A stretch of DNA of 64,000 nucleotides from Bacteroidales bacterium (GTDB lineage Bacteria; Bacteroidota; Bacteroidia; Bacteroidales; UBA932): the NCBI GenBank assembly GCA_017962375.1, contig JAGCVJ010000015.1:1-64000 (forward strand), written 5' to 3'. The position numbers were made by a program, and so were the translations under genes. The notes beneath the pieces were generated by a model, which was given only the letters and a program-made list of their open reading frames with translations, had not been told where the DNA came from and searched no databases. This document shows, in pieces, positions 1 to 64,000 of the stretch. The number at the start of each line of letters is the position of its first letter. Within the stretch, counting starts at the first letter, position 1.

Positions 1-123
1 GTTCCCGACCAAAACTGGGGCCGCGACAAGAACGAGGACGACATCCTCTGGGCCCGCCGATGCTTCCGAAAGGCACGAGAGATGGTTACTACGCCTGTAG
101 TGAGGTGGAGTAGAAGAAGATAA
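1..123 (+). CDS. C-terminal end of an unknown protein (partial)
   Basis: Frame 1 is open from the first base and ends at a TAA at 121-123, giving a 40-residue charged tail with the segment GRDKNEDDILWARRCFRKAR and an Arg-rich end (RWSRRR). It is followed 12 bp later by a strong hairpin, which suits a real gene end. I do not recognise the family. It lies upstream of the restriction-modification genes and may belong to the same accessory island, but it is transcriptionally separated from them by the terminator. Confidence 0.5.
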   Translation, partial: VPDQNWGRDKNEDDILWARRCFRKAREMVTTPVVRWSRRR

Positions 124-135
124 GTCGTTATTTTT

Positions 136-163
136 GAAGAGAGTCACTCAAGTGATTCTCTTC
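136..163 (+). terminator. Rho-independent terminator-like hairpin
   Basis: A 12-bp stem (GAAGAGAGTCAC against GTGATTCTCTTC, one G-T wobble) with a TCAA loop follows the stop at 123. The T-run after it is weak (CTCTTTTACT). It separates the partial gene from the mod promoter. Confidence 0.6.
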
Positions 164-194
164 AACTCTTTTACTAGAATCCAGCAAAAAACGC

Positions 195-202
195 TAAATT
201 TG
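195..202 (+). promoter_or_regulatory. Bacteroidota -7 promoter box for mod-res-sir2
   Basis: TAAATTTG matches the TAnnTTTG consensus. No clear -33 TTTG is visible. An AGGAG at about 209-213 lies in front of a five-codon ORF (217-234) rather than in front of mod. Confidence 0.5.
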
Positions 203-242
203 TAAATTAGGAGTTTATGTCCAAAATGTTTTGATTTGCCCT

Positions 243-2171
243 ATGGCCAACCTGTCCAAAATAAAACGAGACCAGATGATAGCCTTTTTGGAGAGCCTCA
301 AGGAGTCCCACTCCGACGATGCCTCCATCCAGGCCTTCAACGAGATAGAGAATCATATCCGTGACAAGAAATACGGCCTTGTCTGGGAGGAGCATTCCGA
401 AGAGGTGGATGACCTTCTGAAGGAGAACATCCCGATTCTAACAGCAGATCCGGAGCGACGTCTTTGCAAGGATGCTTCTTTGCCTTGGAATTTCATTATT
501 GAGGGCGACAACCTGCAGGCACTCTATCTGTTGGGAAAAACCCACAAAGGAAAGGTAGATTGCATCTATATCGATCCACCGTATAACACTGGTGCCAGAG
601 ATTGGAAGTACAACAACGACTATGTGGACGGCAGTGATGTATACAGGCATAGCAAGTGGTTATCTATGATGAAGAATCGCCTTCTCCTAGCGAAGAACTT
701 GCTCAATCCTGCTGATTCTGTACTTATTTGCACGATAGATGAGAAAGAGTACCTTAGACTAGGTTGTTTGCTTGAAGAGGTATTTCCTGATGCCCGAATT
801 CAAATGGTTAGCGTTGCCATTCACTCTTCGGGTGTTGCAAGATCGGAATTCTCTCGGACAGATGAATACTATTTCTTTGTATTCGTAGGCGCCTCTGCTC
901 CTGTTGCCGTTCCACTTGGTTTAGAATGGCAATCTGATGGAACAAAACGTCAACAAGATGTCCGATGGGAGAGTATGTTACGGTCGGGAAATAATGGTCG
1001 ACGCATAGACCGTCCGAATTTATTCTTCCCAGCCCTCTTCGAAGAGAGTACCGGTGAGTTTCTGGGCTTTGATAAACCTGTTCCGTTGGAAGTGTCTGGA
1101 GCCGATTATATACCGCCTCTTGGAGCGATTGCGATACTTCCATATGCATCAGATGGGAGCGAGGCATGCTGGCGTATCTCTGCCAAAAAGGCTCTCGAAC
1201 TCAAGTCCATTGGAGCCTTTGACTGGAGTCCTATAAAGGATGGAAAGACAACATTGAAATATCTCAAGCCCGGAGAACTCGAAAAGATTGAAAAGGGTGA
1301 GTACCAAGTTGTTGGTCATAAAGAGAATGGTGCAATGATTGTTTCTGCTGAGAATTATTCTCCTAAATGGGTACCTGGCACACAATGGCATGTGCCAACA
1401 CATCAGGCAGGAGGAGCCGGTGGTAGCAGTTTGATTAAGACCGTTCTCAAAACAAAAAGATTTGATTTCCCCAAGTCATTATATGCCGTGCGGGATACTT
1501 TACGCTTCATGACAGCCAATAAACCAAATGCCATAATAGTGGACTTCTTTGCAGGTTCGGGGACAACATTTCATGCTGTTAACCTCCTCAATGCTGAAGA
1601 CGGTGGCAACAGGAAATGTATAATGGTTACGAATAATGAGGTCTCTGTCAATGAGGCCAAAGAATTAAAGGAGAAAGGATATAAGCCGTGTGATGATGAG
1701 TGGGAAAAATATGGGATTGCAAAGTTTGTTACGTGGCCAAGAACAGTATGTTGCATAGAAGGGCACGACGTTGATGGAGACTCCTTAAAGGGCACATATA
1801 CGACGAGTTTAGGCACGGAAATCAAATGCTCTGACGGTTTTAAAGCCAACGTTAAATTTTTCAAATGCGGGTGGACTCCCCGCAAACCGGAAGACTATCT
1901 CCTCAGTAACGCTCTGTGTCTGCATATCAAAGAGATGATAGAACTCCAGAACGCCATTGAGGTGGACAACGTGAAGAACGTTCTCATTTTGAACAAGGAG
2001 GACTTCCGGCGAACCATCCTCAACGCAGACGTTCGTCCTCAAATTGAAAGAGTCTGGGTGAACCAGAACATCATATTTAGCACCGAGGAACTCAAGGCGC
2101 TGAAAGAAATAGGCTACAAATACATTCCGAGGGAATTCTTCGGACAAGAACTCAGGGAGGCAGCAGAATAA
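243..2171 (+). CDS. mod: Type III restriction-modification methyltransferase (Mod)
   Basis: N6-adenine DNA methyltransferase of a Type III R-M system, the subunit that recognises the target site and methylates one strand. Counting from the ATG at 243, the catalytic DPPY is at residues 111-114 and the SAM-binding DFFAGSGTT at 434-442. That DPPY-before-FxGxG order is the beta class typical of Type III Mod proteins. The family-like N-terminus MANLSKIKRDQ supports the ATG at 243; an in-frame TTG at 231 would add four residues. The stop codon overlaps the res start (TAATG), so translation is probably coupled. The middle part between the two motifs is expected to hold the target-recognition domain; its specificity cannot be read from sequence. 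Confidence 0.93.
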   Translation: MANLSKIKRDQMIAFLESLKESHSDDASIQAFNEIENHIRDKKYGLVWEEHSEEVDDLLKENIPILTADPERRLCKDASLPWNFIIEGDNLQALYLLGKTHKGKVDCIYIDPPYNTGARDWKYNNDYVDGSDVYRHSKWLSMMKNRLLLAKNLLNPADSVLICTIDEKEYLRLGCLLEEVFPDARIQMVSVAIHSSGVARSEFSRTDEYYFFVFVGASAPVAVPLGLEWQSDGTKRQQDVRWESMLRSGNNGRRIDRPNLFFPALFEESTGEFLGFDKPVPLEVSGADYIPPLGAIAILPYASDGSEACWRISAKKALELKSIGAFDWSPIKDGKTTLKYLKPGELEKIEKGEYQVVGHKENGAMIVSAENYSPKWVPGTQWHVPTHQAGGAGGSSLIKTVLKTKRFDFPKSLYAVRDTLRFMTANKPNAIIVDFFAGSGTTFHAVNLLNAEDGGNRKCIMVTNNEVSVNEAKELKEKGYKPCDDEWEKYGIAKFVTWPRTVCCIEGHDVDGDSLKGTYTTSLGTEIKCSDGFKANVKFFKCGWTPRKPEDYLLSNALCLHIKEMIELQNAIEVDNVKNVLILNKEDFRRTILNADVRPQIERVWVNQNIIFSTEELKALKEIGYKYIPREFFGQELREAAE

Positions 2172-4414
2172 TGTTTACAGGCGATATCATTCCTTTCCAG
2201 TCAAAGCACGAGGAGAGTCTTCTTCGCAAATGTGCAGACCATTACGAAGTCATCCTCTATGCGCCTACCGGCTCCGGCAAGACTGTCCTTGTCAGCCGCT
2301 TCATTGATGACTATCTGGACGAGAATCCGAACACGGTATTTCTCTGGCTCTGCCCGGGCGCTGGCGGACTGGAGAGACAATCCCAGGATACCTTTGAAGC
2401 TGTTACGTCCGGCATCCCCGATGGCGATGTGTATTCCTTCATCAATGAGCCCGATCCCCGTGGTCGAGTATATTTCATCAACTGGGATAAGATTAATAAG
2501 AAATCTAATATCGTCCTGCGTGAGGGCGAGCATAAAGACCTGATGACAAAGGTCCTGCATTGCCACAACGACGGGATTGACATCTTTATGCTCATTGACG
2601 AGGAGCACAAATATCGCGATACGGCCAACGAATATGTTGCTAATATTCAGCCAGTCCACGTGCTTCGCATTTCCGCTACTCCGGTCAGCAAAGGCGACGC
2701 TGTAGAGGAGATTAAGGATGATGAAGTAATTGCTGCAGGCTTGATTGCTTCGGGCATTTCTATCAATGAAGGCGTATCACAGGCCATCCAGGAGAACAAC
2801 AACCTGGACGATGACCTCCAGCTGCTTGAGTTGGCAGACAAGAAGCGCAAGGAGATCCTAGGTGAATATGAAAAGCGCGGGCTGAAGATTCGACCCTTGG
2901 TGCTGATACAGTTCCCGAATGGACGGGAAGACTGGATTAAAAGAGTGAAGGACGCTCTTACTGATATGGGATATCCGGAAACCTCTGGGCTTGTCGCTTC
3001 CTGGTTCAGTGGCGACCATCCAGACAATCCCGAGCAGATTAGCAATCTCGACGGCCAATATGCCTTCCTGCTGTTTAAGCAGGCCATTGCCACTGGCTGG
3101 GATTGCCCTCGTGCCAAAATTCTCGTTAAATTGCGTGAAGGCGGCACAGAGCGATTCAATATCCAAACCGTAGGTCGAATCCGCCGCATGCCCGAGCGTA
3201 AGCACTATGGTCTTGCTCTCCTGGATAATTGCTATCTCTATACGTTGGATAACGAGTTCACAGAAGGATTGACCACCAGCCTTTCGGACTCCTTCTACAC
3301 CTATCAGTACAGGCGTAAACTAACGGCTCCAAATATCCTTCTTGAGAAAGAGTCGTTGGATGGAAGTGACCGCTTTGCCGTCAATCCTGAGGCTGTTGTT
3401 AAAGTGGTACGTCAGGGCATGCTGAAGGCTTGCGACCTGAACGGCGATGGTGTACTGGAGAAGGATGAGATGGAGAAGACGAAGGGCTATATCTTCGGCA
3501 CCAAACTGAAGACTTCGGCTATTGAAGGCGTTGCCCGCACGACGCACGATATGATGAAACTGAACAGCATCTTTGGCGGCGAACACCAGATAAACAACCA
3601 CGATGATGGTTTCATCATCCGCGATGCCAAGCGTCGCATCGCTGCTGCTATAGGCGTCGATGAGAATATCTCCAATAATGCCCTTAGTGTACTCTTTGGC
3701 CCTGGAGACTATTACAACCCCATTTTCTCCGACGAGGAGAAAGAGTTTGAGCGCAAGAACAAACTTCTCACGGATATGTCTCTGCGTGAGTATAATGCCT
3801 TTCTGGTCAACAACAAAGAACGGCTTATCGAGGTATTCGAGCAGATCAGCCTGAACGAGATTGGCGAAATCAAAGAGACCACCATCAAGAAATCCCAGTG
3901 GGGCATCCCGGCCTACCAGTACTATAATCAACACAAAAAGATGAAGGCCACTAAGGTCTATCAGAAGAACGTGTATGATAATTACGGCAACAACATCCTG
4001 ATTGCCCCTAACCGTACATACACAGAGATAATGTTTGAAGAGTGGTGCGAGGGATACGATAAAGTCAAACACGTCTACAAGAACGGTGATAAGGGCGAGG
4101 ATTTCTTCAGCATAGTTTATCGCCGTGCCTTCCGCCGGAACCACTTCTACCCCGACTACATCATCCAGACCACGGATGGCCAGGTATGGATTCTTGAAGC
4201 CAAAGGCGGCATGACCGCAGACGGCTCCTCAAACAACATCGACAAATACGCTAGCAAGAAATTCGAGGCACTGAAAGAGTATTGCTCCCGCCACCCCGAA
4301 CTCCACTGGGGTTTTGTCCGTGCCGTTGGTTCTCAACTCTATATCAGCAATACGGTTTGGTCTGAGGATGTGTCTAATGATTCTGTATGGAAGCCAATTG
4401 AAGAATATCTATAG
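2171..4414 (+). CDS. res: Type III restriction endonuclease (Res)
   Basis: Helicase-nuclease subunit of the Type III enzyme, 747 residues. Visible motifs are Walker A APTGSGKT (31-38), the Walker B/DEAH-box equivalent DEEH (143-146), a motif VI-like GRIRR, and a C-terminal PD-(D/E)xK nuclease with PD at about 661-662 and ExK at 676-678 (LEAKGG). It should translocate or slide from unmethylated sites in complex with Mod and cut DNA. An unexpected canonical EF-hand loop (DxNxDGxxxxxE) sits at residues 422-433 between the helicase core and the nuclease. The gene overlaps mod by one base and is followed 18 bp later by the SIR2 gene. Confidence 0.93.
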   Translation: MFTGDIIPFQSKHEESLLRKCADHYEVILYAPTGSGKTVLVSRFIDDYLDENPNTVFLWLCPGAGGLERQSQDTFEAVTSGIPDGDVYSFINEPDPRGRVYFINWDKINKKSNIVLREGEHKDLMTKVLHCHNDGIDIFMLIDEEHKYRDTANEYVANIQPVHVLRISATPVSKGDAVEEIKDDEVIAAGLIASGISINEGVSQAIQENNNLDDDLQLLELADKKRKEILGEYEKRGLKIRPLVLIQFPNGREDWIKRVKDALTDMGYPETSGLVASWFSGDHPDNPEQISNLDGQYAFLLFKQAIATGWDCPRAKILVKLREGGTERFNIQTVGRIRRMPERKHYGLALLDNCYLYTLDNEFTEGLTTSLSDSFYTYQYRRKLTAPNILLEKESLDGSDRFAVNPEAVVKVVRQGMLKACDLNGDGVLEKDEMEKTKGYIFGTKLKTSAIEGVARTTHDMMKLNSIFGGEHQINNHDDGFIIRDAKRRIAAAIGVDENISNNALSVLFGPGDYYNPIFSDEEKEFERKNKLLTDMSLREYNAFLVNNKERLIEVFEQISLNEIGEIKETTIKKSQWGIPAYQYYNQHKKMKATKVYQKNVYDNYGNNILIAPNRTYTEIMFEEWCEGYDKVKHVYKNGDKGEDFFSIVYRRAFRRNHFYPDYIIQTTDGQVWILEAKGGMTADGSSNNIDKYASKKFEALKEYCSRHPELHWGFVRAVGSQLYISNTVWSEDVSNDSVWKPIEEYL

Positions 4415-4432
4415 CGAAATAATTCTGAAGGA

Positions 4433-7282
4433 ATGACTGAAATAGATAATTTGCAGATATCGAATGCAACGAGAGTATTCGAAGCAAGTCACAACAATGA
4501 TTTAGTTGTTTTTGTTGGAGCAGGAGTATCTGTAAACTCTGGCGTGCCTGATTGGGGACAATTAGCAAACGAATTCAAGAAGAGCCTACCAGACTCTGTT
4601 TTAAATGAGTCTGATTATTTAAAGATAGCACAATTATACAAGGAATCTATTCCTCCGGGTAATTATCTTAGCAGCATTCAGGGCTTTTTAAAAGATGGGA
4701 AAACGCATCCGAATCCGATTCATGATGCTATTCTTCGGCTTAATCCTTCTCATGTTATTACCACAAATTATGATAATCTCATTGAACAATCCGCCGAAAA
4801 TGCGAGGGTGTTTTTTAGTATAATACGAAGTGATGGGGATATCCCGAAGGCAAGATCTTCCCGATATTTAATAAAAATGCATGGGGATTTCATTTCTAAA
4901 AAAATCGTATTAACGGAATCTGATTACTATAATTATACAATTGATTATCCTCTGATTGACACGTTGGTTAAGTCCCTTTTCGCATCTAAAACCATCTTAT
5001 GTGTCGGTTTTTCGTTCAATGATTTGAATCTTAAGATTATTCTCAATCGCGTTCAGTCAATGCTTGGGAATAACGCTAAGCCAATCTATTTACTCGCGAA
5101 TTACAACGAAAATCCTGTTTTTTATAATTACCTTAAGAATAAAGGGATACAGCCCTTTTGGCTTCCAGACAAAATCGTCGATGAGTACGGACAAGAAGCT
5201 CCGGCTTCATTAACAAGCAGAATAGGCATTGACACGTTTAAGCAGCTTTCTTGTTTGCAAAACGATGTGTCTAAACCGCTTGATATGATAGATGCTTTGT
5301 ACTCATATGCGCAAATGGTAGAGGGAGAAATGCCCTTCTTTTATATGTCTCGTCTAAGAAAGATTCTCTCGGATAAAATATGCAAGTGGGACCATACTTA
5401 TTCAATGGGAATCCAATTGGAGTCCGAATATATAAAAGCATTAGTAGAGCAATGCAAAACGGTTGAAGGCAAAAAAAGGTTACTAATAGAGAAAGGAGAA
5501 AAGATACATTCATTGATACAGACTGCGGCCAACAATTGCATATTTGAATTTGACCAAATTGAATTATGGAAATTAAAGTCTTTTCAGAGGTATTGGAACA
5601 ATAAAGAAAAAGATTGCTGTTCATTGTTCTTAGATTTTGATTATCACGCCTTAACTGCACGTATAGAGGAGCTAGAGCTAAAAGACATTACTTACACTTA
5701 TCACGATCTCGAGCTTCCTTTTATCAAATGGTTGTTAGGAGACATTATTTCTTCTTATGAACTATATGAATCCTTGGAACAACGATATTGGGATTCTAAC
5801 AACGCTATTCTTTACTTTCTGTGCGAATTCAATAAACGTGCTTTATTTAATGGATCCTTCCCTTTAGATAGTAGGATTTATGAGAAAATCATAGCACTTT
5901 CAGAAAGAGTTGAAAGAATCGACTTGAATAGAATTCTTGCCGAACTATTTATTGATTCAAGAGTCAAAGAAAACTTATCGGATTTGGTCAATAATCAGTA
6001 TTATGTTGATACTTTTTCTAGTGTTAGTCGCTTAACCAACGAGATTCTGGAGGACAAGTTCCGATCGGAACATAATGGTTCTTCCTCGAATAGCCATATT
6101 GTAGAGCTATCTTCCAAATTAACCCGCTCCTATGACTATAGCCACGTGAATTATATTATTACGACGAATACAGGTAGCGCATACGAATCATATAGAAATG
6201 GTATTATCGGGTTGCTTAATGCGCATAAAATCATGCCTACGGCTGAGGCCAATGGGCTCTTTAAAACATCTCGATTGGAGAGTATCGAATCTGAACACAT
6301 TAAGCTGATGCTGTTTACACTAGATGCGAAAGACCTGGAACGAACTTTCGATGTTTTTAACATTGATTCAATACTGATAAACACAGATGCTGTTTCCTAT
6401 CTTCGTCTTGTTGTTGACAATATATTACGATATAGCACAATAATACCAAATATGCTTAGGGGCGACCTTATAACAAATAGATTGGCCTGCCTTTTTGTTT
6501 TGTATTATAGAATTAGCAATAATCTAGATAAGACATCAGAAATCGTTAGTATTGCTTTAAAATATGGTTTGTTAAACGAAAGTATTCAGTTCGACTTTCA
6601 GAGTATCTTGTATGGTATTATTTGCAAGACTGGTTATCAATTAACGGAAAAGCAATGTCGGGAGATTCTATCAATCTTCCCAACTATCAATCAACATCGT
6701 GGCATTACAGCACTATTTGGTCTTGTGGCTTCAAGGATGAAAGAGTCCGGCTGGATTTCGAATCGCCGTTTTGAACTCAATAAGAATAAGCCAATGCCTA
6801 ATTGGCAATTACTAAATGAGATGTACGTCTATTATGATATTGTGACTGACGAGGAAAGAGAAAGTATCATTACTATCATAAAAGAAATGATTCTTTCTGA
6901 TGCTGACTTAAAAACAATTTGTGCTTTTATTGTCAACAAACATACCTATAACCTTGTTACGCATGATCTAGTAGAAAGAATAGCGAGAATGTCTGGACAT
7001 ACCCATAGTGATAGTATTCGTTGTAAAACGTTGAAAGAGGTTTATCTTAATAGTTCAGATACTGGGATTAAAAACGAGATTCTTGAGATTAGCAAAAAAG
7101 ATTCTTGTTTGAATTTCTTTTTAACCCCTCTTTCGTACGGCGGCCAGATAGATATTCATTGGCTTAAATATATTGACGACGAGTGTTTCAAAACTCTCAT
7201 TAAACGAGAGGACGTTTTTCAAGCTATCAAACAATCTGGTGTAGACGAAGACATCCGTAAACGTTTTTGGGAACTGCTTTAG
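4433..7282 (+). CDS. SIR2-domain protein, probable NAD-depleting defence effector
   Basis: 949 residues. The N-terminal roughly 260 residues form a SIR2-like domain: GAG at 29-31 followed by VSVNSGVPDW, TTNYDN with the conserved Asn at 112, and MHGD with the conserved His at 150. The remaining about 690 residues have no motif I recognise and look mostly helical. SIR2 plus a long C-terminal sensor is the layout of known anti-phage NADases such as the DSR proteins, so NAD+ hydrolysis on infection is the likely role (inference). It starts 18 bp after res and probably shares its transcript. It is visibly richer in A/T than mod, res and the chromosome, suggesting a separate origin. A GAAGGA lies directly before the ATG. 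Confidence 0.85.
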   Translation: MTEIDNLQISNATRVFEASHNNDLVVFVGAGVSVNSGVPDWGQLANEFKKSLPDSVLNESDYLKIAQLYKESIPPGNYLSSIQGFLKDGKTHPNPIHDAILRLNPSHVITTNYDNLIEQSAENARVFFSIIRSDGDIPKARSSRYLIKMHGDFISKKIVLTESDYYNYTIDYPLIDTLVKSLFASKTILCVGFSFNDLNLKIILNRVQSMLGNNAKPIYLLANYNENPVFYNYLKNKGIQPFWLPDKIVDEYGQEAPASLTSRIGIDTFKQLSCLQNDVSKPLDMIDALYSYAQMVEGEMPFFYMSRLRKILSDKICKWDHTYSMGIQLESEYIKALVEQCKTVEGKKRLLIEKGEKIHSLIQTAANNCIFEFDQIELWKLKSFQRYWNNKEKDCCSLFLDFDYHALTARIEELELKDITYTYHDLELPFIKWLLGDIISSYELYESLEQRYWDSNNAILYFLCEFNKRALFNGSFPLDSRIYEKIIALSERVERIDLNRILAELFIDSRVKENLSDLVNNQYYVDTFSSVSRLTNEILEDKFRSEHNGSSSNSHIVELSSKLTRSYDYSHVNYIITTNTGSAYESYRNGIIGLLNAHKIMPTAEANGLFKTSRLESIESEHIKLMLFTLDAKDLERTFDVFNIDSILINTDAVSYLRLVVDNILRYSTIIPNMLRGDLITNRLACLFVLYYRISNNLDKTSEIVSIALKYGLLNESIQFDFQSILYGIICKTGYQLTEKQCREILSIFPTINQHRGITALFGLVASRMKESGWISNRRFELNKNKPMPNWQLLNEMYVYYDIVTDEERESIITIIKEMILSDADLKTICAFIVNKHTYNLVTHDLVERIARMSGHTHSDSIRCKTLKEVYLNSSDTGIKNEILEISKKDSCLNFFLTPLSYGGQIDIHWLKYIDDECFKTLIKREDVFQAIKQSGVDEDIRKRFWELL

Positions 7283-7316
7283 TACCATCAACGAATTACG
7301 TACTAGCCGCCCCTAA

Positions 7317-7338
7317 GTCGCCAAAATGTCGCCAAAAA
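7317..7338 (+). repeat. 11-bp tandem direct repeat at island edge
   Basis: GTCGCCAAAAT (7317-7327) is followed at once by GTCGCCAAAAA (7328-7338). Short direct repeats close to an attachment site can be integrase arm sites. No integrase gene is in the window, so the role is a guess. Confidence 0.55.
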
Positions 7339-7390
7339 CTGAGACACAAAAAGGGCTTACCGCTGAAAATCAGATAGTTAGCTCTTTTAG

Positions 7391-7408
7391 GGTGCCCCAG
7401 GCGGGAAT
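7391..7408 (-). other. tRNA 3'-end-like remnant, possible attachment site
   Basis: On the minus strand this reads like the last part of a tRNA: end of a T-loop (ATT), T-stem 3' strand CCCGC, a 7-nt acceptor strand CTGGGGC, discriminator A, then CC. No 5' tRNA half is present, because the stop codon of the DAHP synthase gene abuts it. Islands often integrate at tRNA 3' ends and leave such copies. The geometry is not simple here (see findings). Confidence 0.4.
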
Positions 7409-8452
7409 CTAGTCTTTCGGGGTTCTCTGGTCCAGCTGGACTTTGACGCTTTCTTTGTGGATGATTTCCATCAGCTGCTTGGCAAAGTCGCTGTCGAGGC
7501 CCATTGACTGGGCAAGTTCCTTTCTGTTTTCAACTATCTGGCTGTAGCGCTGGCTCTGGAGAACAGGCATGTTGTGCTGCTGCTTGTATTCCCCTATCTG
7601 CCTTGAAACCTCCATTCTCTTGGAAAGAATCTGGAGAATGCTCTCGTCCAGAGAGTCTATCTGGGAACGGAAAGACTCCAGGCTCTGCTGGTTCTGGGAG
7701 TTCTCCCTCACCTTCAGGTGGCTGAGGATTTTCTCCAGCTGGATAGGAGTGATCTGCTGAGCTTTGTCGCTCAGGGCCTGGTCCGGATTGATGTGGCATT
7801 CAATCATAAGGCCATCGTACATAAGGTCCAGCGCCTGCTGGGAAATAGGAGCAATCAGCTGAGGCTTGCCGCCCATGTGGCTAGGATCGCAGAGCATAGG
7901 AATACCCGGGAACCTCCTTTTCATCTCGATAGGGATGTGCCAAAGAGGAATGTTGCGGTAAAGCTGGTTGCCGTAGGAGCTGAAGCCTCGGTGAACGAGG
8001 ATTATCTGTCTGATGCCGGAGTTGTGGAAACGCTCCAGGGCGCCTGCCCAGAGCTCGACATCGGGATTGACGGGATTCTTGATCAGAAGAGCCTCCGGAG
8101 TCTTGTCCATATCCTTGACGGCATCTGCCAGAGCCTGGACAGCAAACGGGTCTGCAGTGGTGCGGGCCCCTATCCAGAGAATGTCCACTCCGGCTTCCAG
8201 AGCCAGCGTCAGATGCTCAGGCGTAGCCACCTCGCAGCAGGTTTTCAGCCCTGTTTCCTTTTTGACGTCACTTAGCCACTGAAGGCCTTTGGCGCCAACT
8301 CCCTCAAACATTCCTGGCCTGGTCCTGGGTTTCCACAGCCCTGCCCTGAAGGCGTAAATACCTGTCTTGGCCAAAGCCTCTGCCGTTTGAAGAACCTGAT
8401 CCCTGCTTTCTGCGCTGCAAGGGCCGGCTATAATCATTAATTTGCTCTTCAT
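7409..8452 (-). CDS. Bifunctional DAHP synthase / chorismate mutase
   Basis: N-terminal about 260 residues are a class I-beta (KDSA-like) 3-deoxy-7-phosphoheptulonate synthase: IAGPCSAES near the start, KPRTRPGMFEG, and CDPSHMGG. The C-terminal about 85 residues are an AroQ-type chorismate mutase (RSQIDSLDESILQILSKRMEVS in fragments, QRY, ELAQ). It catalyses the first step of the shikimate pathway and the first step toward Phe/Tyr, a fusion common in Bacteroidota that allows feedback control. I chose the ATG at 8450-8452 because IAGPCSAES follows within a few residues; an upstream TTG at 8467 is less likely. The leader upstream looks like an attenuator. Confidence 0.93.
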   Translation of the reverse strand: MKSKLMIIAGPCSAESRDQVLQTAEALAKTGIYAFRAGLWKPRTRPGMFEGVGAKGLQWLSDVKKETGLKTCCEVATPEHLTLALEAGVDILWIGARTTADPFAVQALADAVKDMDKTPEALLIKNPVNPDVELWAGALERFHNSGIRQIILVHRGFSSYGNQLYRNIPLWHIPIEMKRRFPGIPMLCDPSHMGGKPQLIAPISQQALDLMYDGLMIECHINPDQALSDKAQQITPIQLEKILSHLKVRENSQNQQSLESFRSQIDSLDESILQILSKRMEVSRQIGEYKQQHNMPVLQSQRYSQIVENRKELAQSMGLDSDFAKQLMEIIHKESVKVQLDQRTPKD

Positions 8453-8526
8453 AAAAAATTTGCTCAAGGGTGATCTGCAATCTTATATTCAGGGGGCATT
8501 ATCCAAACCTATTTACTTTCCCCCTG

Positions 8527-8534
8527 CAAATATA
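8527..8534 (-). promoter_or_regulatory. Downstream promoter of the DAHP synthase gene
   Basis: Minus-strand TATATTTG matches TAnnTTTG, about 75 nt before the ATG. A perfect 6-bp palindrome with a 3-nt loop (GCGCCA/TGGCGC, 8564-8578) lies about 30 bp upstream and could be an operator or a small hairpin. Confidence 0.5.
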
Positions 8535-8578
8535 ACGATTGCAGTCCTCTAGAGCATCACTCTGCGCCACTTTGGCGC

Positions 8579-8607
8579 AAAAAAAATCCCGCTTCATTTA
8601 AAGCAGG
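8579..8607 (-). terminator. Intrinsic terminator inside the leader
   Basis: Minus-strand stem CCTGCTT / AAGCGGG with loop TAAATG, followed by ATTTTTTTT. It lies before, not after, the DAHP synthase gene. Confidence 0.7.
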
Positions 8608-8653
8608 AGACACACACTATAACCAAAAACTGCTGATATAAAGGTCTCCTGCC

Positions 8654-8680
8654 TTACTCCTGACGCCAGGAATAAGACAT
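8654..8680 (-). CDS. Candidate leader peptide MSYSWRQE
   Basis: An eight-codon ORF (ATG at 8678-8680, TAA at 8654-8656) containing one Tyr and one Trp codon. Its stop lies directly before the upstream arm of the antiterminator pairing (8644-8652). A ribosome finishing the peptide would mask that arm and favour termination; one stalled at Tyr or Trp would leave it free. No ribosome binding site is obvious, which is normal in this phylum. Only one codon for each aromatic amino acid weakens the case. Confidence 0.35.
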   Translation of the reverse strand: MSYSWRQE

Positions 8681-8720
8681 GTAAAGGCCGTTATATCTAT
8701 AACTGTTAAACATCACGATG

Positions 8721-8728
8721 CAAATATA
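8721..8728 (-). promoter_or_regulatory. Promoter of the attenuator-like leader
   Basis: Minus-strand TATATTTG, matching TAnnTTTG. The flanking sequence has an imperfect GTTAC...GTAAC inverted repeat (about 8740-8763) that could be an operator; this is weak. Confidence 0.5.
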
Positions 8729-8803
8729 TATGAATTATTGTTACCGTTGATATAAATCGTAACCATTTTTTAACATAATCTTTTTCAAGCGCCTTTCTCC
8801 GCT

Positions 8804-8835
8804 GTTGCAATTTGGACGAAAAATCATTATATTTG
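8804..8835 (+). promoter_or_regulatory. Promoter of the aroB-aroDA-aroC operon
   Basis: A -33 element GTTG (8804-8807) and a -7 box TATATTTG (8828-8835) are 20 bp apart, within the usual Bacteroidota spacing. The ATG at 8860 follows 24 nt after the box. Confidence 0.65.
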
Positions 8836-8859
8836 CATACAAATTAAAAGTAGCGCCAG

Positions 8860-9882
8860 ATGATGAAAGTCTATACTCACAAGAATATCAATCAAATACA
8901 AAAATACATCCCTAAGGACTGTAATGTTTTTGCAATAATTGATAACAAAGTGAAAGATTATTTCCGGGAGTTTAAAAACTGGAACTTTATAGGCATAGAT
9001 GCCTTAGAAAATGCAAAAACTCTGGGAACCGCAGGGGACATCTGCTCCCGCCTGATGGAAAAGAAAGCGGACAGAAACTGCTTCATACTGGGAATAGGCG
9101 GAGGAGTGACCACAGACCTGGCGGGCTTTGTGGCATCTGTTTACAAGAGAGGAGTGAAGTTCGCTCTGGTTCCAACCACCCTGCTCAGTGCGGCGGATGC
9201 TGCCATAGGAGGGAAAAACGGAGTCAACCATCTGGGAATAAAGAATATGATGGGAACAATCACCCAGCCCGAGTGGGTTTTCCAGAGCACGGAGTTTTTC
9301 CGCACTTTGGACTTGAGGGTATTCAGGGAAGGAATCGCCGAGATGCTGAAGACTTTTCTGCTTATGGACGAGGAAAGTTTCTTCGAAGGCGCGGAATTTT
9401 TCAGCCATTATGACCACAAGTCCCCTTCCCCAACTCAGGAACAGCATCTTCGCTCTCTTGTCAGGCGGTGCGCTGAGCTGAAAATGAATCTGGTGGAAAA
9501 AGACGAATTCGACCACGGGGCGAGGATGTTTCTCAACCTGGGGCACACGTTCGGCCATGCGCTGGAAAGTTATTATGAAGGTGAGATTCTGCACGGAGAA
9601 ACTGTGGCGGCAGGAATCTTGGCCTCCGCAAGGCTGAGCGTGAAGCTGGGCGTAATGGAAGAAAAGACTCTGAATCTGATAACAGATTGCTTTTCTGCCT
9701 GCGGAATATTGTTCCGCTTTGGCGTAAAGGCAACGGATCTTGTGAAATACATTGCCAACGACAAGAAAATCTCCGGCGGAAGCATCTGGTTCATCCTGCC
9801 GGAAGAAATAGGAACAAAGTCAGAGGCCCGGAGCATTCCGGTTCCGCAGTTCAAGGCCCTCTGCAAAGGACTAGTCCTGTAA
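8860..9882 (+). CDS. aroB: 3-dehydroquinate synthase
   Basis: Second step of the shikimate pathway: cyclises DAHP to 3-dehydroquinate using NAD+ and a divalent metal. 340 residues, normal length. Visible are the glycine-rich NAD site GIGGGVTTDLAGF, VPTTLLSAADAAIGGK, the metal-site regions EGIAEMLK and LGHTFGHALE (metal-binding His), and HGETVAAG. Two adjacent ATGs (8860, 8863) are possible starts. It is the first gene of aroB-aroDA-aroC; the gap to the next gene is 12 bp. Confidence 0.95.
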   Translation: MMKVYTHKNINQIQKYIPKDCNVFAIIDNKVKDYFREFKNWNFIGIDALENAKTLGTAGDICSRLMEKKADRNCFILGIGGGVTTDLAGFVASVYKRGVKFALVPTTLLSAADAAIGGKNGVNHLGIKNMMGTITQPEWVFQSTEFFRTLDLRVFREGIAEMLKTFLLMDEESFFEGAEFFSHYDHKSPSPTQEQHLRSLVRRCAELKMNLVEKDEFDHGARMFLNLGHTFGHALESYYEGEILHGETVAAGILASARLSVKLGVMEEKTLNLITDCFSACGILFRFGVKATDLVKYIANDKKISGGSIWFILPEEIGTKSEARSIPVPQFKALCKGLVL

Positions 9883-9894
9883 AGCCCTCCCGAG

Positions 9895-12063
9895 ATGAAA
9901 GACAGCTTTTCTGAAATACTCTGCACCTGCATCGCCGAGAAAGGATTTGAAAAATGCCGCGAAGAATTGTCGCGACACCCTTTCTGCGAGCTCAGGGCTG
10001 ATTTGTGCTGCCTGACGAAGGAGGAAACAGAAAGGCTTGCAACTCTTTATCCGGGCATCATATTCACTTTCAGGTTTTCTGAAAAAGACAAGGAATCTGC
10101 TCTTGAGCAGTATCTTGCAGCAATCAAAAACGGGGTTAGGTTTGTGGATGTGGATATCAGCTCTCCAAAGCCTTTCTTGAAAAAAATCAAAGACACAATA
10201 ACCGCAGACGGAGGAAATACAAAACTCATCCTCAGTACCCATCCTGAAAATACTCCTTCTCTGGATGACATGGAGAAGACTGTTCTGCTCTGCCAAAAGG
10301 AAGGAGCGTCAATCGTGAAGATTGCGCCCCTTGCGCAGAATCTGGAAGAGGCTTCACGGGTGCTCAGGCTCTACCACAAAGGGTTTGCCAGAGGTTCTGT
10401 ACTGGCATTTGCCAGGGGAGAGGCCGGAACCTTCACCAGAATAGCCTGTACAGGGCTGGGGGCTCCGTTCACTTACTGCTGCTCAGGCAGTCCTATTGCC
10501 CCGGGGCAGCTCAGCTATGAGGAAATGTCAAGGCTTCTGGGAAAGGCCGAGGGCATAAAAATCGGAGATATGGACCAAAGCTCCCTGTTTTCCAGATTCA
10601 GTTCCCCGGCAAAGACTCAGAAGAGAGTTTTGAAAGAGAAATCTGTCTGCATTCCTTGTTCAAAGAGCATTGTCCAGAGAGCTCTTCTAGCAGCCGCCGT
10701 TTGCAGGGGCCAGACCATACTGAGAAACTTTGAGCCTTGCCAGGACACCAAGGCCGCCATAGCCTTTATCCGCAAATGCGGCTGTGTGGTAAAGACCGCC
10801 CGCGACGGGCATTCCGCCAAGGGAGAAAAGATGCTCATTGTCCGCAGCGCCGGAATTTCCAAGTGGAAATGCTTCAAATACGCCGATATGGGAGAGAGCG
10901 CCCTGCTTTCGAGAATGGCTCTGCCGCTGGCCGCCCTGGCATCGAATATGAGAAACCGCACGGCCATTGCAGTCCAGGCTGTAGTCACCGGACAAGGCTC
11001 TCTTCTGGAAAGAGATTTTTCCTCGGCGATAGAATCTCTGAAAGCTGCCGGAGTCAAATGCACGGGAACCAGAAAGATGGGCCGAGTAACCCTGCCGGCC
11101 GTTATCAGCGGAGCTGCTTTCAAAAAGGAGTTCACCGTATCCGGAAAAGACTCGTCGCAGATTATCTCGGGTCTGCTGATGGTGCTTCCGCTGCTTTCCC
11201 ACAATACCAGGATGAGGGTGGAGGACGCCGTGAGCATCCCGTTTATAGAGCTGACCGTGAAAGTGCTGGACGCCTTCGGGGTGACAATTGGAATGAAAAG
11301 GGAAGGCCGCACCCTGAATTTTGAAATCGAGGGCAAGCAGGCTTATTCTCCGGTTGACATGTTCCTGGAAGCGGACTGGAGCAGTGCCGCCAACTTTGCC
11401 GTGGCGGGAACTGTGGCCTCTGCCGTCTCCGGAGCAAACGGTCATACGGAGAGCTTCGTCATAAGGAGGATGAGCACCTCCACCACTCAGGCAGACGAAA
11501 GAATCCTGGATGTGCTCAGGCAATGCGGGGCTTCAGTCTCTTTCGCCAAGCCCAATATCCAGGATTTTGCGGTTGTCTCGGAAAACAGGTACAACACCAG
11601 GAGAAGTTCCTGGCACAACCTGTTCAACGTGGAACTGAGGGCGGACAAGCTGTCCTCCTTCAGGTTTGACGCCACGGACTGCCCGGATCTCTTCCCTATT
11701 CTGGCCGCTCTGGCCGTGAGCTGCAGCGGAGAAAGCCGCATCAAAGGCCTTCACCGGCTGGAAAACAAAGAAAGCAACCGAGGCGAAGCCATTCTGCAGG
11801 AATTCTCGAGAATGGGCTATGAGCTTTTTGCCGAAGACGACTGTCTTGTAGTTCAGGGCCACGGCGGACAAGCACCTTACACCGGCCAAGACCGCATCTT
11901 CTGCTCCAGCCACAACGACCACCGCATGGCAATGGCAATAATCGTATGCGCACTTATGAGGAACCATCTGGGCAACCCGGCTTCTGAAGTATTCCTCGAC
12001 GATATATCCTGCATAGACAAATCTTTCCCTACTTTTGTGGAAAGGCTGAAAATGAACATCTAA
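9895..12063 (+). CDS. Fused 3-dehydroquinate dehydratase (type I) / EPSP synthase
   Basis: 722 residues. Residues 1 to about 220 are a type I dehydroquinase with the key residues in place: ExRxD (ELRAD), TFR, the catalytic His in STHPENTP, the Schiff-base Lys in VKIAPLA, and the Gln in APGQ. The rest is EPSP synthase (AroA): SKSIVQR with the substrate-binding Lys, DSSQIISGLL, EADWSSAANF, FDATDCPDLFP, NKESNR and HNDHRMAMA. The enzyme therefore carries out steps 3 and 6 of the pathway. The usual NAGTAxR loop reads DMGESALLSRM, so this copy is divergent. Neither aroE nor aroK is in the window. AroD-AroA fusion is an unusual pairing of non-consecutive steps. Confidence 0.9.
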   Translation: MKDSFSEILCTCIAEKGFEKCREELSRHPFCELRADLCCLTKEETERLATLYPGIIFTFRFSEKDKESALEQYLAAIKNGVRFVDVDISSPKPFLKKIKDTITADGGNTKLILSTHPENTPSLDDMEKTVLLCQKEGASIVKIAPLAQNLEEASRVLRLYHKGFARGSVLAFARGEAGTFTRIACTGLGAPFTYCCSGSPIAPGQLSYEEMSRLLGKAEGIKIGDMDQSSLFSRFSSPAKTQKRVLKEKSVCIPCSKSIVQRALLAAAVCRGQTILRNFEPCQDTKAAIAFIRKCGCVVKTARDGHSAKGEKMLIVRSAGISKWKCFKYADMGESALLSRMALPLAALASNMRNRTAIAVQAVVTGQGSLLERDFSSAIESLKAAGVKCTGTRKMGRVTLPAVISGAAFKKEFTVSGKDSSQIISGLLMVLPLLSHNTRMRVEDAVSIPFIELTVKVLDAFGVTIGMKREGRTLNFEIEGKQAYSPVDMFLEADWSSAANFAVAGTVASAVSGANGHTESFVIRRMSTSTTQADERILDVLRQCGASVSFAKPNIQDFAVVSENRYNTRRSSWHNLFNVELRADKLSSFRFDATDCPDLFPILAALAVSCSGESRIKGLHRLENKESNRGEAILQEFSRMGYELFAEDDCLVVQGHGGQAPYTGQDRIFCSSHNDHRMAMAIIVCALMRNHLGNPASEVFLDDISCIDKSFPTFVERLKMNI

Positions 12064-12073
12064 CCATAAAGAC

Positions 12074-13087
12074 ATGAACACTTACGGCAAGAATTTCACT
12101 TTGACAATATTCGGAGAATCCCACGGCAAATGCGTGGGCGTTGTAATTGACGGAGTGCCCTCAGGCATAGGCCTGAAAGAAGAAGACTTTGCGCACGCCA
12201 TAGAAAGACGGTCTTCCGGCGACCTGCCTCTTCTTAGGGGAGGCACCACGGCAAGGAAAGAGGAAGACAAGCCCGTTTTTCTTTCCGGCATCCTGGACGG
12301 CAAGACAACGGGAAGCCCTGTGGCCATAATCTTCGAGAACAATAATTACGTGTCTTCAGACTATGATCAGTTCCGTCAGCAGCCGAGGCCTTCCCACGCA
12401 GACTTTTCAGCCAATGCAAAATACAATGGCTTCAACGATATCAGAGGCGGCGGACAGTTCTCCGGAAGGATGACTCTGGCGCTTGTGGCCGCCGGCGTCG
12501 TTGCCCAGAAGAGTCTGGAATCCAAAGGGTTCAGCCTTAGGATACAAGCCCGCATAAAGACAATCGGCGGCGACAGCGGTCCTGAAAACTGGGATGTGCT
12601 AATCCAAAACGCCAAAGCAGAAGGTGATTCCCTGGGCGGAGAAATCGAATGCAGGATTAGCGGCCTGAAAGCCGGAGCCGGAGAGCCTTTCTTCAACTCT
12701 CTGGAGTCTGCAATCTCCCATCTGGCCTTCTCCATACCCGGAGTCAAGGGCATTCAGTTCGGCGATTTCTCTGACTGCACTGGGCAGAAAGCATCGCTGA
12801 TGAAAGGCTCAGAATATAACGACCCTATTATTGACGTAGAAGGGCATACTTCCACCAACCACAGCGGCGGAATCAACGGCGGCATTTCCAACGGCAACCC
12901 AGTGGTGTTCACCCTGGACATCCGCCCGGCAGCCAGCATAGCCAAGACTCAGCAGACCTTCAGCTGGACAACCGGCAAGACAGAAAAACTGAGCATCGGA
13001 GGCCGGCACGACGCGTGCATAGCTCTCCGATGCCCTGTAATTGCTGAATCCGTTGCCGCCATAGCTCTGGCGGACATCCTTTTATAG
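12074..13087 (+). CDS. aroC: Chorismate synthase
   Basis: Last step of the shikimate pathway: FMN-dependent 1,4-elimination of phosphate from EPSP to give chorismate. 337 residues. Signatures are FGESHGKCVGVVIDG at the N-terminus, RPSHAD, the RGGGQFSGR motif, and the C-terminal GRHDACIALRCPVIAESV. It starts 10 bp after aroDA. Its stop abuts that of the convergent serine hydrolase (TTATAG at 13082-13087), so the two coding regions overlap by six bases. Confidence 0.95.
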   Translation: MNTYGKNFTLTIFGESHGKCVGVVIDGVPSGIGLKEEDFAHAIERRSSGDLPLLRGGTTARKEEDKPVFLSGILDGKTTGSPVAIIFENNNYVSSDYDQFRQQPRPSHADFSANAKYNGFNDIRGGGQFSGRMTLALVAAGVVAQKSLESKGFSLRIQARIKTIGGDSGPENWDVLIQNAKAEGDSLGGEIECRISGLKAGAGEPFFNSLESAISHLAFSIPGVKGIQFGDFSDCTGQKASLMKGSEYNDPIIDVEGHTSTNHSGGINGGISNGNPVVFTLDIRPAASIAKTQQTFSWTTGKTEKLSIGGRHDACIALRCPVIAESVAAIALADILL

Positions 13088-14296
13088 GCTCGGCATAAGA
13101 ATAGAACCGGCAACTATGCTGCCGATTGTAGCCCTCTGGCGTGCAAGTCCGCCCGTATCGTAAGGGTGAACCCTGTTTGCAAGAATGATTACCGCAGTCT
13201 TTGTCTGAGGATCTATCACAATGGAAGGTCCGGTGTATCCGGTGTGTCCGTAAGTCTCCTCGGAGAAAAGATCGCCTGCAGTGTAGTAATGCACGTCGTT
13301 GTCCCAGCCCAGAGTGCGGCCGAAGCGGCGAACTTCTCTTGGAACGGTTCTCATTGCCTTTACGGTAAGCGGACCGAGAATTCTCTTTCCGTCATACTCG
13401 CCTCCGTTGAGAAGGGCGGCGCAGATCACGGCCAGGTCCTCAGCGTTGGAGAACACGCCTGCGTTTCCGGAATTGCCGCCTCCGCAAACTCTTGCCAGCG
13501 GATCGTGAACCTCACCCAGCAGGCATTTTCCGTCAGGCTGCTTCTCGGTTGGAGCCACCAGCTTCATTATATCCTTCTTCTTCTGGGCTTTAGGAGAATA
13601 GGTGGTGTACTTGAGGCCCAGACGGTCGAACACGTTCTGCTGAGCGTAGTCGCAGAGTTTCATTCCCGTCACATTCTGCAGCACGTTCTGCAGGGTGATG
13701 AAGTTCAGGCAGCTGTAAACGTGTCCGTTTGCAGGCTTGTAAACTCTCTTGCAGTGGCTGATCCATTTTATGAGGCTCTCGGCGTCTGCCTTGCCGCATT
13801 CCTTCTCAACTTCTGAAGGATTCACGTATGCAGGCAGGCCGCTGGTGTGAGTCAGAAGGTCTATTATCCTGATATGGATCTTCTTGCCGTCCTCGTCTAT
13901 GTACGGCTCAAAGTCCGGGATATACATATCCACCCTGTCTATAAGACGAACCTTGCCGCTTTCTATCAGCTGCATGAAACTCAGGGTTGTGCCCACGCAC
14001 TTGCTGCAGGAAGCCAGGTCGAACACGGTATTCTCGGTCATCTTCTCCTTCTTCGGATAAATGGCCTTGTTGCCGTAGGCCTTCAGAAAGACCACCTTGT
14101 CTTTTCTTACAACGCATACTACCGCTCCCGGAATGAGAGTGTCCTTGATAGCTTCTTCTATAACATTGTCAATCTGGGAAAGTTTCTCGGAAGACATGCC
14201 CATCATCTCTGGAGTAGACTTCTCAAGTCTGGTTCCCTGCGCCATCACGGCAAGGCCTGAGAGCAAGGCCGCGGTCAAAAGGATAATTTTTTTCAT
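13082..14296 (-). CDS. Serine hydrolase, beta-lactamase class C / PBP-like
   Basis: Exported protein of about 404 residues with a signal peptide (MKKIILLTAALLSG...VMAQG). The active-site SxxK is SCSK in LASCSK, the second motif is YSC in place of YxN, and the third is HTG (GHTGYTG). Such enzymes act as peptidoglycan DD-peptidases or esterases. In Bacteroidota this domain is often the C-terminal half of GH3 fusion proteins; here two GH3 genes lie about 2.5 kb away as separate genes. I chose the ATG at 14294-14296 because it opens the signal peptide; a longer open frame upstream is not needed. A minus-strand -7 box TATATTTG lies at 14321-14328. Confidence 0.88.
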   Translation of the reverse strand: MKKIILLTAALLSGLAVMAQGTRLEKSTPEMMGMSSEKLSQIDNVIEEAIKDTLIPGAVVCVVRKDKVVFLKAYGNKAIYPKKEKMTENTVFDLASCSKCVGTTLSFMQLIESGKVRLIDRVDMYIPDFEPYIDEDGKKIHIRIIDLLTHTSGLPAYVNPSEVEKECGKADAESLIKWISHCKRVYKPANGHVYSCLNFITLQNVLQNVTGMKLCDYAQQNVFDRLGLKYTTYSPKAQKKKDIMKLVAPTEKQPDGKCLLGEVHDPLARVCGGGNSGNAGVFSNAEDLAVICAALLNGGEYDGKRILGPLTVKAMRTVPREVRRFGRTLGWDNDVHYYTAGDLFSEETYGHTGYTGPSIVIDPQTKTAVIILANRVHPYDTGGLARQRATIGSIVAGSILMPSL

Positions 14297-14320
14297 AAAT
14301 AATCGCGATATTTGTAAAGA

Positions 14321-14328
14321 CAAATATA
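14321..14328 (-). promoter_or_regulatory. Promoter of the serine hydrolase gene
   Basis: Minus-strand TATATTTG, 24 nt before the ATG. A near-match in the other direction (GATATTTG, 14309-14316) may serve the divergent CapA gene. Confidence 0.5.
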
Positions 14329-14342
14329 ACAAAATAACAACT

Positions 14343-15455
14343 ATGGGAAAACAACTGAAACTGCTGACTTGCTTCGTGACGGTTTTGCTTATCTCTTCTT
14401 CCTTTTCCTGCCGCGGGCAGCAAGGCGAGCCTCCGGTATCTCCTCCCGCTCCGAAAGAACCTGATACTCTTACTGTAGCGGTTGTGGGAGACATTATGAT
14501 GGGCAACACTTTCCCTCACAACAGGCTCCCCGCCGAAGACGGAAAGCACCTGTTCGACGACGTGAAAGATATTCTCCGCTCGGCCGACATAACCTGCGGA
14601 AATCTTGAAGGAACCATTGCTATCAGCGGAAAACCCAGAAAAAATCTGAACAGCCCTATGGCATTCATGTTCATGATGCCTCCGCGATATACCCAGCATC
14701 TTCTGGATGCCGGATTCGACTTTGTGGGGCTGGCCAACAACCATATCTACGACTTCTACGAAGAGGCCATGACCCAGACCGAGGAGAACCTCGAAAAAGC
14801 CGGTCTGGGATATGCGGGCGCCAGAGATCCCAAGGGAAAGAATCCTCACAAGGAGTTCTATATCGGCACATTCAAAGGATATAAGGCTGGATTCTGCGCC
14901 TTCGGGCACGAAGACTACAGCCAGAGGACCCGCGACACGGCATCCGTAAGAAGAATCATCACCCATCTGAAAAACGAAGGCTGCGACATTATAATCGTCT
15001 GCTTCCACGGCGGAAGGGAAGGCTCCGGAGCAAGGCATCTGCCTTACGGCTCGGAGATGTTCTACGGCGACGAGAGAGGCTTTTTGAGAGACTTCACCCA
15101 CTTTGCAATAGACTGCGGGGCCGACATCGTCTACGGCCACGGGCCTCACGTTGTCAGGGCAATAGAACTCTACAAAGACCGCTTCATAGCCTACAGCCTG
15201 GGCAATTTCTGCACGGCGGGAATGGGCACGAGCGGGCTGACGGGCAACGCTCCTCTGATAACCGTACGCATAGACACCACGGGAAAATTCATAGACGGGA
15301 AAATCAATTCCTTCCTCCAGAAACCGATGCAGGGCCCTAAGGCAGACCTTTCAAACTCAGCGGCAAAGGAAATAGCCGCCCTTACCAGAGAAGACATAAA
15401 AGATTCCGCCCTGGACATCGCCGAGGACGGAACTTTAAAGAGAAAAACACATTAG
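14343..15455 (+). CDS. CapA family metallophosphatase-like lipoprotein
   Basis: 370 residues with a lipoprotein signal (LLISSSFSC). The family (PGA_cap) is related to calcineurin-like phosphoesterases: GDIMMGN, DITCGNLEG, LANNHIYDF, the conserved HGG (CFHGGREGSG) and GHGPHV are present. Members are named after poly-gamma-glutamate capsule synthesis but no other capsule gene is here, so the substrate is unknown. The ATG at 14343 begins the signal peptide. The 3' end overlaps the convergent lipoprotein gene by four bases. Confidence 0.85.
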   Translation: MGKQLKLLTCFVTVLLISSSFSCRGQQGEPPVSPPAPKEPDTLTVAVVGDIMMGNTFPHNRLPAEDGKHLFDDVKDILRSADITCGNLEGTIAISGKPRKNLNSPMAFMFMMPPRYTQHLLDAGFDFVGLANNHIYDFYEEAMTQTEENLEKAGLGYAGARDPKGKNPHKEFYIGTFKGYKAGFCAFGHEDYSQRTRDTASVRRIITHLKNEGCDIIIVCFHGGREGSGARHLPYGSEMFYGDERGFLRDFTHFAIDCGADIVYGHGPHVVRAIELYKDRFIAYSLGNFCTAGMGTSGLTGNAPLITVRIDTTGKFIDGKINSFLQKPMQGPKADLSNSAAKEIAALTREDIKDSALDIAEDGTLKRKTH

Positions 15456-15937
15456 TGTTTGTAGGATGCCTCCAATACCGTTGGGGCAACAATATTCGTT
15501 TTCTGGGAACGGCTCAAAGTTACCGTGTACTGGATACTTATGGTGCCGCTTCCGTTTGACGCGTCGGACAGAACTGCTTTGTAGTTCTTGTCAAACCATG
15601 TGTTGTATGCGGAAACCAGGGCTTCCTGCTTTTGCTTTGCCTCCTCGTCTTTTGCGCTCAAGGTCTTTTCCTCTTCTTTGGTGTTGTATTCCACAACCCA
15701 TTTCGAGGTGCGGTTAGCAAAGAATTTTTCCATGTCGGCATTCAGGTCTCTGTAAATATTTTCCAGTTTCGGATTTGTTGAATGCCCTTGAGCGTCTTTG
15801 GGAATGCTTACATAATTCTTTGTCTGAGTGACTATTAAAGCGTAAGCCTCATAGCCTTTTCCGCCTTCGCTCTTGCTGCAGGAGATTGCCAGAGCGGCAA
15901 CAAGCGCCGCTGCGCAGTATTTGAATATGCTTTTCAT
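15452..15937 (-). CDS. Hypothetical lipoprotein
   Basis: 161 residues with a lipoprotein signal ending in AISC followed by SKSEGGKG. The mature part has a Lys/Glu-rich middle (KEEEKTLSAKDEEAKQKQ) and a C-terminal stretch that looks beta-rich. I recognise no family. The start could also be six bases upstream (15943, MDMKSIF). It is convergent with the CapA gene and divergent from the next lipoprotein gene. Confidence 0.7.
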   Translation of the reverse strand: MKSIFKYCAAALVAALAISCSKSEGGKGYEAYALIVTQTKNYVSIPKDAQGHSTNPKLENIYRDLNADMEKFFANRTSKWVVEYNTKEEEKTLSAKDEEAKQKQEALVSAYNTWFDKNYKAVLSDASNGSGTISIQYTVTLSRSQKTNIVAPTVLEASYKH

Positions 15938-15979
15938 GTCCATCTGAAATTTTGGGCAAGTTAACAAATAAAGTTTGAT

Positions 15980-15987
15980 TATATTTG
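15980..15987 (+). promoter_or_regulatory. Promoter for lipoprotein-GH3-GH3 operon
   Basis: TATATTTG, matching TAnnTTTG, 26 nt before the ATG at 16014. Confidence 0.55.
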
Positions 15988-16013
15988 TAAAGGGAAACAT
16001 ATACACAACCATT

Positions 16014-16811
16014 ATGAAAACATTCAAGACAATCTCAATTGCTTTGTGCCTTGCGCTTTGCTCAGCGATTATCTTCGGCTGCAAGAACGGGGCGCAGACA
16101 AAAGACCAGGCTCCTCAGGAAAAGGCTCCGGAGGCTCAAGTTGACCAGGCCCAGGTTCCTGAGCACTACAGCGTTCCTGCAGAGCTCCAGTACGCTCAGG
16201 AGGAAACCTATCAGGCCGGAGACCAGACCTATCCTCTTTACATCATAGACAAGTTCTACCCTATCGGGTGGAGCAAAGACGGAAAGCTGGCCTACATAGA
16301 AGAACCTGCAGACGAGGCCGTGGGAGCATATTTTTTCCAGTTCCACATCCTGGACCTGAACACCGGAAAAGATGTCTTCACCTGGAAGCCGGAAGAAGAT
16401 CCGGAAGAAGGCAGCATCAGCCAGATGTGCCAAGACAACAAGGAACTCTTTGAGTCAAAACTCAAGGAGAACGGCATTATTCCTCAGACCTTCAAGCTGG
16501 AAGGCGTGGAGGTTCCTTTCATCGCAGAGAATGCAAAGGTGTGGATGGACAAGACTCCAACCGAAAGCAATTTCCTGGGCTGCGACGTCATCAAAAATGT
16601 AAAGGTCAGCTGCGGAACTCCTAAAGAGAATAAGGTCATCTTTGAAGATGAAAACAACGAGGAGTACAACACCACCCTGAACCAGGACATTGCAGGAACC
16701 CTCAAATTCCCTTACGGCGATATGGCTGCCGTTATGGTGAAATCTACTCAGAGAGGCTATGAAGGCCCGCCTCATGTATATCATTTCTACTTTGTCAAGG
16801 CAAGCAAGTAA
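16014..16811 (+). CDS. Hypothetical lipoprotein, first gene of GH3 operon
   Basis: 265 residues with a lipoprotein signal (IIFGC) then an Ala/Gln/Glu/Pro-rich linker. The mature domain has the repeated look of a beta-propeller blade or sensor domain (YIIDKFYPIGWSKDGKLAYI), but no family is recognised. Its stop overlaps the ATG of the first GH3 gene (TAATG), so the two are translationally coupled and probably work together at the outer membrane or periplasm. It carries a CTCAGCGAT copy (16061) encoding Ser-Ala-Ile of the signal peptide. Confidence 0.75.
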   Translation: MKTFKTISIALCLALCSAIIFGCKNGAQTKDQAPQEKAPEAQVDQAQVPEHYSVPAELQYAQEETYQAGDQTYPLYIIDKFYPIGWSKDGKLAYIEEPADEAVGAYFFQFHILDLNTGKDVFTWKPEEDPEEGSISQMCQDNKELFESKLKENGIIPQTFKLEGVEVPFIAENAKVWMDKTPTESNFLGCDVIKNVKVSCGTPKENKVIFEDENNEEYNTTLNQDIAGTLKFPYGDMAAVMVKSTQRGYEGPPHVYHFYFVKASK

Positions 16812-18112
16812 TGTTTTTCAGACAGATAGGAACAGCTCTTCTGGCCGCACTGGTTTGTGTGGCCAGTTGTGCTGATTCCGGCAGCCAAGACGCCCCCGAG
16901 CCAAAGCCGGTTAACCAGGATTCCCTCAGGCACGCCGCCCAGGTGGATTCTCTGATGGCCCATCTTTCCGTCAGGCAGAAGGTTGCTCAGTTGTTTATAA
17001 TTGAAATCAGCAGGTTCCCCGACAGGGCCACTAAAGCCATCCAGGACACCCTGGTCAAGTCTTACGGCATCGGGAACCTGATAATAATGAAAGGCCCCGT
17101 AAGGCAGTTCATGCAGCGGGTGAACGAGCTTCAGGCCCTTGCCGAAATTCCTCTTCTGGTTGCCACGGACGGAGAATGGGGAGCTGCTATGCGCTTCCCG
17201 GAGTACTGCCCTTACCCGAGGCAGGCGCTGCTGGGCAGGATGGAGGATCGCCAAGACCTGATGTATGAAATGGGAAGGAACGTGGGCAGGGAGCTCAAAG
17301 ACCTCAACATCCTGATTAACCTTGCTCCGGTGGCTGACGTGTGCGCAGACCCTTACAACAGGGCAGAGAGCCAGAGGTCATTCGGAGGAGATCCCCGTCT
17401 GGTTGCAAAATATGCCGCGGCCTATATGAGGGGCATGCAGGACGAGGGCATATACGCCTGCGGAAAGCATTACCCCGGAATCGGAGACTCTCACGTGGAT
17501 TCCCATTATGCCCTGCCCGTAATCAGACACACCAGAGAGCATCTTGACACCGTTGACCTCTACCCTTACGGCAGACTCTTCCGGGAAGGAATGGAAATGG
17601 TTATGATAGGCCATTTCTGCATTCCGGGCATAGATTCAACCGGAGTGCCGATGTCCATATCCAAGATCTGCATAGACCAAGTCTTGAAAAAAGACCAGGG
17701 TTTCAAGGGAGTTGTAATCACCGATGCCCTTCCTATGAAAGGCATCGCCAGAGGAAAAACAGCCCTCAAGGCCAATATGGCCGTTTACCGCGGCGGGGCG
17801 GACATGATCCTTATGCCCGCGGACATCATCAAGACCATCAAAGCCATAGCCGATTCCGTTTCCACCGGAGCCTTCCTTATGGAAGAGCTTGACGCCAAGG
17901 TTAGGAAGGTTCTGGACCTGAAAGCCAGAGCCGGATACTTTGACGAGGGGTTCAGCGCCCAGGTTACAGACGTGGACCGGAAGATACAAGAAGCCCTGAC
18001 CAGAGACACCGCCCTTATCCGCAAGATGGAAAAGGCAATGGCAGAGTCTTCAAAGCCTAAAATCAAGGCCTGGGGCAGAGACCGCACCCTGCTTCTGGAC
18101 CAAAAGAAATAA
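16811..18112 (+). CDS. GH3 family beta-N-acetylhexosaminidase-like lipoprotein (copy 1)
   Basis: 433 residues, lipoprotein signal (CVASC). Single GH3 N-terminal domain as in NagZ, which removes GlcNAc from muropeptides. The NagZ-type motif reads KHYPGIGDSHVDSH, keeping the catalytic Asp-x-His dyad (DSH) although the usual GHG is GIG. The nucleophile is in VITDALPM. There is no GH3 C-terminal domain and no fused beta-lactamase domain. It is a tandem paralogue of the next gene, two bases downstream, with closely matching phrases (e.g. ATDGEWGAAMRF). Confidence 0.85.
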   Translation: MFFRQIGTALLAALVCVASCADSGSQDAPEPKPVNQDSLRHAAQVDSLMAHLSVRQKVAQLFIIEISRFPDRATKAIQDTLVKSYGIGNLIIMKGPVRQFMQRVNELQALAEIPLLVATDGEWGAAMRFPEYCPYPRQALLGRMEDRQDLMYEMGRNVGRELKDLNILINLAPVADVCADPYNRAESQRSFGGDPRLVAKYAAAYMRGMQDEGIYACGKHYPGIGDSHVDSHYALPVIRHTREHLDTVDLYPYGRLFREGMEMVMIGHFCIPGIDSTGVPMSISKICIDQVLKKDQGFKGVVITDALPMKGIARGKTALKANMAVYRGGADMILMPADIIKTIKAIADSVSTGAFLMEELDAKVRKVLDLKARAGYFDEGFSAQVTDVDRKIQEALTRDTALIRKMEKAMAESSKPKIKAWGRDRTLLLDQKK

Positions 18113-18114
18113 TT

Positions 18115-19392
18115 ATGAAAATCTTCTACTCAGCGATAGTGGCGGCCTTTGCCGTTCTGATTTCTGCATCCTCAGCCCTCTGCCAAGACAAAGATTCTCT
18201 AAGGCACAAGGCTCAAGTTGAAGAAATCCTCGGCAAAATGACCGTAAGGCAGAAAGTGGCGCAGCTTTTCATAGTTGAAATAAGCCGCAACCCTTCAGAC
18301 AAAACCAAGGCAAGGCAAGACTCTCTTGTAAGAGACTACGGCATAGGCAACATTATTCTCATGAAAGGCTCCATCTACGAGTTCATAGAAAGGGCCAACT
18401 ATCTCCAGTCGCTTGCCGCAGTTCCGCTTATGGTGGCAACAGACGCGGAATGGGGAGCCGCCATGAGATTCGACGAGTACCTTCCCTATCCCAGGCAGGC
18501 TCAGCTGGGAAGAATAGAAAAGGGGGCTGAAAAGCTTCTGTACAAAATGGGCCGGAATGTGGGCCGCGAACTCAAAGACCTGAACATTCTGGTCAATTAC
18601 GCTCCCGACGCCGATGTTTCGGACAATGATGTGGCATCTCTTTCCCAGAGATCCTTCGGTTCAGATCCAAAGCAGATTTCCGTTCTGGCCACCGCCTATA
18701 TGAAAGGAATGCAGGACGAGGGAATCTATGCCTGCGGCAAGCATTATCCGGGGCACAGCGGAACCAAAGTGGACGCCCACATCGATATGCCGGTATTGAA
18801 CAGAACCCGCGCATATATGGACACCGTGGACATGTACCCCTACTACAGCCTGTTTGCCAACGGGCTGGAAATGGTAATGGTAGGCCATTATTCCATTCAG
18901 TCCATAGACCCTTCCGGAGTGCCTATGTCCATGTCACCGGTCTTGATGAATGAAGTTCTCAGGCGCGACCAGGGTTTCAAAGGCGTGGTGATAACAGACG
19001 CCGTGGCCATGGGAGCTCTCACCAACAAAGACAGGGGTCCGGTTGAAGCCGCTATGGCTGTTTACAAAGCCGGAGCCGACATGATTCTGATGACAGCCCA
19101 ACCAAGAAAATGCATAGAAGCCATTACCGCCAAAGTCGAGAGCGGAGAATGGCCTCTGGATGAGCTGGAGTCCAAAGTCAGGAAAGTGCTCACCCTCAAA
19201 GCCCGGGCCGGGTTCTTTGAAAACGGATTCAATCCTGAGGTAAAGAATCTGGACCGCAAGATTGCTTCCGCCAGAAAAAGAGACTACCGCCTGATCAAAA
19301 GGATGCAGCGAAGAATGCTCAAGTCCACCAAGCCGTATATCGCCCCAACCGGCGATGACAGAACGCTTATTCTCGACAAGGCGGGCAAATAA
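18115..19392 (+). CDS. GH3 family beta-N-acetylhexosaminidase-like protein (copy 2)
   Basis: 425 residues with a cleavable signal peptide (ASSALCQD). Same fold as copy 1: KHYPGHSGTKVDAH with the Asp-x-His dyad (DAH), nucleophile region VITDAVAMGAL, and ATDAEWGAAMRF. The pair clearly arose by tandem duplication. Copy 1 is a lipoprotein, while the Cys before the QD here sits in a poorer lipobox, so the two may sit in different envelope locations. A terminator follows directly after the stop. Confidence 0.85.
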   Translation: MKIFYSAIVAAFAVLISASSALCQDKDSLRHKAQVEEILGKMTVRQKVAQLFIVEISRNPSDKTKARQDSLVRDYGIGNIILMKGSIYEFIERANYLQSLAAVPLMVATDAEWGAAMRFDEYLPYPRQAQLGRIEKGAEKLLYKMGRNVGRELKDLNILVNYAPDADVSDNDVASLSQRSFGSDPKQISVLATAYMKGMQDEGIYACGKHYPGHSGTKVDAHIDMPVLNRTRAYMDTVDMYPYYSLFANGLEMVMVGHYSIQSIDPSGVPMSMSPVLMNEVLRRDQGFKGVVITDAVAMGALTNKDRGPVEAAMAVYKAGADMILMTAQPRKCIEAITAKVESGEWPLDELESKVRKVLTLKARAGFFENGFNPEVKNLDRKIASARKRDYRLIKRMQRRMLKSTKPYIAPTGDDRTLILDKAGK

Positions 19393-19420
19393 AAAGAGAG
19401 GGCCAGACGGTCCTCTCTTT
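19393..19420 (+). terminator. Terminator of the GH3 operon
   Basis: 12-bp stem AAAGAGAGGGCC / GGTCCTCTCTTT (one wobble), loop AGAC, followed by T-rich sequence. The A-run on its left side lets it work for the convergent lipoprotein gene as well. Confidence 0.75.
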
Positions 19421-19440
19421 CTGTCATCAGGCAGCCGATA

Positions 19441-19893
19441 TTATTCAGCTACTTTCTCTGCAGCATTCTCTACAGCCTCAGCTGCTTCCTGTACTGCTTC
19501 GCCTGCGGCTTCTGCAGCCTCTTCAACTTTGTCCTCAGCGTCTGAGAACAAGCCTCCGAATGAGTCTTTAAGGTTTTCGCCTATCTTCTCCAGGCTCTCC
19601 TGAGTGAAAGTTGCAACGGCCTCGTCAAACTTAGCCTTGAGTTCAGGCTTGCCCTCATAGAACTTGGTGAAAGTCTCGGCAACCTTCTTGGCCTCCTCGC
19701 TGATCTGGCTAGCCTTGCTGAGTTTAAGGCTAGTAAGAGCATCGAGAGCGTCCTTGTTGGCCTGAGTCTGATAGTCAACCAAAGCCTTTGCGTCCTTCTC
19801 AGGATCTCCGGTAGGCTTTAAACCAGAGCTTGAGCATGAAACCAGGAACAGTCCAGCTGCGGCAACAACTGCCAGATACAAAAATTTTTTCAT
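19441..19893 (-). CDS. Small lipoprotein with Ala/Glu-rich helical tail
   Basis: 150 residues. Lipoprotein signal (LFLVSC) followed by a helical region and a C-terminal tail built of EEAAEAAGEAV-like heptad repeats, which should form a long amphipathic helix or coiled coil. No enzyme motif is present. A structural or Lpp-like role is possible but unproven. It is followed 12 bp upstream, in the same direction, by the YARHG gene. Confidence 0.75.
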   Translation of the reverse strand: MKKFLYLAVVAAAGLFLVSCSSSGLKPTGDPEKDAKALVDYQTQANKDALDALTSLKLSKASQISEEAKKVAETFTKFYEGKPELKAKFDEAVATFTQESLEKIGENLKDSFGGLFSDAEDKVEEAAEAAGEAVQEAAEAVENAAEKVAE

Positions 19894-19905
19894 CGTGATA
19901 AAGTT

Positions 19906-20853
19906 TTATTGGTTAGTATCTCTTCTTTTTTCTTCGCTTCTTATAATGTCAACAGATATCTGCTCGTCTATAGTGAGCGCTATCTTGCTGTTGTCTTCTA
20001 CAGGCTTGTACCAGCTCTTGGAGCCGAAATACTCTTTCAGGTCTTTGGATGTAAACACATAACCCTTGCGGGCGAGTATCTCGTTGCGCATCAGCCTCAA
20101 ATCTTTCTTGCTGTAATCATTAAGGATATCGGAGTTGATGATCCGGATCTTTGTGAAAGGCCACCTGCCGTCTCCCTTGTCGATGTATTTCAGCTTCTTG
20201 AACAGGCCAGCTTTCTCGTAATAGTCAGACTCCTCGTCATATTTTGCATTATACAGATTAACTCCGTCCGTGGTCAGCTCATAGTAGAAATTTTTGCCGG
20301 CAACCTTTATGACATTGATAGGAGTGTCATATTCCTCGCCGAAAGTGAAGTCAGTCTCCTTTGGAACAATCTTTCCAAGCTTGCACCTTGAGTAATCGAA
20401 AAGATAAGACTCTCCCTCATCGTCAACATACTCTCCGTTGAGCTGGCTTTGCATATCGAGGCAGATATTATCGTACAGGTTCTCATCCACAAACGGGAAG
20501 AGAATGTCAAGAGCTATTCCATCGTGATAAAAGACCAGAAAACGGCGGGAATTCTTGCTGTCTGTCACAAACACAGCCTTGTCGCCGATCTTGCCGATAG
20601 GCACATAGCTGAACTCATCGTCTTCTTCATACCCCTTGGCCACAATAAAGTCTGTGGCAACGTTTGTCTTCTTGAGTGAGAAACGATAGCCTCCCTCGTG
20701 GCAGCTGCCGCCGTCAAAAAGAATGTAATCGCCTTTGTCCTTGGCCGAGAAGACCAGAGAACCGTTCATCCATTGGTATTTGTCCCACTTTACCTGGGCA
20801 AAAGCAGAAGAAAATATCAAAAGTGACAATACAAGCAGTGAAAGCCTTTTCAT
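19906..20853 (-). CDS. Secreted YARHG-domain protein
   Basis: 315 residues with a signal peptide (SSAFAQ). The C-terminal about 75 residues match the YARHG domain, with LRLMRNEILARKGYVF followed by YFGSKSWYKP and a conserved LTIDEQISVDII end. This domain occurs in exported proteins and is thought to be extracellular or periplasmic; its function is unknown. I use the ATG at 20851-20853; an in-frame TTG lies six bases upstream. The gene probably precedes the small lipoprotein in one transcript. Confidence 0.75.
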   Translation of the reverse strand: MKRLSLLVLSLLIFSSAFAQVKWDKYQWMNGSLVFSAKDKGDYILFDGGSCHEGGYRFSLKKTNVATDFIVAKGYEEDDEFSYVPIGKIGDKAVFVTDSKNSRRFLVFYHDGIALDILFPFVDENLYDNICLDMQSQLNGEYVDDEGESYLFDYSRCKLGKIVPKETDFTFGEEYDTPINVIKVAGKNFYYELTTDGVNLYNAKYDEESDYYEKAGLFKKLKYIDKGDGRWPFTKIRIINSDILNDYSKKDLRLMRNEILARKGYVFTSKDLKEYFGSKSWYKPVEDNSKIALTIDEQISVDIIRSEEKRRDTNQ

Positions 20854-20954
20854 AATCAAAGTGTTTTAGTAATACGCATTTGCAAGGTAATTATTTTTCC
20901 ATTAAAAAGCGAACTCGAGGACAAACTACCACTTCGACACAACATAATTGTAAC

Positions 20955-20984
20955 AAAAAAGGGGCTGACAAAAGCCAGTCCCTT
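20955..20984 (-). terminator. Terminator of the ribosomal protein operon
   Basis: Minus-strand stem GGGACTGGC / GTCAGCCCC (one mismatch, one wobble) with a TTTT loop, then TTTTTTG, 27 bp after the rpsC stop. It ends the operon here, where rplP would normally follow. Confidence 0.75.
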
Positions 20985-21010
20985 TCATCTTGAGCGTTAA
21001 TGCCTCAGGA

Positions 21011-21760
21011 TTAGTTCTGAGAGTTTCTTGGCCTGCGGCCGCCTCTTGAACCACCTCTTCTGCGGTCTGAACGTCCGCCTTCAGAGCGTGCCCTGTCATT
21101 TGCATTTACGCCTGCGTTAGGAGTAAGGTCTCTCTTGCCGTAAACCTCACCGTTGCAAACCCATACCTTGATTCCGAGAACACCTACCTTGGTATTTGCC
21201 TCAGCCAAAGCATAGTCTATGTTTGCACGGAAAGTGTGCAGAGGAGTTCTTCCCTCCTTGATCATCTCGTTGCGAGCCATTTCGGCGCCGCCGAGACGTC
21301 CGCTGATCTGAACCTTGATACCCTCGGCGCCAGCTCTCATAGCAGAAGCGATGGCCATCTTGATAGCCCTTCTGTATGATACGCGGCCTTCAATCTGGCG
21401 TGCAAGGCTGTTGGCGATGATGTTGGCATCAACCTCAGGTCTCTTAACCTCAAAGATGTTGATCTGAACATCCTTGTTGGAGATCTTGTTGAGCTCAACC
21501 TTCAGCTTGTCAACCTCAGCTCCGCCCTTTCCGATGATAAGGCCCGGCTTTGCGGTATGGATAGTAACGGTGATGAGCTTCAAAGTTCTCTCGATAACGA
21601 TCTTTGAAATGTTAGCCTTAGAAAGTCTAGCATTCAGATACTTGCGAATCTTGTCGTCTTCCAGGATCTTTGCTGCGTAATCATTTCCGCCGTACCAGTT
21701 GGAATCCCATCCACGGATAATTCCAAGTCTGTTGCTGATTGGATTAGTTTTCTGTCCCAT
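21011..21760 (-). CDS. rpsC: 30S ribosomal protein S3
   Basis: 249 residues. N-terminus [15 protein letters not shown] domain with IGKGGAEVD, and the C-terminal domain signature region with [10 protein letters not shown] and [12 protein letters not shown]-like sequence. The C-terminus carries an Arg/Gly-rich tail ([13 protein letters not shown]), usual in Bacteroidota. It is the last gene of the block and is followed by a terminator rather than by rplP. Confidence 0.97.
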
Positions 21761-21761
21761 A

Positions 21762-22205
21762 TTACTTTTCCTCCGCCTTTACTGCCGGTTTTTCAGCGGC
21801 TTTGTTTTCCTTCTTGTCAAGAATTATGGTAACGTGATTTGAACGCTTGCGAATTCTTGCAGCCCTGCCCTGTGGAGCAGTTCTGATTCTCTTCAGTGTA
21901 CGTCCTTCGCCAACCATGATGGTCTTCACGATTACGTTACCGTTATCCAGCTCTTTGCGGTCTGCCTCGTTCTTGCTCTCCCAGTTTGCAATGGCGCTCT
22001 TAAGGAGCTTGTAGAGCTTGTTGGAAGCTTCCTTCTTGGAATACTTGAGAATATCAAGAGCCTTGTTTACCTCTACCCCTCTGATAGTGTCTGCGCTGTA
22101 ACGCATTTTCCGCGGAGAAGTAGGAACGTCATTCAGCTTTGCTACAGCTGTCTGCTTCTTTATCTCTTTCTGGCGCTCGGCCATTTCTCTTTTTCTTTTT
22201 CCCAT
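21762..22205 (-). CDS. rplV: 50S ribosomal protein L22
   Basis: 147 residues. The core begins at [12 protein letters not shown] and includes [13 protein letters not shown] and the beta-hairpin end [20 protein letters not shown] that lines the exit tunnel. It has a charged N-terminal extension of about 22 residues and a Lys/Glu/Ala tail. One base separates it from rpsC. Confidence 0.96.
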
Positions 22206-22238
22206 TTCTGTAAATCTTTAATCGTTAACTCTTAAAGC

Positions 22239-22514
22239 CTATTTGTTCTCCTTGCGGTTACCAGAGTGGCCTTTGAATGTACGGGTAGGAGCAAACTCGC
22301 CGAGCTTGTGGCCTACCATGTTTTCTGTTACGTAAACGGGAATAAACTTGTTTCCGTTGTGCACGGCTACGGTGTGGCCTACAAAGTCAGGGGAAATAAC
22401 GCTTGCCCTTGACCAAGTCTTCACAACGTCCTTCTTGCCACTCTCGTTCATGGCAAGAATCCTCTTTTCCAGAGATGCCTCGATATACGGGCCTTTTTTA
22501 ATTGAACGACTCAT
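22239..22514 (-). CDS. rpsS: 30S ribosomal protein S19
   Basis: 91 residues, normal length. Begins [11 protein letters not shown] and includes [22 protein letters not shown] in pieces, and [16 protein letters not shown], the conserved C-terminal S19 signature. Confidence 0.97.
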
Positions 22515-22532
22515 AATCTTAAATTTATTCCG

Positions 22533-23357
22533 TTACTTCTTTCTTCTTTCAATAATGAATTTCTTGGAAGACTTCCTAGGGTTCCTAGTCTTGTAACCCT
22601 TTGCAGGAAGACCCTTCCTGCTTCTAGGATGACCTCCAGAGGCACGTCCTTCACCACCACCCATAGGATGGTCAACTGGATTCATAACAACGCCTCTGTT
22701 GCGTGGCCTGATGCCAAGCCAGCGCTTGCGGCCAGCCTTTCCGTGTGATTCAAGATTATGATCCGGGTTGGAAACGATGCCCACGGTTGCACGGCAGGTG
22801 GTCAGCACCATTCTGGTCTCGCCTGAAGGGAGCTTCAGAACTGCGTGACGTCCTTCCCTTGCAACAAGCTGAGCGTAGCATCCTGCGCTGCGTGCCATAG
22901 CGGCACCCTGTCCAGGAATGAGCTCAATGTTGTGAACATTGGTTCCGAGCGGAATCTCTGCAAGAGGGAGAGTGTTTCCGAGCTCAGGGGCAACTCCGCT
23001 GCCGGAAGCGATAACCTGTCCGACCTGAATGCCCTTAGGAGCAATGATATAACGCTTTTCTCCGTCCTGATATACTACAAGTGCAATTCTTGCACTGCGG
23101 TTAGGATCGTATTCGATTGTCTTTACGGTGGCTGTGTACTCGTCCTTGTTCCTGAGGAAGTCGATGATACGGTACATCTTCTTGTGGCCGCCGCCAATGT
23201 AGCGCATGGTCATGTGACCTTCGTTGTTTCTTCCGCCGCTGCTCTTGCGAGGCTCCAGAAGGCTCTTCTCAGGAACAGTGCAGGTGATATCGTCGAATGC
23301 GCTGATTACTTTATTTCTCTGACCCGGTGTTACCGGTTTGAATTTACGTACTCCCAT
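22533..23357 (-). CDS. rplB: 50S ribosomal protein L2
   Basis: 274 residues. Signatures include [25 protein letters not shown], and the C-terminal [12 protein letters not shown] with the conserved His of the peptidyl transferase centre region. The tail [13 protein letters not shown] is typical. Confidence 0.97.
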
Positions 23358-23359
23358 CT

Positions 23360-23650
23360 CTAAATGTTGCTATAGAAATCAATCTTGTCTTCTCCGGCAA
23401 GAGTAATGTAAGCCTTCTTGAACTTGTTGGTTCTGCCTTTGAGCAGACCAGCCTTGGTGTAGCGGCTCTTTGCCTTGCCATTATAACTAACTGTATTCAC
23501 GTCCTTAACGGTAACGTTATACATCTCCTCTACAGCCTTGCGGATCTCCAGTTTGTTGGCGCTGTAGTCAACGATGAATCCGTAGCGGTTTCTCTTGTCG
23601 CCCTCTGCGGTCATCTTCTCTGTTACTATCGGCTTAATCAAAATTCCCAT
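23360..23650 (-). CDS. rplW: 50S ribosomal protein L23
   Basis: 96 residues from the ATG at 23648-23650 ([12 protein letters not shown]); a TTG three codons upstream is a less likely start. Contains the L23 signature with [20 protein letters not shown] in fragments and NTVSYNGK. Overlap with L2 is absent, with a two-base gap. Confidence 0.95.
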
Positions 23651-23663
23651 AATTGACAAAGTT

Positions 23664-24293
23664 TTAACGTTTGTACTCTACTTTAAGAGAATTCTGGGCG
23701 CCGTCCACAAACACAACTGAATATGCGCGCATAATGTCGTATGTGTTGAGATTGTTAGGAGTAGCCACCTTTACGTTCTCCAGGTTGCGAGAAGACAAAC
23801 TGATGTTATCATTTCTCTCAGGAACTACGAAAAGAACCATACGGTCGTTAACCTTGATGTTCTTGATAATGTTAATGAACTCCTTGGTCTTAGGAGCTTC
23901 CATCTCAAACGGCTCTACTACAGCGATAGCGTTGTCCTTAGCCTTGTAAGAAAGGGCTGAGAAACGTGCAAGCTGCTTAACCTTCTTGTTGAGCTTGAAG
24001 TCATAATTCCTTGGACGAGGACCGTGAGCCCTTCCTCCGCCTACATAGATGTTGGCCTTGATGGAGCCGTGGCGTGCGCCGCCGCTTCCCTTCTGGCGAA
24101 TGATCTTCTTGGTTGAGTAAGCAACTTCGCTTCTGTCCTTGGTCTTGCTGGTTCCCTGTCTATGGGCTGCAAGATACTGCTTTACATCCAGATAGATAGC
24201 GTGGTCGTTAGGCTCGATTCCGAATACCTCATCATCCAGAACGGCCTTCTTGCCGGTATCAGTTCCGTCTATTTTCAATACTGCAATTTCCAT
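23664..24293 (-). CDS. rplD: 50S ribosomal protein L4
   Basis: 209 residues. Conserved loop GTSKTKDRSEVAYSTKKIIRQKG (in pieces) and GGARHGS, GGGRAHGPRPRNY and the KVKQLARFSALSYKA region. In other bacteria L4 also represses this operon by binding the leader; a leader of about 100 nt exists here upstream of rplC, but no L4 site can be asserted. Confidence 0.97.
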   Translation of the reverse strand: MEIAVLKIDGTDTGKKAVLDDEVFGIEPNDHAIYLDVKQYLAAHRQGTSKTKDRSEVAYSTKKIIRQKGSGGARHGSIKANIYVGGGRAHGPRPRNYDFKLNKKVKQLARFSALSYKAKDNAIAVVEPFEMEAPKTKEFINIIKNIKVNDRMVLFVVPERNDNISLSSRNLENVKVATPNNLNTYDIMRAYSVVFVDGAQNSLKVEYKR

Positions 24294-24296
24294 AAA

Positions 24297-24923
24297 CTAT
24301 TCCTCCACGATTACGTATGAACCGGCAGCTCCCGGTATGGAACCCTTAACTAACAAAAGATTGCTTTCAGGAATGACCTTGATAACCTTAAGATTCAGAA
24401 TCTTAACTCTATCGCCGCCCATTCTGCCAGCGAGTCTCTTACCTTTGAATACTCTTGAAGGCCAAGAGGATGCACCCATTGAACCAGGAGCACGAAGTCT
24501 GTCGTCCTGGCCGTGAGTCTGGCCGCCTACGCCGCCGAATCCATGACGCTTAACAACGCCCTGGAAGCCTTTGCCCTTAGAAATTCCGGTAACGTCAACC
24601 CAAGTGTCTTCGTTCTTGAAAACGTCTGCAACACTGAGAAAATCACCCAGCTTAAGCTCACCTTCGAAATCGTTCTTGAATTCAACGAGCTTGCGCTTAG
24701 GAGTGGTGTTTGCCTTTTTGAAATGTCCCATCAGAGACGCGCTGGTGTGTTTCTCTTTCTGTTCGTCATAGGCAAGTTGTACAGCGGCATAACCATCTTT
24801 TTCTTCTGTACGAATCTGCGTAACAACACACGGACCAGCCTCAATTACGGTGCAAGGGATGTTCTTGCCATCAGCACCGAATACGGAAGTCATTCCGATT
24901 TTTTTGCCGATTAATCCAGGCAT
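24297..24923 (-). CDS. rplC: 50S ribosomal protein L3
   Basis: 208 residues, first gene of the block. N-terminus [14 protein letters not shown], the [12 protein letters not shown] signature, and the [25 protein letters not shown] region (in pieces) with the usual methylated Gln context GGQTHGQ. rpsJ, which normally precedes it, is absent: the next gene upstream is an LRR lipoprotein gene. It has its own promoter at 25031-25061. Confidence 0.97.
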
Positions 24924-25030
24924 TTTACTATTTGTGTTTTAATTAAACATCAGCTGCATAGCCATTTGCGGAGGCACTGACAAGCATTGCGCGCACCTGG
25001 GTACAGCTCCCTGCATTTTTTGCGGGGGTG

Positions 25031-25061
25031 CAAAGATATAAACATTTTTTGAACACGCAAA
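25031..25061 (-). promoter_or_regulatory. Promoter of the rplC-rpsC operon
   Basis: Minus-strand -33 TTTG (25058-25061) and -7 TATCTTTG (25031-25038), 19 bp apart, a full match to the Bacteroidota vegetative promoter. The leader to rplC is about 100 nt. Confidence 0.75.
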
Positions 25062-25091
25062 CAAAAAATGCTTTTTCCACCCCCTGCAAAC

Positions 25092-25124
25092 AAAAACTCC
25101 TGCCGGGTGACTGTCCGGCAAGAG
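25092..25124 (-). terminator. Terminator of the LRR lipoprotein gene
   Basis: Minus-strand 10-bp stem CTCTTGCCGG / CCGGCAGGAG (one wobble), 8-nt loop, then TTTTTG. It lies just upstream of the rplC promoter. Confidence 0.8.
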
Positions 25125-25157
25125 CTTTTAAAATATTAATACGGTATGCCGCGATTT

Positions 25158-27746
25158 CTAATTAGAGTTGGTGAAAATTGTGTTGTAGAGTTCAACTATC
25201 TGGTCATAAGTCTTCGCCCCGGATGTGTCATATAACTTCAAACTTCCATCTATATTATTAATTTGCGCTGTAGTAAGTATTATCATATGGAGGCTGTAGC
25301 CTTCACTCTGAGGCCAGGCCTTCAATGCGTTGAGAAGCGAGCAGTAGTGAATGTCCAGCGTCCCTATCTTGTTCAGGGAGCAGTCCAATTCTTGGAGAGA
25401 GGTGCATGGTTGGAGATCCAGAGTCTCAATATTGTTCTGGGCACAGTACAGATTTTTGAGAGCCGTGCATCCGGTCAGGGTCAGCGTGGAGATGCCGCAC
25501 TCCCTGCAGTCCAATGCCTTCAGTCTGGCCAGGCCGGAAAGGTTAAGAGAGGTCAGGCCGCTGTTCTTTGAGCAGTTGATGGATACCAGTTCAGGCAGAC
25601 CGCTGACATTGATTGAGGAAATCCCGGCTTTCTCGCACTCCAAATACTTGAGGCCTCCGTTGCAGGACATATCGAGAGCATAGACATAGTTGGTATAGGA
25701 AATATTCAGGTCCTCCAGAGCAGGGAAGACGTTGAAATCTCCGGCCGGCCAGGAGATAATTTCCGTGCCGTAAAGATTCAGAGTTTTCAGCTCATCGCAT
25801 CCTGTCCAGGCAACAGAATTGCTGATTTTACAGTTCTTGACAGTAAGAGATTCCAATTTCTCACAGTTGGCACAATTGAAATTATTAAGAAGTGAAAGCC
25901 TTTCAATATCCAGAGACGTAACGCCGGAATAGGCGCACTCGAAATCTTCGATTGGAGCTCTCTGAGCCACTTTGATTCCGGTCAATTTCTGATTGTTGCC
26001 CGCATCCAGTTTCTTCAGATGTCCCTTGTCGCTCAAATCAAGTGTTCCTTCATAATTGCTGCCGTAAAGATCAACCTCCTCAAGGTAAGAGAAACCAGCA
26101 AAGTCCTCTGCGGGCCAAGTTGCCAGCTGGGTATAGCTGAACAGGAATTTCTTTATGGCAGGACAGTTGGCCCAGGTTATCGTATTGGAAACTTTAGACT
26201 CGCTGAGGTCCAGTTCTTCAAGTTCTGAACAGTTGGAGCAGTTCACGTAAGAAAGATGTGGCTGATAAGACAGGTTCAGCTTTGTTAACTTGGTCTTGGC
26301 GCATTCAAAATGTTCAAGATTGAGAGTATTTGCAATGTCAAGCGTGGTGAAGCTGGTGCACTGGCTGATGTTGATCTTCTTCAGAAGGGTGTTGTTGGTG
26401 GCATTTAAATCCTGCAGGCTAGAAAGACCGTAAGCGTCTATCTCAGGCAGTTTGGTATAGCAGCACTCAAGTCCTTCCAACTGGGTGAGGCCTTCGATAT
26501 TGAGACTTGTAATATCGTTGAAATTCACGATAAGCAGCTTTAGGGCTGTATTTTGTCTCAGGTCCAGACTGGCAAGAGGGCCCTGTACTGCAGTTGAGCC
26601 GGAAACATTCAGAATCTGCAGGTTCTTGAACTCTTCTATTCCCTTCAGCGATGAGGCATAAATGAAGTCATATCTATTGTCTCCAGAATAGTAATACGTA
26701 TACTCGTGAGTGGAAGAAGCATTGAAGCAGTTCATTACGGTAACGGCCAGGGCCTCGTCAATGCTGATTTCTCCGTCTCCGTCTGTATCGAAGTTTGCAA
26801 CGCAGTATGCCTTGAAGGTTTCGTCTTCGAATTCAACAAGCTCCAGAGGCTCCAGAGCTACGCTCAAGGCAGCCATGTTGCGCCTTACGTTACGTTCTAT
26901 CTGGATATTGGCTGAAGTAGACTTAACTTTCCTTCCCCTCTTTCCCCCGGATGTGCCGTCTATGGTGATCTTGAAACCGTTTGTGAAAGTTACAGGAGGG
27001 ATCACGAAGTTGAATTCAGTGGCATCTTCGGCAGAAGTGCCCAGAGTAACAGGAGTTGGGCAATTTATCTTGATTTTAGTTGTGGCGCCGCTTCCCATTG
27101 TTACAGTTGGCAGACCGCCTATGGCCTGAGCTATAGTGGCTGCGCCGGCTATCTTCTCGCCGTTCTTGCCCTCAAGAGTTATGCTGGTTACGGAAACACC
27201 TTCTCCGTAAAGCTTGAGCCTAAGATATCCGCAGGCGTTCTTGAACTCCAAACTACGATCATCCTCATCTATCATCGGTTCCCTTACGGCCACCATAGTA
27301 TTGGCACCAGGACCGAAAGAGTTGGCGCGATAAGTCTGGTCGGCAGGAAGATTCAATGAGATTCCTGTTCCGGCAGAATTGAGCACGATGTCGCTAGAAT
27401 ACGGATAAATGGCCCAAATGACATTTAAAGGCGTATCTCCCTGCCGCTCATCGATTTGCTGAAACTCTCCAGAAGCATCTCCATCGGCCCCCTTAAAACG
27501 GAATTTTAGGTTTTGTGTGTTGTAGAAAAACGCTGATATCAAGTCATTGGCATTCCAGAGAACTTTAAGGTTATTCCCCCAGTAGGTCTTGGTTCCTGTC
27601 TGGGTGTTGGTTTCAGTTCCGGCATAGATGATATCCGGAAGTATGTATTTCTTCAGTGACACCTTTTCCTCAGGAGTCTGGTCCTCCTTGCTGCAAGAGG
27701 CAAATGCAAAGGCGGCAAGGGCAAATAACAATATATACTTTTTCAT
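25158..27746 (-). CDS. Surface lipoprotein: fimbrillin-like N-terminus, EF-hand, leucine-rich repeats
   Basis: 862 residues, lipoprotein signal ending FASC. Residues about 30-300 resemble fimbrillin-like domains of Bacteroidales (NLPADQTYRANSFGPGANTM, VIPPVTFTNGFKITI). A perfect EF-hand loop DTDGDGEISIDE sits at about residue 320. The rest is a run of LRRs of about 20-23 residues in BspA/internalin style (LxxLxCxxxxLxxLxL), many with Cys. Such proteins are usually surface exposed and bind host or cell-surface partners. A 45-residue peptide gene lies directly upstream in the same direction. Confidence 0.85.
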   Translation of the reverse strand: MKKYILLFALAAFAFASCSKEDQTPEEKVSLKKYILPDIIYAGTETNTQTGTKTYWGNNLKVLWNANDLISAFFYNTQNLKFRFKGADGDASGEFQQIDERQGDTPLNVIWAIYPYSSDIVLNSAGTGISLNLPADQTYRANSFGPGANTMVAVREPMIDEDDRSLEFKNACGYLRLKLYGEGVSVTSITLEGKNGEKIAGAATIAQAIGGLPTVTMGSGATTKIKINCPTPVTLGTSAEDATEFNFVIPPVTFTNGFKITIDGTSGGKRGRKVKSTSANIQIERNVRRNMAALSVALEPLELVEFEDETFKAYCVANFDTDGDGEISIDEALAVTVMNCFNASSTHEYTYYYSGDNRYDFIYASSLKGIEEFKNLQILNVSGSTAVQGPLASLDLRQNTALKLLIVNFNDITSLNIEGLTQLEGLECCYTKLPEIDAYGLSSLQDLNATNNTLLKKINISQCTSFTTLDIANTLNLEHFECAKTKLTKLNLSYQPHLSYVNCSNCSELEELDLSESKVSNTITWANCPAIKKFLFSYTQLATWPAEDFAGFSYLEEVDLYGSNYEGTLDLSDKGHLKKLDAGNNQKLTGIKVAQRAPIEDFECAYSGVTSLDIERLSLLNNFNCANCEKLESLTVKNCKISNSVAWTGCDELKTLNLYGTEIISWPAGDFNVFPALEDLNISYTNYVYALDMSCNGGLKYLECEKAGISSINVSGLPELVSINCSKNSGLTSLNLSGLARLKALDCRECGISTLTLTGCTALKNLYCAQNNIETLDLQPCTSLQELDCSLNKIGTLDIHYCSLLNALKAWPQSEGYSLHMIILTTAQINNIDGSLKLYDTSGAKTYDQIVELYNTIFTNSN

Positions 27747-27767
27747 GACTGTTTGTTTTTCTAGTGA

Positions 27768-27905
27768 TTAAATTTCATCCCATCCAATCTCTTCATCCGG
27801 GTCTTCTTCAGTTATCTCTGTCATAGATTGGCAGACAAAAGTCTGAACTTCCACAACAAGCACTCTTGCGTAAGGAGATTCATAAGATTCTTTTTGTGTT
27901 TTCAT
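27768..27905 (-). CDS. Small protein of 45 residues upstream of the LRR lipoprotein
   Basis: ATG at 27903-27905, TAA at 27768-27770. The product begins MKTQKESYESPYARVLVVEV, goes on VQTFVCQSM and ends in an acidic tail (EDPDEEIGWDEI). The pattern (charged start, YESPxARVLVVEVQ, Cys-Gln-Ser, acidic end) is that of small peptides often seen beside fimbrillin-like genes in Bacteroidales. Function is unknown. It has no signal peptide. Its stop is 21 bp before the lipoprotein ATG, so co-transcription is likely. Confidence 0.65.
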   Translation of the reverse strand: MKTQKESYESPYARVLVVEVQTFVCQSMTEITEEDPDEEIGWDEI

Positions 27906-28038
27906 AACAATAGTTGTATTTACAATCAAAATTCAAATTTCGGGAAATGCGACACTTTAAAGTTAATGATTTTTCAGTAATCGGGAGGGGCGGACAAGGT
28001 CAAAACGCATCAAATTCACACTATTGAAGCAGATGCGT

Positions 28039-28046
28039 TATCTTTG
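28039..28046 (+). promoter_or_regulatory. Promoter of the TPR-LuxR regulator gene
   Basis: TATCTTTG matches TAnnTTTG. Its position makes an upstream in-frame ATG at about 28024-28033 untranscribed, and therefore supports the start at 28069. Confidence 0.6.
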
Positions 28047-28068
28047 TAGCATAAGAAAGGCGTTTAAA

Positions 28069-29532
28069 ATGAAAAATATTGTTTCTGCAATAATTTTGGT
28101 TCTGGCGGCGTCTTTTATGGCTGCCTGCACCCATCGCGGAGAAGAAAAAACAGGCTCAGAAGCCCATATAACGCAGCTGATCTCGGAAGCCTCAGCTGAA
28201 GTGGAAAGCCAAAGGTTTGACTCAGCGATGGTAAAAGCGATTCAGGCACTGGATCTGGCGGAAAAGAAAGGGCTACCTCTCCAGAAAGTGAAGGCTCTGG
28301 AGTGCATCGTAGGCATCGACATTATGACCAGCCGCGACTCCGCTGCTTGGGAAAAAGCCCTTCAGGCTGAGGAAATAGCCCGCAAAGAAGGCTTCAAAGA
28401 TGATCTTTCCGGCATTTTGATTTCAAAGGCAAAACTGTGCTCATACGCTGAAATCTCTCCTGAGACTAGCAGAAACGATGAGGGCCTGGAATATGCCCAG
28501 GAAGCTCTCACCCTTGCAGAAGAGGCTCAAAGCATGGAAAAACAGGCAGAGGCCTGCTATGTCATAGGATCGCTTTACATCAACAAGAACCGTTGGAACG
28601 ACCAGATAGATACGGCCATCTACAATACGGCTGGGCGATATCTGGCCAAAGGACAGGCTATAGCAGATACCTATGATATACCTAGGCTGAAACGCAACGG
28701 CATAATGTTCCGTTCCCGCTGGTTCCAGCAGGGAGACCGCAACGCTGAGGCCGTACAGTACTTCTCCCAGGTGCTCACAACCCTGAAAGACTCCGACCAT
28801 CTGACCGCCTCCAGCCTCTACGACCGCCTGGTAAGGCTCTATACACGCTTGGGAGAAAATGAAAAGGCCCTGGAGTGCCACGATATGTACGTAAGGCACC
28901 AGCAGCAGTACATGGCGCAGAAAAACGACGAGATTCTCCAGGAGATGGAGACAAAATTTGAGGTGGAGAAGAAAGAGAAGGCCCTGGTAATTGGCCGTTA
29001 CCGTACTGCTCTGCTCATTCTGGCTGTAATTCTCGCTCTGGCGGCTCTAGCGGCCGCATTCCGCAAGATTAGGGCTGTCCGCCATCGCAACGCAGAGCTA
29101 GCAAAGAGCAACAGCATAAAAGAACAGATTATCTCCTTCCTGTCTAATTCACTCAGAGATCCGGAAAGCAAATACACTTCCGCCTTTGAAGCCCTCGCCG
29201 CCGAAGCTCCGGCTCTGACAGAAGAGCAGATCAGGGAAAGGTGCCGCCAAATAACAAAGGAAAGCCATTCGCTCAGCGATGATGTTGGCAAATATCTTTC
29301 AGACCTTCTGGCTGAAAAGCGGAATAAAATCGCCGAGATGGGACTGTCTCAAAGAGAAATTGAAATCATACAGCTCTCCGCCCAGGGGCTCAAGGCTTCT
29401 GAAATTGCAGAAAAGCTATTCCTTAGCGTACATACGGTGAACACCCATCGCCAGAGGATCTACTCTAAAATGGAAGTGCGGAACATATCTGATATGCTCC
29501 GCAAATCCAAACTCCTGGGTATTATCCAGTAG
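28069..29532 (+). CDS. Membrane-anchored TPR protein with LuxR-type DNA-binding domain
   Basis: 487 residues. N-terminal lipoprotein-like signal (SFMAACTH), then TPR-like helical repeats to about residue 310, a hydrophobic segment at about 312-330 (LLILAVILALAALAAAF), a coiled-coil region, and a C-terminal LuxR HTH (GLSQREIEIIQLSAQGLKA in pieces, EIAEKLFLSVHTVNTHR). The topology would place TPRs outside the inner membrane and the HTH in the cytoplasm, so it could transmit an envelope signal straight to DNA. It is divergent from the LRR lipoprotein locus, a possible target. It carries two CTCAGCGAT copies. Confidence 0.82.
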   Translation: MKNIVSAIILVLAASFMAACTHRGEEKTGSEAHITQLISEASAEVESQRFDSAMVKAIQALDLAEKKGLPLQKVKALECIVGIDIMTSRDSAAWEKALQAEEIARKEGFKDDLSGILISKAKLCSYAEISPETSRNDEGLEYAQEALTLAEEAQSMEKQAEACYVIGSLYINKNRWNDQIDTAIYNTAGRYLAKGQAIADTYDIPRLKRNGIMFRSRWFQQGDRNAEAVQYFSQVLTTLKDSDHLTASSLYDRLVRLYTRLGENEKALECHDMYVRHQQQYMAQKNDEILQEMETKFEVEKKEKALVIGRYRTALLILAVILALAALAAAFRKIRAVRHRNAELAKSNSIKEQIISFLSNSLRDPESKYTSAFEALAAEAPALTEEQIRERCRQITKESHSLSDDVGKYLSDLLAEKRNKIAEMGLSQREIEIIQLSAQGLKASEIAEKLFLSVHTVNTHRQRIYSKMEVRNISDMLRKSKLLGIIQ

Positions 29533-29564
29533 GAGTCAGTAATCTCTTCAATAATCGCTGAGGA

Positions 29565-30272
29565 TTACTTCAGATAGTAGGTAACGGATGTAACAACCCT
29601 TACCTTCTTGATGTAATCTGTTGTCTCGTCAAGATCCTCGATGGAGAACTGGCCCTGGCTGGCAGTCTTGATTTTTCCAAGGCTGCTGCCGCAGTTGTCG
29701 GCAAACTGCTGAGCGGCTTCCCTTGCTTTCGCAGTAGCTTCCTTGATCATTTCCGGCTTCAGGTCATTGAGGCCGGTGAAATCGTAAGAAGCCCAGTCGC
29801 TGATGATAATGTCCTTCTTCAGCATCTCGGATGTCAGAGTTTTTACCAGATTCCTGATAGCATCTACCTTTTTGGTGGAAATAGTCATAGACTGGTTAAT
29901 CTGCCACTTGTAGGCAGGCTTGTTGTTGGAATACCTGTACTGGTCCTCGAGATTGCTTACAGATGGTGAAGCCTCAAAGATTTCATCGTCCGTGATACCT
30001 GCCTGCTTGATGAAGTCCTTTACGGTCTTGGCGTTGGCGTCAACAGAAGAATAGAGAGAGGACAGGTCGTTGCCCTGCCTTCCGAAAGAAACTCTCCAGA
30101 TAGCCTTGTCGGCCGGAACCTGCTGCTCTGAAAGTCCCTTTACGGTAACCACGTTGTCCATAGATTTGAACTTTACGATTCCGCTCCTAAGGCAAAGGCC
30201 CAGAGCCAGAAGTCCTACGGCAATAAGCGCAGCCGCAAGAACCTTGTTTCCTTTTTTCTGATTTTCGGTCAT
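29565..30272 (-). CDS. SIMPL domain (DUF541) membrane protein
   Basis: 235 residues. One N-terminal membrane anchor (VLAAALIAVGLLALGLCL) followed by a periplasmic SIMPL domain: VTVKGLSEQQVPADKA, then WQINQSMTISTKKVD and an ATAKAREAAQQFA helix. The family is linked to outer membrane or signalling roles (SIMPL/BP26) but has no assigned activity. The 32-bp gap to the convergent regulator gene holds a CTCAGCGAT copy (29554-29562, minus). Confidence 0.82.
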   Translation of the reverse strand: MTENQKKGNKVLAAALIAVGLLALGLCLRSGIVKFKSMDNVVTVKGLSEQQVPADKAIWRVSFGRQGNDLSSLYSSVDANAKTVKDFIKQAGITDDEIFEASPSVSNLEDQYRYSNNKPAYKWQINQSMTISTKKVDAIRNLVKTLTSEMLKKDIIISDWASYDFTGLNDLKPEMIKEATAKAREAAQQFADNCGSSLGKIKTASQGQFSIEDLDETTDYIKKVRVVTSVTYYLK

Positions 30273-30342
30273 AGCTTATAAGTATTACGATAATGATTTC
30301 CGTTTCTGATGTAAAGATATGCAAAAAGAGTGCAGTTTTTGC

Positions 30343-30350
30343 TAAATTTG
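30343..30350 (+). promoter_or_regulatory. Promoter of eno
   Basis: TAAATTTG matches TAnnTTTG; the ATG follows 73 nt downstream. Confidence 0.55.
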
Positions 30351-30411
30351 CGGCGGTTTCGGAGATTTTTTTTGTCCCCGCAATTGCGACAATTTGAAAT
30401 AAACCATTTAA

Positions 30412-31731
<1,320 letters not shown>

Positions 31732-31751
31732 ATCTTCCTCAGCGATTAAAG

Positions 31752-31780
31752 AACTGCGGTCATTCGGCCGCAGTTTTTTT
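31752..31780 (+). terminator. Terminator of eno
   Basis: 8-bp stem AACTGCGG / CCGCAGTT with an 8-nt loop, followed by TTTTTTT. A CTCAGCGAT copy (31738-31746) lies between the stop and the stem. Confidence 0.85.
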
Positions 31781-31782
31781 GT

Positions 31783-31790
31783 TATCTTTG
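31783..31790 (+). promoter_or_regulatory. Promoter of guanine deaminase gene
   Basis: TATCTTTG, starting three bases after the eno terminator T-run, 31 nt before the ATG. Confidence 0.6.
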
Positions 31791-31821
31791 CATTGTACCG
31801 CAATAAACGCGGAGAAAAATT

Positions 31822-32289
31822 ATGGACAAGAAAGAATTGATGAGAAGAGCGATCCAGCTCTCAGATGAAAGTGTGGAAAGAGGCGGCGGCCCGTTCGGAG
31901 CCGTGATTGCCCGTAATGGAGACATCGTAGCGGAAGGAAGCAACAGCGTGACTATCAACTGCGACCCTACCGCTCACGCAGAGGTTACCGCAATCCGCAA
32001 CGCCACCCAGAAACTTGGAACCTTTGACCTTTCCGGATGCGAGATATATACATCCTGCGAGCCTTGCCCTATGTGCCTTGGAGCAATCTACTGGGCACAT
32101 CTGGACAAGATCTACTATGCCAACAACCGGAAGGATGCCGCAAAGATCGGCTTTGACGACGACTTCATCTATCAAGAGATTGAGCTCAAGCCGGAAGACC
32201 GGCAGAAGAAATCGGTAAAGCTGCTAAGGAAAGAAGCCCTGGAGGTTTTCAAGAAGTGGCAAAACAAAGAAGACAAAACGGAGTACTAG
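31822..32289 (+). CDS. Guanine deaminase-like nucleoside deaminase
   Basis: 155 residues, cytidine deaminase fold. Zinc site HAE in DPTAHAEVTAIRNA and PCxxC in CEPCPMCLGA; FGAVIARNG is the substrate loop. The C-terminal GFDDDFIYQEI matches GuaD-type guanine deaminases, which are about this length, better than TadA. Guanine to xanthine is the likely reaction. The terminator stem overlaps the last codons. Confidence 0.85.
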   Translation: MDKKELMRRAIQLSDESVERGGGPFGAVIARNGDIVAEGSNSVTINCDPTAHAEVTAIRNATQKLGTFDLSGCEIYTSCEPCPMCLGAIYWAHLDKIYYANNRKDAAKIGFDDDFIYQEIELKPEDRQKKSVKLLRKEALEVFKKWQNKEDKTEY

Positions 32290-32305
32290 AAAGCACTCCG
32301 TTTTT
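32275..32305. terminator. Bidirectional terminator between guaD-like gene and cysS
   Basis: ACGGAGT / ACTCCGT stem (32278-32284 with 32295-32301), loop of 10 nt, T-run on the plus side and A-run on the other, serving both convergent genes. Confidence 0.75.
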
Positions 32306-32310
32306 CTTTT

Positions 32311-33822
32311 CTAGATTTCCCAGGTGGTGGTACCGTCCTTGTTGTCCTTGAGCTGGATGCCGAGGGCTTTGAGAGTGTCTCGAATCTGGTCGCTCTTGCC
32401 CCAGTCCTTATTTGCCCTGGCTGCTTTCCTGTCCTCAATGATGTAGTTCATCAGGCCGTCTATAACCTTGGATGAGTTGGACTGGCCTTCCGCCGACTGA
32501 GCAGAGTCTTCATCTATGAGGCCGAGAATGTCTGTGACAACATCTTTGAAAAGACTGTTGATTGCATCCTTTTCCGGTTTTGCAACTGTGAGCCTTCCTT
32601 CCTTGATATTGTTGACAGTCTTCACAAGTTCATAGATATAGGAAATTGCAACAGGAGTGTTCATGTCATCGCAGAGGGCGGTGAAAATGTCTTCTCTTAT
32701 CTTCTTTATTTCCTCGGCGATGCCGTCGCTAGACTTTTCGGACTCCTTGAGAGTTTCAGCGTCTTTTACTGCCTGCATCAGGCGTTTGAGACCCTTTTCA
32801 GCTGCCTGAAGGGCAGCGTTGGAGAAGTCCAGAGTTCCGCGATAGTGAGCCTGAAGAATGAAAAAGCGCACCGTCATAGGAGTGTAGGCCTGCTCCAGGT
32901 TAGGATTGCTTCCCGTGAAAAGCTCGTCCAGGGTGATGAAGTTGCCCAAAGACTTGCCCATCTTCCTGCCCTCAATGGTGATCAGGTTGTTGTGCATCCA
33001 GTACTTGACGCCGCCTGTTCCTCTTTCTGCAAAGTTCTGGGCCATTTCGCACTCGTGGTGAGGGAACATAAGGTCCATTCCGCCGCCGTGGATGTCAAAC
33101 TCCTTGCCCAGGTACTTTTCTCCCATGGCCGAGCACTCCATGTGCCAGCCCGGGAAACCCTCTCCCCAAGGAGATGGCCAGCGCATGATATGCTCAGGAC
33201 TGGCTTTCTTCCAGAGAGCGAAGTCGGCTGAGGAATGCTTGTCCTCCTGCCCGTCCAGCTCTCTTGTGTTGTGCAGCATCTCGTCCAGATTCCTGCCGCT
33301 CAGGGCGCCGTAATTGTACTTCTGGGCATATTTCTGCACGTCGAAGTAAACGGAGCCGTTGCTGATGTAGGCATAGCCGTTGTCCAGTATCTTCTTGATG
33401 AACTCTATCTGCTCTATGATGTGGCCGGAAGCGTTTGGCTCAATGCTTGGCGGAAGCACGTTCAGCTTTGCCATAGCCTGGCGGAAATGCACGGTATAGG
33501 TCTGTGCAACCTCCATTGGCTCAAGCTGTTCCAGGCGGGCCTTCTTGGCTATCTTGTCCTCTCCCTCGTCTGCGTCGTGCTCCAGATGCCCCACATCCGT
33601 GATGTTGCGTACATAGCGGACCTTGTAGCCGATTTTACGCAGCAGGCGCACCAGAACGTCAAAGGTGACGCCCGGCCTGGCATGCCCAAGATGAGGATCT
33701 CCGTAAACGGTAGGACCGCAGACATACAGGCCAACTCTGCCAGGAGTTATAGTTTCCAGCCTCTCCCTTCTTCTGGAGAGAGTGTTGTAGAGATAGAATT
33801 CCCTTTTGATCTCTTCGCTCAT
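32311..33822 (-). CDS. cysS: Cysteinyl-tRNA synthetase
   Basis: 503 residues, class I synthetase. HIGH motif as HLGH in [16 protein letters not shown], zinc ligands in the CGPTVY, WHMECS and HHECE segments, and KMSKS variant KMGKS ([12 protein letters not shown]). Ends with the anticodon-binding region. The upstream region has a TAACTTTG -7 box and a GC-rich hairpin just before the ATG. Confidence 0.97.
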
Positions 33823-33829
33823 AAATCAT

Positions 33830-33864
33830 CCGGCAGCTTTTTGTTGCCGCCGGGTGCAAAGTTA
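33830..33864 (-). promoter_or_regulatory. cysS promoter and 5'-UTR hairpin
   Basis: Minus-strand -7 box TAACTTTG (33857-33864), followed by a hairpin CCGGCGGC / GCTGCCGG (33846-33853 with 33830-33837, one mismatch) that would end only 7 nt before the ATG. Such a stem could affect translation initiation; no known motif is recognised. Confidence 0.5.
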
Positions 33865-33904
33865 AGAATCTGCTGAGAATTTTCACAAATACCTTCAACT
33901 CATT

Positions 33905-34240
33905 TCAGTCTCCGTCCGGAAGCGACATCTTCAGCGCCACTATTTCACACGAGTATTTCTCCTCGCCGTTCTTGGTAACGTACTTGTAATACCTCAGCCT
34001 GCCCACAAGCTGCAGGAAAACTCCTTTGCGGATCTTGGAAAAGTCAATCATGCCCTTGGTAGACCAGGCCGCGATGTTGTGCCAGCTCGTCTCCTCCTTG
34101 TACTCTCCTTCCTTTCCCTTGAAAACTTCATGCGTTGCCAGAGAGAAGCGAACCACTGTCACTCCTCCCTCCAGTTCGGTCACCTTGGGGTCAGCGCCCA
34201 CGTTGCCCCTCAGTTCCACTTTGTTCAATGTTCTCTCCAT
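33905..34240 (-). CDS. ssb: Single-stranded DNA-binding protein (OB-fold, short)
   Basis: 111 residues. SSB pattern: NKVELRGNVGADPKV, VRFSLATHE, TSWHNIAAW, and the GVFLQLVGRLRYYKY strand. It lacks the flexible linker and acidic C-terminal tip that housekeeping SSB uses to bind partner proteins, so it may be a paralogue rather than the main SSB. Confidence 0.85.
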   Translation of the reverse strand: MERTLNKVELRGNVGADPKVTELEGGVTVVRFSLATHEVFKGKEGEYKEETSWHNIAAWSTKGMIDFSKIRKGVFLQLVGRLRYYKYVTKNGEEKYSCEIVALKMSLPDGD

Positions 34241-34444
34241 AAATCGTTAAAATGAGCCATTTCTGACATTTGCAAAGAAAACATATTGAAAACACCCCTA
34301 CCAAATCCTATCCGGATATAACCGATTATAATCGTTTAACAAATCTTGAAACGGATAATGCTGGAAACTGCATAATAATCGCGATCAATGACAGAAATGT
34401 TAATCGCAAGATTCACAGAAAAAGAGCAACAATCTTCTTACTGG

Positions 34445-34477
34445 CTTGCCTGCCGAAGTCATATATGACTACATTTG
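34445..34477 (+). promoter_or_regulatory. Promoter of the zinc-ribbon/coiled-coil lipoprotein operon
   Basis: -33 CTTG (34445-34448) and -7 TACATTTG (34470-34477), 21 bp apart. The ATG at 34499 follows 21 nt after the box. The rest of the 34241-34498 gap is AT-rich and contains two palindromes (see findings) but no convincing gene. Confidence 0.55.
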
Positions 34478-34498
34478 GGCTTCTGGAGGGTAATTGAT

Positions 34499-34768
34499 AT
34501 GAAAGTCAGAAAGTGTCCAACATGCGGAAGGGATGTGATCGGACGGGCGGACAAGAGATTCTGCAGTGACGAGTGCCGTATATTCTACAACAACGCCTTG
34601 CGCAAGAGAAAGCGGAGCCGCAACCGCGAACAGATCAGGGCAATCATCTCAAATGTCAGGGAGATGGACCAGGCCGATGCTAAAAATTTGCTAAGATTGC
34701 TGGAAAGGATTAGCAAAGTGTTCAAAATAATGAGTACCTTCGCTAAAACTAGAAACAGCCAGAAATGA
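34499..34768 (+). CDS. Small zinc-ribbon protein
   Basis: 89 residues. N-terminal treble-clef/zinc ribbon with CPTCG and FCSDEC (CxxC...CxxxC), then a very basic helix (RKRKRSRNRE) and a helical C-terminus. The CPxCGrxx...FCSDxCRxxYxN pattern recalls DUF2116-type ribbons. Nucleic acid binding is plausible from the basic region. I use the ATG at 34499 because the promoter lies directly before it. The end overlaps the next ATG by four bases (ATGA). Confidence 0.7.
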   Translation: MKVRKCPTCGRDVIGRADKRFCSDECRIFYNNALRKRKRSRNREQIRAIISNVREMDQADAKNLLRLLERISKVFKIMSTFAKTRNSQK

Positions 34769-35664
34769 AATCTTTCAAATTCTATATCAGCATTTGCTTA
34801 ACGGCTATAGCCGCCATTTTCCTGTCTTCCTGCGTAGAAAACTCCGCAAAATACAAACAGCTGCAGGCCCAGCTGGACTCTCTTCAGGGCAACTACGGAA
34901 CCCAGAAGAATATGCTGGATGAGGTGTTTGCAACGCTCAACGAGGTGGAACAGGGCCTTGTAGATATCCGCCAGAAAGAAAACATCATTACTGCCGAGGC
35001 CAACAAAGACGGGCTGGATGTTCCCCAGAGCCAGAGAGTGCAGCTGATGGAAGACGTTTATGCGGTAAGGGATGCCATCGACCGCTACAAAGAGAAAATC
35101 GAGCAGCTGAAAAAAGACAGCAGCCTCAAGAGCGTGGAATTCAAGAAGAAGCTCAACTCTCTGCAGAAAGAGCTTGAAGAAAAATCCAAGACCATTGAGA
35201 GCCTGCAGAGCCTGCTTAAAGAAAAGGACCTTATTATCAGCCAGAAAGAGCAGACCATAGACAGTCTCGAGCATCACGCTTCAGACCTGAAAGAAGACAT
35301 AAACGTGCTTACCGGAGAAAAGGAGGAGCTCAAAGACAAGGTGGAAACTCAAGACAGAGCCTTGTTCTCGGCTTATTATATCGTGGGCAGCAAGGAGGAC
35401 CTCATAGAAGCCGGAGTTATCTCCAAGGGAGGCCTTTTCAAGTCTGCGAAAGTGGCGTATGAGGCAGAAAAAACTTCATTTATCAAGATAGACTACAGAG
35501 AAATCTCTACAATAAACACCAACTCCCAGAAAGCCAAGGTGCTGTCCAACCACCGCAAGGGAACCTACTCCATTGAGGAGGTGGACGGGGAAGCCATCAT
35601 CAACATTTCAGACCCTGAAGGGTTCTGGGAGCAGACCAAGTATCTTGTAATTCAGACTCAGTAA
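34765..35664 (+). CDS. Coiled-coil lipoprotein, possible Cbp1-like adhesin
   Basis: 299 residues. Lipoprotein signal (IFLSSC), a long coiled coil (about residues 25-205, many Leu/Glu/Lys heptads), then a C-terminal globular domain starting ALFSAYYIVGSKEDLIEAGV. Proteins of this layout in Bacteroides are annotated as Cbp1-family collagen-binding adhesins; I make that link from memory of the pattern and hold it loosely. Translationally coupled to the zinc-ribbon gene. Confidence 0.7.
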   Translation: MKSFKFYISICLTAIAAIFLSSCVENSAKYKQLQAQLDSLQGNYGTQKNMLDEVFATLNEVEQGLVDIRQKENIITAEANKDGLDVPQSQRVQLMEDVYAVRDAIDRYKEKIEQLKKDSSLKSVEFKKKLNSLQKELEEKSKTIESLQSLLKEKDLIISQKEQTIDSLEHHASDLKEDINVLTGEKEELKDKVETQDRALFSAYYIVGSKEDLIEAGVISKGGLFKSAKVAYEAEKTSFIKIDYREISTINTNSQKAKVLSNHRKGTYSIEEVDGEAIINISDPEGFWEQTKYLVIQTQ

Positions 35665-35671
35665 TACAGAC

Positions 35672-37729
35672 ATGAGAAACAATCCTCTTCTCCGTCCCTC
35701 CAAACTCAGGTACGGAGCTCCTCTTTTTGACAAAATCAGGGAAGATGACTATCTGCCCGCTTTCAAAAAAGCCATAGAGCAGGCATACAAAGACGTTGAC
35801 GCAATAACGGCCAATCCCGAGCCTCCTACCTTTGAAAACACCGTTGAGGCACTGGAGTTTTCGGGCAAGCTGCTGGACGATGTAAGCGGCATTTTCTTCA
35901 ACCTCAACGAATGCCTCTCGTCTGACAAAATGCAGAAAATCGCCGAGGAAATATCTCCTGAACTCACAAAGCTGTCTTTATATACTTTGTTCAACGACAA
36001 GCTGTTTGCCAGAATCAAAGCTGTTTACGACCAAAGAAAGAAACTCCATCTTGACAAGGAGCAGGCCCGGCTGCTGGAAAAGAGGTTCAGGGCCTTCAAG
36101 GAAAACGGAGCCCTGCTGGACGAGGAAGGAAAGAAGCATCTTGCAAAAAACTCCGAAGAGGCCAGCCTTCTTACGCTCAAGTTCGGCAAGAATGTACTGG
36201 ACGCCACCAACGACTTCATTCTTCATCTGACAGAAAAGAACGATGTAGCTGATCTTCCGGACTATGTGCTTGAAGACGCGGCTCAGGAAGCCAAGAACCG
36301 GAAACTCAAGGGATGGGTGTTCACCCTCCAGGCCCCGAGCTATTCGGCTTTCATGAAATTCTCGCCCCAAAGGGAGCTCAGAAAGAAGATGTACTTTGCC
36401 TACGGTTCCAGATGCCTGGGCGGAAAATATGACAACACCGCCATCATAAGAAGGATTCTGGAACTCAGGATGGACTCCTCCAACCTGCTGGGATTCAAGA
36501 ACCCAGCCCAGGGAGCCTTGAAATACAGGATGGCAAAGAACCCAAAAACCGTAAACTCTTTCCTCAAAGACCTTTTGATGAAAACTCTGCCTTACGCAAA
36601 GCAAGATGTGAAACGGATTGAAGAGTTTGCCAAAAAGCACGGCTTCAAGGAAAAGCTCCAGGGCTGGGACTTTGCCTACTGGAGCGAAAAGCTCAGGAGA
36701 AGCCGCTACAGCCTCAGCGATGATCAGATTAAGCCTTTCTTCCGTCTGGAAAACGTGCAGAAAAGCCTTTTTGATCTTGCAAACCGCCTCTACGGAATCA
36801 AGTTCGTTGAAGCCAAGGATATTCCTGTCTATCACAAAGACGTGAAAGTTTACGACGTGCTGGACAAGGACGGCAGCCACCTGGCTCTTTTCTACAGCGA
36901 TTTCTATCCGAGAAAGAGCAAGAGGGGCGGAGCCTGGATGACATCTTTCCGCGACAGCGGAGGCGTGCCTGAGCAGCGGCCGCTGATTTCCATAGTGTGC
37001 AACCTCACAAAGCCCACTCCTACCAAGCCTTCTCTTCTGACTTTCGGGGAAGTAACCACCATTCTCCACGAGTTCGGCCACGCTCTCCACGGCATACTGG
37101 GCAAGGGCAAGTATCCGTCTCTGACCGGAACTTCCGTAACCAGGGACTTTGTGGAACTCCCTTCCCAGATCATGGAAAACTGGGCTGCGGAAGAGAAATT
37201 CCTCAAGATGGCCGGAAGGCATTACAAGACAAACAAGGTCATTGGCAAAGACCTCATAGCCAAGATCAAGCGTGCCAGAAACTACAACAGCGGCTTCGCC
37301 TTCGTAAGGCAGCTTGCTTTCGGCATCACCGATATGGCTCTGCACACAATGCCAAAGGAAAAAATCGCTGAGATAAACTCTCCTGAAGACCTGGAGAATC
37401 TGGAGAACAGCCTGAAGAAAAAGTGCGGGCTTCTGCCTGCGGTAAAAGGCTGTGCCTTCTGCCCGAGTTTCACTCACATCTTTGCCGGCGGATACGCTGC
37501 GGGCTATTATTCCTACAAGTGGGCAGAGGTGCTTGATGCAGACGCTTTCTCCCTGTTCAAGAAAAACGGCATTTTTGACAAAAAGACCGCCAAGAGTTTC
37601 AGGGAAAACATTCTGGAAAAAGGCAACCTGGACGATGCCGACATCCTCTACCGCAACTTCCGCGGCCGTGATCCAAAACCTGAGGCACTTCTTAGGCGAG
37701 AAGGGCTTACCCAGCCTTTACGCAAATGA
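35672..37729 (+). CDS. M3 family peptidase (oligopeptidase A / Dcp type)
   Basis: 685 residues, no signal peptide, so cytoplasmic. Zinc motif HEFGH (LHEFGHALHGIL), with downstream Glu in the FVELPSQIMENW segment. The C-terminal FAGGYAAGYYSYKWAEVLDAD (in pieces) is the substrate-gripping region of the family. It degrades short peptides or cleaves dipeptides from C-termini. It starts 7 bp after the lipoprotein gene and its 3' end overlaps convergent umuC by 23 bp. Confidence 0.95.
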   Translation: MRNNPLLRPSKLRYGAPLFDKIREDDYLPAFKKAIEQAYKDVDAITANPEPPTFENTVEALEFSGKLLDDVSGIFFNLNECLSSDKMQKIAEEISPELTKLSLYTLFNDKLFARIKAVYDQRKKLHLDKEQARLLEKRFRAFKENGALLDEEGKKHLAKNSEEASLLTLKFGKNVLDATNDFILHLTEKNDVADLPDYVLEDAAQEAKNRKLKGWVFTLQAPSYSAFMKFSPQRELRKKMYFAYGSRCLGGKYDNTAIIRRILELRMDSSNLLGFKNPAQGALKYRMAKNPKTVNSFLKDLLMKTLPYAKQDVKRIEEFAKKHGFKEKLQGWDFAYWSEKLRRSRYSLSDDQIKPFFRLENVQKSLFDLANRLYGIKFVEAKDIPVYHKDVKVYDVLDKDGSHLALFYSDFYPRKSKRGGAWMTSFRDSGGVPEQRPLISIVCNLTKPTPTKPSLLTFGEVTTILHEFGHALHGILGKGKYPSLTGTSVTRDFVELPSQIMENWAAEEKFLKMAGRHYKTNKVIGKDLIAKIKRARNYNSGFAFVRQLAFGITDMALHTMPKEKIAEINSPEDLENLENSLKKKCGLLPAVKGCAFCPSFTHIFAGGYAAGYYSYKWAEVLDADAFSLFKKNGIFDKKTAKSFRENILEKGNLDDADILYRNFRGRDPKPEALLRREGLTQPLRK

Positions 37730-39044
37730 CATCGGCAAGGCAAGTGGTGTAATTGGGAGAGAGCCTCTCACGCTTCATCTCCCATTTTTCTTTCCGCTCA
37801 GCGATGCCTCCTGTGGCCTTCCTGTTGAAGATGGCGGATTCTCCCTGCACTGCCAGATGCAGAGAGCTTCTACCGTATCTGCGATTGACCTCGTCCATAA
37901 GCAGATCTACTTTGCGGTTGCGCTCATAATCGGGCTGGCAGTAGAGGTTCTGCTGAATGTGTCCGTTGGGCACTATGCCGCTGACCGTAACCCCCGCTTT
38001 CTTGTATGCGATGCCCGGAAGATATATCTGGTCCAGGGCTTTCAGGCATCCGTCCACAAGGCCTATTGAACTGTCTTCCGCTTCCGGAAACTCCACCACG
38101 GCCTGAGGAAAATACTGCGGCAGATCTTCCCTGAAAAAACTCGTCATCAAAAACACCGTGGCATAGACTGCCGAGCTATGCTGCGCCCTGAGTTTCTGAG
38201 CGCACGAAGATGCAAAGTTCGCCACCGCGCATCTTAGCTGAGCAAGGTCATACACCAGCTCCCCGAAACTGCGGCTGGTGGTTATGGTCTGCTTCAGCTG
38301 CTTGTGTTCCAGCTGTATTACATCAGAGCCCATAAGCTCCTCGTAAGTCCTGAGGCCGCACACTCCCATATTCTTCTTTATCCAGTACGGCCCTTTAGCC
38401 ACAAAGTCCGCAGCCGTCAAGATCCCCATCGCCGAAAACTTTTTCACGGATCTGTAGCCTATTCCCCACACGTCCTCCACCGGCAGCAGGGAAAGCGCCT
38501 TTTGCCTCTGCTCTTCAGAGCCGATCAGGCAAAAGCCCCCATATCCTTCAAATTTCTTTGCAAACCGGGTAGCCGCCTTTGCAAGTGTCTTTGAATGAGC
38601 GCATCCCACAGATACCGGAATGCCCGTTCCATGGCTTACCCGATCCACTATCTCCCTTCCCAGCTCCGACACAGACTCCTCACTCATCTTCCCGAAATCC
38701 ACAAATGCCTCGTCTATGGAATACACATCTACATTCCCCACAACACTCTTTAAAATCTTCATTGCCCTGCGGCTCATATCTCCATAGAGCGTGTAGTTGG
38801 AAGAGCACATTGCCACATCCACGCCCCTGCTCAAAAACTCCTCCCTGATCTTGAAAGCCGGCATTCCCATCTTTACGCCGATAGCCTTGGCTTCCGCGCT
38901 TCTGGACACGGCGCACCCGTCGTTGTTGGAAAGCACCACCACCGGCCTTCCCTCCAGCGACGGATTGAACACCCTCTCGCACGAGACAAAGAAGTTGTTG
39001 CAGTCCATAACTCCAAAAAACTTCCCGCTACTTTCCGCGCACAT
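37707..39044 (-). CDS. umuC: Y-family DNA polymerase V catalytic subunit
   Basis: 445 residues. Y-family signatures: MDCNNFFVSCERVFNP with the first catalytic Asp, VVLSNNDGCAVSRS, GMPAF, YSIDEAF with the DE pair, and the HhH region WGIGYRS. The C-terminal little finger and UmuC-specific tail are present. It performs error-prone lesion bypass with processed UmuD. Its start overlaps the umuD end by 17 bp. Confidence 0.95.
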   Translation of the reverse strand: MCAESSGKFFGVMDCNNFFVSCERVFNPSLEGRPVVVLSNNDGCAVSRSAEAKAIGVKMGMPAFKIREEFLSRGVDVAMCSSNYTLYGDMSRRAMKILKSVVGNVDVYSIDEAFVDFGKMSEESVSELGREIVDRVSHGTGIPVSVGCAHSKTLAKAATRFAKKFEGYGGFCLIGSEEQRQKALSLLPVEDVWGIGYRSVKKFSAMGILTAADFVAKGPYWIKKNMGVCGLRTYEELMGSDVIQLEHKQLKQTITTSRSFGELVYDLAQLRCAVANFASSCAQKLRAQHSSAVYATVFLMTSFFREDLPQYFPQAVVEFPEAEDSSIGLVDGCLKALDQIYLPGIAYKKAGVTVSGIVPNGHIQQNLYCQPDYERNRKVDLLMDEVNRRYGRSSLHLAVQGESAIFNRKATGGIAERKEKWEMKRERLSPNYTTCLADVICVKAG

Positions 39045-39441
39045 CTTTTATGGAATACGTTACCACGCCCCACACCATAAAGTTCTGGTCCGGCGTAACT
39101 TTTATCTTCCTGTACTTTGGATTTTCCGGCACCAGCCAGACAACATCCTTTTCAATATGAATCCTCTTGAGCGTAAACTCCCCGTCCACAAAGCATACCG
39201 CAATATCTCCCTCCGAAGCGGAAATGCTCTTGTCTATCACAATCAGGTCTCCGTCCTCTATCCCCGCCCCTGACATTGAATCTCCGCTAACCCTCCCGAA
39301 GAAAGTGGTCTCGGGATTTTTCACCAGTTCCCTGTTAAGGTCTATCCCTCCCTCCAGATAATCCTGCGCCGGAGAAGGAAACCCGGCCCTTATGCCGCCG
39401 TCAGCAACCGGCAGCACCAGAGAAACATTGTTACCTGTCAT
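39028..39441 (-). CDS. umuD: UmuD-like S24 peptidase, DNA polymerase V subunit
   Basis: 137 residues. Self-cleavage site AG in IRAGFPSPAQDY, catalytic Ser in GDSMSGAG, catalytic Lys in FTLKRI. The shortened protein joins UmuC. Its start overlaps a short upstream ORF, and the pair is preceded by a strong promoter with a dyad. Confidence 0.93.
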   Translation of the reverse strand: MTGNNVSLVLPVADGGIRAGFPSPAQDYLEGGIDLNRELVKNPETTFFGRVSGDSMSGAGIEDGDLIVIDKSISASEGDIAVCFVDGEFTLKRIHIEKDVVWLVPENPKYRKIKVTPDQNFMVWGVVTYSIKDVRGK

Positions 39442-39538
39442 CTCTGAGGATGGAAATGTTCACTTCACTGCTCTCTCCGATAGTCTCCTCGATGAAGGCT
39501 GCTATCTCGCTGTTGAAAAGAATGTTGTAGCTGTTCAT
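39431..39538 (-). CDS. Short ORF (35 residues) overlapping the umuD start
   Basis: ATG at 39536-39538, TAA at 39431-39433 lying inside umuD codons 3-4. The product starts MNSYNILFNSEIAAFIEETI, continues GESSEVNISIL and ends in RDDR. It is the first ORF after the umu promoter (39601-39608), and its stop overlaps the umuD ATG, as in translational coupling. It may be a tiny regulatory or partner protein. No family is recognised. Confidence 0.5.
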   Translation of the reverse strand: MNSYNILFNSEIAAFIEETIGESSEVNISILRDDR

Positions 39539-39600
39539 ATCCTTATGTTTTTATTTGTTTGCTATTATATACTCAGCCTCTGCTGTTTTATTTCACGATG

Positions 39601-39635
39601 CAAAGGTACAGCCGCGTTTTGACAGTTTGTGTCAA
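39601..39635 (-). promoter_or_regulatory. umuDC promoter with dyad operator
   Basis: Minus-strand -7 box TACCTTTG (39601-39608). Just upstream, at the -33 region, is a perfect dyad TTGACA-N5-TGTCAA (39619-39635). Its position suggests a repressor site controlling umuDC, although the repressor is not known. Confidence 0.55.
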
Positions 39636-39697
39636 TGAATATTTTATTTGAAAATTTCTTATCTTGCATACAGTTTTAACAGATCAAAATCGCCGAT

Positions 39698-40429
39698 ATG
39701 AAGAGATTTGTCCTTTTGCTGACAGTGCTGCTGACGGCAGCGCAGCTTTCCGCCCAGAACACCAAGAAACAGGACTGGGCCCAGTTCTATGTATTCCAGA
39801 AAGACAATGCAAGAATCGCTGAGATGATAAAAGACACGCCTAAAGGAAACTGCCCTAAATGCGAGTGGAAAAATCGCAAGATAAAGGCAGTGCTTATGGG
39901 AGACTCCATAACTGAACTGTGGTGGGACCTCGATTCCACTTTCTTCCGTGACAACAATTTTGTGGGAAGAGGCATTTCCGGCCAGACTACAAGCGAAATG
40001 CTGGTGCGGTTCCGCAGGGACGTGCTGGATCTGAATCCGCAGTATGTATTCATAATGGCCGGCACCAACGATGTGGCTGAAAACAACGGGAAGATAACCC
40101 TGGAGAACATCCTGGGCAACCTGAAATCTATGGTGGAGCTTGCCAAGGCCCATAACATCAAGCCTGTTCTCTGCTCCGTTCCGCCTGCAGCCGGATTCGT
40201 CTGGAGGAAAGACCTTTCCCCGGCAAATGACATCATCAAGCTCAACAAGATGATAAAGGAATATGCAGACAGCATAAATATCCCATACATAGACTATCAT
40301 TCTCTGCTCACAGACGAAAACGGAGGCCTTCCCAAGAAGTACGCCAAGGATGGAGTGCATCCAATTCTGGCCGGCTACAAACTTATGGAAGGATTATTGC
40401 TAGAGAAATTTAAAGAGATTGACAAATAA
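39698..40429 (+). CDS. SGNH/GDSL-family hydrolase
   Basis: 243 residues with a signal peptide (AAQLSAQ). Block I GDSITELWW, block II Gly in GRGISGQTT, block III GTND, block V DGVHP: a complete SGNH catalytic set (Ser, Gly, Asn, Asp-His). Closest in style to exported acyl/acetyl esterases that act on glycans. Followed 25 bp later by the repeat protein gene, possibly one transcript. Carries a CTCAGCGAT copy (39815, minus). Confidence 0.88.
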   Translation: MKRFVLLLTVLLTAAQLSAQNTKKQDWAQFYVFQKDNARIAEMIKDTPKGNCPKCEWKNRKIKAVLMGDSITELWWDLDSTFFRDNNFVGRGISGQTTSEMLVRFRRDVLDLNPQYVFIMAGTNDVAENNGKITLENILGNLKSMVELAKAHNIKPVLCSVPPAAGFVWRKDLSPANDIIKLNKMIKEYADSINIPYIDYHSLLTDENGGLPKKYAKDGVHPILAGYKLMEGLLLEKFKEIDK

Positions 40430-40454
40430 ACGCTGACCTTAAAAAACTGATGCT

Positions 40455-40874
40455 ATGAAAAAGATCTTTGCAATACTCGCCTCAGCGATAATTCTGCTGG
40501 CCCTGCCTTCAAAAGCAGACGCGCAGACAATCCGCGACCGCTACGGCTCGCAGATAGGCACCATCCAGAGCGACGGCACCATCCGTGACAGGTACGGCTC
40601 TCAGGTAGGAAAGATAGACCGCGACAACGTGGTGCGCGACCGCTACGGCTCGCAGATCGGGAAGATAGATTCTGACGGCACCATCCGCGACAGATACGGT
40701 TCTCAGGTGGGCAAGGTTTGCTCAGACGGAGTGGTCCGCGACCGCTACGGCTCACAAATAGGAAAAGTGGACAACGACGGCACCGTCCGCGACAAGTACG
40801 GCTCCCAGATAGGCTCAGCCCGCGGAGTTCCGACAACTTGGGCCGGCCTCTACTTCTTCTTCAACCTAAATTAA
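40455..40874 (+). CDS. Exported protein made of six 17-residue RYGSQ repeats
   Basis: 139 residues: signal peptide of 24 residues (ending ADAQ), then six tandem 17-residue repeats (residues 25-126) of the form [TV][IV]RDRYGSQ[IV]GKxxxDG, and an aromatic tail (GLYFFFNLN). The first five copies alternate QIG and QVG, pointing to a duplicated two-repeat unit. The short, regular strand-turn pattern suggests a beta-solenoid or sheet stack. Function unknown. The repeats are DNA-level too (51-bp period, 40527-40832) but with many silent differences, so they are old. Confidence 0.75.
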   Translation: MKKIFAILASAIILLALPSKADAQTIRDRYGSQIGTIQSDGTIRDRYGSQVGKIDRDNVVRDRYGSQIGKIDSDGTIRDRYGSQVGKVCSDGVVRDRYGSQIGKVDNDGTVRDKYGSQIGSARGVPTTWAGLYFFFNLN

Positions 40875-40893
40875 AGTGATGGGGAGGTAATAA

Positions 40894-40940
40894 GTCGCGT
40901 TAGCGACCGGCCGAGCAGGCCGTAATCCCCCTTGAGGGGG
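40894..40940 (+). repeat. Cluster of three small hairpins (REP-like)
   Basis: Three consecutive inverted repeats: GTCGC-GTTA-GCGAC (40894-40907), CGGCC-GAGCA-GGCCG (40908-40922) and CCCCC-TTGA-GGGGG (40927-40940). The compact arrangement between a gene end and a terminator resembles REP-type intergenic elements. Only one copy is in this window. Confidence 0.45.
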
Positions 40941-40956
40941 TGAGTATCTACAAAAA

Positions 40957-40988
40957 AAGCGACAGGAAAAAACCTGTCGCTTATTTTT
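40957..40988. terminator. Bidirectional terminator between repeat protein gene and tRNAs
   Basis: 10-bp stem AAGCGACAGG / CCTGTCGCTT with an A6 loop, followed by ATTTTTG on the plus strand and by a T-run on the minus strand. It can end the tRNA transcript as well as the repeat protein gene. Confidence 0.85.
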
Positions 40989-40989
40989 G

Positions 40990-41063
40990 TAGCGCGGGGC
41001 GGGATTGAACCGCCGACCTCATGATTATGAATCATGCGCTCTAACCAGCTGAGCTACCGCGCC
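40990..41063 (-). tRNA. tRNA-Met (anticodon CAT)
   Basis: Minus-strand cloverleaf: acceptor GGCGCGG / CCGCGCT (first pair G-T), D-stem GCTC/GAGC, anticodon stem CATGA/TCATG with loop TTCATAA (anticodon CAT), T-stem GGCGG/CCGCC with loop TTCAATC, discriminator A; CCA is not encoded. No initiator features (no GGG/CCC anticodon stem pairs), so elongator Met is most likely; tRNA-Ile with modified CAT cannot be fully ruled out. Confidence 0.9.
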
Positions 41064-41101
41064 ATCACTGTGCCCAGCAGCTGGCTGGACTTTCAGATTT
41101 G

Positions 41102-41172
41102 TTGAGATACCCGGACTCGAACCAGGACTAAGAGGACCAGAATCTCTTGTGCTGCCATTACACCATATCTCA
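41102..41172 (-). tRNA. tRNA-Gln (anticodon CTG)
   Basis: Minus-strand cloverleaf with acceptor TGAGATA/TATCTCA, anticodon loop TTCTGGT (anticodon CTG), T-stem CCTGG/CCGGG region with TTCGAGT loop, discriminator A. It is the first gene of a two-tRNA transcript, 38 bp upstream of tRNA-Met. Confidence 0.9.
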
Positions 41173-41197
41173 ATGTTCCCTACTGGTTTTGGGAGTG

Positions 41198-41228
41198 CAA
41201 AAGTAAGTAAATTTCCTTTATTCGCAAA
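41198..41228 (-). promoter_or_regulatory. Promoter of the tRNA-Gln/tRNA-Met transcript
   Basis: -7 box TACTTTTG (41198-41205, minus strand) and -33 TTTG (41225-41228), 19 bp apart. The -33 element lies inside the last codons of ispF. Confidence 0.65.
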
Positions 41229-41730
41229 TTTTTTCGACAAGGACGGTTGCATAAACCGCTACGCCCTCCTCTCTGCCTACGAATCCGGCGCCTTCCGTGG
41301 TGGTGGCCTTGACGGAAATATCGTCTATGGCGCAAGGGAAGTCGGGATTGACCTTGGAGAGCGTCTGGGCGAGGGTTTCCCTCATCTTCAGGATATAAGG
41401 AGCCACTTTCGGCTTCTGGAGAAGGATGGTGATGTCCGCGTTCACAAGGCGGTAGCCTTTGTCAAGGATCAAGGCGTAGGACCGCTCAAGGAGGATTTTG
41501 CTGTCAATTCCCTTGAACTCGGCACTGGTGTCTGGGAAATGATGGCCGATGTCGCCGAGAGAAAGAGCTCCGAGAAGAGCATCGCACAGAGCGTGGATTG
41601 CCACGTCTCCGTCTGAATGGGCCACCAGGCCTTTGGTGTGAGGGATGTCAACGCCGCCCAGAACCAGGCGCAGCCCCGGAGAGAGAAGATGCACGTCGTA
41701 TCCGTTTCCTATTCTGAATCTGCTTTTCAT
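41218..41730 (-). CDS. ispF: 2-C-methyl-D-erythritol 2,4-cyclodiphosphate synthase
   Basis: 170 residues. MEP pathway enzyme. The metal site DVH (IGNGYDVHLL) and third His in DIGHHFPD, HSDGDVAIHALCDALLGA and the C-terminal KATTTEGAGFVGREEGVAVYA are diagnostic. I use the ATG at 41728-41730; a longer frame upstream would run through the promoter box. That box (TAAATTTG) ends only 6 nt before the ATG, implying a leaderless or nearly leaderless mRNA. Confidence 0.95.
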   Translation of the reverse strand: MKSRFRIGNGYDVHLLSPGLRLVLGGVDIPHTKGLVAHSDGDVAIHALCDALLGALSLGDIGHHFPDTSAEFKGIDSKILLERSYALILDKGYRLVNADITILLQKPKVAPYILKMRETLAQTLSKVNPDFPCAIDDISVKATTTEGAGFVGREEGVAVYATVLVEKICE

Positions 41731-41736
41731 ACACCG

Positions 41737-41744
41737 CAAATTTA
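41737..41744 (-). promoter_or_regulatory. ispF promoter, leaderless type
   Basis: Minus-strand TAAATTTG with 6 nt (CGGTGT) between the box and ATG. Confidence 0.6.
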
Positions 41745-41763
41745 ACACTTTAAATTAAATGCG

Positions 41764-41771
41764 TATCTTTG
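41764..41771 (+). promoter_or_regulatory. Promoter of the 41819-mutL-rhomboid operon
   Basis: TATCTTTG matches TAnnTTTG, 47 nt before the ATG at 41819. Confidence 0.6.
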
Positions 41772-41818
41772 AGTTTTGGACAAAAGATACTTCAGACAAA
41801 TAAAACAGTGTTACAGAT

Positions 41819-42139
41819 ATGGGTTTCAAGTTTTTTCATCTTCCCGAGCACAGGGTTTTCAACTATCCTGCCAGATACTACAACAAGGATCTGGAGAAGT
41901 TCGACGACATCAACCAAGAGGTGAAGGACAGGGAGTCGGGCAAGGAATATGTGCCGGGCAGCATCGTGAGCAAAGGATTCAGAAGGCCTTACTACAGAGA
42001 GCTGAAAAAGAGCGACGGAGGCTACGGCAAGGGCAAGAGGATTATAGTCTATCTGCTGATTGCCGTTATACTTGTGGCCCTGCTGTATTTTACCAAGGCC
42101 CTGCATCTTCTGCTCCAGGCCTATCAGTTGAACCATTAA
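41819..42139 (+). CDS. Hypothetical small membrane protein upstream of mutL
   Basis: 106 residues: a charged N-terminal 70 residues (FFHLPEHRVFNYPARYY, KEYVPGSIVSKGFRRPYYR) and one C-terminal membrane helix (IIVYLLIAVILVALLYF). The layout fits a tail-anchored protein. No family name is certain. It lies 10 bp before mutL and shares its promoter. Confidence 0.75.
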   Translation: MGFKFFHLPEHRVFNYPARYYNKDLEKFDDINQEVKDRESGKEYVPGSIVSKGFRRPYYRELKKSDGGYGKGKRIIVYLLIAVILVALLYFTKALHLLLQAYQLNH

Positions 42140-42149
42140 ACAGAATGCC

Positions 42150-43925
42150 ATGCTAAAAGTCCTGCCCGAAAGTATATACAGCCTGATTGCCGCCGGAGAA
42201 GTCATCCAGCGGCCATCTTCCGTGGTTAAGGAGCTGATGGAGAACTCCGCAGACGCCGGAGCAACTTCCATTATGCTGGTGGTCAGCGATTATGGAAAAA
42301 CTCTGATTCAAGTCATAGACAACGGCTGCGGAATGGACAAGGAAGAAGCCTCTCTTTGCTTCCTTTCTCACGCCACATCCAAGATAGACAGCGTGGAAGA
42401 CCTTCAGAACCTGTCCACATTCGGATTCAGGGGAGAGGCCCTGGCCTCCATAGCCGCCTGCGCGGACGTAACAATGAAGACCAGAAAGAAGGGGCTGGAA
42501 ACCGGCACCCAGGTGCATATCGCCGGAGGAAAAGTTCTGGAAACCCAGGAAATCGCCTGCCCTGAAGGCTGCAACATTGCAGTGCGCAACCTCTTCTACA
42601 ACATACCGGCAAGGAGGAAGTTCCTCAAGTCGGACAACAGCGAGTACAGGATGATTGTGTCCGAGTTCACCCGCGTGGCTCTTACCCGTCTGGACATTGA
42701 ATTCCGGCTCATATCAAATTCCAAGGAGGTTATCACCCTGCCGAAAGGAAGAAACCTCAAGCAGAGAATCTCAGACTTGTACGGCTCAGCGATAGGCAAG
42801 CAATTGATTGACGTGGCAGCCGATACAACAGTAGTGAAAGTCTCCGGAATAGCAGGAACGCCTCAGAGCGCCAAGAAAACCCAGCAGAACACCTTCCTGT
42901 TTGCAAACGGCAGGTTTTTCCGTTCGCCGATGCTGCACAAGGCCGTGCTCAAGGCCTACGGCAACCTGATTCCGGAAGGAAGCACCCCGCACTATTTCCT
43001 GTTCCTGGAAGTTCCGCCACAGGAGATGGATGTGAACATAAGCCCGTCAAAGACAGAGATAAAGCTGGAAAACGAGCAGATAATCTTCCAGATAATAGAA
43101 GCCGCCGTAAAAGAAGCCATAGGGAAGAATGCCTTTGCTCCGGCGATAGATTTTGACACTGAGGGCGTGCCTATCGAGATTAGCACGGGAGACGGGTTCA
43201 CCCTCACTCCGGAAGAGAAAAAGGCTATGCGAGAAGGAGTGCTGAGGCCGCCTAAGATAGACTACAACCCTCTCTTTAACCCGTTCGATGAGGAAAAGAC
43301 AGAGAAAGGTTCCAGCTACAGCGTTCCAAGTTCAATCAACAGGCAGCTGGAGGAAGAACCAGAGCAGAGGCGCATAATCCAGATAGACAAAAACCTTGTG
43401 ACCCTTTCAGACGGAAAAGGGGGGCTGATGATTGTAAACATAGCCAGAGCCAGGCAGAGAATCTTCTACGAGCGCTACCTAAAATCTATGCTCAACCACG
43501 AGTGCCAGATTCAGGAAGAGCTTTTCCCTAAGACTGTCACTCTGGACCACTCCTCATACGCCACTCTGATGGACAACGTGGAGAAAGTGCGTCTCATGGG
43601 CTTTGAAATCCGCCCGTTCGGCAAAGACTGCATAGTGGTCAGCGGTACTCCTGCAGACTTCAAGGGAGAGAAATTCTCCGTAGAAGACAGCATGGAAGAA
43701 CTCGCAAGATACATAGAAGAGGGAAGCGAAACGGACCTTTTCCGCAGAGCTGCTGAAGATATAGTCAGGCGTTCCAACTTCTCATATACGGCAGAAATCT
43801 CCGAAAGGGAGGCCGGCGCGGTAATAGACGAGCTGTTCCTCTGCCAGGAGAGTGCAACATCCCCGGCCGGCGGCTACACGTTCATACGGCTTTCAGCCGA
43901 GGAAATAAAACAGAAAATGCTATGA
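42150..43925 (+). CDS. mutL: DNA mismatch repair protein MutL (endonuclease motif degraded)
   Basis: 591 residues. The GHKL ATPase half is intact: KELMENSADAGA with catalytic Glu, DNGCGM, HATSKI and TFGFRGEALASIA, and RNLFYNIPARRKFL. The C-terminal domain is present but its endonuclease motif DQHAxxExxxxE reads N-I-A-R-A-R-Q-R-I-F-Y-E (430-441), keeping only the last Glu, and no CPHGRP motif is visible at the end. This protein may thus rely on another nuclease. Its stop overlaps the rhomboid ATG (ATGA). Confidence 0.95.
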   Translation: MLKVLPESIYSLIAAGEVIQRPSSVVKELMENSADAGATSIMLVVSDYGKTLIQVIDNGCGMDKEEASLCFLSHATSKIDSVEDLQNLSTFGFRGEALASIAACADVTMKTRKKGLETGTQVHIAGGKVLETQEIACPEGCNIAVRNLFYNIPARRKFLKSDNSEYRMIVSEFTRVALTRLDIEFRLISNSKEVITLPKGRNLKQRISDLYGSAIGKQLIDVAADTTVVKVSGIAGTPQSAKKTQQNTFLFANGRFFRSPMLHKAVLKAYGNLIPEGSTPHYFLFLEVPPQEMDVNISPSKTEIKLENEQIIFQIIEAAVKEAIGKNAFAPAIDFDTEGVPIEISTGDGFTLTPEEKKAMREGVLRPPKIDYNPLFNPFDEEKTEKGSSYSVPSSINRQLEEEPEQRRIIQIDKNLVTLSDGKGGLMIVNIARARQRIFYERYLKSMLNHECQIQEELFPKTVTLDHSSYATLMDNVEKVRLMGFEIRPFGKDCIVVSGTPADFKGEKFSVEDSMEELARYIEEGSETDLFRRAAEDIVRRSNFSYTAEISEREAGAVIDELFLCQESATSPAGGYTFIRLSAEEIKQKML

Positions 43926-44530
43926 AATACCTTACTCCCGCAGTAAAGCATATCATCATCATCAATGTGCTGATGTTCATTGCAACTCTTATTAACGAGG
44001 AGTTCATGCTTGAGCATTTTGCCCTGTTCCCGATAGGAACGTATTTCTTCCGTCCATGGCAGCTGGTAACCCACATGTTCATGCACGGGGGCTTCTGGCA
44101 CATTTTCTTCAACATGTACTCCCTGTTCTTCTTCGGAATAGTGCTTGAAAAAGTATGGGGCAGCAAGAAGTTCATCCTGTACTACTTTGTAACGGGACTG
44201 GGCGCAGCCGCCTGCCACCTGCTGGTGATGTATCTTCAGGGGGTGGACTACAACATGCCAACCGTTGGCGCTTCCGGAGCCGTTTACGGAGTGCTGCTGG
44301 GATATGGAATGCTTTTCCCGAACAACAAGCTGACAATGCTTATCCCAATCCCTATAACTCTAAAAGCCAAATGGTTTGTGCTGATTTTCGGCGGCATTGA
44401 GCTGCTTACCGGAATCTTTGACACCTCTTCCGGAATAGCCCACTTCGCCCACCTGGGAGGCATGCTGTTCGGAGTGATTCTCATCCTGATCTGGAAAAAG
44501 AAAAACAAGCTGTACGAATGGGTAGAGTAA
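43922..44530 (+). CDS. Rhomboid family intramembrane serine protease
   Basis: 202 residues with six hydrophobic segments. Catalytic Ser in GASGAVYG (TM4), catalytic His in HFAHLGGMLFG (TM6), and the HxxxxHxxxNM motif HGGFWHIFFNM in TM2. Cleaves within membrane helices; substrate unknown. Coupled to mutL by ATGA and to the next gene by a 13-bp overlap. Confidence 0.92.
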   Translation: MKYLTPAVKHIIIINVLMFIATLINEEFMLEHFALFPIGTYFFRPWQLVTHMFMHGGFWHIFFNMYSLFFFGIVLEKVWGSKKFILYYFVTGLGAAACHLLVMYLQGVDYNMPTVGASGAVYGVLLGYGMLFPNNKLTMLIPIPITLKAKWFVLIFGGIELLTGIFDTSSGIAHFAHLGGMLFGVILILIWKKKNKLYEWVE

Positions 44531-45639
44531 GGGGCAGAAAACGCAGGAGAGTTCCGAGGTTTTTCGGGATAACATTCAGGCTGGTGCTCATAGTGGCCGC
44601 GGCCTGCCTGTTTTTGTCTTACATCTCCTCTTACATAGATCCTTCCAAGTTTTCTCTTCCGCTTTTCTTCGGCCTGTATTTCATCCCGATTCTTTTTGTC
44701 AACATTCTGCTGTTTCTGATAGCGGTTCTGTCGCGGAGCAAAAGCGCCTGGATAACAGTTGTTGCCCTTCTTCCCGCACTGCTGTTCACCGAAAGGTTCT
44801 TCCGTTTTGGAAGTTCCAAGAAAAGCGGCGCTGAGTCAAACGCCATAAAGATTGAAACCTACAATGTGGGGCGATTCATCCTCTCGGCAAACAAGCAGAC
44901 AAAAGCCGCTACAATGGACAGTATTGTCCGTCAGATACAGAATTCTTCTCCCGACATAGTCTGCCTGCAGGAAATGAGGCTGGACAGCATAGGCCTTGCA
45001 GACAAAGTGTTCCCCGGCTACAGATACCGGACGTTCCATCTTTTCGGGAGCAGCAAGGGAAAACGCACCGGCAACATGATTTTCAGCAAATACGAGATAA
45101 TCAACGGCGGGGTGCTAAAGTTCAAGCAAAGCACCAACCTGTCTTTGTACGCGGATATCGTGATAAACAAAGATACGGTGAGAGTGTACAACAACCACCT
45201 GGAGTCCTACGCCATTTCCCCTACCGCCCTGATCAAGAGAATCAGGGAAAAGAAATCCAATTCCGAGGAGGTTGCGGAAGAAATCATAAATGTCCACACC
45301 AAGCTCAAGAACACGGTTATACGCCGTTCGGGGCAGGTTTCCTCAATTCTGAAGAACATACATAAGAGCCCTTACCCGGCAATCATTTGCGGAGACTTCA
45401 ACGACACCCCGATGTCTTTCACCTACCACAAGCTTTCCTACGGCAGCCTGGACACTTTCAAGGAAAGCGGCAGGGGATTCTCCGCCACCTACTCCATGCT
45501 GTGGCCGCTTCTGAGGATAGACTACATTTTCATTCCGAAAACCTTCAAGGGCATCAGCCACCAGACATTAAAGGTCAAGCATTCAGACCATTATCCGGTA
45601 ATCGCCGAGTTTTCTCCGGAAAAAAACGAGAAGAAATAA
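44518..45639 (+). CDS. Membrane-anchored endonuclease/exonuclease/phosphatase family protein
   Basis: 373 residues. Basic start (RGRKRRRVPR), two or three N-terminal membrane helices to about residue 90, then an EEP domain: ETYNVGRF, CLQEMR, YNNHLES, CGDFNDTP and the C-terminal KHSDHYPV, with the catalytic Asp/His set complete. EEP members cut DNA or phosphodiesters; with the anchor facing out, a nuclease or lipid/sugar phosphatase on the periplasmic side is possible. Confidence 0.88.
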   Translation: MGRVRGRKRRRVPRFFGITFRLVLIVAAACLFLSYISSYIDPSKFSLPLFFGLYFIPILFVNILLFLIAVLSRSKSAWITVVALLPALLFTERFFRFGSSKKSGAESNAIKIETYNVGRFILSANKQTKAATMDSIVRQIQNSSPDIVCLQEMRLDSIGLADKVFPGYRYRTFHLFGSSKGKRTGNMIFSKYEIINGGVLKFKQSTNLSLYADIVINKDTVRVYNNHLESYAISPTALIKRIREKKSNSEEVAEEIINVHTKLKNTVIRRSGQVSSILKNIHKSPYPAIICGDFNDTPMSFTYHKLSYGSLDTFKESGRGFSATYSMLWPLLRIDYIFIPKTFKGISHQTLKVKHSDHYPVIAEFSPEKNEKK

Positions 45640-45647
45640 TTTGAATT

Positions 45648-46250
45648 ATGGCAGCAAGACACGCATACAAGATGGATCCAAAAATGCTCTCTCAGATAGA
45701 GAAAGCCATTGAAGTGCTGAAAAGCGGCGGAGTGATCCTTTACCCCACCGACACTATCTGGGGCCTGGGCTGCGACGCCACCAATCCGGAGGCCGTAAAA
45801 AAAGTTTTCGCCATAAAGCAGAGAGAAGAAAGCAAGAGCCTTGTGACTTTAGTCAGCGACCTGGATATGCTGGCAAGATATGTCAAGGAGATTCCATCTG
45901 CAGCCCTGGACCTGATTGAGGTGAACGACACTCCGATGACCATCATCTATCCTGAAGCTGTTGGCCTTGCCGAGAATGTAATTGCAGAAGATGGGAGTGT
46001 AGGCATAAGAATTCCCATGAACGAGTTCTGCCGCCAGCTCTGTTTCAAGCTTCGCAAACCGCTGGTTTCCACATCAGCCAACATTTCCGGAGAAAACCCT
46101 CCGAAAGGATTCAAAGACATATCAAAGGAAATAAAGGATGCCGTTGATTACACGGTGCATCCTTCTATGGAGGAAAAGACCTCCACTCATAAAGCCTCTC
46201 AGATCATAAAGCTCAGCCTAAGCGGCCAAATCCAGATTATCAGAAAATAG
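45648..46250 (+). CDS. tsaC: L-threonylcarbamoyladenylate synthase (Sua5/YrdC family)
   Basis: 200 residues. YrdC fold: YPTDTIWGLGCDA, KQREESKSLVTLVSD, GSVGIRIP, PLVSTSANISGE. Makes threonylcarbamoyl-AMP for the t6A modification of tRNA A37. tsaE, needed for the transfer step, is at 49437. It lies 8 bp after the EEP gene. Confidence 0.92.
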   Translation: MAARHAYKMDPKMLSQIEKAIEVLKSGGVILYPTDTIWGLGCDATNPEAVKKVFAIKQREESKSLVTLVSDLDMLARYVKEIPSAALDLIEVNDTPMTIIYPEAVGLAENVIAEDGSVGIRIPMNEFCRQLCFKLRKPLVSTSANISGENPPKGFKDISKEIKDAVDYTVHPSMEEKTSTHKASQIIKLSLSGQIQIIRK

Positions 46251-46279
46251 TTCCTATTCAGGCAGATTATTAAAATCCC

Positions 46280-47077
46280 TTATTTCATCGGCACGAAAGA
46301 AGGAGCGCTGTGCCCCCTAAGGTGCACAAAGGCTTCCGCATAGTCGCACCAGTACTCCATTCCGCGGAACTTTTCCATAGGGATATGCCAATTGCCAAGA
46401 AGATCAGGCATTCCCTGGCTCTCGTGGCAGTAACAAGCCTCGTGCTTCTTGTCAGCCACGGATGTTATGTCTACATAATCTGTAGGCACAAAGTTCATGC
46501 TCTGGTTTCCGCTCATAGCCTCCGCATAGAAGAGGTTGAAGCTGTATCCGCTGTATCTCCAGGCGTCATAAACCAGAATGGAGCAGTTCCTGTGGTCGCG
46601 ATGAGTGTCTATCGGCCAGTGGGTTATCACCAGTTCCGGCTTTTCTTCCTCTATCAATTTGAGCATCTCGGCGTACTTTTCCTTGTTGACTACGGTGGCT
46701 CCGTCAACCTGGGACATGAACCTGTATCTTGCTCCCGTAACCTTGCAGGCTGCCTTGCATTCCTTTTCCCTGATAGCGGCCGCTTTGTCTCCGCTCATCC
46801 CCTTGATGCCGGCCTCTCCTCTTGTAAGATAGACGCACACAACATCCCAGCCGGCCTTGATCAGAAGTATCATTGTTCCTCCTGCAATGGTTTCCGGATC
46901 GTCAGGATGGGCTCCGATAATAAGGGCTTTCCTTTTCTTGCCTTTCTTGGAAGACGGAGAAGACAACGATTCGCTCAGAGGCGACGCGTTGAGGATTGAA
47001 GGAAGAGACAATGCCGCTGCACCAGCAGCAACTCCGGCGGAAGTCTTGAGCCAATTTCTTCTAGATACTTTTTTCAT
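46280..47077 (-). CDS. PIG-L family deacetylase, exported
   Basis: 265 residues with a long Tat-like N-terminus (SRRNWLKTSAG, hydrophobic stretch, ASPLSES). Zinc site AHPDD (IIGAHPDDPE) and downstream HWPIDTHRDH. Family members remove N-acetyl groups from GlcNAc-containing substrates. Eighteen bases follow rsmE, which suggests one transcript. Given the Ser/Arg-Arg signal, export in folded form with zinc bound is plausible. Confidence 0.87.
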   Translation of the reverse strand: MKKVSRRNWLKTSAGVAAGAAALSLPSILNASPLSESLSSPSSKKGKKRKALIIGAHPDDPETIAGGTMILLIKAGWDVVCVYLTRGEAGIKGMSGDKAAAIREKECKAACKVTGARYRFMSQVDGATVVNKEKYAEMLKLIEEEKPELVITHWPIDTHRDHRNCSILVYDAWRYSGYSFNLFYAEAMSGNQSMNFVPTDYVDITSVADKKHEACYCHESQGMPDLLGNWHIPMEKFRGMEYWCDYAEAFVHLRGHSAPSFVPMK

Positions 47078-47095
47078 GGCGTTATATGCTGTAGT

Positions 47096-47830
47096 TTATA
47101 TTGATGCAAAATATATTTCGGAAACCCCTGCAACCGCTGCCGTTTCAACCCTGAGGCGAGACGGTCCGAGAGTCACAGGCAAGAACCCCTTTTTCAGAGC
47201 CAATTCTATTTCTTTCTGCGAAAAATCTCCCTCAGGCCCTATCATCAGCACAACCCTAAGATTATCGGAGGCGAAATCGCCGAGCCTTTCACGGATAGTT
47301 TTCTTTTCTCCCTCCTCGCAGTGAGCCATGAGCTTGAGAACTCCTTCCCCGAAATCGCGGTTGAGAAAGTCTGTAACGGAAACAGCGTCTTCCACAACCG
47401 GCAGACAGGATTTAAGGCTCTGCTTTGTGGCCGCCAAAACCAGCGCCTCAAGCCTTTCTTTCTTCACCGATGTTCTTATGGAATGGTCTGATATTATTGG
47501 AACTATGCTGTCTACACCAAGCTCCGTAGCCTTCTCTGCAAACCACTCGTAGCGGTCCATATTCTTGGTTGGGCAAACCGCCATCACAAGATGATAATTC
47601 CTGACGCCAACGCCCTGAGATTTCTCCACCACAGAGCATTCCACAACAGCCTCTCCCCTTTTAGGCAGAACAATGCGGGCAATGGTGCAGTTGTAGAGTC
47701 CGCCCTTTCCGTCCATGACAAAAACGGTATCGCCCTCCCTGTGGCGCATCACCCTAACGCAATGGTCAGCCTCCGCTCCCGAGAGAGTTATGACGGATTT
47801 CTTAATGTCGGTTGAATAGAACAGTTCCAT
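47096..47830 (-). CDS. rsmE: 16S rRNA (uracil1498-N3)-methyltransferase
   Basis: 244 residues. SPOUT-class methyltransferase with HCVRVMRHREGD in the N-terminal PUA-like domain, the knot motif MIGPEGDFSQKE and LGPSRLRVETAA. I use the ATG at 47828-47830; the upstream GTG at 47834-47836 would lie inside the promoter box TAAATTTG (47836-47843), which ends 5 nt before the ATG, so the mRNA is likely leaderless. Confidence 0.94.
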   Translation of the reverse strand: MELFYSTDIKKSVITLSGAEADHCVRVMRHREGDTVFVMDGKGGLYNCTIARIVLPKRGEAVVECSVVEKSQGVGVRNYHLVMAVCPTKNMDRYEWFAEKATELGVDSIVPIISDHSIRTSVKKERLEALVLAATKQSLKSCLPVVEDAVSVTDFLNRDFGEGVLKLMAHCEEGEKKTIRERLGDFASDNLRVVLMIGPEGDFSQKEIELALKKGFLPVTLGPSRLRVETAAVAGVSEIYFASI

Positions 47831-47835
47831 AGGCA

Positions 47836-47843
47836 CAAATTTA
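47836..47843 (-). promoter_or_regulatory. rsmE promoter, leaderless type
   Basis: Minus-strand TAAATTTG followed by TGCCT and ATG. Confidence 0.6.
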
Positions 47844-47890
47844 CAAAATCAACGATTATACTCCACCGCACTCCGTATTGAGTTTTTCTT

Positions 47891-47898
47891 TAATTTTG
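47891..47898 (+). promoter_or_regulatory. Promoter of the NagX-like gene
   Basis: TAATTTTG matches TAnnTTTG; 20 nt before the ATG. Confidence 0.55.
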
Positions 47899-47918
47899 TA
47901 ACAAATATCTTAAACAAT

Positions 47919-49181
47919 ATGGCACAAGCTAAAACTACCCGATATGTCGCGCTGGACGTGCTCAGGGGAATGACCGTTGCCGGAATGATTCTGGTGAACA
48001 ACCCCGGCAGCTGGGGGCATATCTTCAAGCCTCTCAGGCATGCCGCCTGGGCCGGATGCACTCCTACAGATCTGGTTTTTCCGTTCTTCCTGTTCGTTGT
48101 GGGAGCGGCTATGGCATTCTCGTTTGCAAAGTACGGAGAGAGCCTTTCCAAGGCCAGCGTCAAGAAACTCCTGATCAGGGGAGCGCTGATTTTCCTTGTG
48201 GGAGTGGCCCTGAACGCGTTCCCGTTCATAAAGCTGCCTATGGATCCGGACCACGGATTCTGGTGGAATGTGGCTGAGAAATTCAGGCATCTGAGAATCT
48301 TCGGAGTGCTGCAGAGGATTGCCATGTGCTACATTGTGGGCGGACTGCTTGCCCTGTGGCTGAAAAAGCCTAAGAAGATAGTTGTGGCAATGATTATTTT
48401 CTCTCTGCTGGAAGTGCTTGTGCTGTGGCTTCTCCGCGACGGACAGGGAGCCTTCCTGTTCGGCGAATCTGTTCAGAGCACTATGGCAGGAAGAGCGTCC
48501 GGAGCCTTTGACGTGAACTTCTTCAACTCTCTGGGCCTCAACGGAGAAAATCATGTTTACCACGGCGAGGGCTTTGCCTTTGACCCTGAAGGCCTGATTG
48601 GAGTTCTTTCCGGCTGCTGCACTGTTCTGCTGGGATTCATCATAGGCAATATCTGCCGCACAGAGGAACACAAGATCAATGCTGTTGCAAAGCTTTTCGT
48701 CATAGGAATGATCTGCCTCGGCCTGGGAATGATTGCAAGCATCTGGCTGCCTATCGTTAAGAAAATCTGGACCGGTTCATACGTGCTTTACGCTGGCGGC
48801 TGGGCTATTCTGATGCTCGGCTTCTTCGCCTACTTCATAGACGTAAAAGGCAAGGAGAAAATGTTCACGCCGTTCAAGGCGCTTGGAATGAATCCGCTGT
48901 TCGCGTTCGTAATGGCCGGCCTTTTCTCCAAGATTCTCGGCGGAATCATCAAGTGGACTGTTCCCGCAGTTCAGGACGACGGAACAATGGGCGAAAAAAC
49001 CTACTCCGTCCTCAGCTGGTTCTACCAGAACTGCTGCTGTCCGCTCTTCAAATCTGACTTCTTCGGCAATAACAACGGCAACAACGAGTTTGCCTCTTTG
49101 ATGTACGCCATAGTTTACGTGATTGTCTTCACCCTTATGGCATACGCCCTCTACCGCAAGAAGATAGTTATCAAGCTCTAG
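47919..49181 (+). CDS. NagX-like membrane protein (DUF5009/HGSNAT family)
   Basis: 420 residues, about ten membrane helices. N-terminal family signature ALDVLRGMTVAGMILVNNPG and LVFPFFLFVVGAAM. Related to heparan-alpha-glucosaminide N-acetyltransferase and to NagX, linked in other bacteria to GlcNAc or muropeptide use. That fits the GH3 and NamZ genes in this window. Substrate unproven. Confidence 0.87.
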   Translation: MAQAKTTRYVALDVLRGMTVAGMILVNNPGSWGHIFKPLRHAAWAGCTPTDLVFPFFLFVVGAAMAFSFAKYGESLSKASVKKLLIRGALIFLVGVALNAFPFIKLPMDPDHGFWWNVAEKFRHLRIFGVLQRIAMCYIVGGLLALWLKKPKKIVVAMIIFSLLEVLVLWLLRDGQGAFLFGESVQSTMAGRASGAFDVNFFNSLGLNGENHVYHGEGFAFDPEGLIGVLSGCCTVLLGFIIGNICRTEEHKINAVAKLFVIGMICLGLGMIASIWLPIVKKIWTGSYVLYAGGWAILMLGFFAYFIDVKGKEKMFTPFKALGMNPLFAFVMAGLFSKILGGIIKWTVPAVQDDGTMGEKTYSVLSWFYQNCCCPLFKSDFFGNNNGNNEFASLMYAIVYVIVFTLMAYALYRKKIVIKL

Positions 49182-49191
49182 TTCATCGGCG

Positions 49192-49431
49192 ATGAAAAAG
49201 ATGATAATGATAAATGGCAAGATGGCGGACGCCATCAGATGGGACGGGGTAAACATCGCTGAGATAAGAGAGCTTGCCGGGGAAAAACTCATGGAACCTC
49301 ATCTTTGCATGGGGTTCCTCTATCTTTTCATCGCTACAGAAGACGGCATCTCCCAGTGCAACGAAGGCGACTGGGTTGCCAAGGACCAGGACGGAGGCTG
49401 CCACGTGCTCAAGGCAGAAGAAATGCAGTAA
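49192..49431 (+). CDS. Hypothetical protein, short beta-rich
   Basis: 79 residues: INGKMADAIRWDGVNIAEIREL, then GFLYLFIATEDGISQCNEGDWVAKD (both in pieces). The pattern (VxAxxWDGxN...I.T..G......GDWV) recalls small phage/prophage-derived proteins of unknown function. It lies 10 bp after the NagX-like gene and 5 bp before tsaE. Carries a CTCAGCGAT copy (49255, minus). Confidence 0.65.
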   Translation: MKKMIMINGKMADAIRWDGVNIAEIRELAGEKLMEPHLCMGFLYLFIATEDGISQCNEGDWVAKDQDGGCHVLKAEEMQ

Positions 49432-49436
49432 AGACC

Positions 49437-49895
49437 ATGGCTGAAGAAAAAAAAGACATACTCAAGACATTTACAATCAACAGCCTTGATGAAATAGACA
49501 AGGTGGCTGAGGATTTCATTCAGTACATCTCGGAGTCCGACCTTGAAAGCAACATCTTTGCTTTCTACGGCAAGATGGGAGCCGGCAAGACCACCTTCAT
49601 CAAAGCCATCTGCAAGGCCCTTGGCGTAAAAGACATTGTCAACAGCCCCACCTTCACCATCATCAACGAATACAAAAGCAGCAGGGGCTTTCCTGTCTAC
49701 CATTTCGATTTCTACCGCATCAACAAGATTCAAGAAGCCTTTGACATAGGCACAGAAGACTACTTTGCCGGAAACGGCCTCTGCCTTATAGAATGGCCTG
49801 AGAAAATCGAAGAGATACTTCCGGAAGACCACATCAAAGTCACCATCACAACCAACGAAGACCTCAGCCGCACCGTAGCTATTTCAAGAGGATAA
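49437..49895 (+). CDS. tsaE: tRNA threonylcarbamoyladenosine biosynthesis ATPase TsaE
   Basis: 152 residues. Walker A GKMGAGKTT, SPTF (NSPTFTIINEY), and YHFDFYRI with the conserved DxYR-like segment, then CLIEWPEK. Assists TsaBD in t6A synthesis with ATP hydrolysis. I take the ATG at 49437. Confidence 0.93.
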   Translation: MAEEKKDILKTFTINSLDEIDKVAEDFIQYISESDLESNIFAFYGKMGAGKTTFIKAICKALGVKDIVNSPTFTIINEYKSSRGFPVYHFDFYRINKIQEAFDIGTEDYFAGNGLCLIEWPEKIEEILPEDHIKVTITTNEDLSRTVAISRG

Positions 49896-50026
49896 TCCTC
49901 CCCCCTTTCGAACATAAACACACTGCACTCTGCACAAACGTAAAAACTTTGGGGGCGGACAGCGTCAATTTACGTTTTGGCAACCGCCCTTGGCTTTATC
50001 ACGATATATTCGCCCGAAAAAAGAAT

Positions 50027-51619
50027 ATGTTGTGCAAAGTTTATTGTGCGTGCTGCAACGGGTTGGAGGTTACTACTGTAACTGTAGAGGTAAATGTGAC
50101 GGACGGCATTCAGTTTCATCTGGTTGGGTTGCCTGACAGTGCCGTAAAGGAAAGCCAGCAGAGGATTGAAAGCGCCCTGTTCAGCAACGGGTTCCGGTTT
50201 CCTGGCAAGAGGATTACAATCAATCTGGCTCCGGCCAATATCAAAAAGGAAGGGTCGTCGTTTGATGTGCCGCTGGCAATAGGCATCCTGTGCGCTTCGG
50301 GACAGCTGGACGAGAATGTGGGCTTGCGGCTTAAGGACTTCATTATTCTCGGCGAACTGGCTCTGGACGGAACACTTCGGGAAATACCGGGAGCGCTGCC
50401 GATTATCATCCACGCTATGGAACAAGGCTTCAAGGCCTGCATTCTACCCTCTTCCTCGGCGATGGAGGGAGCGGAGATTGACGGCATAACAATCTTTGCG
50501 GCAGAGAGCTTCAGAGATGTGATTGAGATCCTTAAGTCTCCGGAGGAAGCATCTGATCTAATTGTCACTCCTCAAAGCATCGGCCAAGTGGAAGAAGACG
50601 ATGGAGGCGAAGAGAGGCAGAACTACGATTTCTCTCAGGTCAAAGGACAGTTCCAGGCCAAAAGAGCAATGGAAATAGCTGCGGCCGGAGGGCATAACAT
50701 AATCCTGAGCGGCTCGCCTGGCAGCGGCAAGACATTCCTGGCAAAATGCCTAAGAGGCATACTTCCTCCAATGTCCAAGGAAGAGGCAATCCAGACCAGC
50801 AACATCTATTCGGTAGCGGGACTGCTGGCGGCAGAGTCAGGCAAGGAGCATCATCGCGGAGGACTGCTCAGAAACCGCCCCTTCAGAAGCCCTCATCATA
50901 CGATTACGGTTCCCGCCCTCATTGGAGGCGGAAGCAAAGGCCTTCCTGGCGAGATTTCCCTGGCTCACAACGGGGTGCTTTTCTGCGATGAATTCGCCGA
51001 GTATGACAGGCGTTCCATTGAAGTTCTGCGCCAGCCGCTGGAAGACGGGGTGGTGCAGATAAGCCGAGTTATGGGCAGACATTTCTACCCCGCCCGCTTT
51101 ATGCTGGTGGCAGCAATGAACCCTTGCCCTTGCGGCCATCTGTATGACGGTAGCGGAAAATGCAAATGCTCTTCCTCAGCGATATTAAAATACCGCAGCA
51201 AGATTTCAGGACCGGTGATGGATCGTATAGATATCCACGTCCTGGTCAGGCCAGTCAAGGCAAACGAGTTGATTTTTCCCTCCCAGAGCCAGGAAGAAAC
51301 AAGTTCAGTTATCGCTGAGAGAGTAAAGAAAGCCAGAGACATCCAAATGGAAAGATACCGTAAAAACGGAGAATCCTTCTTTACCAATGCCGCCATAACG
51401 CCCTCAAGAATAGCGGTATACTGCAGACTAAAATATCAGGACAGACTGACGCTTGAAGCCCATGTCAGAAAGCAGGGCCTCAGCGCCAGGGGTTATACAC
51501 GCATCCTGAAAATCGCAAGAACCATCGCCGACCTCGAGCAGTCAGAAACAATCTCCGAAAAACATATTGCAGAGGCCGCCAGTCTCCGCTGCCCCGAAAA
51601 AAACGAAATGATACAATAG
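50027..51619 (+). CDS. comM: YifB/ComM family AAA ATPase
   Basis: 530 residues from ATG 50027 (LCKVYCACCNGLEV). N-terminal ChlI-like domain (DGIQFHLVGLPDSAVKES), Walker A GSPGSGKT, Walker B LFCDEF, then the MgchlC domain with AMNPCPCGH and the zinc-like CPCG...CKC cluster. ComM is a hexameric branch-migration helicase that helps integrate DNA during natural transformation. Two CTCAGCGAT copies (51175; 51311 minus) fall inside it. Upstream 49896-50026 has a GGGCGG/CCGCCC inverted repeat but no clear promoter. Confidence 0.92.
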   Translation: MLCKVYCACCNGLEVTTVTVEVNVTDGIQFHLVGLPDSAVKESQQRIESALFSNGFRFPGKRITINLAPANIKKEGSSFDVPLAIGILCASGQLDENVGLRLKDFIILGELALDGTLREIPGALPIIIHAMEQGFKACILPSSSAMEGAEIDGITIFAAESFRDVIEILKSPEEASDLIVTPQSIGQVEEDDGGEERQNYDFSQVKGQFQAKRAMEIAAAGGHNIILSGSPGSGKTFLAKCLRGILPPMSKEEAIQTSNIYSVAGLLAAESGKEHHRGGLLRNRPFRSPHHTITVPALIGGGSKGLPGEISLAHNGVLFCDEFAEYDRRSIEVLRQPLEDGVVQISRVMGRHFYPARFMLVAAMNPCPCGHLYDGSGKCKCSSSAILKYRSKISGPVMDRIDIHVLVRPVKANELIFPSQSQEETSSVIAERVKKARDIQMERYRKNGESFFTNAAITPSRIAVYCRLKYQDRLTLEAHVRKQGLSARGYTRILKIARTIADLEQSETISEKHIAEAASLRCPEKNEMIQ

Positions 51620-51650
51620 AAGAAATACTTTTTGTATTTTCGCAATCTAT

Positions 51651-53351
51651 ATGGTTTTCAAGATTGCGGACAACATAATCTCCCCTTTGGGAAGGACCTC
51701 AGAGCAGAATTACCAGGCTGTAAAGTCTGGGAAGAGCGCTCTGGCTCCTCACTCTTTGCCAGGGCTGAAGGAAAGCGTGTATGCTTCATTGTTCAGTCCT
51801 GAGGACAGGGATAGCCTGAAAGTTGAAGGGATGAGCCGGTTCGAGTCACTGGTTTACAGATCCGCTTCCCGGGCTCTTGAGGGGGTGTCCGGACTATTCG
51901 ACGTTTCGGGGAAAGACGTGGTATTTGTTCTTGGAACCACCAAAGGCAGCATTGAGCTTCTAGACTGCAACGCTGAGGAAGAGGCCCTTCTGCCGGGCAA
52001 GAGCGCTCAAAGGATTTGCTCCCGTCTTGGAATCACCACCACCCCTATCGTGGTGTGCAATGCCTGCATTTCTGGCTTGAGTTCCATTATTCTGGCTTCC
52101 AGACTGCTGGAATCAGGAGCTTTTAAATATGCGGTAGTTTGCGGAGCGGATGTTCTGGGGCGGTTCATCGCCTCCGGCTTCCAGGCGCTGAAGACTCTTT
52201 CAGACGAGGCCTGCAGACCGTTTGACATAGAAAGGTTCGGAATGAATCTGGGAGAAGCGGCCGCAACTGTTGTGCTTTCTGCGGCGGAAGTGGAAGGAAA
52301 GAGCTGGGCCATTGAGGCAGGGGCGGTCAGAAACGACGCCCACAATCCTACAGCCCCCTCTCCAAAAGGAGATGGAGCATACCTTGCAATTTCTCAAGTT
52401 CTGGAGGGCTTTCCTGCTCAGCGATTGGCACTGGTCAATGCACACGGAACCTCTTCTCTGTTTATGGACCAGATGGAAAGCGTGGCCCTGGAAAGAGCCG
52501 GGCTGCTGGACGTTCCGGTCAACAGCCTGAAAGGCTATTTCGGACACACGCTTGGAGCTGCCGGAATTCTGGAGACAATCATCACGATGAAGGCTATGGA
52601 AGAGAACCTTGTTCTGGGAACAAAAGGTTTCCAGGAACTTGGAGTAAGCTCTCCGATTAGTGTAAGTCCAAAGCAAGTTTCCGCTTGTGGAAAGAACAGC
52701 TTTGTTAAGACAGTGTCCGGATTCGGCGGCGCAAATGCCGCTATTCTGGCAACTTGCGATCCGGATTATTCGGATACGGCAATTATTTTACCCGTTTTGA
52801 GAAAAACCAGACGGGTAAAAATTTCTCCTTCTGAAGTTTTGATAGACGGGCGTGCCGTTTCTCTTCCTGAAGGTCTTTCAGGAAAAGAGATTCTAACTTT
52901 CCTGTACAAAGAAAAGGTCGGGAATTATCCGCAGTTCTACAAGATGGATCTTCTGAGCCGTTTGGGATTTGTTGCTTCAGAACTTCTGCTGGGAGATGAC
53001 AGATGTGCCGGAACTGATTCCCGTGCAGTGATTTTCTTTAACAGCTCGTCATCACTTATGACAGACCGCAGGTATCTGGAAACCATCGCTGAGGACAATT
53101 ATTTCCCGAGCCCGTCTCTGTTTGTCTATACTCTTCCGAACATCATAACCGGAGAGATTGCCATTCGCAACAAATACAACGGAGAAACGTCTTTCTTTAT
53201 ACTGCCGGAAAGAGATGAAAAGGCAATGGAGAAAGTGCTGAGTACCGCGTTCCTGGACAAGAAGACAAGCAGCGCCATTGCAGGATGGCTGGACTGCCGT
53301 GGGGAAAATGACTTTGAGGCAGATATTTACATCGTTGAAAAAGAAGATTGA
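51651..53351 (+). CDS. Ketosynthase-like protein with C-terminal second domain
   Basis: 566 residues. Residues 1 to about 375 are a beta-ketoacyl-ACP synthase with catalytic Cys in CNACISG, His in NAHGTSS and His in GYFGHTLGAAG. The C-terminal 190 residues (SPSLFVYTLPNIITGEIAIR in pieces) resemble the second, KS-like domain seen in Bacteroidota polyene/flexirubin-type ketosynthase genes. It is followed at once by an ACP and an AMP-dependent ligase, so it probably builds a fatty-acid- or polyketide-like product. Confidence 0.85.
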   Translation: MVFKIADNIISPLGRTSEQNYQAVKSGKSALAPHSLPGLKESVYASLFSPEDRDSLKVEGMSRFESLVYRSASRALEGVSGLFDVSGKDVVFVLGTTKGSIELLDCNAEEEALLPGKSAQRICSRLGITTTPIVVCNACISGLSSIILASRLLESGAFKYAVVCGADVLGRFIASGFQALKTLSDEACRPFDIERFGMNLGEAAATVVLSAAEVEGKSWAIEAGAVRNDAHNPTAPSPKGDGAYLAISQVLEGFPAQRLALVNAHGTSSLFMDQMESVALERAGLLDVPVNSLKGYFGHTLGAAGILETIITMKAMEENLVLGTKGFQELGVSSPISVSPKQVSACGKNSFVKTVSGFGGANAAILATCDPDYSDTAIILPVLRKTRRVKISPSEVLIDGRAVSLPEGLSGKEILTFLYKEKVGNYPQFYKMDLLSRLGFVASELLLGDDRCAGTDSRAVIFFNSSSSLMTDRRYLETIAEDNYFPSPSLFVYTLPNIITGEIAIRNKYNGETSFFILPERDEKAMEKVLSTAFLDKKTSSAIAGWLDCRGENDFEADIYIVEKED

Positions 53352-53355
53352 AGAT

Positions 53356-53577
53356 ATGAAAGAGAGAATTAGAGAAATTCTGGAAGATGCCCTTCCGCTT
53401 GTGGACCTGGATTCCGATTTCCTTTTCAGGGAACTGGATTCTCTTGGAGTAGCCACTATTCTTATGAAACTATCCGAGGAGTATTCCATAAAACTGGACG
53501 CTAAAGACGCCACGCCAAAGAATCTGAAGTCTCTGGATTCGCTGGAGGCTATGGTGAAAAGCAAACTGGAGAAATGA
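53356..53577 (+). CDS. Acyl carrier protein
   Basis: 73 residues. Phosphopantetheine Ser in ELDSLGVATIL (DSL motif), acidic helix 1 (ILEDALPLVDLDSDF) and KLEEK-like end. Not the housekeeping acpP by sequence (GVATILMKL instead of VELVMALE). Overlaps the ligase ATG by four bases. Confidence 0.88.
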   Translation: MKERIREILEDALPLVDLDSDFLFRELDSLGVATILMKLSEEYSIKLDAKDATPKNLKSLDSLEAMVKSKLEK

Positions 53578-54887
53578 GGCTCGTAGATTACCTTCACCAG
53601 AACGCCAGGCTTTATCCTGACAAAACGGCTGCAATCTGCGGCGGGGACAAGATTTCGTACAGAGAACTTTCAGCAAAGGTTCTCGAGAGATCTTCTTCCT
53701 ACAGAAGCGGTCAGGTTGTCCCGTTCAGGTCTTCGCAATCGATTGATTTTCTGATAACTTACTTCGCCATACATCAGGCCGGTGCCGTTGCGGCGCCTCT
53801 GGAAAAAGACATTCCGGAAAACCGTTTCAAGGAGATTTCGGATATCCTTTCATCAAGCAAGGTTCCTGAAGGAACGGCCGACATTCTCTACACAACCGGC
53901 ACCACGGGAAAGTCCAAAGGCGTGATGATTAGCCATAAGACTATCATCGCCGATGCCGAAAACCTGATTGAAGGGCAGGGATTCTCGCACAACCTTCTGT
54001 TCATAATCAGCGGACCGCTTAACCATATCGGAAGCCTTTCCAAGATTTTCCCTGTAACAATGCAGGGGGCAACTCTCTACATCCTCGAGGGGATGAAGGA
54101 TCTGGAAAAATTTTTCCAGGCATTGGACTGTCCGGCACAGAAAACAGCAACATTCTTTGTTCCGGCAACTATCAGAATGCTTCTGACTTTCAGCGGAGAA
54201 CGCCTCTCAAAATATGCGGACAAAATAGATTTCATAGAGTCTGGGGCAGCGCCTCTTGCTCACTCGGATATGCTGAGACTTTGCGAGGTTTTGCCTAAAA
54301 CCAGACTCTACAACACATACGCCTCCACGGAAACCGGTATCATTTCCACCTACAATTTCAACGACGGGGAATGCATACCCGGATGCCTTGGAAGGCCTAT
54401 GAGCCATTCCAAAATCATAATTACATCCGAAGGAAAGATTTCCTGCCAGGGAGATACTCTTATGACCGGGTACGTGAACGATCCTGACCTTACCACTTCC
54501 GTGCTGAAAAACAACACGATACATACCTCAGACATCGGCGAGATTGACGAGATAGGAAGGCTTCACCTGAAAGGAAGAGAAACGGATGTGATCAACGTGG
54601 GGGGCTTCAAAGTATCCCCTTCCGAAGTGGAAGACGCGGCAATGTCTTTCCCGGGGCTGAAAGACTGCATCTGCATCGGAGTGCCCCATCCTATCACGGG
54701 AATGGCCCTTAAGCTCATCGTTGAACTTGACGGTGGAATGCGGCTGGACAAGCCGAGCCTTGCCAGGCATCTGAAAGGAAAGCTTGAACTGTTCAAGGTT
54801 CCTATGCTCTACGAGCAGGCCGAATCCATCAAGCGCACTTTCAACGGAAAACTGGACCGGAAATTTTATAATTCACAAAATATATGA
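53574..54887 (+). CDS. AMP-dependent synthetase/ligase (acyl-activating)
   Basis: 437 residues, a little shorter than the usual about 500 of the ANL family. P-loop-like core YTTGTTGKSKGVMISH, YASTETG, the TSDIGEIDE hinge Asp, LKGRETDVINVGG and a C-terminal Lys (FNGKLDRK). Loads an acyl substrate on CoA or ACP. Next to the dedicated ACP, it likely primes that ACP for the ketosynthase. Its stop overlaps the M13 peptidase ATG. Confidence 0.9.
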   Translation: MRLVDYLHQNARLYPDKTAAICGGDKISYRELSAKVLERSSSYRSGQVVPFRSSQSIDFLITYFAIHQAGAVAAPLEKDIPENRFKEISDILSSSKVPEGTADILYTTGTTGKSKGVMISHKTIIADAENLIEGQGFSHNLLFIISGPLNHIGSLSKIFPVTMQGATLYILEGMKDLEKFFQALDCPAQKTATFFVPATIRMLLTFSGERLSKYADKIDFIESGAAPLAHSDMLRLCEVLPKTRLYNTYASTETGIISTYNFNDGECIPGCLGRPMSHSKIIITSEGKISCQGDTLMTGYVNDPDLTTSVLKNNTIHTSDIGEIDEIGRLHLKGRETDVINVGGFKVSPSEVEDAAMSFPGLKDCICIGVPHPITGMALKLIVELDGGMRLDKPSLARHLKGKLELFKVPMLYEQAESIKRTFNGKLDRKFYNSQNI

Positions 54888-56917
54888 AAATCAAAATTAT
54901 GTTATCAGCACTTTGCTTTGCGGCGTTAACCGCCGGATGCACAGGCGGGAAGACACTTACCTCCGGCCTGGACAAGGCAAACATGAATGATTCAATCGCT
55001 CCTGGCGAGGACTTTTACGAGTACTGCGCAGGCGGCTGGATGAAGGCCAACCCGCTCAAGCCGGAGTATTCAAGCTTCGGACAGTTCAATGTTCTTTCAG
55101 ACAACAACGAGCTTCAGCTCAAGGAAATGTTTGAAGAGTACGCGAACAACCCTCAGGAGAAGGGTACCCTTGGCCAGAAGATCGGCAGCTTATACCGTAT
55201 GGCTCTGGACTCTGTAAAGAGGAACGAAGACGGCTACAAGCCAATCATGAAGGACCTGGAGTATGTACGCAACATCGCAACCCGCGAGGATTTCCAGATA
55301 GCCAATGCCGTTCTGGGAAAGAGAGGCGTCGACATTTCAATGTTCTCCATTTACTGCGACGCAGACCTTTCCGATTCTGAGAACAACCTCGTCCAGACAT
55401 ATCAGGGCGGACTGGGACTCGGCAACAAAGACTACTATCTGAACGATAACGAGGCTTCCAAGAAGATTATGGAAGCATACAAGACCCTAATCTGCAAACT
55501 GTTCACAATGGTTGGCTACTCTGAGGCCGAGGCAAAGGCCAAAATGGAGAACATCCTCTCCTTAGAGTACAGGATAGCAAGGGCTTCCAAGAGCAGGACA
55601 GAGCTCCGCGATGTTCCTAACAACTTCCACAAGATGAGCTACGCAGACCTCAAGAAGGATTACCCGGGCATTATGTGGGACGAGATTCTCAGCGGACTGG
55701 GATATCCTGCAATTGACTCTGTATCCGTAGGACAGCCAGACCATCTCAAGGAAATCGAGAGAATCGGAAAGGAAGCTCCTCTTCAGGCTCTCAAGGACTA
55801 TGCAGAATTTGGAGTAATCTACGGCGCAACCAGTATGCTCAGCGATGATTTCCGCAAGGTTTCATTCGAATTCAGCCAGGTTATGAGCGGAGCCCAGGAA
55901 GACAGGCCTAGATGGAAGAGGGCTGTCGGAGCTGTAAACGGTGTTCTCGGAATGCCTGTCGGAAAGCTCTATGTGGAAAAGTACTTCCCTGAGAGCAGCA
56001 AACAGAGAATGCTTACCCTTGTAAACAACCTCAAGGACGCTCTGCACCAGAGAATAGAGCAGCTCGAGTGGATGAGCGACTCTACCAAGCAGCAGGCATA
56101 CGACAAGCTTGCAAACTTCATCGTGAAGATAGGATATCCAGACACCTGGAGAGACTACTCCAAGCTTCAGATAGACGACACTCTCTCATATTATGAGAAT
56201 ATGTGCAACGCTTCCGAGTTCTACCTTGCAGACATGATTGACCGCAAGGTTGGAAAGCCTGTCGACAAGACCGAGTGGCTTATGACTCCTCAGACCATCA
56301 ACGCATACTACAACCCTACAACCAACGAGATCTGCTTCCCTGCAGGAATTCTCCAGCCGCCATTCTTCAACCCGGCAGCTGACGACGCCGCTAACTATGG
56401 AGCAATCGGAGTTGTAATCGGCCACGAGATGAGCCACGGCTTCGACGACCAGGGCAGCCTGTTCGACAAGGACGGCAACATGCACAACTGGTGGACAGCA
56501 GAAGACAAGGCCAAGTTCGACGAGAGGACTTCTGTTCTTGCTGACTTCTTCTCCACTCAGGAAGTTCTTCCGGGAGTATTCATCAACGGAAGACTCACCC
56601 TCGGCGAGAACATCGGTGACAACGGCGGTCTGCACATCGCTTACCAGGCATTCCAGAACGCAATGAAGCAGAACCCTCTCGGAGAGAAGGACGGCTTTAC
56701 CCCAGACCAGAGATTCTTCATCTCCTACGGCTTTATCTGGGCTGCTAACTTCAGAGACGAGTACATACGCAACCAGGTTCTGAACGACCCTCACTCCAAT
56801 GCAAGGTTCAGAGTGAACGCAGCTCTTCCTCAGATCGACGAGTGGTACGAGGCCTTCGGAATCAAGGAAGGAGACAAGCTCTACCTCGCTCCTGAAAAGA
56901 GAGCCCACATCTGGTAA
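54884..56917 (+). CDS. pepO: M13 family metallopeptidase (PepO/neprilysin type), lipoprotein
   Basis: 677 residues with a lipoprotein signal (LTAGCTGG). Zinc motif HEMSH (VIGHEMSHGFDDQG), GENIGDNGG with the third zinc ligand Glu, and NAxY-like AYYNPTTNE upstream. Peptidase of the envelope that cleaves short peptides. Overlaps the ligase by four bases, an odd operon partner for ACP-linked synthesis. Confidence 0.95.
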   Translation: MKIKIMLSALCFAALTAGCTGGKTLTSGLDKANMNDSIAPGEDFYEYCAGGWMKANPLKPEYSSFGQFNVLSDNNELQLKEMFEEYANNPQEKGTLGQKIGSLYRMALDSVKRNEDGYKPIMKDLEYVRNIATREDFQIANAVLGKRGVDISMFSIYCDADLSDSENNLVQTYQGGLGLGNKDYYLNDNEASKKIMEAYKTLICKLFTMVGYSEAEAKAKMENILSLEYRIARASKSRTELRDVPNNFHKMSYADLKKDYPGIMWDEILSGLGYPAIDSVSVGQPDHLKEIERIGKEAPLQALKDYAEFGVIYGATSMLSDDFRKVSFEFSQVMSGAQEDRPRWKRAVGAVNGVLGMPVGKLYVEKYFPESSKQRMLTLVNNLKDALHQRIEQLEWMSDSTKQQAYDKLANFIVKIGYPDTWRDYSKLQIDDTLSYYENMCNASEFYLADMIDRKVGKPVDKTEWLMTPQTINAYYNPTTNEICFPAGILQPPFFNPAADDAANYGAIGVVIGHEMSHGFDDQGSLFDKDGNMHNWWTAEDKAKFDERTSVLADFFSTQEVLPGVFINGRLTLGENIGDNGGLHIAYQAFQNAMKQNPLGEKDGFTPDQRFFISYGFIWAANFRDEYIRNQVLNDPHSNARFRVNAALPQIDEWYEAFGIKEGDKLYLAPEKRAHIW

Positions 56918-56934
56918 AAAAACAAAGCTCAGCG

Positions 56935-57450
56935 ATGAAAAAAGTCGGACTCATATCAGATACTCACGGCTACTTTGGAGCTGAGCTTAAAGACTTTCTC
57001 AAAGACGTGGATGTTGTCCTTCACTGTGGTGACTGGGGCAGCATCCACACTCTTGAGGAGGTCAAAAATTTCAAGCCCGTCATAGGCGTATACGGCAACT
57101 GCGACGACCAGGACATACGCCTGGAAGTTCCCCTCTACCAGCATTTCATGCTCGAGGACCTGGACTGCCTGATGATCCATATCGGAGGCTACCCTGCCCG
57201 CTACGACTATAGGGCATATCAGCTCATCCATCAGGTCCATCCGGACATCTTCTTCTGCGGCCACTCCCACATCCTCAGGGTGATGAACGACCCGCATAAT
57301 TTCTCCAAAGAAGATTCTGACCGGAAAATGCTCGTGATGAATCCGGGTGCCTGCGGACAGATGGGTTTCCACAACGTAAGAACGGCCCTCCGCTTCAAGG
57401 TGGAAGGCCGTGATATCACAGATCTGGAACTTGGCCAATGGCCCCGCTGA
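56935..57450 (+). CDS. YfcE/MJ0936-type metallophosphoesterase
   Basis: 171 residues. Motifs SDTHG, HCGDWG, YGNCDD, GHSH(IL) and NPGA: complete two-metal phosphoesterase site. Usually acts on phosphodiesters in vitro; true substrate unknown. The CTCAGCGAT copy at 56928-56936 overlaps the start codon (ATG at 56935). Confidence 0.9.
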   Translation: MKKVGLISDTHGYFGAELKDFLKDVDVVLHCGDWGSIHTLEEVKNFKPVIGVYGNCDDQDIRLEVPLYQHFMLEDLDCLMIHIGGYPARYDYRAYQLIHQVHPDIFFCGHSHILRVMNDPHNFSKEDSDRKMLVMNPGACGQMGFHNVRTALRFKVEGRDITDLELGQWPR

Positions 57451-58872
57451 TTATTTGTAAAGCAGGTACGGGGCGCGTTCTTTCTTGAACGTCTTGATGT
57501 CTTTCTCCCAAGTCTCCTGAAGTTCCTTGGCGAGCTTTCCGGCGTTGCAGCCTTGGTTGTCCGCCTTATCGATAATGGTCTTTCTCACATATTCCTGACC
57601 GGTTTCAAGTTCGAACATCCTGGTGAAGAACTCGTTGCCCTTGCTGCCGCAGCCTATGTAGGCGTCTATGATGTAGGTGAGGTTAACTTTCCCGTCATTG
57701 ATGCGGTTAATAGGGATTTCAGTAAGATTCACTCCCTTGCACTCCTTGTCCAGAAGTGGAGGGTTCTTGGCTCCGGCTACGCTTCTCGGGGTGAACTTGT
57801 ACTCAGCCGAAACCCTGGCATCCGTGCCATAAGGGCTTCTGCCCTGGAAACTGGTGGTGGACATGTCAGGAGCGCCGTAGATCTGGAACGGAACAGATGT
57901 TCCTCTGCCCAGGCTTATTCTCGTTCCCTCAAAGTAGCAGGTTGACGGATAGAGATACACGCTGCGCATGTTTGGAAGGTTCGGAGACGGCTTTACAGGA
58001 AGGCGGTAGTGAGAGTCTCGCCTGTAGTTTTTGCACTTGATAACGGTAAGACTGCACTTGAGACTTGGATCAGGCTCCCAGGTTTCCTTGGAAGGGAAAT
58101 TGAGCCAGCCCTTCTCGTTTGCCATATAGGCGAGCTCGCCCATAGTCATTCCGTGGGCCACCGGTATCGGAAGTCCACCCACTCCGCTCTTGAACTTGCG
58201 ATCCAGCATAGGGCCGTCGGTGAGGAAGCCTATAGGGTTTGGCCTGTCCAGAACAATGAAAGGAATATTGAACTGGGCGCATTTGCCCATCATTCTTATC
58301 ATAGTCACATAGTATGTGTAGAACCTTACGCCCACATCCTGAAGGTCGAAGAGCATTACGTCAAAGCCCTCCATCATCTCCTGGTCGGTCATCTTGGTGC
58401 CGTACAGAGAGCGGATAGGAATGCCTGTCCTGATATCCACGCCGGAAGAAACGTGCTCTCCGGCGTCTGCCGTGCCCCTGAAGCCGTGTTCCGGGCTCAT
58501 AAGGCATACAACGTTCACATCCAGGCTCAAGAGCGTGTCAAGAACGTGAGTGTAAAGGTTCATAGGCATCTTGTCCATTGCGTCCTGGCCGTCGCTGATC
58601 AGAAGCTCCATAGGAATCTCCTTCCCGGATTTGAGCATTATGCCCGTCTGGTTGGAAAGAAGGCAGACTCTCTTTCCCTGAAGAAGAGGGAGATATTCAT
58701 CGATGGATGCCGCTCCGGGCTGGATGGTGCCGTCATAACTCCAGAGATAGTCCGGTCTTACAGGATCTCTTTGAGCGTCGTGCGCGGTCTTGCCCGCAGA
58801 ACAGCGGCATGCGGACAACGAGAATGCGGCCATCATAGCCAATGGCAGGAAAACTTTAAGGATAGTCTTCAT
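57451..58872 (-). CDS. namZ: Exo-beta-N-acetylmuramidase NamZ family (DUF1343) lipoprotein
   Basis: 473 residues, lipoprotein signal (SLSAC). DUF1343 hallmarks: VCLLSNQTGI, MSPEHGFRG, DLQDVGVRFYTYY, LDRPNPIG, and CYFEGTRISLGRGT. Members remove terminal MurNAc from peptidoglycan fragments, complementary to GH3 NagZ. ATG chosen at 58870-58872 (MKTILKVF). It is seven bases after waaA in the same direction. Confidence 0.92.
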   Translation of the reverse strand: MKTILKVFLPLAMMAAFSLSACRCSAGKTAHDAQRDPVRPDYLWSYDGTIQPGAASIDEYLPLLQGKRVCLLSNQTGIMLKSGKEIPMELLISDGQDAMDKMPMNLYTHVLDTLLSLDVNVVCLMSPEHGFRGTADAGEHVSSGVDIRTGIPIRSLYGTKMTDQEMMEGFDVMLFDLQDVGVRFYTYYVTMIRMMGKCAQFNIPFIVLDRPNPIGFLTDGPMLDRKFKSGVGGLPIPVAHGMTMGELAYMANEKGWLNFPSKETWEPDPSLKCSLTVIKCKNYRRDSHYRLPVKPSPNLPNMRSVYLYPSTCYFEGTRISLGRGTSVPFQIYGAPDMSTTSFQGRSPYGTDARVSAEYKFTPRSVAGAKNPPLLDKECKGVNLTEIPINRINDGKVNLTYIIDAYIGCGSKGNEFFTRMFELETGQEYVRKTIIDKADNQGCNAGKLAKELQETWEKDIKTFKKERAPYLLYK

Positions 58873-58879
58873 AACGGAT

Positions 58880-60154
58880 TCAGTTATTTTCAATTACGGA
58901 AACAATCTTGTCTGTGGCGCCCAGCATCTTTTCTACATACTGGCGGCAGGAGCGGCCCCTGAAATCGCGGAGCTCCTTGTCCTTGACGCAGTTGTCCAGC
59001 ACCTGGTAAAGCTCGGAAGCGGAAGATACGCTGGTGGCGCCGTTGCACTCAATCAAGTCTATGGCTTCCTGGAACTTCTTGTAGTTAGGCCCGAAAGCCA
59101 GAGGCACGCCGTAAACCGCAGCTTCCAGAGTGTTGTGAATGCCTGCTCCGAAACCTCCTCCTATGTAGGCGAAATCGGCATAACGGTAAAGCGAAGACAG
59201 AATGCCTATGCAGTCTATCACCAGCACTCTCTTGCCCTGGGCAAAAGACGGAGCCGCCTCGCTGACGGTTTCTCTGAGGGCGTCTTCCTCTATCTCGGAA
59301 TACCTGATGGTGCCGTACTGCTTGTAAACTTCCTGCACCTGATCTATCCTCTCCTTGTGGATTTCGTGAGGAGCCACTATGAGATTGACCTTGGAGAAAT
59401 TCTTCATCACTTCAGCAATCAGCTCGTCGTCAGGAAGCCAGCTGCTGCCCGCTACAATCGTGAAAGAGTCTTTTGCAAAAGCCTCTATAACAGGGAACTC
59501 CTTGCTCTGCGAAGCTATCTTCTCCACCCTGTCGAAGCGGGTGTCTCCGGCAACAGTCACATTGTCTTTAATCCCGATAGACTCCAGATTCTTCCGCGAT
59601 TCCTCATCCTGAACAAATATAGCCGTGAACTTCTTGAGCATTTTCCTGAAGAATCCGCCATACCATTTGAAGAAAGGCTGGTATTTTCTGAATATCGCGG
59701 AGACCAGATAAAGTTTGCAGCCTGATTTATGAGCTTTGGAAATATAATTTTTCCAAAGATCGTACTTGGTGAATATCAGACTCTTTGGTTTTACTGCAGA
59801 GACCACCCTGCGGGCATTTGAGGCGGTGTCGGTAGGGAGATAGAACACCCAGTCTGCCAGAGAGTAGTTCTTTCTGAGTTCATAGCCGCTCGGCGAGAAA
59901 AACGTCAGCAGCAGCTTGATTTCAGGATGGCTGCCTTTGTACCACTCTATAAGAGGGCGGGCCTGCTCGAATTCGCCAACGGACGAGCAGTGAAACCATA
60001 CTACCTCGTCCTTAACGTCCTTGAAGGCCTCTTCTATCTTCTTGACCAGCCCTTTGCGCCCCTGATAGAAAAGCTTCACCTTGCGGCTGAAAAGAGAGGC
60101 CACCCAGATTCCCGGCTGTATAGCCCAGATGCCGATATTGTATAAAATATTCAT
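58880..60154 (-). CDS. waaA: 3-deoxy-D-manno-octulosonic acid transferase
   Basis: 424 residues. WaaA (KdtA): one N-terminal membrane anchor (YNIGIWAIQPGIWV), catalytic Glu in SSVGEFEQARPL, LTFFSPSGYEL, VSAIFR, VQDEESRKNL, VAGDTRFDRV, and GGGFGAGIHNTLEA at the C-terminal nucleotide-sugar site. Transfers Kdo from CMP-Kdo to lipid IVA, so the host makes lipopolysaccharide. Box TAAATTTG ends 4 nt before its ATG (leaderless). Confidence 0.95.
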   Translation of the reverse strand: MNILYNIGIWAIQPGIWVASLFSRKVKLFYQGRKGLVKKIEEAFKDVKDEVVWFHCSSVGEFEQARPLIEWYKGSHPEIKLLLTFFSPSGYELRKNYSLADWVFYLPTDTASNARRVVSAVKPKSLIFTKYDLWKNYISKAHKSGCKLYLVSAIFRKYQPFFKWYGGFFRKMLKKFTAIFVQDEESRKNLESIGIKDNVTVAGDTRFDRVEKIASQSKEFPVIEAFAKDSFTIVAGSSWLPDDELIAEVMKNFSKVNLIVAPHEIHKERIDQVQEVYKQYGTIRYSEIEEDALRETVSEAAPSFAQGKRVLVIDCIGILSSLYRYADFAYIGGGFGAGIHNTLEAAVYGVPLAFGPNYKKFQEAIDLIECNGATSVSSASELYQVLDNCVKDKELRDFRGRSCRQYVEKMLGATDKIVSVIENN

Positions 60155-60158
60155 TATT

Positions 60159-60166
60159 CAAATTTA
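60159..60166 (-). promoter_or_regulatory. waaA-namZ promoter, leaderless type
   Basis: Minus-strand TAAATTTG, then AATA, then ATG. Confidence 0.6.
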
Positions 60167-60222
60167 GTGATTTTTTCCAAATTTGAGTAAATTGCACCTC
60201 CAAGAGCAGAAACGCCACATCG

Positions 60223-60963
60223 ATGAACAACTTGTTCCAAATAACAGGAGAATACTGGCAGCTGATGTCCAGAGTATTCCGCAAGCCGGAAAAATGGAGC
60301 ATCTTCCGCAAGCAGTTCTGGACAGAATCCCAGAAACTGATACTGGCTTCCCTGCTTTTGCTGTTCATTGTGTCGGCTTCCATCGGAGCGGTTATAACCA
60401 TCCAGACTGCCAACAATCTGGAAAGCCCTTTCATCCCGAAATACTATGTGGGAGTTATGGCCAGGGAAACGCTGGTGCTGGAATTCTGCTCAACGATGGT
60501 GGCTCTGATCCTGGCCGGAAAGATGGGCTCCAGCATTTCTTCCGAAATCGGCAGCATGAGAATCACAGAGCAGATAGACGCTATGGAAATTATGGGCGTC
60601 AATTCAGCTAACTACCTGATCCTCCCAAAGATATGCGCCGCCACAATCTTCAGCCCGCTGCTGATGCTCACCAGTTTCTTCATAGGACTTCTGGGCGGCG
60701 GACTTCTGGTTGCCATAACCGGCATAATTACGCTGGCCCAGTATATAGAAGGCCTGCAGTTTGCCTTCAGGGAATGGTACATCTTCTACAGCATGATCAA
60801 GATGGCAGTGTTCTGCTTTATCATAACATCCATAGCCGCCTACTTCGGCTACTATGCAAAGGGCGGCTCGCTGGGCGTGGGAAGATCTTCCACCAGAGCT
60901 ATTGTGGTAACCAGCACGCTCATCCTGATATTCGACCTCATACTTACCAAGCTCCTGCTGTAA
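60223..60963 (+). CDS. mlaE: MlaE-family ABC transporter permease
   Basis: 246 residues, five or six membrane helices. MlaE signature: ETLVLEFCSTMVALILAGKMGSSISSEIGSMRITEQIDAME (in pieces), with the EQ-DAM coupling segment. Part of the Mla lipid transport system across the envelope. Eleven bases before mlaF. Confidence 0.92.
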   Translation: MNNLFQITGEYWQLMSRVFRKPEKWSIFRKQFWTESQKLILASLLLLFIVSASIGAVITIQTANNLESPFIPKYYVGVMARETLVLEFCSTMVALILAGKMGSSISSEIGSMRITEQIDAMEIMGVNSANYLILPKICAATIFSPLLMLTSFFIGLLGGGLLVAITGIITLAQYIEGLQFAFREWYIFYSMIKMAVFCFIITSIAAYFGYYAKGGSLGVGRSSTRAIVVTSTLILIFDLILTKLLL

Positions 60964-60974
60964 ATGTCTAGAGT

Positions 60975-61727
60975 ATGATAGAAGTCAAAGGTTTACATAA
61001 GGAGTTCGACGGCAAGCAGGTGCTCTCCGACATTAACATCAAGTTCAGCCCGGGAGAGTGTTCGCTGATTATCGGGGCCAGCGGAAGCGGCAAGACCGTG
61101 CTGCTGAAAAACCTCGTGGGCCTGTACGAGCCGGACCAGGGAGACATACTCTACGACGGCAAGATTTTCACCAAGATGCCGCTCAAGGAAAAGAAGCTGT
61201 TCCGCCGCGAAATGGGAATGCTCTTCCAGGAAAGCGCTCTTTTCGACTTTGCCACCGTACAGGAGAACGTGATGTTCCCTATGGATTTTTTTACCGACTG
61301 GAGCTTTGAGCAGAAACTCGAGAGGGTTAATTTCTGCCTGAAAAGAGTCAACCTGGAGAACGTGAACCACCTCTACCCTAACCAGATATCCGGTGGAATG
61401 CAGAAAAGAGTGGGCATAGCCAGGGCCATCGCGATGAATCCGAAATATCTTTTCTGCGACGAGCCTAATTCAGGCCTAGACCCTACAACATCCATTGTGA
61501 TAGACCGCCTGATTCAGGAAATCACCAAGGAATACCAGATAACCACGGTCATCAACACCCACGACATGAACTCCGTGATGGAAATCGGAGACCATATCGG
61601 CTTCATCCACAAGGGAAAACTGGTATGGGAGGGCAACAACAAGGAAATAATGGATTCAGACTGCCAGCCTCTGAACGATTTCGTCTTCGCCAACAATCTT
61701 GCCCGTCAGTTAAAGAAGAACAAATAA
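60975..61727 (+). CDS. mlaF: MlaF-family ABC transporter ATPase
   Basis: 250 residues. Walker A GASGSGKT, Q-loop LFQESALF, signature ISGGMQKRVGIARA, Walker B LFCDEPNSGLDP, H-loop NTHD. Partner of the preceding permease. The MlaD substrate-binding gene that usually follows is absent, since a convergent gene comes next. Confidence 0.93.
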   Translation: MIEVKGLHKEFDGKQVLSDINIKFSPGECSLIIGASGSGKTVLLKNLVGLYEPDQGDILYDGKIFTKMPLKEKKLFRREMGMLFQESALFDFATVQENVMFPMDFFTDWSFEQKLERVNFCLKRVNLENVNHLYPNQISGGMQKRVGIARAIAMNPKYLFCDEPNSGLDPTTSIVIDRLIQEITKEYQITTVINTHDMNSVMEIGDHIGFIHKGKLVWEGNNKEIMDSDCQPLNDFVFANNLARQLKKNK

Positions 61728-61730
61728 GCT

Positions 61731-62990
61731 TTATTTCAAATGGAATCTGACACCGGCCTGGGCTTCGATCTGAAGCGGCTGGTCTGTGCGTATGCTTGCA
61801 GGTATCTTGGAATCGAAATAGTAAACCATTGCAGGCTCAATATAGATACCCACGCTCTTGCTCTGGCCGAAGCGGTATTCCATGCCGGCAGAAGCCTTTA
61901 CTGAGAACTGCACTCCTTTCACCGTTCCGTCAGAAGAAGAAGATTTGCCGTCGAAGGAGGTCATCTGGTAATCAGCCCTGAATCCCTTCTCGATGGTTCC
62001 GCCTGTTGCTGCATAGAAATCGAGGTTGCCGGTTGAGCCGAGGTTTACATACAGGTTGACCGGAATGCCCACATAATGCACGCTTTGCTTGATGCTGTAG
62101 TTGGTCATGTTGATCCTGCCGTCATACTTGCTGTGCAGGTATGAATAGCTGATTCCGGTGCCCACAGAAAGATAGTGATTGATCTTGTAGTTCACTCCCA
62201 GGGCAAAGTTCAGAGGCAAAGAATAGGACACTCCGGAAACCTGCTCTATTACAGGAGCGTGTGAGTACATTACATAGCTGGTTCTTTCAGCCAGCGCTGC
62301 CACCATAGGATTTGCGGAGCCGTCCATCTTGCTCCTCTGCGAGAAATTGGACGAAGCGGAAATCGACACTCTCCTGCCGAAAGCAGGATTGTCTGAATAG
62401 TCTCTGTCTCTGTGGTTCTTCTTTGAAGAAAATACGGAGGAGTTCTTTTCTTCCTTGTTGACGGTGACTGCATTTTCTTTTTCAGAAGTCTTTGAAACGG
62501 TTTCCTCTTTTTCAGCCGGCTTTGCATCAGAAACAATCTCTTTCTCTGAAGGGTTCTCAGCGACTATCTCCTGAGAAGTTTCCCTCTGAAAATCCTTTGA
62601 AGCTTCAGCCTCAGAGATTCCCTGCCGGCCTTTTGCAGCTGGAGTAACTGCGTAGGCCAGCACAGGATTCTGAGCATCCTTCTCCTGCTTAACCTCTACT
62701 GGAGAGTTCTCCTCATTCCCTTCAGCCAGAATTGTAGTTTTTTCAATAGGCGTGTTTTCAGGCTGGAAAGGGGTTGGGTCAGAAGAAGGTGACTTCAAAA
62801 GGAAAAAGCCTGCAACTACAGCGGCAGCCACAGCAGCCGCGGCACCCGCCCAGTAGAGATAACCTCCCTTCTTAGGAGCGGCTGACGGCAGCGACTGTGA
62901 AACAGACTCCCACAAAGAAGAAGACTCCTCCCTTGTGAGCTGCCATTTCTTGTCCAGGCCCTTGTCCAATATGTCTTTCAACTTTCTCAC
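61731..62990 (-). CDS. Dual membrane-spanning anti-sigma factor with OM beta-barrel
   Basis: 419 residues in four parts: a cytoplasmic N-terminus of about 43 residues; an inner membrane helix at about 44-66 (Ala/Val-rich then FFLL); a long Glu/Lys/Pro/Ser linker to about 200; and a C-terminal beta-barrel (PorT/OmpA-like, many aromatic strand ends, SVGTGISYSYLHS, ends VRFHLK). The layout matches the dual membrane-spanning anti-sigma (Dma) proteins reported in Bacteroides. It overlaps the ECF sigma gene by four bases. Confidence 0.8.
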   Translation of the reverse strand: MRKLKDILDKGLDKKWQLTREESSSLWESVSQSLPSAAPKKGGYLYWAGAAAAVAAAVVAGFFLLKSPSSDPTPFQPENTPIEKTTILAEGNEENSPVEVKQEKDAQNPVLAYAVTPAAKGRQGISEAEASKDFQRETSQEIVAENPSEKEIVSDAKPAEKEETVSKTSEKENAVTVNKEEKNSSVFSSKKNHRDRDYSDNPAFGRRVSISASSNFSQRSKMDGSANPMVAALAERTSYVMYSHAPVIEQVSGVSYSLPLNFALGVNYKINHYLSVGTGISYSYLHSKYDGRINMTNYSIKQSVHYVGIPVNLYVNLGSTGNLDFYAATGGTIEKGFRADYQMTSFDGKSSSSDGTVKGVQFSVKASAGMEYRFGQSKSVGIYIEPAMVYYFDSKIPASIRTDQPLQIEAQAGVRFHLK

Positions 62991-63580
62991 TTTGCTTTTT
63001 CTTTAGACGAGTTCAACTTGTTGATTCTCTCCTGCAACCAAGCTCTTGCCCTGCTCAGCTGGGAGCGGCAGCCCCCTTCGCTCAGGTTCAGCATCTTGGA
63101 AATCTCCTTGTGGGAGAAACCCTCAATGGCGTAGAGGTTGAAAACCGTGCGGAAGCCGTCTGGCATGGAAACAATCAGTTCCATAAGCTTGTCGGCATCC
63201 AGCTGCGCCGTTTCTTCAGGATCAAGTTCCAGAGTTGCTTCAGCCTTGGAGGATTCTCCGTCTATCTGCACGGCCTGTTTCAGAATGTCAGTCTTGCGGA
63301 TCTGCATCAGGCAGGCCGTCACGAATATTCTTCTGGCCCAGCCTTCAAACATGCCTTCTCCGCGATAGTCTGAAAGCTTTGAGAAAAGGGTTATGAAACC
63401 GTCGTGAAGCACGTCCTTGGCCAATTCCCTTTCTCCCATATAGCGCAGACAAACGGGGAACATCCTCATAGAAAGCTTTTCATAAAGCTCTCTCTGCGCC
63501 CTTCTGTCCAGTTTTCTGCACTTGGCAACCAAGCCGGAATAAGGGTCCTGAAGTTCCCGTGTCTTTTTCTCGTCTGACAT
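62987..63580 (-). CDS. ECF RNA polymerase sigma factor
   Basis: 197 residues. Region 2 with KDVLHDGFITLFSKLSDYRG and FEGWARRIFVTACL (in pieces) and region 4 with FSHKEISKMLNLSEGGCRSQLSRARAWLQ (in pieces). Transcribed first, with the anti-sigma gene behind it in the usual sigma/anti-sigma order. Confidence 0.92.
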   Translation of the reverse strand: MSDEKKTRELQDPYSGLVAKCRKLDRRAQRELYEKLSMRMFPVCLRYMGERELAKDVLHDGFITLFSKLSDYRGEGMFEGWARRIFVTACLMQIRKTDILKQAVQIDGESSKAEATLELDPEETAQLDADKLMELIVSMPDGFRTVFNLYAIEGFSHKEISKMLNLSEGGCRSQLSRARAWLQERINKLNSSKEKAK

Positions 63581-63618
63581 TAAGATGCAATTCTACGTTG
63601 AAAGGTTGCAAAAGCAAC

Positions 63619-63626
63619 ACAAATTT
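63619..63626 (-). promoter_or_regulatory. Promoter of the sigma/anti-sigma operon
   Basis: Minus-strand TAAATTTG, 38 nt before the ATG at 63578-63580. Confidence 0.5.
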
Positions 63627-63669
63627 AATGAATCTAAAGATAACTGGAGACGATTAGCACATTATTTGC

Positions 63670-63677
63670 TAATTTTG
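63670..63677 (+). promoter_or_regulatory. Promoter of the partial TPR gene
   Basis: TAATTTTG matches TAnnTTTG and lies 10 nt before the ATG at 63688, so the leader would be only a few bases. Confidence 0.5.
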
Positions 63678-63687
63678 TCTGTGTTGT

Positions 63688-64000
63688 ATGAGGCATGTTT
63701 TTTCCATATTTTCCGTGGCTGTCTGCATGTTATGGAGCGTTGCCGCGAGCTGGGGCCAAGACCTTAGGTCCATAGCCGCCAGCGACTCCTGCATGATTGA
63801 GGCAACCCTGGCCTTCAACCGCCAGAACACCGAAAAGGCCGCGGATCTGTGCCGCAAGGCTTTGGAATTCAACTCCAGAAACGACGCCGCCTACTATATG
63901 CTGGCCAAGCTGGCCATCGGAAGCGCGGATTATCTCCAGGCAGAAAAGCACCTCAAGAGCGCGGCCGAGATAGACAGCGCAAACTACTACTATATGGCAA
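63688..64000 (+). CDS. Exported TPR-repeat protein (N-terminal part, runs off the window)
   Basis: 104 codons are open to the window end. Signal peptide (AVCMLWSVAASWGQD), then TPR-type helices (TLAFNRQNTEKAADLCRKAL, AAYYMLAKLAIGSADYLQAE). Likely a large periplasmic or outer-membrane TPR protein; the rest is outside the window. It is divergent from the ECF sigma operon. Confidence 0.7.
   Translation, partial: MRHVFSIFSVAVCMLWSVAASWGQDLRSIAASDSCMIEATLAFNRQNTEKAADLCRKALEFNSRNDAAYYMLAKLAIGSADYLQAEKHLKSAAEIDSANYYYMA

Follow-up and report, generated by a model that had tools for sequence, protein, structure and literature searches.

The uptake sequences (USS) of the Pasteurellaceae come in different variants in different groups of species. 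They are described as having a 9-base core and a high copy number (PMC1626085), and PMC12616744 predicts that they are read by a minor pilin of type IV. In all, uptake tags are firmly established in two proteobacterial families (PMC1939737). For the DNA uptake sequences (DUS) of the Neisseriaceae, PMC3630211 describes eight dialects with a common core, one of which carries an inserted base, 943 to 5918 copies per genome, and two dialects in one genome; the peripheral bases of the DUS are reported to be less strict (PMC3868556). Within the Bacteroidota, Riemerella columbina is described as preferring its own DNA (PMC7965970). Here we describe a 9-base sequence, CTCNGCGAT, that to judge from its distribution is probably the local dialect of a genomic tag of the DNA-uptake-sequence kind, with a putative role in uptake.

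Copies in the window and the source genome

The sequence-only reading of the window (the whole stretch of 64 kb that was analyzed) had claimed 19 exact copies of CTCAGCGAT, 13 on the plus and 6 on the minus strand, against around 0.5 expected. Each of these copies is present, and the excess is real: 100 dinucleotide shuffles gave a mean of 0.79 and a maximum of 5, and Markov models predict 0.4-1.0 copies at orders 0-4 and 2.2 at order 5. Orders 6 and 7 predict 8.4 and 15.6 copies, as models of that order already contain CTCAGCGAT. The whole 2.17-Mb genome holds 326 copies, 154 forward and 172 reverse, and the 13:6 ratio of the window is thus local. The reversed pattern occurs once genome-wide, but since it contains TAG it is a weak control, and Markov and codon-shuffle controls were therefore preferred. 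Position 4 proved to be free (A19 G10 C7 T3 in 39 window copies), so that the true motif is CTCNGCGAT, of which the window holds 39 copies and the source genome (G000) 706.

In the motif scan, copies of CTCAGCGAT were located at 16061..16069 (+), 18129..18137 (+), 28221..28229 (+), 29272..29280 (+), 36713..36721 (+), 37364..37372 (-), 37797..37805 (+), 39815..39823 (-), 40481..40489 (+), 49255..49263 (-), 52417..52425 (+), 53085..53093 (-) and 55838..55846 (+), and, by gene identification, within mutL at 42785..42793 (+). Three further copies had been placed outside genes, which fits the ORF map: one lies between convergent ORFs that end at 29532 (+) and 29565 (-) (29554..29562, -), one is intergenic and 3' of the eno stop at 31731 (31738..31746, +), and one overlaps the ATG start codon at 56935 (56928..56936, +). 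The last two are found in comM at 51175..51183 (+) and 51311..51319 (-). The variant CTCGGCGAT had rightly been called common, although it has ten copies and not nine: 9334..9342 (-), 9931..9939 (-), 11022..11030 (+), 15417..15425 (-), 29329..29337 (-), 32713..32721 (+), 35939..35947 (-), 45601..45609 (-), 50455..50463 (+, in comM) and 47276..47284 (-), which was absent from the earlier list. The remaining copies read CTCTGCGAT (7886..7894, 16521..16529 and 32668..32676, all -) or CTCCGCGAT (14680..14688, +; 28133..28141, -; 50853..50861, -, in comM; 55604..55612, +; 58964..58972, -; 59694..59702, -; 63358..63366, +). The first 16 kb, where indeed no CTCAGCGAT is listed, are not empty, as they hold six copies of CTCNGCGAT, starting at 7886.

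Strand, spacing and gaps

Relative to GC skew, CTCNGCGAT showed no significant bias (132 vs 143 and 109 vs 97, in 36 and 38 pieces), nor did a separate count for the G-rich strand (103 vs 129, p 0.10; Spearman p 0.64), and the replication polarity that was sought in the sampled pieces of G000 was in no case significant. Chi sites in well-studied species are strand-biased. Although the length and density of the tag lie within the Chi range, the absence of a significant orientation makes it very unlikely that the tag serves AddAB or RecBCD as a Chi-like hotspot of recombination, and the rapid change among congeners described below would be unusual for such a site. The copies occur on each of the five contigs sampled, and their spacing is near-exponential (CV 0.94), as could be expected for the binding sites of a chromosome-organizing or segregation protein. 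Most site systems of that kind are polar or limited to one domain, whereas no polarity was seen for the tag, and a shift of dialect between close species would require a protein that co-evolves; we consider this explanation quite unlikely.

The largest gap in the window, for CTCAGCGAT as well as CTCNGCGAT, runs from 18129 to 28133 and contains ribosomal genes and an LRR protein, which are not evidently foreign DNA. Within the sampled part of G000 the largest gap (12.1 kb, GC 0.373) contains parts of an ABC-3C system along with an integrase of the IS type. The second-largest coincides with the window's ribosomal operon, and a depletion of the tag in foreign DNA is therefore not established.

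Selection on the DNA

The ORFs sampled from G000 contain 141 copies of CTCNGCGAT, which is 6.5 times the mean after codon shuffling (21.6, sd 4.3, maximum 31 in 60 shuffles), and in two relatives the counts were 59 vs 10.5 and 51 vs 5.9. The earlier claim that copies occur in all coding frames and between genes was confirmed, in that every one of the six frames is enriched and 23 of 164 sites lie outside called ORFs (17.7 expected). Most frequent among the frames is the antisense one that reads ATC GCN GAG (50 of 141, 13.9 expected), and the copies are divided unevenly over the coding and the template strand (87 vs 118, p 0.036). Other words that resemble codon pairs are enriched as well. These three observations would suit a motif that arises as a side effect of codon usage, codon pairs or amino-acid motifs like Ile-Ala-Glu, but such an origin is extremely improbable and already contradicted by the enrichment in six frames, the size of the total, the sites outside called ORFs, the congeners that lack the motif and the conservation of third codon positions.

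Between species, CTCNGCGAT is intact at 71 of 121 aligned sites, which are partly non-independent, vs 0.35 for neighbors in the same frame, and the free N is its least conserved position (84/121). Conservation at third codon positions within the motif, one of the proposed checks, amounts to 0.798 vs 0.675. Together with the codon shuffles, these data support the view of the sequence-only reading that selection acts on the DNA and not on the protein, the sites being kept beyond coding need.

Related tags within the genus

The hosts constitute a group of uncultured Bacteroidales of the ruminant gut that belong to one genus, and G000 was compared with 38 congeners. Ten species including the source (clade A) carry 592-1058 copies of CTCNGCGAT each, and thirteen others carry TCCCGACRG instead (141-949 copies). 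The latter is likewise in excess after codon shuffling in three genomes (30 vs 0.5, 26 vs 0.9 and 54 vs 4.0) and intact at 23 of 33 aligned sites vs a null of 0.14. The two motifs are complementary across the 39 genomes and have the core TC...CGA in common, which is unchanged where the tags differ by an inserted base and by their flanks. The groups fit the ComEC tree, which was used instead of one based on eno, since ten TCCCGACRG-rich genomes have a 59-69% identical version of the latter. An intermediate species, G012, has ATCGCGAT and ATCCCGAT as its own motifs, firm under codon control; it is the only genome of the middle group for which this holds, and in G047 the signal is weak (ATCGCGAT 5 vs 1.4 codon-shuffled), which was counted against an uptake tag. 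Related dialects with a common core that follow phylogeny are firm for two dialects, with the intermediate represented by one genome, G012. The anticipated excess in close relatives was found in part: it is absent in 19 of the 38 congeners, most of which carry a related motif. In G014, GCATCTGAAC (51 copies in 117 kb) resembled a further dialect at first but was set aside as an intergenic repeat, because 40 of the 51 copies lie outside called ORFs (8 expected).

The main rival explanation is a HIP-like drive, in which a methyltransferase and biased mismatch repair would make and keep the motif as a by-product and not as a signal, a mechanism that has been put forward for cyanobacterial HIP1. 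HIPs are reported to have alternates in different species and to show one-base deviations that cluster at the two outermost bases (PMC4390886), and deviations of CTCNGCGAT are enriched at position 1 (105 vs 35 expected) and position 9 (105 vs 31), which was counted against an uptake tag. Furthermore, ATCGCGAT, a second motif that is over-represented in clade A and G012 and occurs in the window at 2613..2620, 14302..14309, 34378..34385 and 61428..61435, is palindromic like HIPs. However, CTCNGCGAT and TCCCGACRG are non-palindromic, deviations at position 5 are enriched too (66 vs 31), and the motifs keep TC...CGA where they change through an inserted base and in their flanks, so that we regard a HIP-like drive as unlikely.

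Putative uptake machinery and candidate reader

ComEC and DprA, which belong to the competence core, were each found in 38 of 39 genomes. The window contains, as had been claimed, a gene for ComM (comM/yifB; Mg_chelatase, ChlI) at 49949..51619 (+), a transformation helper elsewhere, which is linked to the tag by association only; the ORF at 28024-29532 was rejected as comM and encodes a LuxR/TPR protein. Insertion mutants of R. anatipestifer in YifB are reported to transform less (PMC8459023). ComEC, DprA and ComM occur in many bacteria and are no proof of competence, and comM in the window is weak evidence for an uptake role.

The type IV pilus/T2SS ATPase (T2SSE, PF00437), the one pilus family that was searched, did not exceed the cut-off in any of the 39 genomes, although 31 of them gave weak matches below it; the control matched 14 of 14 named genomes, 13 of them over the cut-off. 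Known pilin readers (ComP, ComN) are therefore unlikely. The tag readers known so far are components of type IV pili, which was counted against an uptake tag. An OB-fold DUF5689 protein is present in 10 of the 10 CTCNGCGAT-richest (clade A) genomes, and its gene adjoins an outer-membrane-receptor-like gene in all those inspected (6 of 10); in all 10 genomes where this was read, the short-form DUF5689 gene lies after a receptor-like ORF. Of the 13 TCCCGACRG-rich genomes, three have DUF5689 and ten lack it, which was likewise counted against an uptake tag. The DUF5689 and CarboxypepD_reg outer-membrane protein families are described as essential for Riemerella transformation (PMC8459023). These data weakly support the OB-fold DUF5689 protein and the neighboring outer-membrane receptor as the reader in clade A.

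Proposed mechanism and implications

We infer a role for the tag in DNA uptake. A surface receptor would prefer DNA that carries the tag and the cell would import it, ComEC and DprA would carry it inward and RecA would recombine it; as a consequence tagged alleles would spread, and the tag would build up on both strands wherever coding permits. Related species would read related tags (TCCCGACRG; ATCGCGAT and ATCCCGAT), which may limit exchange between clades. Of the candidate uptake or recombination signal originally suggested, the uptake half gains from dialects patterned like those of uptake sequences, while the Chi half is disfavored by the lack of a significant strand bias. More tentatively, we propose a pilus-independent, sequence-specific uptake in Bacteroidota, in which a TonB-type outer-membrane receptor might, together with an OB-fold lipoprotein of the DUF5689 family at the surface and secreted nucleases encoded alongside, read tags with the TC...CGA core, and in which changes in the reader might shift the dialect and so isolate the gene pools of co-resident rumen species.

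This would provide the uptake machinery of the Bacteroidota with a proposed reader. If true, an independent uptake tag in another phylum implies that such tags evolve repeatedly, transformation is predicted among uncultured rumen bacteria, and adding the tag to DNA could be a practical key to the genetic tractability of rumen species. With its two strong tag groups, its intermediate and a genome that has two motifs, the set of 39 related species offers a natural series to follow the co-change of tag and reader.

Comparison with known systems

Like the DUS of the Neisseriaceae, the tag is short and non-palindromic, has hundreds to thousands of copies and occurs in dialects that follow phylogeny and have an inner core; a base insertion between dialects and two motifs in one genome are further parallels. 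It differs in phylum and sequence, and in that no T2SSE-type pilus ATPase exceeds the cut-off in the 39 genomes. Its density, around 1 per 2-3 kb, is below that of most Neisseriaceae, which was counted against an uptake tag. With the USS of the Pasteurellaceae it has the nine bases and the high copy number in common, though the sequence is unrelated. The genome-wide excess, the alternates in some species and the deviations at the outer bases recall cyanobacterial HIP1 as described in PMC4390886; HIPs, however, are palindromes with a link to methyltransferases, and the main motifs described here are non-palindromic. Finally, the transformation machinery described for Riemerella, another member of the Bacteroidota, comprises ComEC and DprA together with an outer-membrane protein of the CarboxypepD_reg family and one of the DUF5689 family (PMC8459023), relatedness being judged by Pfam family names. 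A plain k-mer count in Riemerella gave A/T-rich words alone, and the tag is the new element here.

Excess of the motif in the window and in the genome

The sequence-only reading had proposed the 9-mer CTCAGCGAT as an over-represented candidate DNA uptake or recombination signal, and the excess held: the window contains 19 copies, where 0.79 are expected from the mean of 100 shuffles, 0.4-1.0 under Markov orders 0-4 and 2.2 under order 5. Position 4 is the sole free position among the one-base variants in the window (A 19, G 10, C 7, T 3), and therefore the motif is written as CTCNGCGAT (39 copies in the window). A second, palindromic motif, ATCGCGAT, occurs there four times. In a 442 kb sample of the source genome, G000, which comprised the window and 378 kb from contigs 1-4, 164 copies of CTCNGCGAT were found against 11.7 expected (order-3 Markov model), and ATCGCGAT was found at 49 places. 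In this sample a T was favoured two bases before CTCNGCGAT (82 of 164) and a G immediately 3' of it (75 of 164). The excess of CTCAGCGAT extends to the whole G000 assembly (2.17 Mb, 87% complete), with 326 copies of CTCAGCGAT and 380 of CTCBGCGAT, the reversed patterns occurring 1 and 19 times.

Two other words, CCCTAAG (66 versus 12 expected) and ATAGAC (431 versus 220), were over-represented in the window and G000 stretches L015-L033 and are unexplained by the motif family. On contig 2, an AT-rich, motif-free region (L021 11150-18305) encodes ABC-3C/SMEK and DUF2326 proteins, an AAA/metallophosphatase protein and an IS-type integrase; it is a probable mobile defence island.

Selection on the DNA

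The suggestion that selection acts on the DNA rather than on the protein was supported by codon shuffling and by conservation between species. ORFs of 120 aa or more were called mechanically, and synonymous codons were shuffled 60 times, keeping proteins and codon use. The sampled G000 ORFs held 141 copies of CTCNGCGAT versus 21.6 after shuffling (sd 4.3, largest of 60 shuffles 31), with all six reading frames exceeding expectation; the relatives G016 (59 versus 10.5) and G044 (51 versus 5.9) also had more copies than after shuffling. Beyond the called ORFs lay 23 of the 164 copies in the 442 kb sample, where 17.7 were expected.

In 15 species pairs with a DNA identity of 74-89%, CTCNGCGAT was intact at 71 of 121 sites, compared with 35% full identity at the matching positions of same-frame neighbour windows (p 1.6e-7, paired Wilcoxon). 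Position 4, the free one, was the least conserved (84 of 121; remaining positions 100-113), and third codon positions were conserved at 0.798 inside the motif (n=267) versus 0.675 in the flanks (n=2081). For TCCCGACRG, the other main dialect of the genus, 12 of 13 pairs aligned, and 23 of 33 sites were intact versus 0.14 for neighbours (p 2e-5), with third positions at 0.812 inside versus 0.569 in flanks. Sites in these comparisons are not fully independent, because some pairs are reciprocal or have a common partner. A smaller, window-only test with six relatives (35, 9, 12, 10, 10 and 6 sites) gave the same intact-fraction outcome in all six; the third-position excess was absent in two of them (L006 and L008).

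Dialects across the genus

Counts were made in all 39 genomes of the genus that were retrieved, G000 included. CTCNGCGAT occurs 592-1058 times in ten genomes, designated clade A (G000, G003, G010, G016, G020, G044, G045, G048, G050, G052), 359 times in G013, 78-170 times in nine genomes of a middle group (G012, G018, G023, G043, G046, G047, G051, G053, G054) and 6-59 times in the remaining nineteen. TCCCGACRG occurs 141-949 times in thirteen genomes (G009 949, G049 814, G008 649, G011 538, G001 507, G017 478, G015 458, G022 406, G024 376, G006 340, G005 292, G021 183, G002 141), 58-86 times in G014, G019, G004 and G041, 19-47 times in clade A, 8-23 times in the middle group and G013, and 13 and 6 times in G007 and G042. 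None of the 39 genomes was high in both. De novo counts recovered ATCGCGAT and ATCCCGAT in G012, with a weaker signal in G047, the other middle-group genomes being thinly sampled; under codon control ATCGCGAT stood at 17 versus 1.0 and 5 versus 1.4, respectively.

Codon-controlled core counts showed enrichment for TCAGCGA (2.4-fold) and TCGGCGA (1.8-fold) in clade A, for TCGCGA (5.1-fold) and TCCCGA (3.6-fold) in G012, and for TCCCGA (2.0-3.5-fold) in the TCCCGACRG groups; no core exceeded 1.6-fold in G007/G042, G014/G019/G041 or pooled G046/G047/G018/G054. The element common to the dialects is TC, one or two bases, and CGA.

TCGCGA was scarce in ORFs of several TCCCGACRG-rich groups (0 versus 20, 12 versus 57 and 18 versus 66 expected), for which restriction avoidance is one possibility. 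In one congener, G014, GCATCTGAAC is an abundant intergenic repeat, with 51 copies in 117 kb (L080-L086), 40 of them beyond called ORFs.

Neither main motif was significantly oriented relative to GC skew: CTCNGCGAT lay on the G-rich strand 132 times and on the other 143 times in clade A (36 pieces, p 0.55), and TCCCGACRG 109 and 97 times (38 pieces, p 0.44); a smaller first test gave 103 versus 129 (p 0.10). The 213 sites of CTCNGCGAT and ATCGCGAT in the G000 sample are spaced near-exponentially (CV 0.94). The template strand is slightly preferred (118 versus 87 coding, p 0.036), which fits a favourable Ile-Ala-Glu frame.

Phylogeny and range

In a tree built from 38 ComEC rows by a quick method and rooted at the midpoint, in which several branches are long, clade A forms one group with a support of 84, adjoined by the middle group. 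TCCCGACRG is present on either side of that root and may therefore be the ancestral dialect. Across 59 other genera of the order its count was at most 143 (G066, reversed control 41), above the lowest of the thirteen counts in the genus (141 in G002, control 32) and below the other twelve; in a few others it was several-fold over the reversed control at low counts (G072 58 versus 7, G095 36 versus 5). The highest count of CTCAGCGAT in 16 other families was 31, and some counts were above the reversed control (G027 22 versus 1, G031 31 versus 4, G037 29 versus 2). Within the genomes sampled, a strong excess therefore characterises this genus.

Eno (window 30424-31731; L122-L131) is at least 86% identical within clade A and the middle group and only 59-69% identical in ten TCCCGACRG-rich genomes, with no match in 8 of the 39; it looks as if enolase was replaced in one lineage. 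For one window protein, the 13 named relatives were all Bacteroidales or Bacteroidia MAGs, from ruminants where host tissue was given (yak, goat, water buffalo, water deer). A protein with TPR and a LuxR-type HTH (window 28024-29532) is 97-99% identical in four named relatives.

Candidate uptake machinery and reader

ComEC (PF03772) and DprA (PF02481) were each found in 38 of 39 genomes. With 357 aa in G000 (L025 15751-16824, contig 3) and 354-566 aa over the 38 genomes, the protein seems short for ComEC. The T2SS/T4P ATPase family was over the cut-off in none of the 39; 31 of them gave weak matches below it.

In Riemerella anatipestifer, also of the Bacteroidota, ComEC, DprA, ComF and RecA are described as required for transformation, as are further proteins that resemble no known component of transformation, including a DUF5689 protein and an outer-membrane protein with CarboxypepD_reg (PMC8459023); mutating either tonBA or tonBB is described as reducing transformation, in the case of tonBB probably via iron (PMC8383284). 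A DUF5689 protein with its neighbouring receptor is a tentative candidate for the tag reader. DUF5689 was present in 21 of 39 genomes, as a short form (~340 aa) in the whole of clade A and in G013, G018, G046, G047 and G053, and as a long form (open frame >700 aa) in G011, G014, G017, G019, G021 and G041. A large receptor-like ORF directly precedes the short gene in each of the ten genomes readable there (G000, G013, G018, G020, G044, G046, G050, G053, G010, G048; in G053 the ORF is interrupted by the contig end), which covers six of the ten clade-A genomes. An Endonuclease_NS match was found 4.7-4.9 kb away from DUF5689, with both on one contig, in nine of the ten clade-A genomes (in the exception, G045, the two are split over contigs), and also in G018, G046 and G047.

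Pfam domains were called at these loci for ten proteins, from G000, G011 and G041. In G000 these genes lie on contig 17, beyond the window, in the order of a BACON and Endonuclease_NS protein, an Exo_endo_phos_3 protein, a CarboxypepD_reg protein (981 aa) and DUF5689, the last with a weak OB-fold match under the cut-off. Lipoprotein signals, and a barrel structure for the G000 protein, are putative assignments made by eye or by analogy. In G011, BACON, DUF5689 and Endonuclease_NS are fused in one protein adjoining an OMP_b-brl_4 barrel protein. A DUF5689 match was absent in 10 of the 13 TCCCGACRG-rich genomes and Endonuclease_NS in 10 of the 39, including the motif-rich G049, G001, G009 and G002; these gaps count against the DUF5689 locus as candidate. 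G007 (95% complete) has few copies of either motif (45 and 13) and lacks both families, which carries little weight because motif-rich genomes lack both too.

Comparison with known systems

Among the matches listed in the open-licence PMC literature (titles and abstract starts), no uptake-tag dialect system was reported in Bacteroidota. Riemerella columbina is described as favouring its own DNA over that of R. anatipestifer or E. coli; a plain k-mer count in that study gave only A/T-rich words, and its authors left the question of a tag open (PMC7965970).

One-base deviations from CTCNGCGAT in the 442 kb of G000 were enriched at position 1 (105 versus 35 expected), position 9 (105 versus 31) and position 5 (66 versus 31), and at no other position. 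Since the deviations of HIPs likewise cluster at the outer bases and HIPs possess alternates, as described in PMC4390886, a HIP-like drive is the strongest rival explanation of the motifs, but the main motifs, CTCNGCGAT and TCCCGACRG, are non-palindromic, which argues against it. The tolerant end positions also resemble the DUS of Neisseriaceae, ComP being described as less dependent on peripheral DUS bases (PMC3868556), and the likeness extends to the dialect structure, the shared core, an inserted-base dialect and two coexisting dialects (as described in PMC3630211). Because the pilus feature was looked for and not found, the tag is not classed in the DUS-ComP system; by analogy, we lean towards a tag that works like DUS-ComP while standing outside it.
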